Assembly (NCBI GenBank): GCA_025055235.1
Contig: JANWYN010000095.1
Coordinates: 1 to 40,806 of the forward strand
DNA from: Candidatus Roseilinea sp.
Lineage (GTDB): Bacteria; Chloroflexota; Anaerolineae; J036; Brachytrichaceae
Direction of reading: 5' to 3'
DNA length: 40,806 bases
This document shows, piece by piece, positions 1 to 40,806 of this stretch. Positions within the stretch are counted from its first letter, which is position 1, and each line of letters opens with the position of its first letter. The notes below the pieces were generated by a model. The model saw only the letters and a program-made list of their open reading frames with translations. It did not search any database and had not been told where the DNA came from. Both the position numbers and the translations under genes were made by a program.

Positions 1-1598
1 GAAGAGGTCGAGCCGCGCGCGCAGGAAGTTGTTGCGCACCGCGATCTCCTCACCAAACTCCATCACTTTGTCATTGCGCGCGTCGAAGTTGGGCCACGGC
101 GGATTGCCTGCGGACGAAGGTGCGCCGGTGCGGGCGAACTCGAACCAATAGTCGTGCAACTTGGCGGCGAAGGCGCGATCCGCCTCCGTCACGTTGCCTT
201 GCATCCCTGGAGTTCGGTCGAGTGTGTTGAATATGAACGGAACCTTGTTGCCACGGGGCACGCCATCCGCCCACGCCTCGCGCATGTCCGCCGGTACGTA
301 GCTGAAGAAATAGTGCCAACTCGGCGCGCGCTTGGCGTGCAGCGCGGCCAGACGCTGCGTCGGGGCGATGAACACCAGATCACGGATCAACTCGCGACCG
401 ATCTGTGCGTCGTCCGTCGCGCGCGGATACAACACGCGCAAGGCGACATTCGGCAGCCCTCTGACGTTCTCGATCAGCTTGGATGGGTCGAGGCCGAATG
501 CGACGGCTACCGTTGCCTCGTCGCTGTTCGCGCCGATGATGAGCGGGACGGGCGCTTCGTCCCCTTTCTCGAAGGTAGCGAGAATACCGGCGGGCAACAC
601 ATCGTCTCCGACGATCGCCACCGGAGCCGTAGACAGCCTGGCTTGCGTGAGTGGGGGAATTCGCCGGCGGGCACAGCGCGCAATTCATCGAGCGTGGCCG
701 AAGCGCCGCTCAGCCCGACGGCGTCAGCGATTTGGATGCCGAGCGAGATGGCCTGCGTCCGCGTGAACTCGGGCAGGCCATAGGAGCTTTGGGCGATGGC
801 TTTGTGGAACAGCCTGCGCGCGAGCGGCGATGCTATCAGTGCCAACACGCTCTGCGCGCCAGCCGACTCGCCGAAGATGGTCACGTTGTCAGGGTCGCCG
901 CCGAATACCGCGATGTTCTTCTGCACCCATCTCAGCGCGGCGATCTGGTCGAGCAGGCCAAAGTTCATCGGGCCGTTTGGCCGTTCAGCTTCCAGCGCTG
1001 GATGCGCGAAGAAGCCGAGTTGGCCGAGGCGATAGTTGAAGCTCACGACCACCGCGCCTTTCTGCGCCAGAGGCACGCCGCTGTAGGCCGGCAGCGATGA
1101 TGTGCCGATGACGAATGCGCCGCCATAGATCCACACCATCACCGGGCGTTTGGCATTCGGGTCTGCGCCGGCGTCCACACGTTAATGGTGAGGCAGTCCT
1201 CGCTCTGTGGGCCGGCGCTGCCGGCGTTGGTCTCCGCCATGCTTTCGCTCGGCTGGATGCACGCCGGCCCAAAAGCGTCGGCCTTGCGTACGCCTCCCAT
1301 GCGTCGGGCGGTTGCGGCTCGCGCCAGCGCAGATCGCCGATCGGCGGCGCGGCGTAGGGGATGCCCTTGAACACGGTCACAACCGACTCACTGACGCCTT
1401 CGACGGCGCCTTTGTCGGTCGTAACGGTCAAGGGGCGATGGGTGGCGCTGGAGTGTTCATGGCAGGCTGAGGACTGGCGGGCGGTCGAACCGCGGCTGTT
1501 GGCGGCGGACGCACTGTGCAGGCGCTGCCGATCGTCAAGACGAGCGCGCTGGTAACGTAAAGGGATAGTAATGTCTTTGGCCGCATACGAGGCTGCAT
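1..1598 (-). pseudogene. Decayed secreted lipoprotein carboxylesterase (type B / alpha-beta hydrolase), cut by window edge
   Basis: Pieces of one type B carboxylesterase lie in order in three reading frames. From 1598 down, a lipoprotein signal ends in the lipobox IGSAC. Near 1430 the frame changes to the N-terminal esterase part (KGIPYAAPPIGDLRWREP). Near 1298 it changes again (ADAFGP, then [13 protein letters not shown]). Near 1165 it changes to the core with VWIYGGAF, the oxyanion-hole region, and the nucleophile motif GESAGA. Near 655, at a run of five G on the plus strand, it changes to the C-terminal part ([14 protein letters not shown], then VPFIFN) that runs off the left edge. The usual catalytic His before the PF(V/I)F motif appears to be Arg. 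Four frame changes plus a lost catalytic residue point to a pseudogene. Assembly or homopolymer errors could explain some changes, but not the residue loss. The family hydrolyses carboxylic esters outside the cell. Confidence 0.8.
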
Positions 1599-2045
1599 GT
1601 TACACGGTCTTGGTGAGTTAGTGAGTGGCGGATTGTCGCCCCTCAATTTGAACAGCGGGCTTGACAACTACCGAATAGGTCTGCAATTGTGGGTAAACAA
1701 TAGCCCCCGGTGAGCAGCCAGGCGCGGCAGGCCTTTCAGTAATTGGATGAATAGATGGGCCTACAACGAGCTGGATTATCGAGGGGGCATCATCTGTTGG
1801 GTCAGGGCAAGTCACAGACGGATGCGGTGTAGGGGAACAATGCCAAACTGCGGCACTATGTAAAGCGACTGGAACGGAGAAAGTATCGAGCTGCGATGAA
1901 TGGCGCCGCATACCTGAAATCTGTAAGGGAATCAGGGATAAATGCCTCCATAGTAATTTGCAAATAAATCTATATTTCCTGCGTCTTTCCTCTATTAGTC
2001 TTCTTTAAGGCCACCTACAAAGAGCCAATCGGAAAGAGTACCTCT
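1599..2045. other. Intergenic region and left border of the low-GC island
   Basis: About 450 bases lie between the esterase remnant and the first permease. An open frame on the minus strand (1618-1911) has no recognisable domain and is rich in Pro, Ser and Thr, so I do not call it. Base composition falls towards AT from about 1920 on, which matches the start of the sugar island. A purine-rich Shine-Dalgarno-like stretch, GGAAAGAG at 2031-2038, precedes the ATG at 2046 by seven bases. I could not place a convincing -35/-10 pair, though AT-rich sequence at 1955-1980 would be the place to look. Confidence 0.5.
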
Positions 2046-3017
2046 ATGTCCATTTGCAAATTGAAGTTAGCGCGCGCCTTTCCAGGGAGACTTTCGCGGA
2101 TCATGCACGGTCTTCAAAGATACAAGTATCTGTACTTGATGTTTATCCCTGTGCTGGTTTATTACATAGTTTTCTGTTATGCCCCTATGATTAACCCGCA
2201 GACGGGTGGAATCTTGATGGCCTTCAAGCAACACCATCTAACGAAACCCTTCAGCGAATGGGAGTGGGTGGGGTTGAAATACTTCGAGATGATGTGGCGC
2301 AAACCGGATTTCTGGATCGCCTTCAGAAATACAATCACGATCAGCTTTGCAAGACTCATTTTTGAATTTCCGGTGCCCATACTTCTGGCCTTTATATTGA
2401 ACGAGGTTGCTAGCACCAAATTCAGGCGATTCTGCCAGACAGTCTTCACCTTTCCAAACTTTTTGTCCTGGGTGCTGGTCATCGGCCTCTTGAGAGACCT
2501 GTTGCAAGTTGAAGGGTTGGTGAATGGAATTATCACTAGTCTGGGCGGTAGACCCTACCAATTCCTAGCAAACTCATCGGTTTTCAGTAATTACGCGTTA
2601 TTAATCCTCACCAACCTATTTAAGAACGTCGGCTGGGCATCTATCATTTACCTGGCTGCGATTGCATCCATAGATCCCACGCTATATGAAGCCGCGAAGG
2701 TGGATGGCGCAAACCGGTGGCAGTGTATCCGGTATGTCACCTGGCCCGGCATCAAATCAACGACCGTTGTCCTTTTGATCCTCCAGTGTGGAAACATCCT
2801 GAATGGCAACTTCGATCAGATTTTTAATCTCGTCAATGGTGTGAATCGAGATGTCATTGAGATATTAGACGTTTACATCTACCGATACGCCTTCCAACAG
2901 TCAATCAATCAGAGTTTTGCGGCTGCCTCGGGTCTATTCAAGGCGGTGATTAGCTTCTCTCTATTGATTGCAGCCAATCAGATTGCGAGAGCACTCGGAG
3001 AAGAACGACTCTTCTAG
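2046..3017 (+). CDS. lplB: Carbohydrate ABC transporter permease, LplB family
   Basis: This is a 323-residue inner-membrane permease, normal length for the LplB branch of the MalF/UgpA family. It forms one half of the channel of a sugar importer. The N-terminus has the family's typical opening (a basic stretch, then YLYLMFIPVLVYYIVFCYAP as first membrane segment, followed by the loop around GLKYFEMMW). The EAA loop that contacts the ATPase is seen around residues 213-235 (YEAAKVDGANRWQCIRYVTW). Its start has a ribosome site at 2031-2038. The second permease follows 16 bases downstream and the lipoprotein binding protein lies at 8288. No ATPase gene is in the window, which is usual for LplABC systems that borrow a shared MsmX-like ATPase. 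The substrate is probably an oligosaccharide released by the neighbouring glycosidases; that is inferred from context. Confidence 0.93.
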   Translation: MSICKLKLARAFPGRLSRIMHGLQRYKYLYLMFIPVLVYYIVFCYAPMINPQTGGILMAFKQHHLTKPFSEWEWVGLKYFEMMWRKPDFWIAFRNTITISFARLIFEFPVPILLAFILNEVASTKFRRFCQTVFTFPNFLSWVLVIGLLRDLLQVEGLVNGIITSLGGRPYQFLANSSVFSNYALLILTNLFKNVGWASIIYLAAIASIDPTLYEAAKVDGANRWQCIRYVTWPGIKSTTVVLLILQCGNILNGNFDQIFNLVNGVNRDVIEILDVYIYRYAFQQSINQSFAAASGLFKAVISFSLLIAANQIARALGEERLF

Positions 3018-3033
3018 ATCACAGGATGAAGAA

Positions 3034-3945
3034 ATGAGAATGACTCAGCATCGCACGCCTGCAAGGCTGGCTTCAAGGAAGATATCAGTCGTTGACGTCG
3101 CCATCTATCTGTTCCTGATACTTCTAGCCGTCATCATGGTATTTCCCTTCTACAACATGATCTTGGTATCGGTTGCTGATTATGTAGACATCATTGAAAC
3201 CCAAATTTATGTTTATCCAAAGTCAATTGACTTGCAGAATTACAGGATGGCGCTCCTGCTGCCTAATTTTGTGAACTCTGCTTTGGTCTCGGTGTTTGTG
3301 ACCGTTGTGGGCACACTTCTCAGCATGGTGGTCACAACTCTGGGGGCGTATGTGCTCTCTCGAAGAAACTTTCCGCTGAAGGGGTTCTTCTTCTACTTTA
3401 TTGTGTTTACGATGTATTTTGGCGCTGGGCTGATACCTTGGTATCTCGTTATGAAAGAACTGGGACTCATCAATAACATATGGGGAATGGTTATCCCCCC
3501 ATTGATCAATACCTTTTACCTGATCTTGATGAGGAATTACTTTCAGAGCATTCCGCCCGACATCGAGGAATCCGCCAGAATAGATGGCGCAAACGACATT
3601 CAGATTCTGGTCAACATTCTCGTTCCTATTTCAGCGCCTATTATTGCCACGATATCTCTGTTCTATGCGGTAGACCGCTGGAACGATTGGTGGCTCGGAA
3701 TGATTCTGATTCAGGATCCAAAGTTGATGCCTCTACAACTCCTTCTGCGCAACCTGGTCATTGCCAACACGCTTGATCTTGGAAGCGATATGATGAACAT
3801 AATGCGCACATCTCGTATCCAGGTTCATTCCCGGTCACTTCAAATGGCAGTGGTTACGATTACAACCATACCAATACTGTTAGTCTACCCCTTTTTGCAG
3901 AAACACTTCACTAAGGGCATATTGCTGGGCTCGATTAAGGCTTAA
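3034..3945 (+). CDS. lplC: Carbohydrate ABC transporter permease, LplC/YtcP family
   Basis: This is the second channel subunit of the same importer, 303 residues from the ATG at 3034. I prefer this start over in-frame upstream codons because AGGA at 3022-3025 sits eight bases before it and the family begins with a short basic stretch before the first membrane segment. Hydrophobic segments lie near residues 22-45 (YLFLILLAVIMVFPFYNMIL), 80-105, 115-140, 145-165, 195-215 and 265-285. The EAA loop is clear around residues 177-200 (EESARIDGANDIQILVNI). It ends 17 bases before the GH2 gene, so transporter and glycosidases are probably one transcript. The LplC family assignment is secure; the substrate is not. 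Confidence 0.93.
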   Translation: MRMTQHRTPARLASRKISVVDVAIYLFLILLAVIMVFPFYNMILVSVADYVDIIETQIYVYPKSIDLQNYRMALLLPNFVNSALVSVFVTVVGTLLSMVVTTLGAYVLSRRNFPLKGFFFYFIVFTMYFGAGLIPWYLVMKELGLINNIWGMVIPPLINTFYLILMRNYFQSIPPDIEESARIDGANDIQILVNILVPISAPIIATISLFYAVDRWNDWWLGMILIQDPKLMPLQLLLRNLVIANTLDLGSDMMNIMRTSRIQVHSRSLQMAVVTITTIPILLVYPFLQKHFTKGILLGSIKA

Positions 3946-3962
3946 AACAAAGGATACTCATC

Positions 3963-5735
3963 ATGGCAGCATCGAAAGGCAACCGGCCTACTGTCCAGTT
4001 AGATTCCGGATGGCGCTTCCAGTTGGATCAAGATGACATCGGGGAGCGCGAACAATGGTATCTGCCGGTCCATGATTTTGGCGCGTGGGCAGAGATCACC
4101 GTGCCCTCCGCATGGGATTACTTTTGTTCGGCGATGTGGGGCTACGAAGGGATCGCTTGGTACGCCGCCGACGTTACCACGAGTCTGTTCCCCGACCATT
4201 TTCATCAGCGCCTAGAGTTTCAACGGGTTAACTATCACGCCAAGGTGTGGTTGAACGGGCATTACCTCGGTCAACATGTCGGCGGCGACATGCCGTTTTC
4301 GTTCGATTTCACGAGCGAGATAATCTCGCCGGCGAGGAATATCCTGGTAGTGCGTGTCGACAATACGCCGAAACTTGATCAATCGCCGTATGGAACGGTA
4401 ATTGAACGGGTGATATACGGCGGCATTGTCAGACCGGTTTTCATCCAGGCTCTGCCGGATATTAGCATCGAAAGCGTAAACATTACGCCGGAGCTTGCCG
4501 ATCAGGCGGCTAGAGTGGCCGCCCGCATTAGCCTTCAAAATCGAAGGGCGTCTCCTGCCGAAGTGAGCCTCGCGATCACTTTGGATAATGGTCAGCAGTT
4601 CTCGTGGAAAGTCTCGTGTCCTCCCAACCAAACATCCCATCAAGAGTTTGCTTTTGAAATTACCACTCCGGTGCTGTGGTCGCCCCAACAACCACATTTG
4701 TACCGCGCTGATCTGACCTTGATGGAAGCAAATCGGATCATAGACAGTTACACCACCCGTTTTGGGATTCGCAAGATTGAGGTGAAGAATGGAAAGATTC
4801 TTCTGAATGGGGAAGCCATACAAATTCGAGGGGTGAACCGATATGACGAATATGCTCCATACGGTTTAACGGTTCCTGTCGAGCTCGTCCGCAAAGACCT
4901 AGAATCAGTAAAAGCTAGCGGCTTCAATCTTATCCGCGTTCATTATTCTCAGGAAGATACCACTTTGGATATTATGGACGAGCTTGGTATTATGTTGATG
5001 GAGGAAATCTATATCAACTGGTGGGGCGCAAAATTCCTTCCTGATTATGTTCCTCCTGAAGAGAATGCCGATGCTGTGCTTGCTGGCGGGAAGCAGATGC
5101 TGTCTGAGACCATCCAGCGCCACTATAACCATCCTTGCATAGTGATGTGGAGTGTCGGCAATGAATCAGCCACCGAAACTCCTATCGGAATCGCCGTCTT
5201 TCGCGAGTTGATTCAGCACGCTAAGATGCTTGATAAGACCCGCTTGGTGACTTATGCGGCCTGCGGCGATATTGTGGCCAACGAAGCCTTCGATATTGCT
5301 GACCTCGTCTGTGCGAATCTATATCCCGCTACCTTTGAGCCGAATCCCATTCATCACTTCTCGGAGCTGCAAGAGAAAGTTGCAAAACCCCTCCGCGATG
5401 AACTCGAGAAGATTTGCAGACGCTTCAAAGGGAAGCCGGTTATTATGTCTGAATACGGCACTCATGGCGTTCCGGGGATTCGTGGCGATATTCGGTTTAG
5501 TGAAGACATGCAAGCGGCTTATATTCAAGCTGCGTGGAAGACGATCACTAGCATCCCTGAGATGCAGGGGGGGATTCTATGGTGTTGGGCCGACTACTAC
5601 CACCGCCGCAACTTGATTGGAAAGGGTTTCATGTTCCATGCTGCCTTTGGCCCGTTTGGTTTGGTGACCGTTGATCGGAAACCCAAAGCAGCCCTCAGGG
5701 CAGTTGCTGAAATGTTCGGAGCGAGTTCCGACTAG
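3963..5735 (+). CDS. Glycoside hydrolase family 2 (beta-glucuronidase/beta-galactosidase type)
   Basis: A 590-residue GH2 enzyme, close to the length of beta-glucuronidases and shorter than LacZ. The order is an N-terminal jelly-roll sugar-binding domain (about 10-165, with NGHYLGQHVGGDMPF), an immunoglobulin-like domain (about 170-270) and a TIM barrel (about 275-585). The acid/base is Glu401 in the VGNES motif and the nucleophile is Glu497 in the SEYG motif, as expected for a retaining GH2 enzyme. There is no signal peptide, so it should act in the cytoplasm on imported sugars. It lies between the permeases and another glycosidase, with 6 bases to the next gene. The exact sugar (glucuronic acid, galactose or other) cannot be fixed from what I can read. 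Confidence 0.92.
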   Translation: MAASKGNRPTVQLDSGWRFQLDQDDIGEREQWYLPVHDFGAWAEITVPSAWDYFCSAMWGYEGIAWYAADVTTSLFPDHFHQRLEFQRVNYHAKVWLNGHYLGQHVGGDMPFSFDFTSEIISPARNILVVRVDNTPKLDQSPYGTVIERVIYGGIVRPVFIQALPDISIESVNITPELADQAARVAARISLQNRRASPAEVSLAITLDNGQQFSWKVSCPPNQTSHQEFAFEITTPVLWSPQQPHLYRADLTLMEANRIIDSYTTRFGIRKIEVKNGKILLNGEAIQIRGVNRYDEYAPYGLTVPVELVRKDLESVKASGFNLIRVHYSQEDTTLDIMDELGIMLMEEIYINWWGAKFLPDYVPPEENADAVLAGGKQMLSETIQRHYNHPCIVMWSVGNESATETPIGIAVFRELIQHAKMLDKTRLVTYAACGDIVANEAFDIADLVCANLYPATFEPNPIHHFSELQEKVAKPLRDELEKICRRFKGKPVIMSEYGTHGVPGIRGDIRFSEDMQAAYIQAAWKTITSIPEMQGGILWCWADYYHRRNLIGKGFMFHAAFGPFGLVTVDRKPKAALRAVAEMFGASSD

Positions 5736-5741
5736 GCAATC

Positions 5742-7895
5742 ATGAAGGGAATCTCAACGACGGTCGAATTCATAAACGCAAAACCTACCTTTTGTGTAGA
5801 TGGCGTTCCGACCAATCCCCTGATTTATTCCCTCACCCAGATGCCGGGAGGACGATGGAGCTGGGAAGAGCTTCCACAGTACTGTATCCGGCAATTCGCT
5901 TCAATCGGTTTTAAGCTCTTCCAGACTCACGTTTACTTTCATCATATCTGGAACCAGGATAGTTCCCTGTCCATTGATCTTGCCCAGAGGCAGCTGCGCA
6001 GTGTGCTCGATGTCTGTCCGGACGCGGTGCTCTTCATCCGACTGCATGTCACTCCGCCCTATTGGTGGATTCTGCAAAACATGCAGGAATGCACCCAATA
6101 CGCGGATGGCCCTCTCGAAGTCGAAGATATTAGCGGGTTGGAGGTGTTCGGTTCCTATGACCTTGATCGCGTGCCGCGGCCGAGCATGGCTTCGTTGAAG
6201 TGGCGCGAGGAATCCGGACAAAAGATCAGAGAGTTTTGCAGGTTACTTTCGGCCACAGAAGAAGGTTGCCGGGTCGGAGCGATTCACATCTCCAGCGGTG
6301 TCTTTCACGAATGGCATTATTGGGGGTTCATCGAGCATGACCCAGATGTTAGCCAGCCGATGACCCGCGCATTTAGAGAATGGCTGCGCAAGAAGTACCG
6401 CGATGATGCGGGCTTGCGGAAGGCGTGGAAGCAGACGGACGCAACCCTAGCCGGCGCGGAGGTGCCCGGCACTCCCGAACGACGAACGACCTTCGGCGGA
6501 ATCTTTCGCGATCCTCAGCGCGAGCAGAAAGTGATTGACTACTTTGAATGCCATCACGATACGGTAGCGGATACCCTGCTTCACTTTTGTAGGGCAGTGA
6601 AGGAAAGCTGGCCTCGCCCACTGGTTACAGGCGTGTTTTATGGTTATGTTTATAATCTCTTTGACAGGAGTGCTACGGGTGGCCACCTCGCAATTCAAAA
6701 AGTGCTCGAGTCCCCTTTTGTAGATTACGTCAGCGCCCCGCAGTCCTATTTGAAAGAGCATCGGCGCATGGGCGGCACCGGGCAATCCCGCGGCGTCGTG
6801 GATTCGGCTAGGTTGCATGGGAAGCTCTTCCTCGACGAGATGGATCAGGCTACGCACACCGAAAAGATGCGTGAGGGCTGTACCGATCAGGTGACGGAGA
6901 ACCTGCAGGATGATATGGTCATCGTCAGGCGGAATATGACCACGCCATTCGTTCATGGTATGGGAATGTGGTTTTACGATTTTGGGCCGACAAATGTGTG
7001 TGGTTGGTGGAGTGATCCTTTATTGTTAGACGACATCAGAAAGTCGAAGGAGGTTCTCGACCGCTACTATCCCGAGCCGTTCCATTCAAACTCGGATGTG
7101 CTGTTTGTTGTGGATGCGATGGTCTTTACCTGTCTCGCTTCCGATGGTCAGTCAGATCCGATTACAGAGACCCTGTGCCTTAATTCGGCGTCAACATCCG
7201 CCTATCTCAGCGGTGCCGGCGTTGATTTTGTTTACTTATTCGATCTGGATCGGGTGAATCCAGATGCGTATCGCGCGGTGATCTTTGCGAACTGCTTTCG
7301 CTTGACCGACCACGATCGCAAAACTATCAACAAGTTCAAGTCGAAGCGGCGACATCTGATCTGGTACTACGCTCCCGGTTTCAACGATGGCTCGACCCTG
7401 AATGCCGGTCATATTACCGATGTCTGCCAGATTGTGGTCAAACCAACAGAGATAGGTTTGCCCGTTGTTCAAACTTTTAACATCGATGAAGGTCATTCCT
7501 ATCACGTCACGACTGACGTTCCCAAGGCACGTGACAAGGGCTCGATCCCTTGTTTCGTTGTGGATGACCCTCAGGCGACCGCGCTAGGTTGGGAACACCA
7601 GAGTAGGGCGGTCACAATGGCGAGAAAGGATGCCTCGGAATGGATTTCCTGGTTCTGCAGCCTGCCGGTTACCGACCCGAAGGCGCTCAGTGCTATCCTG
7701 CACGATTGTGGAGCGCACATTTACCAATCTGAGGCCGGCGATTTAGTCCAAGACGGGAACGGTATTCTTCTCTTCCACTCTGCGACGCCGGGCGAGAAGA
7801 AGCTGTTCCTGCGAAATGGGAAGACCATTGAGTTCTCCGCGCCGAAACATTGCACTGCCTTGTTCGATAGCGCGACAGGCACGAGGCTATTGTAA
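5742..7895 (+). CDS. TIM-barrel glycosidase, beta-galactosidase (GH42-like) superfamily
   Basis: A 717-residue protein without signal peptide. The first 400 residues look like a glycosidase TIM barrel of the GH42/clan A type: QFASIGFKLFQTH (residues 51-63), the RLHVTPPYWW strand (100-109), a likely acid/base Glu190 in SGVFHEWHYWG, and a likely nucleophile Glu366 in KLFLDEMDQA. The middle part (about 450-600: DVLFVVDAM, later FANCFRLTDHDR and HLIWYYAPGF) resembles the trimerisation-type alpha/beta domain of GH42 enzymes. A beta-rich tail follows. It follows the GH2 gene by 6 bases and so belongs to the same operon. The family is not a close match to classical LacA/BgaB as I read it, so the GH family number is open; the two glutamates are inferred from alignment by eye. 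Confidence 0.75.
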   Translation: MKGISTTVEFINAKPTFCVDGVPTNPLIYSLTQMPGGRWSWEELPQYCIRQFASIGFKLFQTHVYFHHIWNQDSSLSIDLAQRQLRSVLDVCPDAVLFIRLHVTPPYWWILQNMQECTQYADGPLEVEDISGLEVFGSYDLDRVPRPSMASLKWREESGQKIREFCRLLSATEEGCRVGAIHISSGVFHEWHYWGFIEHDPDVSQPMTRAFREWLRKKYRDDAGLRKAWKQTDATLAGAEVPGTPERRTTFGGIFRDPQREQKVIDYFECHHDTVADTLLHFCRAVKESWPRPLVTGVFYGYVYNLFDRSATGGHLAIQKVLESPFVDYVSAPQSYLKEHRRMGGTGQSRGVVDSARLHGKLFLDEMDQATHTEKMREGCTDQVTENLQDDMVIVRRNMTTPFVHGMGMWFYDFGPTNVCGWWSDPLLLDDIRKSKEVLDRYYPEPFHSNSDVLFVVDAMVFTCLASDGQSDPITETLCLNSASTSAYLSGAGVDFVYLFDLDRVNPDAYRAVIFANCFRLTDHDRKTINKFKSKRRHLIWYYAPGFNDGSTLNAGHITDVCQIVVKPTEIGLPVVQTFNIDEGHSYHVTTDVPKARDKGSIPCFVVDDPQATALGWEHQSRAVTMARKDASEWISWFCSLPVTDPKALSAILHDCGAHIYQSEAGDLVQDGNGILLFHSATPGEKKLFLRNGKTIEFSAPKHCTALFDSATGTRLL

Positions 7896-7917
7896 AAGTC
7901 GCCGGGGTGCGTATGCG

Positions 7918-7962
7918 GCGCTAGTCGCCGAGTGTGCATCCTCTCATTTCCCCGACTAGCGC
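7918..7962. repeat. 10-bp inverted repeat after the glycosidase operon
   Basis: GCGCTAGTCG at 7918-7927 and its exact reverse complement CGACTAGCGC at 7953-7962 flank a 25-base loop. It begins 23 bases after the stop codon of the glycosidase gene. It could act as a weak terminator (no T run follows) or be one end of a small repetitive element, since a looser inverted copy of the right arm and its following bases (CTAGCGCAGGGTGCAT) is seen at about 8129-8149. Confidence 0.6.
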
Positions 7963-7992
7963 AGGGTGCATTCGCCAACTGGGGCGTATGTC

Positions 7993-8085
7993 GTAGGGCG
8001 CGCTCTGCCCCTGTCGGGGCACAAGTCCGTAGCGCGCCATGTGCGATATGGCGCAAATGGGCGCGGAACGGAGTCCGCGCCCTAC
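7993..8085. repeat. Structured palindromic element (REP/MITE-like) with three internal hairpins
   Basis: An exact 10-bp inverted pair, GTAGGGCGCG (7993-8002) and CGCGCCCTAC (8076-8085), encloses three further hairpins read in order: TGCCCC/GGGGCA (8006-8021), GCGCCAT/ATGGCGC (8034-8054) and GGGCGCGGA/TCCGCGCCC (8059-8082, 6-base loop). It fills most of the 392-base gap between the glycosidase gene and the binding-protein gene. It is much more GC-rich than the island around it. No start or coding signal was seen. The remaining gap, 8150-8287, is AT-rich and holds the ribosome site of the next gene; a promoter is likely there but I cannot place it. Confidence 0.7.
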
Positions 8086-8287
8086 AGCGTTCGTCCGTGC
8101 GGTATGAACCGAACGCCCCCACCAAAAAAATGCACTCCTAGCGCACTCGGGAATAACAATCGCCTTCGCTTGGTTAATGGAAGTTAATCCAGTCCACATA
8201 TCTTCCAATAAAGTGCATACCTGAGCTTTAGGAATTTGATATATCTGCGACAGTATCCCCATTCCTAACCTTGTGAGGAGAAAAGAC

Positions 8288-9898
8288 ATGAAAGGAATCC
8301 TAAAGCGACTACAGTGCTTGGCGGCGGCGGCGACTGTGATAGGCCTTGGGCTTACTGCTTGTGCTCCGGCGTCCGCGCCTGGCGCCTCCACTCCGTCAGG
8401 TGACACTTCGAGCGATCTCATCGAGGTCACGATTAGCTTCTGGGATATTCAGAACTCCTTCCCAGAAGGTGAGCCTGATGCGATCGCGAAGATGGTGCAG
8501 GATCGGTTCAAGATCAAGTTAGTGCCGGTCAACGTTGGCTGGGGGGATGCAGATGAGAAATACAACACCTGGGCTGCTTCCGGCCAACTCCCGGATGTGA
8601 TTGGTGCCGTGTCGTTGGTAGTTTCTCCTCGCTTCAACCAATGGATTAACGACGGCGTTGTGCGTCCTCTGCCTGATGACCTATCCGCATATCCGGAAAT
8701 CAGCAAGCTGATGGACCAGCCTGAGGTCAAAGCCTTCACTGTTGCAGGGAAGAATTATTTCTTACCCCGCCAGACATACACTGACGCAGCTTACTGGGCG
8801 ATGGACCGCGGCCTGTTGGCGCGGAAGGACTGGATGGAGAAGGTCGGCATCACGGATCCAAAGACGGAAGAAGATTACATCAACCTTACGGTCGCGTTTG
8901 CCAAAAACGACCCAGACGGAAATGGTGTTGATGACACTGCCGGATACACGCCGGCCGATCCGGTCTTCATTTACAGCCAGGGATGGCCCGGATTTGGATA
9001 TACCGACAACCGCTGGGTGCTGGACACCGATGGGAAATATCGCATTGCGCTTGCTGGCGAGAAAGCCTTCAACCTGTTTAAGTTCATCAAGCGGATGTAC
9101 CAGGCGGGTGGTCTCGATCCGGACTTTGCCACATTGGACACCAATCAAGCGATTGAGAAATTTGCCACAGGCAAGACGGGCATTCTGGGGATGCAGGTTT
9201 CACCTACTCACCTGAACACCATCATGAAGATTTGGGCAAAAGCCCAGCCGGATAAAAAGTTCACCGACCATATCATCTTCCTTCACGGCCCGACGGTGGA
9301 TGGTTCATATTACCGATTCGTTGAGATGGCCTACTGGTCGGAGACCTACTTCTCCTCGAAAGTTGACGACGCCAAGATGAAGCGAATTTTGGAGATGTTT
9401 AACTGGTTGTACTCTGAGGAAGGCAGAAACACCATGATGTATGGCATCGAGGGCGTTGATTGGGTGAAGCAAGGTGATCAGATCAAGCTGCTAACCCCGA
9501 TTGACCAGGCCACGGGTCTGCACAAGTCCGCAGCGGAAATATATCCGTTCACCTCTGCGATGAATTCCTTAGCGCTGTGGGGTCCTGACGTGATGCAATA
9601 CAACGATCCACTGATTGACGAAAAGGTACGCGCGATGTGCGAGGAAGAACGCGACTATCGAATCGCCAATTGGAAGGCGCAGAAGTTGGACTGGGCGGTA
9701 TTTGCCATTGATGTGCCTGAGAAGCAAGAGATGGCGGCTGTGAAGTTCAGCGACGACTGGGTGAAATTCATCCTGGACACCTCAGGGAAATCCGATGAGC
9801 AGTTGTACGAAGAGATGAAGCAGAACTGGGACGCGAATGGATATGCTGCCGCAGTCGAGGCTATCACTGCCAAGGCTAAGGAACTGGGCATTAAGTGA
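8288..9898 (+). CDS. lplA: Sugar ABC transporter substrate-binding lipoprotein (LplA-like)
   Basis: A 536-residue extracellular solute-binding protein (family 1), normal size for the LplA branch. The ATG at 8288 is chosen because GAGGAG lies at 8275-8280 and a lipoprotein signal starts there: basic KGILKR, a hydrophobic core, and lipobox LTAC with lipidation Cys25. An Ala/Ser/Pro/Thr-rich linker (26-42) leads to the mature domain (VTISFWDIQNSFPEGEPD). A short Asp/Gly/Asn-rich loop near residue 215 (NDPDGNGVDD) looks like the calcium-type loop common in this branch. It feeds the permeases encoded at 2046-3945. It is separated from the other operon genes by a hairpin-rich 392-base gap, so it may have its own promoter, allowing the higher dose binding proteins need. 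A strong terminator follows. Confidence 0.92.
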   Translation: MKGILKRLQCLAAAATVIGLGLTACAPASAPGASTPSGDTSSDLIEVTISFWDIQNSFPEGEPDAIAKMVQDRFKIKLVPVNVGWGDADEKYNTWAASGQLPDVIGAVSLVVSPRFNQWINDGVVRPLPDDLSAYPEISKLMDQPEVKAFTVAGKNYFLPRQTYTDAAYWAMDRGLLARKDWMEKVGITDPKTEEDYINLTVAFAKNDPDGNGVDDTAGYTPADPVFIYSQGWPGFGYTDNRWVLDTDGKYRIALAGEKAFNLFKFIKRMYQAGGLDPDFATLDTNQAIEKFATGKTGILGMQVSPTHLNTIMKIWAKAQPDKKFTDHIIFLHGPTVDGSYYRFVEMAYWSETYFSSKVDDAKMKRILEMFNWLYSEEGRNTMMYGIEGVDWVKQGDQIKLLTPIDQATGLHKSAAEIYPFTSAMNSLALWGPDVMQYNDPLIDEKVRAMCEEERDYRIANWKAQKLDWAVFAIDVPEKQEMAAVKFSDDWVKFILDTSGKSDEQLYEEMKQNWDANGYAAAVEAITAKAKELGIK

Positions 9899-9957
9899 CG
9901 CCGTGCCTTGCCTGAGTGAATAGATCAGCGACCATCTACGGCAACGCCCCTGAAAAG

Positions 9958-9990
9958 AAAGGCACTTGCTCGCCATGAGCAAGTGCCTTT
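9958..9990. terminator. Bidirectional intrinsic terminator between convergent operons
   Basis: A perfect 14-bp stem, AAAGGCACTTGCTC (9958-9971) and GAGCAAGTGCCTTT (9977-9990), with a 5-base loop. The arms start with A-rich and end with T-rich sequence, so it can work for both strands. It lies 59 bases past the binding-protein stop and 40 bases past the end of the response-regulator gene on the other strand. Confidence 0.9.
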
Positions 9991-10030
9991 CAGTCAATCA
10001 TGGGCGTGCCATGAGAGGCGTGGTTCAAAT

Positions 10031-11392
10031 TCAGCCGTTCCGATTCCGATATTCCGAAGGCGTTAAGCCCTGAGTTCGCTTGAAGACTCTGGCGAAGTAA
10101 AAATAGTCGTTGAATCCACACTTCTCGGCAATTTCACCAATGTTCAACTGCGTGTTACGCAGAAGCCACGTTGCGTGGGCCATGCGGCGCTGCAGGATGT
10201 AATGTTTGATGGTCATCCCCGTGCTCTGCCGGAAAAGTTTGCAAAGATAGTTGGGCGAGTAGTTACATTTCTTTGAGAGCATTGACAAGTTGATCTCTGC
10301 GGAGAAATTTTCTTCGATGAAAGGTAACAGGTCTTGAATGACAGTGCTGGGGGAAGCGCCAGACTCCGACTTTTCGTCTTTTGGGGTCTCTCTTAAAGCC
10401 CGTTGATCAAAAAAAGAAAGTAGCTGATCCAGTGAGGAGAAGTGATCTGGGAGATTCCGCCAATCCTCGAAAGAATTTGCGTCGAAGTCAGGGTGTTGGA
10501 TTTCAAATACCTCTAGTAGTCTGACGAAACAGTAGTTCACCTGTCTGATGTTGTATTGTCCGTTCTGAAGCTCGCAGGCCAGTTGACCTAGCTGTTTGCG
10601 TGCTTCGTTCATGTCAGAGCTAGCAAGCGCTGCGTTGATGGAACGGAGAAGGCTCTTGATCCTGTTCAGGTCACCTGAGACATAGTAGTGTATGCCTGGT
10701 TGTCCCGTGATGAAGGTTTGCATTTGAGCAACCTGCGCCTCAACTACTGCATTGGAGAGCAGCAAAGGGGTTTTTACATTGCGTGAAACGCCTATGCTTT
10801 CTTCACCCACCGGCGCGGCGATAGGCTCGTCTTCGTTAACCAGGAACAGTCTGCCTTTCAAGTCGAGCGGGAGGCGTCCACGCGCGTGACCGCATAATAC
10901 GCGCATTCCTTTGTTAGCATCCCAGGGAAGGCCGGCTTTATTGACGACGGCGACGGCACTTTCATGGTCAACTAAATCTTCGAGAGATAACAGCAAGTCA
11001 ACCCGCTTGGCTGAGAGTTCTTCAAATTTCTTTCGCGCGATCTCCAGGGCTTCTCCCACTTCCCTCTCATCCACGGGTTTGAGGCAGTAGCTGATTGCTC
11101 CGTATGCCATTGCTTGACGCGCGTACTCGAATTCTGCGTGACCACTCAGGATGATAAATTGGCAGTCGTGTGCGATCTCGCGTGACGATTGAATTAACTG
11201 CAGTCCGTCCATTAATGGCATGCGTATATCTGTGATGACTACATCTGGCCGGAGGTCAGCTATCATCTTTAAGGCTTCCTGCCCGTCCAGCGCAGCACCG
11301 ACGAGTTCAAATCCGAATCTCCTCCAATCAACCGACTCTTGGATGCTTCTAATTACCCAAGCCTCGTCGTCCACTATCATCACCTTGTACAT
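10031..11392 (-). CDS. yesN: AraC-type response regulator (YesN family)
   Basis: 453 residues: a receiver domain (1-120) with acidic pocket Asp8/Asp9, phospho-acceptor Asp55 in VVITDIRMP and conserved Lys105 in CLKPV. A central linker region of about 220 residues without a clear fold follows, then an AraC DNA-binding domain at the C-terminus (about 350-453) with two helix-turn-helix units (LSMLSKKCNYSPNYLCKLFRQ and GEIAEKCGFNDYFYFARVFK). The family activates sugar-uptake and glycosidase operons when its sensor is stimulated. Here it faces the LplABC/glycosidase operon, its likely target. Its start overlaps the end of the sensor gene by 44 bases, so translation is probably coupled. Confidence 0.93.
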   Translation of the reverse strand: MYKVMIVDDEAWVIRSIQESVDWRRFGFELVGAALDGQEALKMIADLRPDVVITDIRMPLMDGLQLIQSSREIAHDCQFIILSGHAEFEYARQAMAYGAISYCLKPVDEREVGEALEIARKKFEELSAKRVDLLLSLEDLVDHESAVAVVNKAGLPWDANKGMRVLCGHARGRLPLDLKGRLFLVNEDEPIAAPVGEESIGVSRNVKTPLLLSNAVVEAQVAQMQTFITGQPGIHYYVSGDLNRIKSLLRSINAALASSDMNEARKQLGQLACELQNGQYNIRQVNYCFVRLLEVFEIQHPDFDANSFEDWRNLPDHFSSLDQLLSFFDQRALRETPKDEKSESGASPSTVIQDLLPFIEENFSAEINLSMLSKKCNYSPNYLCKLFRQSTGMTIKHYILQRRMAHATWLLRNTQLNIGEIAEKCGFNDYFYFARVFKRTQGLTPSEYRNRNG

Positions 11393-13157
11393 TTGCAGAC
11401 CTCCTAATAGGCAAGTGGAACAAAACCTGCGTGCCGTGGCCGTTTTCGCTTACGATCTCGAGCCCGTACCGGTCTCCATAGTACTTTCTAATTCGATTGT
11501 GAACATTGATGATGCCGATTTTGATATCGTTCGTGTCTTCCAGGGTTCGCTCACCTGCATGGCTAAGCTCAAGTTGTAGCAGTCGCAGCCTTTCAGGTTC
11601 AATACCCAGACCGTTATCCTTGACTTCGATTTTGAGAAAGTCATCTTGGAGGCAACTACGAATTTCTAGCAATCCACCGGACTTTCTTAATTCCAACCCG
11701 TGATGTATAGCGTTCTCAACGATGGGTTGCACTATCATCTTCAAGACAAGACATTCCATAGTCTCCGCCGACAGGTCTAATTTCACGGAAAACCGGTCCA
11801 TAAAACGGAACTGCTGAATCGAGATGTAGTCTGCGATCATATCCATTTCGCTCTTTAAGGTCACCTGCTCAGGCGCTTTAACGCTATATCGAAAGACTTT
11901 ACTCAACGCGCCGATCATCCACGGAATCTCTTTATTCCCGATTGAGAGTGCCATCCCTCGGATGGTCTCGAGAGTGTTGTAGAGAAAGTGAGGATTGATC
12001 TGACTGCGAAGCATGGCGATTTCGGTTCTGTTTCTATAAACTTCGGCGTCCAGTACCCTCTTGCTTAGGCTCTCGATTGAATTGAGCATCTGATTAATAT
12101 CTTTGGCTAGCAGGACGACCTCGCGGTTCCCCTCTAATTCCAAGTCGGATGTTCTTCTACCGCCATTCGTCGTTACCCTTTCCACATAACTTGCAATAGC
12201 AATGAAGGGCTTGAGAATACTGCGCTCAAAAAGAAAGATAAAAATGATGGAGATAAGGATGAGGATCGTAAAAATGATTATCTCTGACGTGATAATTTCT
12301 CTTAACTCGTTGCGCACGTTGGAGTCGGGTGTTAGACCGACTAAATACATATCCATCTTTGGGTTGTAGACCGTATACAGAAAGAACTTCTCACTCCCCA
12401 AAGTGACTGCATGCAGCATGTTCAAGGGATAATCGTAGAAGTTAATGTCGTCGTAGATCCTGCCGGCTCTTGCTTCGTTTGAGTAGACCACATCCCGGTC
12501 TGCATCCAAAATGTAGTATCTCGTCTCGCTCTGGTCTGAACTGATTCCTATGTTCTTCCCAAGTGTGCCGCCGTCCATAAGGATATAAATCGTGCCGAGC
12601 AGTGTATTAGAAGTGGCATTGTTCCGAACGGAAAATGCGTTTAGCGCGACGATGTAGCCGCTAAATTGACCCGTCGCCCCGATTGGATTATCGAAGCGTC
12701 GGATACCAGAGACTAGCATCCGGTTGCCAGTTGGGGCAGCCATTCTTTTAACTTCAGTTGACGAAACGCCTCTGCCGTAAACGAAGAAGAAGCCTTGAGA
12801 TGACTTCACAATGATGCTGAAGATGCCGTCTGTGAGATTGCTTGATTGAGGGAGGCGTCGGCTCAGTAATTGCTGGCTGATAAATCGCTCTGCTTGGTTT
12901 GTTGATGCAAGGTAATCCTGAACGATGGGGTCGTAGGCTAAGTGTAGTAGGATTCGGTTAAGCTGATCGGCATAGCTGTTCATCCGCGTGTTGATCTGAC
13001 CAGCTGTGCTCGCAATGTAGTCTTGAAATCTCCTTTCAGTTTGGTTAAAGATATATGCATTGATGGTGGCCGACAACGCTATGAGAACAACATAGAAAAA
13101 GAACACCAGAGTCAGAACCTGTGCTCTGAGGGAAAGGCTTTGCCAGAATTTCCTCAT
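11349..13157 (-). CDS. yesM: Sensor histidine kinase, YesM family (LytS/His_kinase type)
   Basis: 602 residues. Two membrane segments (about 14-35 and 292-311) bracket a large extracytoplasmic sensing domain (about 36-290). A HAMP-like linker follows (ERSILKPFIAIASYVERV), then the His_kinase dimerisation part with phospho-acceptor His390 in SQINPHFLYN and an ATPase domain containing QPIVENAIHHGLE (N box) and DNGLGI (G box). The architecture is that of sensors that detect extracellular sugars or binding-protein complexes and phosphorylate YesN-type regulators. It is transcribed first, with yesN overlapping its 3' end. No convincing Shine-Dalgarno was seen before the ATG at 13157. Confidence 0.93.
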   Translation of the reverse strand: MRKFWQSLSLRAQVLTLVFFFYVVLIALSATINAYIFNQTERRFQDYIASTAGQINTRMNSYADQLNRILLHLAYDPIVQDYLASTNQAERFISQQLLSRRLPQSSNLTDGIFSIIVKSSQGFFFVYGRGVSSTEVKRMAAPTGNRMLVSGIRRFDNPIGATGQFSGYIVALNAFSVRNNATSNTLLGTIYILMDGGTLGKNIGISSDQSETRYYILDADRDVVYSNEARAGRIYDDINFYDYPLNMLHAVTLGSEKFFLYTVYNPKMDMYLVGLTPDSNVRNELREIITSEIIIFTILILISIIFIFLFERSILKPFIAIASYVERVTTNGGRRTSDLELEGNREVVLLAKDINQMLNSIESLSKRVLDAEVYRNRTEIAMLRSQINPHFLYNTLETIRGMALSIGNKEIPWMIGALSKVFRYSVKAPEQVTLKSEMDMIADYISIQQFRFMDRFSVKLDLSAETMECLVLKMIVQPIVENAIHHGLELRKSGGLLEIRSCLQDDFLKIEVKDNGLGIEPERLRLLQLELSHAGERTLEDTNDIKIGIINVHNRIRKYYGDRYGLEIVSENGHGTQVLFHLPIRRSANVQGDDSGRRGLGN

Positions 13158-13502
13158 GATAGGGTCTAAAGCAAACTGTCATCAAACAAAATCACCAGCA
13201 ACCGTGACGTAGCAGCGTAGTTCACTCGACGCCTTTCGTAGCGATTTACCTGAACAGTTCAAGCAGAGCCCGCAATCGCATTAAGGAATTGTAGTTGCGA
13301 TAGGGGGCGTGGTCAAAAACTCCTCTATAGGACTATGGATTGATTGTCCTTGTGCGAAGTGGTTATTGCAATCCAGATTAACGGAGATCCCACGAAACTC
13401 GCTGTTGCTGTTCTCTTTTCGCCACTAAGTGTTTCGGATACCGGCGATTTCGTTCGCTCTCTTTTCTCAGGACTGCTCCATGCTCCAACAAGGTTTCAGC
13501 CT
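13158..13502. other. Intergenic region, right border of the island
   Basis: About 345 bases between the sensor kinase start and a decayed gene. It should hold the promoter of the yesMN pair (minus strand), but no strong -35/-10 match is visible. A plus-strand open frame at 13344-13565 starts with TTG, has no ribosome site or recognisable domain and crosses into the pseudogene, so I do not call it. Base composition returns to high GC beyond about 13570. Confidence 0.4.
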
Positions 13503-13980
13503 CTAGTGATGTCGTGTTGCTTGCCCGAGAGTGAGTTCAAAGTTCAGCAATCGTCTGTTCCCTGAGGCGACATTCAGGCAGGAAGTGTGGTGATGAACCT
13601 CGCCCAAGCGCCGTCGCGCTGCGCTCAACACCTGTTCGTAATCGGCGCGGTCCGCCTCAAAGTGACCTGCCGTTTCGTAGGCTCTGCCCCGCGCGCAGGA
13701 TTTCGATAGGGGGCGGCAATGACATTTGACGCGCCGCTTCCAGAGCGCGGGTGAAGTGCTCAAAGGCTTCATGCGGCGCGAACAACGCCTGCGCTCTTTC
13801 GCCGGCGCGTTGGGAGTACGCGAGTGCCTTTGCCCAGACCACGCCGGCGGAGAAGTGATAGGCGAGTTCGGCAGCCCGTGCGTCGAGCGCGTCGGCATAG
13901 ATGCTTTCCAGGGAAGCATAGCCATGCTGACTCCCTCGCCCTTCAACGCGCTCCGAGCCGCGTTGAGCGCCTGATTGATT
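13503..13980 (-). pseudogene. Remnant of a TPR-containing ATPase/transcriptional regulator
   Basis: On the minus strand, from about 13940, one frame reads HGYASLESIYADALDARAAE and then AKALAYSQRAGERAQALFA, HEAFEHFTRALEAARQ. Near 13690 the frame changes and continues with GRAYETAGHFEADRADYEQ and VLSAARRRLGE, after which similarity fades. Helical pairs of this type (AxxLAYHF, AxxYxxRAGExA, AxxHFxRALEAA) are the tetratricopeptide-like part of large AAA-ATPase regulators (LuxR/MalT, SARP or adenylate-cyclase-associated). No ATPase or DNA-binding part remains. It abuts the stop of the epimerase gene upstream on the same strand. It is a 3' fragment of a once much larger gene, consistent with a deletion at the island's edge. 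Confidence 0.7.
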
Positions 13981-15543
13981 TCACTGCGCGCCTCGTTGCG
14001 CGGTGTAATGCGCTTCTAGCGTGTCGCGCGGCTGCCAGCCCAGCAGCCGCTTCGCCTTGTCGTTGCGGAACACGCCGTGCGGCAGGTCGGTGCCGATGTG
14101 GAAGTACTCGAACGGCGACGGTAGCGTAGCCACTTCGAGCGCGCAGCGGATCGCCCGCGCGGCGTCGCCCCACGAGATCGTCAGTGGATGGATACGCGGG
14201 CCGTAGAGCATAGTTGGCTCAACGAATTGGCAGAAGGTAAGCGCCGGCACGACCAGCCCGTAGTGTTCCGCGAAGATGCGGCAGATCTCCTGGCCGAAGT
14301 ATTTGCTCATCATGTAGACCCAGTCCTTGCCCGGGCGCGGCGGCACGTCGTCCACGATGTCGTGATCCCAGTCGTAGCCGGTGCGGTCGTGCGCGCCGAG
14401 CATGAACGGGCCGGTATGCACCACGCGCTGGATGCCGTGCGCGACGGCGGCGCGCATCACGTTATACGCGCCGAGGGTGTTCACCAGGAAGGCGTCCGCC
14501 GGATCGTTGCGCAGCACCGTGCAGTTGATGATCGCGTCCATGCCCTCGCACGCCGCCATCACTTGGTCGGGATCGCGCACGTCCATGACGCGCCACTCGT
14601 GCGGCGGTTGGGGAATCTCCGGCATCGGCGCGCCCGGCGATTGCGGCTTGCCGGTCGCCAAGATCTCCTCGACCGGTTTAATGTCGGCCAAGCACAGGGC
14701 GTAGCTGGACGCGAGCTCGCGCGTCGTCGCTGCGGCCAGCGGCCCGCCCGCGCCCAGCAACGCCACCTTGCGGATGGCCGGTCGCGGCGGGATCGGCGCC
14801 GGGCGCGCAGGTGGCGCGGTCGCGCGCACCTCGGCGTGTCCGGCGAAATCGCGCCGTGGAGCGAAGGCGAACTCCTCCGGCGTCCGCGTGAACCGGAAGC
14901 GCGCGCGCGGGTCGGCCGAGGGCACGTGGACGATGAACCAGCCGTCCGCCGGATGTTTCAACGCTGCCTGGATCGCGGCAACGGCGTCGTCGGCGTGCAC
15001 CCACATCGGGTCGAACGATTGGCCATCGGCGGTTGCGTCATCCACTACGTGGCCGAAGCGCAGGCAGACGGCCGAAAGTTGCGTGGAACGGGCCATCTCG
15101 CGCGTGCCCAGCTCGGCCAGCCAAGCGCACAGGTCGTCAAGATGTGGGGTGGGGCGCGGGCGCCAGCCCTCGTCCACGCGGAATTGTGCCGGCGCTTGGG
15201 CGAATAGCGCCAGCGAGCTGCCCAACACGACACGCTTGGCGCCGGCCTTCGCCGCAGCGTCCATCAACTGAAACGTGCCGCGGGTGGCATGGTCGAGCGT
15301 CGCTTCGTCGTTGGCCAGCCGGGTGTAGATCGGCGCGAGGTGAATCACGTCGGCGACTCCGTCACAGATCGCTTGGACGAAGGCCAGGTCGCGCAGGTCG
15401 CCCGCGCATGCCTCGATGCCTTCGGGGAGCGCGTGATCGAACTGCACATCTACGGCACGGATGCGTCGTGTGTTGCGTAGTGCCTCGATGGTGTAACGCG
15501 CCAAGAGGCTGTTGGCGCCGGTGATCAAAATCAAGTCGTTCAT
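13981..15543 (-). CDS. Tandem NAD-dependent epimerase/dehydratase (two Rossmann SDR halves)
   Basis: 520 residues from the ATG at 15543; an upstream TTG (15564) is also in frame but has no ribosome site. Two extended short-chain-dehydrogenase units are fused. The first (about 1-235) starts with LILITGANSLLARY and contains DLRDLAFVQAICDGVADVIHL, but no YxxxK motif. The second (about 255-515) starts with KVALLGAGGPLAAAT, contains VMDVRDPDQVMAACEGMDAI, and carries a YMMSK motif that fits the catalytic Tyr/Lys pair. So only the second half looks able to catalyse. The substrate is unknown; family members act on nucleotide-sugars or similar. No partner is obvious: a decayed regulator is downstream and a BtuF-like gene lies 63 bases upstream. 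Confidence 0.8.
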   Translation of the reverse strand: MNDLILITGANSLLARYTIEALRNTRRIRAVDVQFDHALPEGIEACAGDLRDLAFVQAICDGVADVIHLAPIYTRLANDEATLDHATRGTFQLMDAAAKAGAKRVVLGSSLALFAQAPAQFRVDEGWRPRPTPHLDDLCAWLAELGTREMARSTQLSAVCLRFGHVVDDATADGQSFDPMWVHADDAVAAIQAALKHPADGWFIVHVPSADPRARFRFTRTPEEFAFAPRRDFAGHAEVRATAPPARPAPIPPRPAIRKVALLGAGGPLAAATTRELASSYALCLADIKPVEEILATGKPQSPGAPMPEIPQPPHEWRVMDVRDPDQVMAACEGMDAIINCTVLRNDPADAFLVNTLGAYNVMRAAVAHGIQRVVHTGPFMLGAHDRTGYDWDHDIVDDVPPRPGKDWVYMMSKYFGQEICRIFAEHYGLVVPALTFCQFVEPTMLYGPRIHPLTISWGDAARAIRCALEVATLPSPFEYFHIGTDLPHGVFRNDKAKRLLGWQPRDTLEAHYTAQRGAQ

Positions 15544-15606
15544 CCGAGGCAGGATGATAGACAAGCCGGCAGAAAGGGCAAGCGGCGACGTGCACGCAGC
15601 AACGGA

Positions 15607-16584
15607 TCAGAGCGCCGGCTGCCAGTTTGGGATGAGGTCGTTCACGCGCAGCGCGCGGTCTGGGCCGGGCGCCGGCCAGCGGTTGGGATGCAGGATGCCG
15701 GCCAGAATCTCCACGCCGTCCACGATGCGCGGGCCGGGCCGGCTGAAATACGACGTGGCGTCCACGGCGTAGAGTTGCCACAAGTACGTTGCGGGCATGT
15801 CGCGCCAAATGTCGAGCGCGGCAGCGTTTTGGAACTCGCGCACGCTGCCGGCCAGGTCGAAGCCGCAGGGCATGGCAATCACGCATTCGGCCTGGGTGCG
15901 CACGACATCGTCCCACGTGCAGCGGAAGCTGGGCTTGCCTTTGCGACCGAGCACCGGGTTGCCGCCGGCGATCTCAATTTGCTCCGGCACCCAGTGGCCA
16001 GGGGCGAACGGCGGGTCGAGCCACTCCAGCGCAGCGACGGTCGGGCGATGGACGATGCCGGCCAGCGCTTCGCGCACGCGATCCAGCCGGTCGCGCAGTG
16101 CCTGCACGCGCGCCTTGGCCACGGCGCTCACCCCGGCTAGCTCGCCGACAGTGAGGATGGTTTGGAAGACGCCCTCGATGTCGGTCGGCTCCAGCGAGAC
16201 GACGTGCGCCGGCCCTTCCCACTTGTGGCTGAGGTCGCGCACGGCAGCGCGCACCGTCGCATACGAGACGGCGCACACGTCGCATAGCTCTTGGGTCAGA
16301 ATGAGGTCCGGCTTGGCGGCGTCGAGCCGGTCGGTGTGCAGGCCATAGAGGCTGAGGCCGTCGCGCAGTTGCTGCGATACGCGCGCGTCGATCTCCGCGC
16401 TGGTGAGCGCCGGGTTGACCTGGCCGTCCTCGCCGGTGACGCCGATACTGCTATACGTCATCACCGGCACGGTGGCGACGTCGGGCGGGTAGTCGCATTC
16501 GTGGCTGCGGCCGACGAGCGAATCGCGCAGGCCGAGCAGGCACACGATTTCTGTCGCACTGGGCAGAAGAGAGACGATGCGCAT
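15607..16584 (-). CDS. BtuF-like cobalamin-binding/periplasmic-binding-fold protein without signal peptide
   Basis: 325 residues from the ATG at 16584, where the family's typical opening RIVSLLPSATEIVCLLG begins; the upstream in-frame extension is made of repeat sequence. It has the two-lobed BtuF/FhuD fold (PF01497) with GRSHECDYPP (residues 25-34), a Cys pair in LTQELCDVCAVS, and the second lobe (TVAALEWLDPPFAPGHWVPE). There is no signal peptide or lipobox, so this is the cytoplasmic-type branch often labelled cobalamin-binding protein. Cobalamin use elsewhere in the window (methylmalonyl-CoA mutase) fits but does not prove that ligand. Its leader is occupied by a heptamer array and no Shine-Dalgarno is visible. 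Confidence 0.75.
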   Translation of the reverse strand: MRIVSLLPSATEIVCLLGLRDSLVGRSHECDYPPDVATVPVMTYSSIGVTGEDGQVNPALTSAEIDARVSQQLRDGLSLYGLHTDRLDAAKPDLILTQELCDVCAVSYATVRAAVRDLSHKWEGPAHVVSLEPTDIEGVFQTILTVGELAGVSAVAKARVQALRDRLDRVREALAGIVHRPTVAALEWLDPPFAPGHWVPEQIEIAGGNPVLGRKGKPSFRCTWDDVVRTQAECVIAMPCGFDLAGSVREFQNAAALDIWRDMPATYLWQLYAVDATSYFSRPGPRIVDGVEILAGILHPNRWPAPGPDRALRVNDLIPNWQPAL

Positions 16585-16589
16585 TTTTT

Positions 16590-16688
16590 GGTCGCTGGTT
16601 GTTGGTCGCTGGTATCTAACACTCCCGATCTCCAACTCCAATCTCCAACATCAATTTTCAATTTTTCAATTCTCAATTTTCAATTCTC
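16590..16688. repeat. Heptanucleotide (STRR-like) array between the BtuF-like and oxidoreductase genes
   Basis: Phased heptamers on the plus strand: GGTCGCT, GGTTGTT, GGTCGCT, GGTATCT (16590-16617); then a CTCCAA-rich block (16627-16650); then AATTTTC, AATTTTTC (one 8-mer), AATTCTC, AATTTTC, AATTCTC (16653-16688). On the minus strand the array is the leader of the BtuF-like gene (ATG 16584) and supplies the last codons and TGA stop (16673-16675) of the oxidoreductase gene. Confidence 0.9.
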
Positions 16689-17752
16689 ACCTCCCGCCCC
16701 TCCTGCGACGAGCGGTAGATGGCGTCAATGATCTGCAGGCCGATCAAGCCGTGCTCGCCGGGCGACTCGGGCGCGGCGCCGCTCAGCACACAGTCCACGA
16801 AGTGGTGCACGGCGACGCGATGGCCGCTGACGCCGGCCGGCAAACGCGGCACGATCGCCGCCGGCTGATCGTTGATCAGTTTATACATCACCACGGTCTC
16901 GCCGTTCGGCGCACCGGTGTAGAAGTTCGCGCCGGCTTCGCTGCCGAACAGCCGCACGTAGAAGCCATCCTGCATCGGCTCGCGGTGCGACGCCCAAGCT
17001 GATTCGAACTGCAACACGGCGCCGTCGGCGAAGCGCACGAAACCGAGGCCCATGTCGTCCACGTTGAAGTTAGCCGGCTTGACGTCGCGTGGCTTGGTCT
17101 TTTGCCCGCGCGGGCCGAACTCGGCGAACGCCGCGCCGCTCACCGCGACCGGCTGTGGATAGCCCATCAGCCAAAGCGCCAGGTCGAGCACGTGCACGCC
17201 CAGGTCAATCAGCGCGCCGCCGCCGGCCCGCTCCTTCTGCGTGAACCATTGGCCATGCGTCGGAATCCATCCTTCGCGCAGCCAGCCGGCCTTCGCCGCG
17301 TAGATGTGGCCGAAGTCGCCGGCGCGGATTTGGCCCTTCAGCCAGACGATCTCCGGGCGATAGCGGTGGTTGTAACACACCATCAGCGTCTTGTTCGCCG
17401 CGCGGGCTGCCTCGATCATGCGCCGGCCGGCCTCGACCGACACGGCGAGCGGCTTTTCGCACAGCACATGCTTGCCGTGCGCAAACGCTTCCAGAGCGAC
17501 CGGCTCGTGCAGCCAGTTGGGCAAGGCGATGCTGATGGCGTCTATTTCGCTCGACTTCAGCACGTCGTGATAGTCGGTGAAGCGGCGCGACTCGGGGATG
17601 TTGAACCGCTCGCCGCGCTCCTTCAGGATGGCCGGGTTTACGTCGCAGATCGCGGCCAGTTCACAGCTCGGGTGGGTCTGGTAGCCCTCGATGTGATTCC
17701 AACCCACGCCCACGCCGATGACCGCCGCGCGGAGTTTCGATGAAGGCGTCAT
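16673..17752 (-). CDS. Gfo/Idh/MocA family NAD(P)-dependent oxidoreductase
   Basis: 359 residues. The N-terminal Rossmann domain starts with KLRAAVIGVGVGWNHIEGY. The family signature CEKPLAVS is at about 96-103, and the C-terminal alpha/beta domain holds GGGALIDLGVHVLDLALWLMG, whose Asp/His are the usual catalytic neighbours. The family oxidises sugars, inositols and related polyols. The last residues (RIEN) and the stop codon are encoded by the adjoining heptamer array, so the natural C-terminus has been edited by the repeat. The start at 17752 follows another heptamer palindrome (17779-17828). The substrate is unknown. Confidence 0.9.
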   Translation of the reverse strand: MTPSSKLRAAVIGVGVGWNHIEGYQTHPSCELAAICDVNPAILKERGERFNIPESRRFTDYHDVLKSSEIDAISIALPNWLHEPVALEAFAHGKHVLCEKPLAVSVEAGRRMIEAARAANKTLMVCYNHRYRPEIVWLKGQIRAGDFGHIYAAKAGWLREGWIPTHGQWFTQKERAGGGALIDLGVHVLDLALWLMGYPQPVAVSGAAFAEFGPRGQKTKPRDVKPANFNVDDMGLGFVRFADGAVLQFESAWASHREPMQDGFYVRLFGSEAGANFYTGAPNGETVVMYKLINDQPAAIVPRLPAGVSGHRVAVHHFVDCVLSGAAPESPGEHGLIGLQIIDAIYRSSQEGREVRIEN

Positions 17753-17778
17753 AGTGGTGTGTCCTAATGCGACCTGAG

Positions 17779-17828
17779 ACTCCCCACTCCCTACTTCCTT
17801 CGTAAGTGGGGAGTCGGGAGTGGGGAGT
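17779..17828. repeat. Heptamer palindrome between gcvPA and the oxidoreductase gene
   Basis: Left heptamers ACTCCCC, ACTCCCT, ACTTCCT (17779-17799), spacer TCGTA, right heptamers AGTGGGG, AGTCGGG, AGTGGGG plus AGT (17805-17828). The outer 13 bp (17779-17791 and 17816-17828) are perfectly complementary, so the transcript can form a strong hairpin. It lies 6 bases after the gcvPA stop and 26 bases before the oxidoreductase start, both on the minus strand, so it could end or attenuate read-through. Confidence 0.9.
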
Positions 17829-17834
17829 TGCAGC

Positions 17835-19184
<1,350 letters not shown>

Positions 19185-19188
19185 GGTG

Positions 19189-19269
19189 AATTGAAAATTG
19201 AAAATTGAAAATTGGATAAAGGAGGACTTCCTTTCTCAATTCTCAATTTTCAATTCTCAATTCCTAATT
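19189..19269. repeat. Heptamer palindrome between gcvH and gcvPA
   Basis: Left arm: AATTGAA three times and AATTGGA (19189-19216). Centre: a small hairpin AAAGGA/TCCTTT (19218-19234). Right arm: CTCAATT twice, TTCAATT, CTCAATT, CCTAATT (19235-19269). It fills the gap between the gcvH stop (TAG at 19264-19266 on the minus strand, inside the right arm) and the gcvPA ATG (19184). The last residues of GcvH (TEN) are written by the repeat. Confidence 0.92.
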
Positions 19270-19659
19270 TTCGGTTTCCTTCAACAGTTGTTCGTAGGCA
19301 GCCGCGTCGAGCAGGTTGTTGAATTCGGCGATGTCGTCGGGCCTGATGCGGATCATCCAGCCGGCCTGGTAGGGATCCTGGTTGATCGTCTCCGGCTTGC
19401 TCTCGAGTTGGGTGTTCACGGCAGTGATTGTGCCGCTGACCGGCATATAAACGTCGGATGCGGCTTTGACCGACTCCACCACGCCGAACGCTTCGCCGGC
19501 TTTATACGTTGCGCCGACGCGCGGCAGTTCCACGTAGACCAGATCGTTCATCGCAGCCTGCGCGTGGTCGCTGATGCCGCACACAATCTCATCACCTTCA
19601 ATGCGCGCCCATTCGTGGGTTTTCAAATAGCGCGCGGATGGGTCAATTTTGGATGCCAT
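19264..19659 (-). CDS. gcvH: Glycine cleavage system H protein
   Basis: 131 residues from the ATG at 19659, a normal size; upstream in-frame codons lack family similarity. It is a lipoyl-carrying shuttle protein of the glycine cleavage complex. The lipoylation site is Lys65 in GVVESVKAASDVYMP, preceded by THEWARIEGDEIVCGISDHA (residues 14-33). AGAGAG lies about 10 bases before the start as a weak ribosome site. gcvPA follows on the same strand after a heptamer palindrome; gcvT and gcvPB are not in the window. The 207 bases up to the divergent polysaccharide gene must hold promoters for both directions, but none is clear. Confidence 0.96.
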   Translation of the reverse strand: MASKIDPSARYLKTHEWARIEGDEIVCGISDHAQAAMNDLVYVELPRVGATYKAGEAFGVVESVKAASDVYMPVSGTITAVNTQLESKPETINQDPYQAGWMIRIRPDDIAEFNNLLDAAAYEQLLKETEN

Positions 19660-19866
19660 GTCGTTTCTCTCTGTGAGTTCGAGGTCGTTCTGTGGGTTGG
19701 CGCCGCGATGCATAGGCTCGCGTGTTATGCTCTTCCCGCGCGAATGATACCAAAGCGATCCGGGTATGTTAGAGTTTCGCTCCTTGGGCGAGGTTCACAG
19801 CGTCCTAATCCGGCGAGGGTAGGATAGGGCGTCTGTGACTTCCCGTCAGTTCTGAGGTGGCATCAC

Positions 19867-22800
19867 ATGTCGAGTGTGGTTGCAACGGCGCAAGCCAGCA
19901 GCGTAGCGCCTGACGTCGAGCGTGGCGCGACGACTGCGCCGGTCGCCTTCGCCAGCCGCCTGAGCGTCTGGTGCAACCGGCTGATCGAAGCCGGCTGGCT
20001 GGCGGCGATCATCGTTGTGCCGTTGTTCTTCAACATCTACTCCAGCCGGGTGTTCGAACCCGACAAGCTGACCACCCTGCGCTCGATCGCCCTGGTCATG
20101 GCCATGGCCTGGGTCGTGAAGTGGCTCGAAGAGTTCCGCAACCCGAACCGCGACCGCAGCGTGACCTGGCGCACACCGCTCGTGTTGCCCACGCTGATCA
20201 TCATCGTCGTCTACATGATCAGCACCGCGCTTTCGATCGCGCCGCGCACCAGCTTGCTCGGGTCATACCAGCGCCTGCAGGGCACCTACACCACGTTCGC
20301 CTACATCGTGGTTTTCTTGATGATCCTGCAAGGGATGCGCCGGCGCGCGCAACTGGATCGGCTGATCACGCTTATCATCATCATCTCGCTGCCGGTCGCG
20401 ATCTACGGCCTCTTGCAGCGCCTGCAGCTCGACCCGCTGCCGTGGGGCGGCGACACGGTGGAGCGCGTGGCCGGCAACATGGGCAACTCGATCTTCATCG
20501 CCGCCTACCTGGTGATGGCATTCTTCATCACCTTCTACCGCATCGCCGACAGCTTCGCGTCCATTCTGCAGAACGAACAGCCGCGCTGGTCGGACGTGGT
20601 GCGCGCGGCGTGCTACATCCTGGTCGCGCTGTTCAACGCCATCGTCGTGCTGATCCTGGCGGGCAGCCGCGGGCCGCAGCTCGGCTGGCTGGGCGGCGTG
20701 CTGTTCGTGGCCTTGCTGCTGGTGCAACTCGTTCGCCGCCGTCAGACCCGGCTCCGGCTCACCATCGGGCTGATCGGCCTCGGCATCGCCGGATTAGCTT
20801 TCCTATATTTCATCAACGTCACGCGCAATGATCCGAGCTACGAATGGCTGCGCCAGTTCCCGCTCTTCCGTCGTCTGGGCACTGTGCTGACGACGCAAGA
20901 GGGCACCAACGCCGTGCGCGTGTTGATCTGGGAAGGTGCGGCCAACCTGGTCGCGCCACACGACCCGATCACCCGGCCGGACGGCACGCCGGATGCTTTC
21001 AACGCCATCCGGCCGCTCATCGGCTATGGGCCGGAATCCATGTACGTCGCCTACAACCGCTTCTACCCGCCGGCGCTGGCGAACTTCGAGGCGCGCAATG
21101 CCTCGCCCGACCGCAGCCACAACGAGACGTGGGATGCGTTGGTCATCACCGGCGTCTTCGGCCTGCTCGCCTACATGTTCCTGTTCGGCAGCGTGCTCTA
21201 CTACGGCTTTCGCTGGATTGGGCTGATCGCGTCGCGATTCGAGGCGCAACTGTTCGTCGTGATGTGGATCGCCGGCGCGGCGCTGTTCGGCCTGGGCGCG
21301 GTCGTCGCCGGCCACCGGGAGCTGTTCGGCATCGCCATAGGTGCCGGTGTGGTGTTCGGCCTGACCGTCTTCTTGTTCGTCAGCGCCATCATCAACGCGC
21401 GCCGCGGTGACGACGAAGCGCTGCCCGTCCAGCTTTCGCTGCGCGATCAGTTGTTGCTTATCGCCATCGTCTCCACCATCATCGCGCACTTCGTCGAGAT
21501 TCACACCGGCATCGCCGTCGCGGCGACGCGGACGTACTTCTGGACGCTGATCGGCGTGATGGTCGTGGTCGGCGCCGGCCTGCTTCGGAGCGACATGCCG
21601 GAGGTGATGGACGGAAAGTCGGAAGCCGAAGCCGGCGCGGTGAAACCTGCAGCGTCCACGAGCGCCGGTTTGGGGGATGGTCGCCAGGCTGCGGGCGGCA
21701 CGCGGCGACAACGCCGCGCTGCGCAACAACGCGCGGCCGCAGCGCGGCGCACGGCGGCGCCGGCTAGACGAGGCTTCATACTGCCGAGCTGGTTCGGCAC
21801 CGTGGCAGCCTATGGGCTGTTCCTGGGCCTGATCCTCGGCATCATGGCCTTCGATTTCACCAACAACATCGAACGCAGCACGGCTGCCGGCCAGGTCTTC
21901 ATCAACGCGATGACCCGCGTGAAGGGACAACCGAGCTTCGGCGTGCTGACCATGTTCCTCATCACGCTCATCGTTGGCCTTGCCGTCATCTTGGCCGAGC
22001 TGCGATCGGGCGGCGTGCTGCGCGACAATGAGCACACGGTCGCCGCCGGCGCGCTCATCGCCTCGTTGGCCATGTTCGTGTGGGTGGCGTTCGGCACGTT
22101 CATCGCCGGCCGGCTGGTGGCGTTCTTCACCTCGCCGCAAAACTCGGTCAGCGGCGTGCTCAGCATCGCCGATCAATTGGCCGCCTTCCCGGCCTACGTG
22201 TATCTGCTGATCGCCGCAGTGATGATCGGCAGCGCCTTCTTGCTGCGCAGCGAAGAGCCGACCTTGCCCGCGAAGGGTGCGTCCTATGCCGGCTTGACCG
22301 GGCTGTTCGTCGGCGCGATCGCCGTGCCCATCGCCGTCGCCTACAGCAACCTGCAGCCGATCGCCGCCGACATCGTTTACAAGCAAGCCAGCCCGTGGGA
22401 TCAAGACGGGTCACGCGAGTTGGTGCAAGGCACCGGCATCCAAGGCTGGGACTTGGCCATCGAGCATTATCGCCGTTCGATCCAGCTCGCGCCGAACGAG
22501 GACTTCTACTATTTGTGGCTGGGGCGTGCGTTGTTGGAAAAGGCGAAGACCACGCCGAACCCATCGCAAGCCAAGACCATCCCCGAAGACGCGCCGTTCA
22601 CGCACATCATCGGGGATGAGCCGGAGAACTGGAATCGCCCGTATGGCTCCGATGCGTTGCCCTCCGCCAGCCTGAGCCGCCAGGACCTGCTCACGGCAGC
22701 GCGCATCATCTTGGAGGAAGCGCGCGTCATCAACCCGTTCAACACCGACCACAGCGCGAACCTAGCCCGCATGTGGCAGCAGTCGGGTGATATCGTCCGG

Positions 22801-23436
22801 GCGGAATTGGATATGGAGCGCGCGCGGCCCAACCCAGACCCCGCGCGGATCGCCGAACTGGTGGCTGATGCGCAGCGGCGCTACGAAAACGCCTCGAAGG
22901 AATATGCGACGGCCACGCGCCTGAGCCCGAACAATGCGCAGTTGTGGAACGAGTGGGCCAGCCTGTATCTCTCCCGGCTGGGCAGCCTGGAGGAAGCCAA
23001 GGTCCGGCTCGACCGCTCACTCGCGCTCGACAAGAAATTCAGCCAGACGTATCTGCTGCGCGCCGCATGGCATGTGGAGAAAGCGCGCACGCTCGACCGG
23101 CAGACGAACCAGGCCGAATGGCGCGCCGAACTGGAGCGCGCGCGTGAGGAACTCAACCAGGCCGTGGCCGTTGATCCTAATTCGCTCCAAGCCTACCAGG
23201 AGCTGGCGCGCATCGCGTTGGATTTGGGCGACACGCAGGCTGCGATCAACGCGTTGCAGGCCATGCTGGTGCGCAACCCGAACGACTGGAACACGCTCAA
23301 GAACCTGGCCGTGCTCTACAGCGACACGCGCCAGATCACGCTGGCAGTCGAATATGCCCGGCGCGCGCTCGAACGGGCGCCGGCCGATCAGCAGCTCATG
23401 CTCAGTTCGTTCATTCAGCAACTCGGCTCACCCTGA
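19867..23436 (+). CDS. O-antigen ligase/polymerase (Wzy_C) membrane protein with C-terminal TPR domain
   Basis: 1189 residues. About a dozen membrane segments fill residues 35-580, with the O-antigen ligase core: AGSRGPQLGW near 264-273, and RSHNETWDALVITGVFGLLAYM with probable catalytic His418. A basic, Ala-rich cytosolic linker (about 595-635) follows, then a second membrane block (640-830). TPR-like helices start near 860 (IEHYRRSIQLAPNEDFYYLWLGRALLEKA) and go to the end. Such proteins polymerise or ligate surface polysaccharide repeat units outside the membrane. GAGGTG at 19854-19859 is the ribosome site. It is the first gene of an exopolysaccharide locus. Whether it is polymerase or ligase cannot be decided by sequence alone. 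Confidence 0.85.
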   Translation: MSSVVATAQASSVAPDVERGATTAPVAFASRLSVWCNRLIEAGWLAAIIVVPLFFNIYSSRVFEPDKLTTLRSIALVMAMAWVVKWLEEFRNPNRDRSVTWRTPLVLPTLIIIVVYMISTALSIAPRTSLLGSYQRLQGTYTTFAYIVVFLMILQGMRRRAQLDRLITLIIIISLPVAIYGLLQRLQLDPLPWGGDTVERVAGNMGNSIFIAAYLVMAFFITFYRIADSFASILQNEQPRWSDVVRAACYILVALFNAIVVLILAGSRGPQLGWLGGVLFVALLLVQLVRRRQTRLRLTIGLIGLGIAGLAFLYFINVTRNDPSYEWLRQFPLFRRLGTVLTTQEGTNAVRVLIWEGAANLVAPHDPITRPDGTPDAFNAIRPLIGYGPESMYVAYNRFYPPALANFEARNASPDRSHNETWDALVITGVFGLLAYMFLFGSVLYYGFRWIGLIASRFEAQLFVVMWIAGAALFGLGAVVAGHRELFGIAIGAGVVFGLTVFLFVSAIINARRGDDEALPVQLSLRDQLLLIAIVSTIIAHFVEIHTGIAVAATRTYFWTLIGVMVVVGAGLLRSDMPEVMDGKSEAEAGAVKPAASTSAGLGDGRQAAGGTRRQRRAAQQRAAAARRTAAPARRGFILPSWFGTVAAYGLFLGLILGIMAFDFTNNIERSTAAGQVFINAMTRVKGQPSFGVLTMFLITLIVGLAVILAELRSGGVLRDNEHTVAAGALIASLAMFVWVAFGTFIAGRLVAFFTSPQNSVSGVLSIADQLAAFPAYVYLLIAAVMIGSAFLLRSEEPTLPAKGASYAGLTGLFVGAIAVPIAVAYSNLQPIAADIVYKQASPWDQDGSRELVQGTGIQGWDLAIEHYRRSIQLAPNEDFYYLWLGRALLEKAKTTPNPSQAKTIPEDAPFTHIIGDEPENWNRPYGSDALPSASLSRQDLLTAARIILEEARVINPFNTDHSANLARMWQQSGDIVRAELDMERARPNPDPARIAELVADAQRRYENASKEYATATRLSPNNAQLWNEWASLYLSRLGSLEEAKVRLDRSLALDKKFSQTYLLRAAWHVEKARTLDRQTNQAEWRAELERAREELNQAVAVDPNSLQAYQELARIALDLGDTQAAINALQAMLVRNPNDWNTLKNLAVLYSDTRQITLAVEYARRALERAPADQQLMLSSFIQQLGSP

Positions 23437-23443
23437 GCAACCG

Positions 23444-23485
23444 GCTCAAAGCTCACAGCCCATAGCTCACAGCTCACAGCTCACA
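23444..23485. repeat. Heptamer array forming the leader of the WecA-like gene
   Basis: Six phased heptamers: GCTCAAA, GCTCACA, GCCCATA, GCTCACA, GCTCACA, GCTCACA, ending three bases before the ATG at 23489. It replaces the place where a Shine-Dalgarno would be, starts 7 bases after the upstream stop, and has no inverted right arm. Confidence 0.92.
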
Positions 23486-23488
23486 AAC

Positions 23489-24586
23489 ATGGTCGAACTG
23501 CTCCTCCTCTTCTTCGGTGCGCTGGTGATCACCATTGCGGCTACGCCGGTGAGCAAGTGGCTCGCGCCGCGCGTCGGCGTAGTTGCCCATCCGCGCGCGC
23601 GTGACATTCACACCAAGCCGGTGCCGAAGCTCGGCGGGCTGGCCATCCTGCTCAGTGTGCTGGTCGCAGCGCTGGTGCTGGGTCGCCAGCTCGAGTTCCG
23701 GCAACTCGCGGCCATCGTCGTGGCGGCAACGTTGATGTCGTTCATGGGCCTGATGGATGACCGCTTCACGTTGAACGCCTACGTCAAGCTAGTCATCCAG
23801 GTGTGTGCTGCCGTGATGGTCTATCTGTTCGGCGTGCGCGTCATGATGTTCAGCAACCCGGTGCTGGATGCGTTCCTCACCGTGGTCTGGATCGTCGGCA
23901 TCACCAACGCCATGAACTTCCTGGACAACATGGATGGATTGCTGGCCGGCGTCAGCGCCGTGATCTCATCCTTCTTCCTGGTGCTGGCCATCATCAACGG
24001 GCAATACCTGGTGGGCCTGCTCAGCGCGGCCGTGCTGGGCGCATGCGTCGGATTTTTGGTGTGGAACTTCAACCCGGCGAGCGTGTTCATGGGCGACTCG
24101 GGCAGCATGTTCCTCGGCTTTCTGCTGGCGTGCATCGCCGTCAAGCTGCGCTTCCTGGGTCAGAGCCCAATGGTTTCGTGGATGGTGCCGGTGATCCTGA
24201 TGGGCTTGCCGATCTTCGACATGACGCTGGTGACCCTCTCGCGCCTGCGCCGCGGCAGGAACCCGTTCACCTCGCCGGGCAAAGATCACACCTCGCACCG
24301 CATCGCCAACCACGGCTTCACCCGGCGCGAAGCCGTGATGATCCTGTACTTGGTGTGTGGCGCGTTGGGCATCACGGCAGTCATCGCCTCTGTCGCCAAC
24401 GTCTGGGCCAACCTGATCATCGCCGTGGCGCTGTTGGGCATAGGGGGGTATATGCTGTGGTTCATGGAGTTTGGACCTTGGAAGCTGGCAACGATAGACT
24501 GGGAACGCCTGGTGCCGGAAGCGCCCTCCGGCGCGCTGCGGCCCGCTCCGTCGCCTACCGAACCGATCAGCGCATCGCAGTCCTAG
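23489..24586 (+). CDS. Undecaprenyl-phosphate sugar-1-phosphate transferase (WecA/TagO/MraY family)
   Basis: 365 residues, a multi-pass membrane enzyme that attaches a sugar-phosphate (usually GlcNAc-1-P) to undecaprenyl phosphate, the first step of a surface glycan. Family motifs are in order: Asp90-Asp91 in FMGLMDDRF, the NAMNFLDNMDGLLAG block (140-154), MGDSGSMFLGF (201-211) and the cytosolic DHTSHRI histidine motif (about 270). The start ATG is directly behind a heptamer array, with no Shine-Dalgarno. The 3' end overlaps the reading frame of the UDP-sugar dehydrogenase. WecA-type function fits the neighbours; the sugar is unproven. Confidence 0.92.
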   Translation: MVELLLLFFGALVITIAATPVSKWLAPRVGVVAHPRARDIHTKPVPKLGGLAILLSVLVAALVLGRQLEFRQLAAIVVAATLMSFMGLMDDRFTLNAYVKLVIQVCAAVMVYLFGVRVMMFSNPVLDAFLTVVWIVGITNAMNFLDNMDGLLAGVSAVISSFFLVLAIINGQYLVGLLSAAVLGACVGFLVWNFNPASVFMGDSGSMFLGFLLACIAVKLRFLGQSPMVSWMVPVILMGLPIFDMTLVTLSRLRRGRNPFTSPGKDHTSHRIANHGFTRREAVMILYLVCGALGITAVIASVANVWANLIIAVALLGIGGYMLWFMEFGPWKLATIDWERLVPEAPSGALRPAPSPTEPISASQS

Positions 24587-25869
24587 GGCTCGGCTACGTC
24601 GGCCTGCCGTTGGCCGTGGCGTTTGCCAAGGCCGGCCGGAGCGTCGTCGGCGTAGATGTGGATGCGCGCAAGGTGGCGCAGCTCAACGCCGGCAAGAGCT
24701 ACATCGCCGATGTGTCGGGCGAAGACGTCGCGCAGGTCGTGCAGGCCGGCGCGTTCACTGCCTCCAGCAGCTACGACGTCCTGTGCGAATGCGATGTAAT
24801 TTTCATCTGCGTGCCGACGCCGTTTGACGCCATGCGTGCGCCGGATCTGTCGTATGTCGTCAGCGCGGCTGAGGGCATCCAACCCCGCCTCTCGCGCGGC
24901 CAGCTCGTCATCCTCCAGAGCACCACCTATCCCGGCACAACGCAGGAGATCGTGCAGCCGATCCTCGAGCGCGGTGGCCTTAAGGCAGGCGTAGACTTCG
25001 ACCTGGCCTTCTGTCCCGAACGCATTGACCCCGGGCGCACGGATTGGACGGTGTCGAACACGCCCAAGGTGGTCGGCGGGGTGACCCATGAGAGCACGCA
25101 GCGCGCGGCCGTCGTGTTGGGCGCGCTGGGCGCGCCGGTGCATTGCGTGTCGTCGCCGCGCGCAGCCGAGATGACCAAGCTGCTGGAGAACATCTTTCGC
25201 GCAGTCAACATCGCGCTGGTGAACGAGCTGGCGTTGTTGAGCGAACGCATGGGCATTGACATCTGGGAAGTGATCGAGGCAGCCAAGACCAAGCCCTTCG
25301 GCTTCATGCCCTTCACGCCGGGGGCAGGGGTAGGTGGGCACTGCATCGGCGTGGATCCCTACTATTTGTCGTGGAAGGCGCGCGAATACGACTTCTACAC
25401 CAAGTTCATCGAGCTGGCTGCCGAGATGAACCAGAGCATGCCTTTTCACGTCGTGGATTTGATCGAGCAGGCGCTCGACCGGCTGCACGTGGCCATGCGC
25501 GACGCAACGGTGATGGTGTTGGGCGTGGCCTTCAAGCGCGACGTGGACGACCCGCGCAACTCGCCGGCCGAACGCGTGATCGAGTTGTTGCTGCGGCGCG
25601 GCGCCAAGGTCATATACCACGATCCCTATGTGCCGCGGTTCCATGTCGGGGGCAACGTCTTCTACCGTGAGCCGGTCGCGCTGTTGTCCCAGCCGTTGAG
25701 CGAGGCGAATCTGCGCAAGGCGCACTGCGCTGTGATCGTCACCGGACATCGTGTGGTGGATTACGGATTCGTGGTGCGCACGGCGCCGTCGGTGGTAGAT
25801 TGTTGCAATGCGACTGCAGCCGTGGACGGCGATAAGCGCCATGTGGTGCGCTTGGGCGTGGGGCACTGA
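24478..25869 (+). CDS. UDP-sugar 6-dehydrogenase (WecC/WbpA family); start codon uncertain
   Basis: The family homology begins at 24574 (IAVLGLGYVGLPLAVAFAKAG, the NAD Rossmann motif) and continues to the stop. The catalytic Cys is in GVGGHCIGVDPYYLSWKARE, and the C-terminal UDP-binding domain has VLGVAFKRDVDDPRNSPAE. This four-electron oxidation gives a UDP-uronic acid (UDP-ManNAcA, UDP-GlcNAcA or similar) for the polysaccharide. Relatives start two to six residues before the Rossmann motif, but no ATG, GTG or TTG lies there. The nearest is TTG at 24478, giving 32 extra residues and a 109-base overlap with the WecA-like gene. A non-canonical start (ATC at 24574), or a frameshift from the upstream gene, are alternatives. 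Function is secure; the start is not. Confidence 0.85.
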   Translation: MEAGNDRLGTPGAGSALRRAAARSVAYRTDQRIAVLGLGYVGLPLAVAFAKAGRSVVGVDVDARKVAQLNAGKSYIADVSGEDVAQVVQAGAFTASSSYDVLCECDVIFICVPTPFDAMRAPDLSYVVSAAEGIQPRLSRGQLVILQSTTYPGTTQEIVQPILERGGLKAGVDFDLAFCPERIDPGRTDWTVSNTPKVVGGVTHESTQRAAVVLGALGAPVHCVSSPRAAEMTKLLENIFRAVNIALVNELALLSERMGIDIWEVIEAAKTKPFGFMPFTPGAGVGGHCIGVDPYYLSWKAREYDFYTKFIELAAEMNQSMPFHVVDLIEQALDRLHVAMRDATVMVLGVAFKRDVDDPRNSPAERVIELLLRRGAKVIYHDPYVPRFHVGGNVFYREPVALLSQPLSEANLRKAHCAVIVTGHRVVDYGFVVRTAPSVVDCCNATAAVDGDKRHVVRLGVGH

Positions 25870-25942
25870 GATCGCGCAGCTGGTTGTGTGCGCGATCCAG
25901 CGTGCGCTCCCATCGGCCGGGTGCGACTAATAACGACGACGG

Positions 25943-27055
25943 ATGAACGCCGAGCTGCCGTATTACCTGGCTTTCGCGCGCGTCAAGGGCATCGGCGCTG
26001 TGCGTGTTCGGAAGCTGAAAGCACACTTCGGCTCGTTGCAGCTCGCGTGGTCTGCCGGTGAGTTCGACCTGACCGCAGCCGGCCTGGACGCGAGGACGAT
26101 CGGAGCGCTGGCCCAGGCGCGCCGGAGTATCGTCCCGGAGCAAGAGGTCGAACGCTTAGCAAACGTCGGCGCGACGGCATTCACGTGGGAAGACGCCGGC
26201 TATCCTAAATTGCTGCGGGAAGTGGCCGATCCGCCGCCGGTGTTATTCGTGAAGGGTGCGCTGGCCGAAGCAGACGCGTGGGCGGTGAGCATCGTCGGCA
26301 CGCGCCGCGCGACGGTGTATGGCCGAGAGGTAGCGGAGATGTTAGCCGGTGAGCTGGCGCGTAACAACATCACCATCGTCAGCGGCATGGCCCGTGGGAT
26401 TGATGCCGTCGCTCACCAGGCGGCACTGAAGGCCGGCGGCCGCACCTTGGCCGTGCTGGGCTGCGGCGTAGACGTGGTATATCCGCCCGAACATCGCAAG
26501 TTGGCGCAACAGATCGCTGAGAACGGCGCGCTGGTCAGCGACTATCCGATCGGCACGCCGCCGGACGCGGCGAATTTCCCGCCGCGCAACCGCATCATCA
26601 GCGGGCTCAGCTTGGGCGTGGTGGTGGTTGAAGCCGATGAGCACAGCGGCGCGCTGATCACCGCCGAGTTCGCTGCTGAACAGGGCCGCGATGTGTTTGC
26701 CGTGCCGGGGAACATCTTCAACCGCACCAGCCGCGGCACCAACCGGCTCATTCAGCAAGGCGCGCACATCGTGCTCGATGTGCAGAGCGTCTTGGAGGAG
26801 TTGAACCTCAACATGGTGGCGGATCGTGTGGAGGTCGAAGCCGCGGTGCCGGAGAACGATACCGAGCGAGAGATCCTGGCGCGTCTCTCGCACGAGCCGA
26901 CGCAGGTGGACGAGCTGGTGCGCGCGCTTGCGATGCCTGCTGCCGACGTCACGGCGACGCTGGCGCTGATGGAGCTAAAAGGGCTGGTGCGCCAGGCGAC
27001 CGGCACGAGCTACGTCCTGGCGCGCGAAGCGCGTGTGGCGTATCGGGTGGATTGA
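25943..27055 (+). CDS. dprA: DNA processing protein DprA
   Basis: 370 residues, the usual length. A helix-hairpin-helix start (LAFARVKGIGAVRVRKLKAHFG) leads to the extended Rossmann fold that binds single-stranded DNA and RecA (VSIVGTRRATVYGREVAEML, VSGMARGIDAVAHQAAL, LGCGVDVVYPPEH, FPPRNRIISGLS, GALITAEFAAEQGRDVFAVP). A C-terminal winged-helix domain (about 300-370) follows. DprA loads RecA onto incoming DNA in natural transformation. It sits inside the exopolysaccharide locus, in the same direction, which is unusual and suggests insertion or simple co-location. No Shine-Dalgarno is seen before the ATG. Confidence 0.96.
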   Translation: MNAELPYYLAFARVKGIGAVRVRKLKAHFGSLQLAWSAGEFDLTAAGLDARTIGALAQARRSIVPEQEVERLANVGATAFTWEDAGYPKLLREVADPPPVLFVKGALAEADAWAVSIVGTRRATVYGREVAEMLAGELARNNITIVSGMARGIDAVAHQAALKAGGRTLAVLGCGVDVVYPPEHRKLAQQIAENGALVSDYPIGTPPDAANFPPRNRIISGLSLGVVVVEADEHSGALITAEFAAEQGRDVFAVPGNIFNRTSRGTNRLIQQGAHIVLDVQSVLEELNLNMVADRVEVEAAVPENDTEREILARLSHEPTQVDELVRALAMPAADVTATLALMELKGLVRQATGTSYVLAREARVAYRVD

Positions 27056-27056
27056 A

Positions 27057-27105
27057 GGTCAGGGGCCAGGGATCAGGGGTCGGGGGTCAGGGGCCAGGGG
27101 TCAGG
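27057..27105. repeat. Heptamer array (GGTCAGG type) after dprA
   Basis: Seven phased heptamers without a break: GGTCAGG, GGCCAGG, GATCAGG, GGTCGGG, GGTCAGG, GGCCAGG, GGTCAGG. It starts one base after the dprA stop codon. Confidence 0.95.
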
Positions 27106-27115
27106 TCAATCACCG

Positions 27116-27185
27116 GTTACCAGTTACCAATTACCAATCATCAATCATCAATCATCAATCATCAATCATTACTCACCACTCATCG
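27116..27185. repeat. Heptamer array (ATCATCA type) leading into manC
   Basis: Ten phased heptamers: GTTACCA twice, ATTACCA, ATCATCA four times, ATCATTA, CTCACCA, CTCATCG, ending five bases before the manC ATG. The unit drifts stepwise along the array. It is separate from the GGTCAGG array by 10 bases. It is open in the manC frame, so a longer N-terminus is possible but is repeat-encoded. Confidence 0.95.
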
Positions 27186-27189
27186 AGAC

Positions 27190-28263
27190 ATGTATCACGC
27201 ACTCATCATGGCCGGCGGGAGCGGCACGCGCCTTTGGCCGCTCAGTCGCAAAGATCGCCCCAAGCAATCGTTGGCGCTCGTCGAAGAACGGACGATGTTT
27301 CAAGTGACCGTCTATCGGCTGCAGCCGCTCATTCCACTGGAACGCGTGCATGTGGTCACCAATGCACAGATGGCTGCGATCTTCAAGGAGCAGGTGCCGG
27401 ACATCCCGGAGGCCAACTACATCATCGAGCCCAGCGCGAAGGATAACGGCCCGGCGGTCGGCCTGGCCCTCACGCACATCGCGCATGCCGACCCGGATGC
27501 CACGGTAGCGATCCTAACCGCCGACCATCACATCGGTAAGACGGCGGAATTCCATAGGGCGTTGCAGGCAGCCTACGAAGTTGCCCAAGATGACTACATC
27601 GTCACCCTCGGCATCATGCCGACGTATCCTTCGACCGGCTTCGGCTACATCGAGCGCGGCGATGCGATGGAGACGCGATACGGCCTCGAAGTCTTTCACG
27701 CCCGGCGCTTCACCGAGAAGCCGCAGTTGGAGTTGGCAGAGGCGTATCTCGCCGATGGCCGGCATTCCTGGAACAGCGGCATGTTCATCATGAAGTGCCG
27801 TGTCGGGTTGCACGAATTCGAGCGCCAACAGCCGGAATTCGCTGCGGCCCTGGCTCGGCTGGCGACGACGATCGGCAGCCCGACCTACGACGATGCGCTT
27901 CGAGCCGCTTGGGATGTCGCGCCGAAGAAGTCCATAGACTATGCCATCATGGAAGGCGCCGAGCGCGTCGCCGTCATCCCGGTAGATATTGACTGGAGCG
28001 ACATCGGCAGTTGGGCTTCGCTGTTGGACATCCTGCCCAAAGATGCGCAGGGCAACGCGTTCTTCGGCGATCAGGTTCTGGCGATCGAGACCAGCAACAC
28101 CCTGGTGCGCACCAGCAACCGCTTCGTCGCCGTCATGGGCTTGAAAGACGCCGTCATTGTGGATACGCCCGATGCGTTGCTGGTATGCTCACTGGATCGC
28201 GTCGCCGATCTCAAGCAGATCGTGGAACGGCTGCGCCAGGCGCGGCGTGACGATCTGCTCTGA
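27190..28263 (+). CDS. manC: Mannose-1-phosphate guanylyltransferase
   Basis: 357 residues from the ATG at 27190, where the nucleotidyltransferase signature begins (ALIMAGGSGTRLWPLSRKDR, residues 4-23, with PKQ at 24-26). It makes GDP-mannose from mannose-1-phosphate and GTP. Further motifs are NYIIEPSAKDNGPAVGLAL, the TADHHI loop, GFGYIERG, RFTEKP (near 174-179), WNSGMF and DIDWSDIGSW. The length matches the single-function type without the C-terminal isomerase domain. Downstream chain-length genes follow with 4-base spacing, so GDP-mannose is probably a donor for this exopolysaccharide. A heptamer array forms its leader. Confidence 0.96.
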   Translation: MYHALIMAGGSGTRLWPLSRKDRPKQSLALVEERTMFQVTVYRLQPLIPLERVHVVTNAQMAAIFKEQVPDIPEANYIIEPSAKDNGPAVGLALTHIAHADPDATVAILTADHHIGKTAEFHRALQAAYEVAQDDYIVTLGIMPTYPSTGFGYIERGDAMETRYGLEVFHARRFTEKPQLELAEAYLADGRHSWNSGMFIMKCRVGLHEFERQQPEFAAALARLATTIGSPTYDDALRAAWDVAPKKSIDYAIMEGAERVAVIPVDIDWSDIGSWASLLDILPKDAQGNAFFGDQVLAIETSNTLVRTSNRFVAVMGLKDAVIVDTPDALLVCSLDRVADLKQIVERLRQARRDDLL

Positions 28264-28267
28264 ACGC

Positions 28268-28948
28268 ATGCTTGCCGATTACGCTCGAATTTTGCTGCGG
28301 CGTTGGTGGCTGGTGCTGCTGCCGGCTGCGCTGATCTTAGCGGTCACGCTGCTCACGACGCGGCCGACGCCGCCGACCTACGTTGTGACGATGTCGTTCG
28401 CGGTCGGCCTCCCGCCGGAGCCGCTGCGCGAGCAGGCATACAACTACGACCGGCATTACAACTGGCTGGCGTCGGAGTATGTCACGCAAGGCTTCTCGCT
28501 GATCATCGGCAAAGGCGCGTTCGCCGATAACGTGGCCAAGCGGCTGGCGCAGCGCGATGTAACGCTGCCCGCCCCGCTCGCCGGCGCGATTCGTTCGGAG
28601 TATCGCTCGAGCGTGATGGTCGTCTATGTGTCGTGGCCCGATCCTGAGATCGCGGCGCAGATCGCCCAAGCGGTGGTGGACGAGTTGAACGAGAACTACG
28701 AAGCCTACTGGCCGCAACTGAAGGGCGCAGGCGCTTCGCCGGTGCGGCTCATGGATCCGATCGTGCCCGTGCCGACGGCGGCGCCCCTACGCGATCGCTT
28801 CGACTTGCCGGTGCGCATCGTACTCGGCTTGCTCGGCGGTGCAGCGCTGGTCTTGTTGTGGCATCATTTCGACCCAGTCATCAGGGAGCGCCACGAAATT
28901 GAACGCATGGGGCTGAACGTCATCGGCGAAATCCCTGAGCGGCTTTAG
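28268..28948 (+). CDS. Wzz/YveK-type polysaccharide chain-length protein, first copy
   Basis: 226 residues: a first membrane segment (about 13-30, RWWLVLLPAALILAVTLLTT), a periplasmic part of about 150 residues rich in helix, a second membrane segment (about 178-200, RIVLGLLGGAALVLLWHHF) and a short cytosolic tail ending GLNVIGEIPERL, which matches the end of Wzz/Wzc-type co-polymerases (the G(x)IP element). The family sets chain length and helps export of polysaccharide. The start lies 4 bases after manC. Two such proteins in a row, with a kinase-like ATPase third, is a split Wzc arrangement. Confidence 0.82.
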   Translation: MLADYARILLRRWWLVLLPAALILAVTLLTTRPTPPTYVVTMSFAVGLPPEPLREQAYNYDRHYNWLASEYVTQGFSLIIGKGAFADNVAKRLAQRDVTLPAPLAGAIRSEYRSSVMVVYVSWPDPEIAAQIAQAVVDELNENYEAYWPQLKGAGASPVRLMDPIVPVPTAAPLRDRFDLPVRIVLGLLGGAALVLLWHHFDPVIRERHEIERMGLNVIGEIPERL

Positions 28949-28964
28949 AGGTTGCTCGCGAAAG

Positions 28965-29615
28965 ATGGAGCTACAAGACTATCTTCAGATCATCAAGCGG
29001 CGCTGGTGGATCGTCGTGCTAACGGCGCTGATCGCAGCGGCCAGCGCGTTCGTCTTCAGCCGGCTGCAGACACCGATTTACAAGTCTTCCATGAAACTGA
29101 CGATCCAGCCGGCGCGCACCGACTTCGGCCAAACCCAAGCTGCCAAACAGTTGCTGCTGTCCTACATCAGCATCATTCGCACCGAGCGCAATGCGGCGGA
29201 GGTCGGTAAGCGCTTGCAGTTGGACTACTCGCCGGCCTACATCTACGGCCAGACGCGCATGGCCGACGACGCTGCCAGCTACGGCGTGGAGATCGAAGTG
29301 CGCGATTACGATGGCGAGACGGCCAATCGCATCGCACGGGAGTGGGCGCAGTTGTTCGTCGAGTTTCGCAACCGCGACAACGCCAAGCAGCGCCGCGAGG
29401 ATCGCGTCGAAGCGATCATGGGCGACGACCCGCGCTACGTTCAGGATTACCCGCGCACCGGCGTGAACACAGCAGCAGGTGGGCTGTTGGGCTTGGCTGC
29501 CGGTGTGGCGATCGTGGTGATGCTCGAATGGCGCCAATCCGCGCTGCTGCGCACGCCAAAGGACGTCGAACGCAACCTGGCGCTCCCCGTCGTCGGCGCT
29601 ATCCCGGCCGATTGA
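28965..29615 (+). CDS. Wzz/YveK-type polysaccharide chain-length protein, second copy
   Basis: 216 residues with the same layout: LQDYLQIIKRRWWIVVLTAL (first membrane segment about 13-32), periplasmic region with KLTIQPARTDFG and LQLDYSPAYIYGQ, second membrane segment about 166-186, and cytosolic tail KDVERNLALPVVGAIPAD. It is a better family match than its neighbour. In Gram-positive-type systems such a protein activates a separate cytosolic tyrosine kinase; the kinase-like gene starts 6 bases later. Confidence 0.9.
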   Translation: MELQDYLQIIKRRWWIVVLTALIAAASAFVFSRLQTPIYKSSMKLTIQPARTDFGQTQAAKQLLLSYISIIRTERNAAEVGKRLQLDYSPAYIYGQTRMADDAASYGVEIEVRDYDGETANRIAREWAQLFVEFRNRDNAKQRREDRVEAIMGDDPRYVQDYPRTGVNTAAGGLLGLAAGVAIVVMLEWRQSALLRTPKDVERNLALPVVGAIPAD

Positions 29616-29621
29616 TCTACC

Positions 29622-30248
29622 ATGAATCTCATTACACTCACCGAACCGAAATCGCCCGCTGCGGAGGCGTATCGCACGCTGCGCACGAACCTGCACTTCG
29701 CCATGCTCGATGCGCCGTTGCGGACGTTGCTTGTCGCTTCGCCGGATTCGGGCCGGACTGCGGCGAAGGTGCTGGCAAATTTGGCCGTCACGCTGGCGCA
29801 AATCGGGAAGCGCATCGTCGCCGTGGACGCCGATCTGCGCGAGCCGGCGTTGCACGCCGCCTTCGACGTGCCGAACGCGACCGGCCTGGCCGATTGGCTT
29901 GAAAGCAGCGTGAACGGCTCGGGCGAGCCTCCCTTACGCCCGACGGCGCTGCCGAACCTGAGCGTGTTGACCAGCGGGACGCTACCGGCCATCCCTGCGG
30001 ATCTCATCAGTTCAGATCGCATGGCCCGCGCCATCGAGCGATTGGCCGGCATGGCCGACTTAGTGCTGTTCAGCGCGCCGCCACTTGGCCAATTCAGCGA
30101 TGCCGCCGTGCTGGCTTCGCGCGTGGATGGTGTGTTGCTCGTCGTGGAGGCCGGCAAGACGCGGCGCGACGGCGCGCAACAGGCGAAAGATATCCTCGCT
30201 CGCGCACATGCGCGGCTGATCGGCGCCGTGATGTTGGGCGCGAAGTGA
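29622..30248 (+). CDS. CpsD/CapB-type tyrosine-kinase-like ATPase with degenerate nucleotide-binding motifs
   Basis: 208 residues with the ordered elements of bacterial tyrosine kinases: EAYRTLRTNLHFAM (16-29, the family opening), a Walker A position at 39-48, Walker A' IVAVDADLREP (65-74), the SVLTSGTLPAIPADLI segment, and a Walker B position at 147-154. The Walker A, normally GxGKST, reads SPDSGRTAA: the catalytic Lys is Arg45 and the Ser/Thr that follows is changed. Walker B, normally IIDTPP, reads LFSAPP, so its Asp is Ser151. There is no C-terminal tyrosine cluster. It is therefore likely a pseudokinase or a regulatory partner for the upstream Wzz-type proteins. Membership in the family is secure; the loss of activity is inferred. 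Confidence 0.85.
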   Translation: MNLITLTEPKSPAAEAYRTLRTNLHFAMLDAPLRTLLVASPDSGRTAAKVLANLAVTLAQIGKRIVAVDADLREPALHAAFDVPNATGLADWLESSVNGSGEPPLRPTALPNLSVLTSGTLPAIPADLISSDRMARAIERLAGMADLVLFSAPPLGQFSDAAVLASRVDGVLLVVEAGKTRRDGAQQAKDILARAHARLIGAVMLGAK

Positions 30249-30274
30249 AATTACGATCACGCGTCGGGTATAAT
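30246..30274 (+). promoter_or_regulatory. Sigma-70-type promoter before the unknown gene pair
   Basis: A perfect -10 TATAAT at 30269-30274 with TGAAAT at 30246-30251, 17 bases apart. Transcription would start near 30281, only about 8 bases before the GTG at 30289, so the mRNA leader would be very short. It begins at the end of the kinase-like gene and separates the polysaccharide locus from the next genes. Confidence 0.6.
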
Positions 30275-30288
30275 CTTCATGCTAACTC

Positions 30289-31872
30289 GTGGAGAAGGTC
30301 CTCGATCGCGTGATACATCGCCCAACCCAAACCTCAGACTACTGGTCCGCCCTTACGATCACCGCGGACGATGCTGAGTTTCTTTACGGTTTCATTCTCG
30401 AAGCAGGCAAACCCCAACGCATTGCCGATTTAGCGCAAGCGCTTATCCGCCACCGTGTTGAGCAAGAGAACGCCACCTTGCGTCGCCAATGGTCCGGCAA
30501 CAACGTCTATCAGCCGAAGAAGCGCTATACAGTTGGCGAACGACTCGTCTTTCCCGCTTTGAAATTCGCTTCCGGCCAGGTCGTTGATGTGCGTCCGGGC
30601 AACAATCCCGACCTGGGCGAGTTCGAGGTCATCGCCGTGCAATTCGATGATGGCCGGCGCCGTGAATTCGCAGCCAACTATCAGCGCCCGCATCGGTTGA
30701 ACGACGAAGATGCAACTGCGTTGTTCGATGCCGCGCACCTTAAATCGCCGGAGGAGTTGTATGAAACGCACGGCCAGCAGGTCGCTGCCGTGCTCGCGGC
30801 TGCGCTCGAGAGCAACAACGAGTTCATTCGCATCGGCGACGAGTGGTTCTTGCGCGCGATGATGGCCGAGGTAAACATCGGCCATCTGAACTTGGCCGAA
30901 GCCGTGCTCGACATGGCGAACGGCGGGCCGCTGACGACAGACGTCATCCTGCGTGACCTAGGGCTCCCGCCAGACATCGGCGCGAACGTGCAGGCGGCCT
31001 CGCTGAACAACGCGCTGGCGATGGATTCGCGCTTCGACGAAGTCAGCCTGAACGACACGCCGGCCTGGTTCCTGCGGCGGTTGGAGCCGGCGGAGGTGCG
31101 GGAGATGCCGGAGCCGCTGCGCGCCGAGCGTTTACCCGGACGCACCACCATCAGCCCTGAATTGGCCGCCCTGGCCCGCGAGCTGGACGATGAGCTGGAA
31201 TTCGACGAAGCGACGCCGGTCGCGCCGGCGCGAAGCGCGACGCTCATCTTGACCTTCCCGCATCGCCGCGCCGGCACGCTGGGCTGGTCGCGCGCCGCGG
31301 CGTCGGTTTTGCCGCAATCGCGCAAGCCGCGCATCCCCATGCGCTTCAAAGATCGCCTGACACAAAAAGAAATGACCGTCTGGCTGGTGCGCGAGGGGCG
31401 CTACATTTGGGGGCTGGGCGATTGGTTCAAGGCCAATGACCTCCCCGCCGGCGCCTACATCGAGCTGGCGCGCAGCGACGCCGAGAACATCGTGTGGATA
31501 GACTATCGCCGGCGCAGGCCCAAGCGCGAGTGGGTGCGCGTCGCCAGCGTGCGCGATGGGCGATTGCACCTGGAGACGGCACAGCGCGCCGTGGCCTGCG
31601 AGGTGGATGAGTTAATGTCGGTGTTCGTGGACGACCCGCGCGCGCTCGATGCGCTGCGCAGCGAACGCCGGCGCGATGTGATGCAAGCGGTGCGCGAGGC
31701 CTTCCCGGAAATCGCCAAGCTCAGCCCGCAGGGCAACGTGCACGCCCGCACGCTCTACGCCGTGGTGAACGTGATCACACGCAGTGCGCCGACCGACGTG
31801 TTCGCCGCGCTGACGGCGATTGGCGCCTATGTGCCGGTGGGAGACAACTACTGGCATTTGGGCGAGCGTTGA
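30289..31872 (+). CDS. Conserved protein of unknown function with winged-helix-like segments
   Basis: 527 residues, starting at GTG behind a TATAAT box. I do not know its function; it looks like a family I associate with Chloroflexota. Residues about 22-65 (DDAEFLYGFILEAGKPQRIADLAQALI) look like a helical, possibly winged-helix unit. About 78-135 (YTVGERLVFPALKFASGQVV then GEFEVIAVQFDDGRRREFAAN) look like a beta-barrel of SH3/KOW type. About 190-265 (LNLAEAVLDMANGGPLTTDV then ALAMDSRFDEV and WFLRRLEP) resemble a HARE-type winged helix. The C-terminal half repeats a similar mix. There are no signal peptide or membrane segments, so it is cytosolic. A second unknown gene follows 11 bases later. 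A role in transcription or nucleic-acid binding is a guess from folds. Confidence 0.6.
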   Translation: MEKVLDRVIHRPTQTSDYWSALTITADDAEFLYGFILEAGKPQRIADLAQALIRHRVEQENATLRRQWSGNNVYQPKKRYTVGERLVFPALKFASGQVVDVRPGNNPDLGEFEVIAVQFDDGRRREFAANYQRPHRLNDEDATALFDAAHLKSPEELYETHGQQVAAVLAAALESNNEFIRIGDEWFLRAMMAEVNIGHLNLAEAVLDMANGGPLTTDVILRDLGLPPDIGANVQAASLNNALAMDSRFDEVSLNDTPAWFLRRLEPAEVREMPEPLRAERLPGRTTISPELAALARELDDELEFDEATPVAPARSATLILTFPHRRAGTLGWSRAAASVLPQSRKPRIPMRFKDRLTQKEMTVWLVREGRYIWGLGDWFKANDLPAGAYIELARSDAENIVWIDYRRRRPKREWVRVASVRDGRLHLETAQRAVACEVDELMSVFVDDPRALDALRSERRRDVMQAVREAFPEIAKLSPQGNVHARTLYAVVNVITRSAPTDVFAALTAIGAYVPVGDNYWHLGER

Positions 31873-31883
31873 TGTGACTGGCT

Positions 31884-32315
31884 GTGAGCCTACGAACGAT
31901 GAAGCTGCTGAGACCGACCGAGAACACGCCCTTTCACATTGACTACTCCTGGTTCGAGAAGAACGGCCAGGATGTAAACGTGCTGATTTACAAATGCTTG
32001 ACGCCGGAACAGCAGGAACGGCTGGCCGGCGTGCCGGTGGACGAGGCGCTCGACTTCGTGGACGAGGACACCGGCGAGGTGAAGCGTGTGACGCGCGCGA
32101 TGCAGATGCTCCGCACCGAGCGCGCCGACGATCCGACGTTCATCAGCCCGCGTTTGCCCCTGGCCGAGTCCGTCTTCCGCGTCTTCTTGCTCAACGACAA
32201 CCAGCCGCTGACGCCGGTCGAATTGGCAGCGCGCATCGGGCGCAAGCCGTCCGAGATCCTCGCCCAGCTTGGCGGCCGCGCTGTTTATAATGGCATCCGG
32301 CCGATTATGAACTAG
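31884..32315 (+). CDS. Small conserved protein of unknown function, partner of the preceding gene
   Basis: 143 residues from GTG 31884, or 138 from ATG 31899 (MKLLRPTENTPFHIDYSWFE), which may be the better start. An N-terminal part (FHIDYSWFEKNGQDVNVLIY, LTPEQQERL) leads to an acidic middle (DFVDEDTGEVKR) and a C-terminal helix-turn-helix-like stretch (PLTPVELAARIGRKPSEILAQLGG). It is probably co-transcribed with the 527-residue gene. Its TAG stop shares one base with the first base of the tRNA gene, so maturation of the tRNA would cut the mRNA at the stop codon. Confidence 0.65.
   Translation: MSLRTMKLLRPTENTPFHIDYSWFEKNGQDVNVLIYKCLTPEQQERLAGVPVDEALDFVDEDTGEVKRVTRAMQMLRTERADDPTFISPRLPLAESVFRVFLLNDNQPLTPVELAARIGRKPSEILAQLGGRAVYNGIRPIMN
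32286..32291 (+). promoter_or_regulatory. -10 box (TATAAT) for the tRNA inside the preceding gene
   Basis: A perfect TATAAT lies within the last codons of the unknown gene, 23 bases upstream of the mature tRNA 5' end. The -35 region is not recognisable at 16-18 bases. It may provide tRNA transcription independent of the protein genes. Confidence 0.45.
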
Positions 32316-32388
32316 CCCCCGTAGCTCAACAGGATAGAGCAGGGCACTTCTAATGCCGAGGTTGTGAGTTCGAGTCTCGCCGGGGGCG
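32315..32388 (+). tRNA. tRNA-Arg(TCT)
   Basis: A full cloverleaf of 74 bases. Acceptor stem GCCCCCG (32315-32321) pairs with CGGGGGC (32381-32387), discriminator G32388. D stem GCTC/GAGC. Anticodon loop CTTCTAA (32347-32353) with anticodon TCT at 32349-32351. T arm GTGAG-TTCGAGT-CTCGC (32364-32380). The first anticodon-stem pair (27-43) is G opposite G, a mismatch. CCA is not encoded. It decodes AGA, a rare codon in high-GC genomes. Its first base is also the last base of the upstream gene's stop codon. Confidence 0.96.
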
Positions 32389-32490
32389 TTCCTCACCATC
32401 AACCTCTCCGAAGGTATAGCTGGTTCTCTGTGGTGAACGAGCTTAAAGTTGGGTTGGCTACGCCACAGCACGGCCCGACTGCGTAAGCGC

Positions 32491-34341
32491 ATGTTTCGAC
32501 CCGTCCGAGAACCGCCTCAGAAGAGTTTTCGCCTGCCGGAGATTCGTTCCGCTGCGTCGAACGTCGTCAAGGCGTTCGGGTTGATCTGGCAGGCGCATCC
32601 GCCCAGCACGCTCGGCATGGCCGGCGTGACGTTGTTGCGCGCGGGCCTGCCGGCGGCGCAGGCCTGGGCCGGCAAGCTCATCGTAGACGGTGTGGTAGAA
32701 GCCATCGGGCGCGTCCCGTCCGCCGACTTTTGGACGGCGTTGCAGCCGGTGTTGCCGTTTTTGGTCTTGGAGTTCATCCTGGTGACCGCCAGCGCGGTCT
32801 TGAATCAAATGCGCAGCTTGTTCGAGCACGTACTGCATGCGCACCTATCGCACACCATCAACACCGCCATCATCCGCAAGTCGCTCACGCTGGACTTGTA
32901 TTTCTTCGAAAACGCAGAGTACTATGACAAGTTGGAGAACGCCCGGCGCGAGGCTGACCACCGGGCGCTGAGCATTCTGAACGATGGCTTCTCGCTCGTG
33001 CAAAACGCGATCACCCTGGCATCATTCGTCGCGCTGCTGCTCGCCTTCAGCCCGCTGCTGGCGCTGCTGCTGTTGGGCGCGACGCTCCCGCTCTTCATCG
33101 CGCAGACGCGCTTCAGCGAATTACGCTTCCGGCTGCTCACCTGGCGCGCGCCCGAGGCGCGGCGCATGATGTATCTGGAACGCTTGCTCACCGATAGCGA
33201 GAGCGCCAAAGAGGTCAAGCTATTCGGCCTGGGTGAGCCTTTGCTCAGGCGCTACCACGATCTGTTCTGGAAGTTCTACACCGAGGATACCGCGCTGGCC
33301 AAGCGGCGCAGCGCGATCAGCGTCGGCTTCGGTGTGCTCACCAGCCTGTCTTACTACGCAGCCTATGCGTGGATCGTCTTTCGCACCGTCACCGGCGCCA
33401 TCACCCTGGGGAGCATGACGCTCTACCTGACGGTCTTCCGCCAGAGCCAGAGCACATTTCAGGGCATGCTGCAAAGCATGAACGCGCTCTACGAGAGCGC
33501 GTTGTTCATGAGCAACCTATACGGCTTCCTCAGCCTGCAACCGCAGATGAAAGCGTCGAACGCGCCGTTGAAGGTGCCGCGCCCGATCGTTCGCGGCATC
33601 GAGTTCCGCAACGTGTCCTTCAAGTATCCGGGCCGGTCTGAGTGGGCGCTGCGCAACGTCTCGGTGACCATCGCTCCCGGCGAGAAGCTGGCGCTGGTTG
33701 GGGCGAACGGCGCCGGCAAAACTACCTTCATCAAGCTGCTCACGCGGCTCTACGACCCGACCGAGGGCCAAATCTTGCTCGACGGCGTGGACCTGCGCGA
33801 GTACGACATTGACGATTTGCGCTTGCGCATCGGCGTGATCTTCCAGGACTTCGTGCGCTACATGATGACCGCCGGCGAGAACATTGGCTTCGGGCAAATC
33901 GAGGCGCTGGACGACCGGCCGCGCATCGAGCGCGCGGCGCAGAAGGGTGGGGCAGACGAGGTGATCGCTACGCTGCCGCAGGGTTACGACACGATGCTCG
34001 GCGCGTGGTTCGAGCGCGGGCGCGAACTCAGCGGAGGCCAGTGGCAAAAGATCGCGCTGGGCCGCGCCTTCATGCGCGACGCCGAGGTGCTCGTGCTCGA
34101 CGAGCCGACCTCGGCGCTCGACGCCGAACGCGAGTATGAGATCTTCCAGCGCTTTCGCCGGCTCACCGAAGGCCGCATCGCCATCCTGATTAGCCATCGC
34201 TTCAGCACGGTGCGCATGGCCGACCGCATCGCCGTGTTGGAGAACGGCGAGCTGATCGAGCTGGGCACGCATCGCGAACTGTTGGAGAAAGACGGCGTGT
34301 ATGCCCGGCTGTTCAACATGCAGGCCGAGGGGTATCGGTAG
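32491..34341 (+). CDS. ABC exporter: fused membrane and ATPase domains
   Basis: 616 residues from the ATG at 32491 (an in-frame TTG at 32449 is less likely). The N-terminal membrane part (about 30-335) has six probable segments with the exporter coupling region YLERLLTDSESAKEVKLFGLGEPLL. The ATPase part has Walker A GANGAGKT (404-411), signature LSGGQ (513-517), Walker B VLVLDEP with catalytic Glu538, and a switch His in ILISHRFST. It would work as a homodimer or heterodimer exporting a lipid, peptide or drug. It stands alone, 102 bases after the tRNA; the substrate is unknown. No Shine-Dalgarno is clear. Confidence 0.9.
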   Translation: MFRPVREPPQKSFRLPEIRSAASNVVKAFGLIWQAHPPSTLGMAGVTLLRAGLPAAQAWAGKLIVDGVVEAIGRVPSADFWTALQPVLPFLVLEFILVTASAVLNQMRSLFEHVLHAHLSHTINTAIIRKSLTLDLYFFENAEYYDKLENARREADHRALSILNDGFSLVQNAITLASFVALLLAFSPLLALLLLGATLPLFIAQTRFSELRFRLLTWRAPEARRMMYLERLLTDSESAKEVKLFGLGEPLLRRYHDLFWKFYTEDTALAKRRSAISVGFGVLTSLSYYAAYAWIVFRTVTGAITLGSMTLYLTVFRQSQSTFQGMLQSMNALYESALFMSNLYGFLSLQPQMKASNAPLKVPRPIVRGIEFRNVSFKYPGRSEWALRNVSVTIAPGEKLALVGANGAGKTTFIKLLTRLYDPTEGQILLDGVDLREYDIDDLRLRIGVIFQDFVRYMMTAGENIGFGQIEALDDRPRIERAAQKGGADEVIATLPQGYDTMLGAWFERGRELSGGQWQKIALGRAFMRDAEVLVLDEPTSALDAEREYEIFQRFRRLTEGRIAILISHRFSTVRMADRIAVLENGELIELGTHRELLEKDGVYARLFNMQAEGYR

Positions 34342-34551
34342 TGGAAGACCCTTGGGCGAGCGCCGTCGAATTCGCTGGCGATCACCGGCTGGGCATCTGG
34401 CATATCTCCCCTCCTGTTAATTGATTCACTCGAAATGCATGACCGAGAGGGCAGAATGGCGGCTGCGGCGGAGGGCAACGAACAGCGGCATGATAACACC
34501 TCCGAGAGGCGCTTAGGTGACCCAATCGCAACAACTTCGTGTCAAATTAAC

Positions 34552-34557
34552 TATAAT
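34552..34557 (+). promoter_or_regulatory. -10 box close to the acetyltransferase start (possible leaderless mRNA)
   Basis: TATAAT lies 8 bases before the ATG at 34566. With the usual 6-8 base distance, transcription would start on or next to the A of ATG. No Shine-Dalgarno is present, in line with leaderless translation. No good -35 was found. The rest of the 224-base gap after the ABC exporter holds nothing I can identify. Confidence 0.5.
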
Positions 34558-34565
34558 CCGGCGTC

Positions 34566-35165
34566 ATGGTCATGGACGTCCAGCCGGTCACGCTCAGCGG
34601 ACAATGGGCGAGGCTGGAGCCGCTGCGCGTAGAACATGCCGAAGCGTTGTGGCCGCAGGCCGATGAGCCTGAAATCTGGCGTTACATGCCTTACGGTGAG
34701 GTGGATTCGCTGGACAAGCTGCGCGCTGTTATTGAAGACTTGCTGGGGCGCCAGGCGCGCGGAACCGATTTGTGCTTTGCGGTGTTTGATCATGCGACGG
34801 GTGCAGCAGCCGGCATGACGCGCTACATGACCATTGACCGGCCTAACCGCAGCCTGGAGATCGGCGGCACCTGGTATGGCAAGGCTTACCGTCGCACGGC
34901 GATGAATACGGAGTGCAAATACCTGCTGATGAGACACGCCTTCGAGGTATTGGGGTGCATTCGCGTGCAGCTCAAGACCGACCTGCGCAACGAGCGCAGC
35001 CAACGCGCCATCGAGCGGTTAGGCGCCGTGCGCGAGGGCGTGCTGCGCAAGCATATGATCATGCCGGATGGCTACCATCGTTCGTCGGTGATCTACAGCG
35101 TGATTGACGACGAGTGGCCGGCCATCAAAGCGCGCCTCGAACGATTGCTGCGCGCGCAAGCGTAG
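34566..35165 (+). CDS. GNAT N-acetyltransferase (RimJ/RimL type)
   Basis: 199 residues. The order of elements is that of the RimJ/RimL branch: LSGQWARLEPLRVEHAEALWP, FAVFDHATGAAAGMTRYMTI, LEIGGTWYGKAYRRTAMNTE (the acetyl-CoA loop region, about 98-117), then VLGCIRVQLKTDLRNERSQR and AIERLGAVREGVLRKHMIMP. The family transfers acetyl groups from acetyl-CoA to protein N-termini or small amines. The start could also be Met3. It has its own -10 box and stop-codon hairpin, so it appears monocistronic. The substrate is unknown. Confidence 0.88.
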   Translation: MVMDVQPVTLSGQWARLEPLRVEHAEALWPQADEPEIWRYMPYGEVDSLDKLRAVIEDLLGRQARGTDLCFAVFDHATGAAAGMTRYMTIDRPNRSLEIGGTWYGKAYRRTAMNTECKYLLMRHAFEVLGCIRVQLKTDLRNERSQRAIERLGAVREGVLRKHMIMPDGYHRSSVIYSVIDDEWPAIKARLERLLRAQA

Positions 35166-35178
35166 GTTCGCTTGCGCG
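35153..35178 (+). terminator. Hairpin across the acetyltransferase stop codon
   Basis: CGCGCAAGCG (35153-35162) pairs exactly with CGCTTGCGCG (35169-35178) around a 6-base loop that contains the TAG stop. There is no T run after it, so it may be a non-canonical terminator or an mRNA 3'-end stabiliser. Confidence 0.5.
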
Positions 35179-35182
35179 AATG

Positions 35183-35303
35183 CCTCACAAAGTCTCCATC
35201 CCTGCTGTGGCCTGTGAGGGAACTCGTCAGTGGCCTAAACCGCTTTAGGAATTCAGATGGTCGAAATCAACTGAGAAACTCGTTCTCAGAAATCAAAGGA
35301 GAG
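35183..35303 (+). promoter_or_regulatory. Leader of the phosphofructokinase gene with three stem-loops and a strong ribosome site
   Basis: Three inverted repeats in series: CCTCACA (35183-35189) with TGTGAGG (35213-35219); CCTAAA with TTTAGG (35234-35249, 4-base loop); CTGAGAA with TTCTCAG (35271-35289, 5-base loop). The last ends six bases before the ribosome site AAAGGAGAG (35295-35303). The spacing to the chosen ATG at 35309 is better than to the out-of-frame ATG at 35304. The first stem could alternatively belong to termination of the upstream gene. Confidence 0.5.
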
Positions 35304-35308
35304 ATGTT

Positions 35309-36469
35309 ATGCGAATCGGAATTTTGACAGGCGGCGGCGATGTGCCCGGGCTGAACTCAGCGATCAAGGCAGCCACCCTGCGACTGCTCGATGCCGGCCA
35401 CGAGATGATCGGCATCCGGCGCGGCTGGTATGGCTTGCTGCATTTCAACATGGACGACGAGACCAGCGCGCAGCAGTTTACGATGCGGCTCGACCGTAAT
35501 GCCGTGCGCACGGTAGATCGCACAGGCGGCACCTTCCTGCACACCAGCCGCACCAACCCGGCCAACGTGAAAGCAAAAGAGGTGCCGGAGTTCCTCAAAC
35601 ACACCACGGTGTTTGCCAGCGGCCTGGCCGACCGCTACGACTTCACGCAACACGTGCTGAGCGTGCTGCGCTTTCTAGGCATAGATGCCCTCATCACCAT
35701 CGGCGGCGACGACACGCTAAGCTACTCGCTGCGATTGCACAACGAGGGCTTCCCGATCGTCGCTATTCCTAAGACGATGGACAACGACGTGCGCGGCACG
35801 GATTACTGCATCGGCTTTAGCACGGCCGTCACTCGCGCGCTCGACTTCATCCACAACATGCGCACCTGCACCGGCAGCCACGAGCGCATTGCCGTGATCG
35901 AGCTATTCGGGCGCTATAGCGGCGAGACCGCGCTCATGTCCTCCTACCTGGGCAACGTAGATCGCTGCCTGATTGCCGAGGTGCCGTTCGACATCGAGAA
36001 ACTGTGCGACTATCTGCTCCAGGATAAGCGCGCCAATCCAAGCAACTATGCGATGTTGGTGGTTTCGGAGGGTGCGCGGCCGATGAACGGCAGCATGATC
36101 GAGCGCGGTGAGGCGGATGCCTATGGGCATCGCAAGCTGGGCGGCATCGGCGATTACATCAGCGAGCAGATCAAGCGCTTGACCGGCGAACACACCATGT
36201 ATCAAAACGTGGCCTATCTCATGCGTTCCGGCGCGCCAGATGCGCTGGATGTGATGGTCTCCAGCAACTTCGGTGCGTTCGCGGCCGATTTGATCCTGCA
36301 GGGGCGCTGTGGCCGGATGGTAGCGTTGCAGGGTGGCAAGTACACCAGCGTGCCGCTCACCGAGGTGGGCGGTGGGCCGCGCCCGCTCGACGTCGCCGAA
36401 CTCTACGATGCCGAACACTACCGGCCGCGCGTGCGCAACATCGAGAACAAGCCGATGTTCTTGTATTAG
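35309..36469 (+). CDS. pfkA: Phosphofructokinase with pyrophosphate-type active-site signature
   Basis: 386 residues. Opening [16 protein letters not shown] (5-20), then GGDDT (132-136), PKTMDND (154-160) with catalytic Asp158, and later RYSGETAL and LGGIGDYI. In ATP enzymes the position after GGD is Gly and the one before TIDND is Gly. Here they are Asp135 and Lys155, the pair known to mark pyrophosphate-dependent phosphofructokinase. The enzyme would phosphorylate fructose-6-phosphate reversibly using PPi. The assignment follows from these two residues; kinetics are untested. It has the clearest Shine-Dalgarno in the window. Its TAG stop is part of a heptamer array. Confidence 0.93.
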
Positions 36470-36544
36470 AGATTAGAGATTGGAGATTGCGCCGTGGACT
36501 GATCCCAATCCCTAATCTCCAATCTCTAACCAACTCCAATCTCT
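36468..36544. repeat. Heptamer palindrome filling the gap between convergent pfkA and the mutase gene
   Basis: Left: AGAGATT twice, GGAGATT (36468-36488). Spacer of 18 bases. Right: AATCCCT, AATCTCC, AATCTCT (36507-36527), a 10-base irregular unit, AATCTCT (36538-36544). The pfkA TAG (36467-36469) and the mutase TGA (minus strand, 36544-36546) are both partly made of array bases. The arms can pair, so it may serve as a two-way transcription stop. Confidence 0.92.
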
Positions 36545-38271
36545 CAAATCACCGTCGGCGGGTGATACTCGCCGAAGACGCGACGCAGCGCCTTGCCGAT
36601 CTCGCCGACGGTGACGCCGCCCTCCACGCAGGCGATCAGGCACGGCATGATGTTCTCGCTGCTGCGCGCCGTCTGCTCGAGCTGGGCGATAAGCGCGCTG
36701 ACCCGCGCGTTGTCGCGGTTGGCGCGCCATTCTGCCAGCCGCCGGCGCTGCTCGGCCTCGATCGCCGGATCCACTTTGAATCGCTCCCCGGCTCCCACCC
36801 CCTGGTCCTTGTCCTCGAACGCGTTGACGCCGACGATGATGCGCTCTTTGCTCTCCACCTGCCGCTGGTAGCGGTAGGCCGACTCGGCAATCTGCGCCTG
36901 CATCCAGCCGCTCTCGATGGCCTTGATTGCGCCGCCCATTGCGTCAATCTTCTCGATCAACTCCCGTGCGCGGCGCTCGATCTCGTCGGTGAGGTATTCG
37001 ATGACGTACGCGCCGCCGAGCGGATCCACCGTGTCGGTCACGCCGCTTTCGTAGGCGATGATCTGCTGGGTGCGCAGCGCGGTGCGGGCAGCCTCGGCGG
37101 TGGGCAGTTGCAGCGCCTCGTCCCAACTGTTGGTGTGCAGGCTTTGCGTGCCGCCGAGCACCGCGGCCAGCGCTTGAATGGTCACGCGGGCAACGTTGTT
37201 GATGGGTTGCTGTGCAGTCAAGGTGCTGCCGCCGGTCTGGGCGTGGAAGCGCAGCATGCAACTGCGCGGGTCTTTGGCGCCGAAGCGCTCGCGCATGATC
37301 TTCGCCCACAGCCGGCGCGCCGCGCGGAACTTGGCGATCTCCTCCAGGAAGTCGTTGTGCGCATTGAAGAAGAAGGCGAGCTGGCCGGCGAACTCGTCCA
37401 CGTCCAGCCCGACGTCTATCGCCGCTTGCACGTAGGCGATGGCGTTGGCCAGCGTGAAGGCCACTTCCTGCACGGCAGTGCTGCCGGCCTCGCGGATGTG
37501 ATAGCCGCTGATGCTGATCGTGTTCCAATGAGGCACATACTGCTTGCAGAACGCGAACACGTCCGTCACCAGCCGCATCGAGTGCTTCGGCGGGAAGATG
37601 TATAGCCCGCGCGCGGCGTATTCTTTGAGGATGTCGTTTTGAACCGTCCCTCTCAGGGAATTGAGAATTGAAAATTGGGAATTGAGAATTGAGTCCTGTT
37701 TCTCAATTCTCAATTCTTCATTCTCAATTTTTGCCTGTTCGCGCGCCACCGCGATATACAGCGCCAGCAGCACCGCCGCCGGTGCGTTGATGGTCATGCT
37801 GGTGCTGACTTTGTCGAGGGGGATGCCGTCGAACAGCTCGCGCATGTCGCCCAGTGTGCAAATGCTCACGCCGACCTTGCCCACCTCACCGGCGGCCAGC
37901 GGGTCGTCAGCGTCCATGCACAGTTGAGTCGGCAGGTCGAAGGCGACCGAGAGGCCGGTCTGGCCCTGCGACAGCAGGTAGCGGTAGCGCGCGTTGCTCT
38001 CCTTTGCCGTGGAGAAGCCGGCATACTGTCGCATCGTCCAGTGGCGTGAGCGATACATGGTTGGGTGGATGCCGCGCGTGAACGGGTATTCGCCGGGGAA
38101 CTCGCCGTGGCATCCTGCGCCGGTGGTCGGGTCGCCATAGACGACGTCGAGCGGAATGCCGGAAGGCGTCTCGAAGCGCGCCTTGCGCTCCGGCGCGCGC
38201 TTGAGCGAAGGGTGTAGCGTCTCGCGCTCCCAGTCGGCGTGGGTGCGATGGGCATGGGCAGTTTCGATCAT
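36544..38271 (-). CDS. Methylmalonyl-CoA mutase, catalytic (substrate-binding) chain
   Basis: 575 residues from the ATG at 38271; it comprises only the TIM-barrel domain, so the B12-binding chain must be encoded elsewhere. It interconverts methylmalonyl-CoA and succinyl-CoA with adenosylcobalamin. Conserved blocks are [18 protein letters not shown] (79-96, Tyr83), [28 protein letters not shown] with Arg233, and [13 protein letters not shown] with His258. Arg at 233 is the methylmalonyl-type residue; isobutyryl-CoA mutases have Gln there. Residues about 180-205 are an insertion of some 20 residues encoded by a heptamer array, in the loop where relatives read EEQGV...[10 protein letters not shown]. 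The C-terminal stop is also supplied by an array. Convergent with pfkA. Confidence 0.94.
37659..37729. repeat. Heptamer palindrome inserted in frame inside the mutase gene
   Basis: Left: AATTGAG, AATTGAA, AATTGGG, AATTGAG, AATTGAG (37659-37693). Spacer TCCTGTTT (37694-37701). Right: CTCAATT, CTCAATT, CTTCATT, CTCAATT (37702-37729). It has the same design and nearly the same units as the intergenic palindrome at 19189-19269. It encodes the repetitive mutase segment with [12 protein letters not shown] on the minus strand without a stop. Confidence 0.95.
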
Positions 38272-38297
38272 GTCGGGCAAAGTGTACTCGTGCTCGT

Positions 38298-39329
38298 TTA
38301 TCCCGATTGCCTCACGACCAACTCGGTGGGCAACACATGCCGGCGCTGCGACGCCGGATGGCCTTCCAAATGCGCGATCAACAGCTCGGCGGCGCGCTTG
38401 CCCATCTCGTAGGCCGGCAGCCGTACCGTAGTGAGCGGTGGATCCACATAGCGCGCGAACTCGAAGTCGTCGAAGCCGATCACAGCAACATCAGCCGGGA
38501 TGCGCAGGCCGCGCTCGCGCAGCACGTGCATCGCGCCGACGGCCAGCACGTCGTTGCCGGCCAGGACGGCGTCGGGGCAGGGCGGCCCTTCGCGCTCGCA
38601 TCGCGCCAGTAGGTTGAGCATCGCGGTTGCGCCGCCGGCAGAAGTCCAATCAGGGCTCGGTGAAATCAGGATGTTGGCTTCCAGGCCGGCCTCGCGCATC
38701 GCGCGGCGATAGCCGCTCAGCCGCAGCTCGATCGCCGGCCACATCTGCGTACTATCTAGGAAGGCGATGCGCCGGCGACCGTCGCGGAGGAGTTTCTGCG
38801 TCGCGGCATAGGCGCCGTCTTCGTTCGCGCCCATCACGCTATAAGCGCACTCGCCTTCGATCTCCCGCTCTAGCACCGCGAAGAGCACGCCGGCTTGGTT
38901 GAGCGCATCCAGCACGTGCTGGTGGCTGTCGCTCGTGCCGGCCAGCGCTACGACTGCGGCGTCTATCTGGCCGGAGCGGAAGGGTTGCAGCAATTCGCGC
39001 GCCGTGAGCTGGCCGTTGCCGGGTGGCCGGTCGAGCAGTAGGCTGTAGTCGTGTTCGGTCGCGATCTCCGACAACCCCGCCAACACCTCGGCGTGCAACG
39101 GATCGGCCGGCCAGCGCGGGTTCGGGTCAAGCACGAGGAAGCCGATCGCGCGACTGGTCTGTTGGCGTAGCCCCTGCGCCACGCGGCTGGGGTGGTAGTC
39201 GAGCTTGGCAATGGCTTCCAGCACCCGCTGGCGCGTGGCCGGCTTGACCACCGGCCGGCCATGAATGACGTTCGAAACCGTCGAAGGCGATACCCCCGCT
39301 TCTCTTGCGACATCCCAAATCGTCGCCAT
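38298..39329 (-). CDS. LacI-family transcriptional regulator
   Basis: 343 residues. The N-terminal helix-turn-helix and hinge ([20 protein letters not shown], residues 3-22, then RVAQGLRQQ) are typical. The sugar-binding core follows with [41 protein letters not shown] and [22 protein letters not shown]. It represses target genes until an inducer sugar binds. It is divergent from a GH4 glycosidase, with a 96-base gap carrying a strong dyad operator, so it most likely controls that gene. The inducer is probably an alpha-galactoside or alpha-glucoside, by context only. Confidence 0.95.
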
Positions 39330-39374
39330 GGGGTGGAATTATCCGGCGGTTACGATGAATCTGCAATTTACCTA

Positions 39375-39421
39375 TTGACATCTAAAAACGTTTCAATACA
39401 CTCTGTATTGATTGAAACGTT
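39375..39421 (+). promoter_or_regulatory. Promoter and nested LacI-type operator before the GH4 gene
   Basis: A perfect -35 TTGACA (39375-39380) and a -10 TACACT (39397-39402), 16 bases apart. AACGTTTCAAT (39387-39397) and its exact complement ATTGAAACGTT (39411-39421) form an 11-bp dyad. Inside is a second perfect dyad, CAATACA-CTC-TGTATTG (39394-39410), over the -10. Each outer arm has a central CG with AACGTT around it, as in LacI-family sites; the two centres are 29 bases apart, one between -35 and -10 and one just downstream of the start of transcription. Occupancy would block the promoter. Confidence 0.85.
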
Positions 39422-39425
39422 GTAA

Positions 39426-40775
39426 ATGAACAAGAAGATTGCCATAATAGGCGCAGGCAGTGCGGTCTTCTCACTCAACATGATCCGCGACATCTGCCTG
39501 ACGCCGAGCTTGCACGGCTGCACGGTCGCGCTGATGGATATCAATCTGGAGCGGCTCGACGCGATCCATACGCTGTGCACGCGCTACGCGGCCGAGGTGG
39601 GCATCGCGCTGCGGCTGGAGAAGACGACCGACCGGCGCGAGGCAATTCGCGGCGCAGACGTGGTCGTGAACTCGGCGTTGGCCGCCGGACATCAGCGCTT
39701 GCGCGACGGTTGGGAGATCGCGCGCCGGCATGGCTATCGCTGGGGTAGCAGCCTGCACGTCATGCACGACGAGGCGTTCTGGATCAACTTCTACCAGCTC
39801 AAGTTGTTCGAGGGCGTGATCGAGGACGTGCTCGAACTCGCGCCGGGTGCGCACTACGTCAAAGTGGCCAACCCGGTCATGGCCGGCGTCACGCATCTGG
39901 CGCGCAAGTATCCCCAGGCAAAGATCATCGGCCTGTGCCACGGCTTCGGCGGCGTGTACGACATCGCGCATCGCCTTGGCCTGACCGACCGCGACAAGTT
40001 GAGCTACGAGATCCCCGGCGTCAACCACTTCGTGTGGCTGACCCAGTTGCGCTACGACGGGCAGGACGTCATGCCGCTGCTCGACAAGTGGATCGAGGAA
40101 CAAGCGCCGGCGTTTTGGGCTTCGACCGAGCATCACGGCGAACTCAACCCGAAGAAGGTGGACCTCTACCGGCGCATGGGCGCGTTTCCCATCGGCGACA
40201 CGGCGAGCGACGGCGGCGGCTCGTGGGGCTGGTGGTATCACGTGGATGATGCTACCGAGCGGCGCTGGGCGCAGCACCCCGGCCGTTTCTGGCACGGCTT
40301 CTTCACCGGCGGCGAAGCAGAAGTTGCCGAGATCAAGCGCATCAGCAGCGACACGACGATCAAGGTCACCGACCATTTCAAGCCGGTGCACTCGCACGAG
40401 GTGATCGTGCCGGTGATCGAGAGCTTGCTGTGCGACATGCCGCGCGTGCTGATCGGCAACGTCGTCAACCGCGGCGACTACGTGCCCGGCGTGCCGCGCG
40501 ACTTCGCGGTGGAAGTTCCTGTCCTCATCAACGGCGATGGCCTGCATCCGAAGCCGACGGCCGGCCTGCCGCCCGCGCCGCTAGCCTGGCTGCTGCGCGA
40601 TTGCGTGGCGCAGGTGAACGTTGAGCTGGAGGCGTTCAATCGCGGTAGCCGAAAGCTGTTGCTCGAGCTGATCATGATGGACCCGTGGACGCGCAGCATG
40701 GAGCAAGCCTGCGCGTTATTGGAGGAGATCCTGGCGCTGCCTTATCACGCCGATATGCGCGCACACTATCGCTGA
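39426..40775 (+). CDS. Glycoside hydrolase family 4 (NAD/metal-dependent alpha-galactosidase/alpha-glucosidase type)
   Basis: 449 residues. NAD-binding IAIIGAGSAVFSLNMIRDI (5-23), the ADVVVNSALAAGHQ segment, Asn149 in KVANPVM, metal ligands Cys171 in GLCHG and His201 in GVNHFVW are the GH4 landmarks. GH4 enzymes open glycosidic bonds by an oxidation, elimination and reduction cycle and need NAD and Mn(II). They are cytosolic. The HG after Cys171 is the pattern of alpha-galactosidase/alpha-glucosidase branches and not of the 6-phospho-sugar branch (CNxP), a reading by eye. Transcribed from the operator-controlled promoter next to it; there is no Shine-Dalgarno before the ATG. Confidence 0.93.
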   Translation: MNKKIAIIGAGSAVFSLNMIRDICLTPSLHGCTVALMDINLERLDAIHTLCTRYAAEVGIALRLEKTTDRREAIRGADVVVNSALAAGHQRLRDGWEIARRHGYRWGSSLHVMHDEAFWINFYQLKLFEGVIEDVLELAPGAHYVKVANPVMAGVTHLARKYPQAKIIGLCHGFGGVYDIAHRLGLTDRDKLSYEIPGVNHFVWLTQLRYDGQDVMPLLDKWIEEQAPAFWASTEHHGELNPKKVDLYRRMGAFPIGDTASDGGGSWGWWYHVDDATERRWAQHPGRFWHGFFTGGEAEVAEIKRISSDTTIKVTDHFKPVHSHEVIVPVIESLLCDMPRVLIGNVVNRGDYVPGVPRDFAVEVPVLINGDGLHPKPTAGLPPAPLAWLLRDCVAQVNVELEAFNRGSRKLLLELIMMDPWTRSMEQACALLEEILALPYHADMRAHYR

Positions 40776-40780
40776 TTCCA

Positions 40781-40806
40781 ACCGCGGAGACGCGGAGGGA
40801 GCGGAG
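40781..40806. repeat. Start of a further short-unit array at the window edge
   Basis: Repeating GCGGAG-type units (CGCGGAGA, CGCGGAGG, GAGCGGAG) begin five bases after the GH4 stop and run off the right end. The size and position match the other arrays, but only three units are visible, so the phase is uncertain. Confidence 0.5.

What the first reader, a model, noticed from the sequence alone, without database searches (positions are those of the whole stretch)
16590..37729. A family of phased heptanucleotide arrays on gene borders, STRR-like, in a non-cyanobacterial genome
At least eight arrays lie between 16.6 and 37.7 kb (16590, 17779, 19189, 23444, 27057, 27116, 36468, 37659). Units differ between sites (GGTCAGG, ATCATCA, AATTGAG, AGAGATT, AGTGGGG, GCTCACA), but the unit length of seven is kept almost without exception, and five of them have arms in both orientations. 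What is conserved is period and architecture, not sequence, which is unusual for a mobile repeat. Cyanobacterial STRR repeats have this property; I do not know them from Chloroflexota, if that is what this is. A slippage-based or templated mechanism that counts seven would be new.
Basis: partly seen in the sequence, partly recalled or inferred. Interest (0 to 1): 0.9.

Follow-up and report, generated by a model that had tools for sequence, protein, structure and literature searches.

The report
Two-armed heptamer arrays in Roseilinea
Short DNA repeats exactly seven letters long, often in mirror-image pairs, sit at gene borders and even inside conserved enzyme genes of a Chloroflexota genus; they are a known but unexplained kind of bacterial repeat, here seen growing, fading, sometimes changing letters and spreading between genes.

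Summary
The listed arrays exist, and seven is the genome's period: 49 of 78 tandem arrays in 638 kb, none of period 2-6, none in a Markov control. The host is a Candidatus Roseilinea-type Chloroflexota. Units differ between sites; at one site, relatives usually share the unit: of 15 comparable pairs with arrays on both sides, 12 share one and 3 have a clearly different heptamer. Relatives without a detectable array keep a faint period-7 trace at those borders; matched control borders do not, so the sites are long-lived. Beyond the finding: a 20-mer with a rare variant unit recurs at 26 loci in five species; 13 of 25 read are in-frame inserts, mostly two-armed, in conserved proteins (MM-CoA mutase in the window, TrpB, CarB, GltB, GcvT, AccC and others), so arrays also spread between loci. 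Heptamer excess, inverted pairs and a polymerase-slippage idea for seven are already in print. New to me: many unit families in one genome, the period trace at array-free orthologs, in-frame inserts within conserved folds. Mechanism inferred: 7-nt slippage plus copying between arms and loci; nothing found explains why seven.

The parts
16588..16689 (.). Mixed heptamer block between the 15607-16545 (-) and 16673-17752 (-) genes (its end overlaps the latter's 3-prime end): TTGGTCG-type units, then CTCCAAT and TCAATTT/TCAATTC units
   Evidence: TRF rows; G005 has a 173 bp continuous register through several units, G001 has GAGATTG plus ACTCTGG units, no array seen in G002/G003/G004/G008; no hairpin excess
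17779..17830 (.). Two-armed GGGGAGT array (CTCCCCACTCC / GGAGTGGGGAG) between gcvPA and a GFO/IDH/MocA oxidoreductase gene
   Evidence: hairpin -48.8 kcal/mol, z -6.2; by eye, inverted inserts of other sequence in G001, G003, G005, G006, G007, none in G002, G004, G008
19189..19272 (.). Two-armed AATTGAA/AATTGAG array filling the gcvH-gcvPA border
   Evidence: z -5.7; filled in G000, G003, G005; three bases between the genes in G001, G006, G007, G008
23444..23485 (+). GCTCACA array between the 19876-23436 and 23489-24586 genes, running up to the downstream start codon
   Evidence: same unit in G005, shorter, degenerate or absent in the other relatives read
27057..27105 (+). GGTCAGG array directly after the dprA-like stop codon
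   Evidence: Pfam DNA_processg_A for 25943-27055
27112..27184 (+). Array that changes unit in register, GTTACCA to ATTACCA to ATCATCA, before a mannose-1-P guanylyltransferase-like gene
   Evidence: G005 has a related mix, G004 almost nothing
36465..36545 (.). Two-armed GAGATTA/GAGATTG array between convergent phosphofructokinase and MM-CoA mutase stop codons; the first unit contains the TAG stop
   Evidence: z -5.7; present in G005 and G006, one arm in G001
37656..37729 (.). Two-armed AATTGAG array inside the MM-CoA mutase gene, in frame, encoding [25 protein letters not shown]
   Evidence: gap in the alignment to 4r3u; G005 has GGGGTAA units, G001/G006/G007/G008 a short unrelated linker
36544..38271 (-). 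Methylmalonyl-CoA mutase large-subunit gene that carries the in-frame array
   Evidence: Pfam MM_CoA_mutase 5e-218 over residues 34-567
17835..19184 (-). gcvPA, the gene used to find relatives and compare both of its borders
   Evidence: Pfam GDC-P

Best explanation
These are heptanucleotide simple-sequence arrays, mostly neutral or selfish, living at long-lived sites in gene borders and protein loops. Shown: the period is seven; more than a third of arrays in G000 have an inverted partner arm of the same unit; units resemble their neighbours most; at one site relatives have a shared unit, now and then another heptamer, or only a faint period-7 trace; one rare variant unit is shared by unrelated loci. 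Inferred: (1) copy number changes by slippage or misaligned repair in 7-nt steps, and point mutations are copied into neighbouring units, so a unit drifts while the register stays; (2) a hairpin between arms lets one arm be recopied from the other; (3) arrays seed or convert one another across the genome, so a few units dominate each species; (4) selection only removes what breaks genes, so copies survive at borders and, in open frame, in protein loops. Whether the faint traces are decayed arrays or seeds of coming ones is not settled. Why seven rather than six or eight is not explained by anything found here; the published guess is the polymerase contact length.
For: Period spectrum. Lag test: arrays detected at lag 14 (with a weak filter on lag 7, at least .45) have identity .834 at lag 7.804 at 21.790 at 28.753 at 35.725 at 42.683 at 49, about .2-.25 off register (51 arrays); arrays detected at lag 21 (37) give .857 at 7.853 at 14.830 at 28.771 at 49. 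Inverted arm within 90 bp in 24 of 64 arrays of G000 against 2.9% with units swapped. Period trace: 63 array-free gaps at array sites have lag-7 identity .335 against .264 at lags 4-6 and 8-10; 162 control gaps .257 against .263; G005 has arrays at 10 of 21 array sites and 1 of 44 control sites. Unit shared at one site in 12 of 15 pairs, clearly replaced in 3. 29 unit classes among 64 arrays where about 61 are expected, 25 of 29 with a one-step neighbour (43% in random sets). A 20-mer with the variant unit AATGAAG: 31 matches, 26 loci, 5 of 9 genomes. Divergent borders hold 2 of 45 oriented intergenic arrays against 27% of intergenic bases.
Against: No strains close enough to watch single 7-nt steps were available. 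In trpB and at C48:107491 an array lies where array-free relatives have nearly the same length, so part of the origin looks like replacement and not growth. Sharing of AATGAAG between loci is not predicted by purely local slippage. 84 of 100 ortholog pairs have no detectable array. In G005 the inverted-arm excess vanishes at strict thresholds (6 of 25 at 11, 1 of 25 at 15, control 3%). The z of the trace test treats bases as independent; G004 (5 gaps) and G008 (4 gaps) do not show it clearly.
Confidence: 0.58

Rival explanations
1. A non-autonomous mobile element (MITE-, REP- or RPE-like) with heptamer arms, moved by a transposase in trans; slippage is secondary decoration.
For: In-frame inserts with near-identical arms in 11 kinds of unrelated genes; near-exact filled and empty states at gcvH-gcvPA; Y1 transposase hits are most numerous in the three genomes richest in AATTGAR arrays (G000 2, G003 3, G005 4; others 0-1).
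Against: No fixed consensus across unit families and no clear target-site duplication; spacers between arms differ; only 8 of 1540 pairs of masked flanks match each other, at least three of these through second array arms; 2 of 8 fetched Y1 neighbourhoods (8 of 12 Y1 matches, 47 kb in all) hold a period-7 array, where the G000 density would give four to five.
Confidence: 0.22
2. Selected RNA or DNA hairpins (terminators, mRNA stabilisers, regulator sites) whose sequence is free but whose fold is kept.
For: Four window sites fold far better than shuffles (z -5.7 to -6.2); the 17779 border has, by eye, an inverted insert of changing sequence in six genomes.
Against: Array-free orthologs fold no better than other intergenic DNA (mean z -0.89, n 51, against -0.97, n 84); some close relatives lack the insert altogether; 40 of 64 arrays had no inverted arm at the threshold used; 18 of 64 lie in called genes.
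Confidence: 0.12
3. Independent local birth at every site with convergence on favoured heptamers, without any exchange between loci.
For: Look-alike seeds in array-free relatives at some sites (CATCAGTC near C48:100513, TCAGTTCCC in trpB of G007, by eye); related unit classes.
Against: Between AATTGA units, the two-step variant AATGAAG (4 cases) outnumbers each one-step variant except AATTGAA in the sampled stretches; a 20-mer with it recurs at 26 loci, coding and non-coding, so stop avoidance explains only part.
Confidence: 0.07
4. Assembly or binning artefact.
For: Draft genome in 151 contigs.
Against: Same arrays at the same borders in G003, G005 and G006, G005 being one contig; reading frames kept through in-gene arrays.
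Confidence: 0.01

Closest known systems
Heptanucleotide simple sequence repeats of prokaryotes (long SSRs of Mrazek 2007; 7n3 of PMC4060949)
   Same: Unit of seven, excess in Chloroflexi in a 2014 table, slippage proposal
   Different: Those surveys count classes; the period trace at array-free orthologs and in-frame copies in conserved enzymes were not in the parts I read
GGGAATC / GGGGA(C/T)T repeats of Xanthomonas and Nostoc (PMC4692102)
   Same: Heptamers near gene ends, few between divergent genes, inverted pairs in Xanthomonas, same gene contexts with length and sequence variation between two species
   Different: One G-rich quadruplex-forming unit type there; here 29 unit classes in 16% of one genome, 26 of them without a run of three G or C
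TAACTGA repeats of Beggiatoaceae, cyanobacteria and Bacteroidetes (PMC4679880)
   Same: Heptamers, mostly intergenic in the Guaymas genome, 7-nt indels between two Cyanothece strains, some copies in reading frames
   Different: One dominant unit, mostly forward before start codons in that genome; in-gene copies mostly at protein ends
Cyanobacterial STRR
   Same: Tandem heptamers dispersed in a genome
   Different: The three unit classes of a 200 kb Trichormus plasmid sample (AATTCGC, AATGACT, AGGGGGC) are not among the 29 classes of G000, though AATGACT is one step from AATGACC
Rickettsia palindromic elements (RPE)
   Same: Palindromic inserts, in frame, in unrelated genes, shared peptide (passages of PMC10969869)
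   Different: RPEs are about 150 bp; here roughly 50-85 bp and built of heptamer arrays; no sequence comparison with RPEs was made

Membership tests
Heptanucleotide long simple sequence repeats | Unit length seven in excess over other unit lengths | tested here: met
   49 of 78 arrays in G000, 19 of 26 in G005
Heptanucleotide long simple sequence repeats | More tandem copies than chance gives | tested here: met
   0 in order-2 Markov controls
Heptanucleotide long simple sequence repeats | Length change by whole units | tested here: inconclusive
   Single examples read by eye: 7 bases in the right arm of 19189 (G000 against G005), 21 bases in trpB (G001 against G000); no close strains
Cyanobacterial STRR | Same unit sequences as the described STRR sets | not tested
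   STRR units are known to me from recall only; a Trichormus plasmid sample shares no class with G000
Cyanobacterial STRR | Dispersed tandem heptamers, mainly intergenic | tested here: met
   46 of 64 intergenic by my gene caller
Cyanobacterial STRR | Cyanobacterial host | tested here: not met
   Host nearest Candidatus Roseilinea, Chloroflexota
GGGNATC quadruplex repeats | A run of three or more G in each unit | tested here: not met
   3 of 29 classes have a run of three G or C
Rickettsia palindromic elements | Palindromic insert in frame in unrelated genes with a shared peptide | tested here: met
   13 of 25 loci read, 11 kinds of gene, RIENEELR...SILNSQFSI in most; the FGE-type gene has one AATTGAG arm only
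Rickettsia palindromic elements | Sequence homology to RPE families | not tested
   No RPE sequence was compared
MITE / REP element | Fixed consensus with terminal inverted repeats | tested here: not met
   29 unit classes, inverted arms in 24 of 64, spacers differ
MITE / REP element | Target-site duplication | tested here: inconclusive
   gcvH-gcvPA filled and empty sites allow at most a base or two
MITE / REP element | Cognate transposase | tested here: inconclusive
   Y1 counts follow AATTGAR-array counts in 9 genomes but arrays are not enriched near the 8 Y1 genes looked at

The most novel reading that the evidence does not exclude
A class of dispersing palindromic element whose inherited features are a period of seven and two-fold symmetry, not a sequence: it enters gene borders and, in open frame, the loops of conserved enzymes, can be rewritten in place into new heptamers by a copying process that measures seven nucleotides, and leaves a period trace when it fades. 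Similar two-armed heptamer arrays in Prevotella MAGs and Xanthomonas would make it a cross-phylum phenomenon. (Probability lowered from 0.20: rewriting is clear in 3 of 15 pairs, not 7.)
Probability: 0.16. Interest if true: 0.87.

Novelty: new variant of a known kind. Interest (0 to 1): 0.6.

Why it matters
The heptamer peak in bacterial simple repeats has been reported since 2007 (as cited in PMC4679880 and PMC4692102) with, in what I read, one untested guess about its cause. This genus gives a usable system: nine species, array-rich and array-poor, with the same sites filled, changed, faint or empty. It also shows that such repeats enter conserved enzymes in frame, so they can supply new loops to proteins, outside Rickettsia.

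Tried and rejected
First count of unit turnover: by best-scoring unit alone, 7 of 15 pairs looked different; one search showed that in 4 of these 7 the relative's unit also recurs in the G000 site, so only 3 are kept (C48:47591 against G001, C48:104495 against G005, window 37656 against G005). Mirror symmetry of variant units across arms: looked at by eye in three palindromes, partly mirrored after a one-unit shift, not tested, not used. Mismatch repair loss: MutL found in 9 of 9 genomes. Loss of SbcCD: SbcD not found in G000 (91.6% complete) but found in the array-rich G003 and G005, so rejected. Y1 transposase partner: counts agree, neighbourhoods do not. RRYY core: present in 23 of 29 classes against 12.8 expected, but classes are related, so not used. 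Conserved hairpin: rejected as general rule. Fixed orientation to genes: 34 purine-rich against 27 pyrimidine-rich sense units at tandem borders of G000 and G005, no bias. Lag decay with arrays detected at lag 7 is biased by detection; replaced by lags 14 and 21, which still carry a weak lag-7 filter. General intergenic period trace outside array sites: at the stricter cut z is -2.3 in G000, 1.3 in G005, 3.3 in G007, below 2 in G001, G002, G004, G006, G008, -0.3 in E. coli. AATTGAR arrays across the phylum: 5 of 301 genomes drawn, so this unit is local to few lineages.

Papers. PMC4679880: abstract and sections 3, 10, 15, 23. PMC4692102: abstract, sections 3 and 16, passages. PMC4060949: passages and part 1 of section 9. 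PMC10969869 and PMC8446752: passages. PMC9879509: abstract and outline. Mrazek 2007: not held, known through the first two. STRR details and RPE biology beyond one search are recalled. That I found no paper describing these arrays in Roseilinea rests on ten searches of one open-licence library, of which I saw capped listings.


Full report
What is there. TRF finds period-7 arrays at the listed places; for 17779 it calls only the 17805-17828 arm and the other arm is read by eye. Exact lag-7 runs of ten or more matches occur at five places in the window, and at none of the lags 1, 2, 4, 5, 6 or 8; lag 3 has one. The host's nearest named relatives by GcvPA are Candidatus Roseilinea sp. NK_OTU-006 and Anaerolineae/Thermoflexales MAGs, five loci at 87-93% identity, so it is Chloroflexota. 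The genome (G000) has 3.99 Mb in 151 contigs, and eight further genomes of the genus are held.

Is seven special? In 638,479 bp of G000, 49 of 78 tandem arrays have primitive period 7; there are none of period 2-6, two of 8, four of 9; an order-2 Markov copy has none. The same holds in the samples of G005 (19 of 26), G001 (8 of 11), G006 (4 of 7) and G007 (4 of 4); the G002 and G004 samples (83 and 117 kb) have no array of any period at that threshold. The peak is not confined to this genus: in 69 loci of other bacteria, many of them Prevotella, 15 of 45 arrays have period 7, in 10 of the 69 loci, and at three places in two Prevotella loci they are two-armed by eye (L093, L106 twice).

Where are they? 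With a simple codon-usage gene caller of my own, 46 of 64 period-7 arrays (score 12 or more) in G000 are intergenic, where uncalled DNA is 17%; 32 of the 46 lie within 20 bases of, or overlap, a called gene end. Of 45 with two neighbours, 37 are between tandem, 6 convergent and 2 divergent genes, while divergent borders hold 27% of intergenic bases. 18 of 64 lie inside called genes. The caller misses genes (66% of the window covered), but 38 of the 46 have called genes within 150 bp on both sides. An inverted arm of the same unit lies within 90 bp of 24 of 64 arrays, against 2.9% with swapped units; in G005 6 of 25 against 4.4%, falling to 1 of 25 at the strictest cut. Of seven window loci, four fold into strong hairpins, one moderately, two no better than shuffles.

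How do units relate? Of 64 arrays, 29 unit classes are seen where random units give about 61, and 25 of 29 have another class one substitution away (about 43% in random sets). Within arrays, similarity falls with distance: with arrays picked at lag 14 (and a weak lag-7 filter), identity is .834 at lag 7.804 at 21.790 at 28.753 at 35.725 at 42 and .683 at 49; picked at lag 21 the fall is slower.857 at 7.853 at 14.830 at 28.771 at 49. At the ortholog of 16590, G005 has 173 bp in one register running from AATTGAG through AATTCAG and others to CAACCAG. This is what neighbour-to-neighbour duplication with point mutation predicts.

What happens to one site over time? For 29 array sites of G000, 100 orthologous gaps were found; 84 have no detectable array, 16 do. 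By best unit alone 8 of 15 classifiable pairs agree; asking whether the relative's unit recurs anywhere in the G000 site, 12 of 15 agree and 3 are clearly different: C48:104495 has GAGCTGT in G000 and GAGATTA in G005; C48:47591 has AATCATC in G000 and AATCTCC in G001 beside a shared AAGACGC-like block; the mutB array has AATTGAG in G000 and GGGGTAA in G005. So units are usually inherited and sometimes replaced. The array-free orthologs are not blank. After removal of anything scoring 8 or more, 63 gaps keep lag-7 identity .335 against .264 at lags 4-6 and 8-10, with echoes at 14 (.316) and 21 (.316). Matched control gaps, orthologs of array-free borders, show .257 against .263 (162 gaps). G007 (.378), G005 (.368), G006 (.325) and G001 (.316) carry it; G008 (4 gaps) and G004 (5 gaps) do not clearly. 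G005 has arrays at 10 of 21 array sites and at 1 of 44 control sites. The trace may be decay or seed; either way the sites look older than the species. The z values treat bases as independent and are too large, but the contrast with the matched control does not rest on them.

Gain and loss. At gcvH-gcvPA the array is present in G000, G003 and G005, and three bases separate the genes in G001, G006, G007 and G008; G004 and G002 have short unrelated spacers. On a midpoint-rooted tree of trpB and gcvPA, G003 and G002 lie outside the other seven (100/100), and G004 groups with G001, G006, G007 and G008 (82/97). The right arms of G000 and G003 are identical over about 30 bases including a variant unit, so an old array lost cleanly in one clade is the simplest reading. 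Two forks of that tree are open.

Inside genes. The window array at 37656-37729 lies in frame in methylmalonyl-CoA mutase; aligned to 4r3u, the query has an extra stretch at that point. The arm AATTGAGAATGAAGAATTGAG with the rare unit AATGAAG sits in frame in other genes of G000. A genus search for a 20-mer with that unit gave 31 matches in 5 of 9 genomes, which are 26 separate loci; 25 were fetched and read. In 13 of the 25 the array is an in-frame insert in a gene with recognisable sequence on both sides, of 11 kinds: trpB (two species), gltB (two species), carB, mutB, prmC-like, magnesium-chelatase-like, gcvT, accC, a GT4 glycosyltransferase, a DUF2298 membrane protein and an FGE-type enzyme. 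Most are two-armed; the FGE copy has one AATTGAG arm and the G001 trpB copy a second arm of about one unit. In 7 of the 11 kinds the insert lies within one Pfam match, in 3 between matched domains, and in the magnesium-chelatase-like one ahead of the matched part. The usual peptide is [11 protein letters not shown], a variable spacer, then SILNSQFSI. In TrpB of G005, 29 residues stand where 5ey5 has one; of seven genomes whose loop was printed, G000, G001 and G005 have heptamer units, G006, G007 and G008 an unrelated linker about as long as that of G001, and G004 a shorter one; G002 and G003 were not printed. The other 12 loci lie at gene starts or ends or were not resolved. Stop avoidance could favour AATGAAG in frames, but it also occurs in non-coding loci, so copying between loci is the better reading.

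Mechanism. Growth by 7-nt slippage, in-place mutation, recopying of arms through hairpins, and exchange between loci together explain the data; only the patterns are shown, the steps are inferred. MutL is found in all nine genomes and SbcD in eight, not in G000. Y1 transposase hits are most frequent in array-rich genomes, but 2 of 8 neighbourhoods looked at hold an array, no enrichment. Array-free orthologs fold no better than other intergenic DNA, which speaks against a general function of the fold. Why seven remains open; the published proposal is polymerase contact length.

What is known. Heptamer excess in Chloroflexi is in Table 2 of PMC4060949. Inverted pairs, tandem-border preference and variation at kept sites are described for one G-rich unit in Xanthomonas; 7-nt indels between two Cyanothece strains for TAACTGA. 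In-frame palindromes in unrelated genes are known as RPEs in Rickettsia. The combination seen here I did not find in ten searches of one open library, seen as capped listings.

Noticed in passing
L093:5296-5379; L106:6784-6922; L106:7938-8011: Two-armed heptamer arrays (AATGAGT / AATTACT; AAATGAG / AAGTGAG) in Prevotella MAGs of the control set, the same architecture in Bacteroidota.
   Followed up: partly
G000 C1:17220-20702: The carB gene carries three separate in-frame heptamer arrays (18569, 19276, 20161) and encodes 1161 residues.
   Followed up: partly
L237 (G005 C1:3624001-3632000): A Y1-type transposase gene is flanked by several copies of a roughly 54-base repeat spaced about 180 bases apart (coordinates), RAYT-like by recall; no heptamer array in the stretch.
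   Followed up: no
G005 orthologs of G000 C48:72487 and C48:100513: Other hairpin repeats (ACACGAAGG-type and CGCGGAGGCACGGAGG-type) sit where G000 has heptamer arrays, as if these borders accept several kinds of hairpin.
   Followed up: no
window 18572-18636: An 18-nt tandem (GGTCAGGTCGGTCGAGTT) inside gcvPA, not a heptamer.
   Followed up: no
G000, whole genome search: SbcD (TIGR00619) not found in G000 but found in the other eight genomes; may be assembly incompleteness.
   Followed up: partly
window 622-8491: My codon-usage gene caller found no gene here although long ORFs exist (3963-5735, 5742-7895); either the caller fails or the stretch has foreign codon usage.
   Followed up: no
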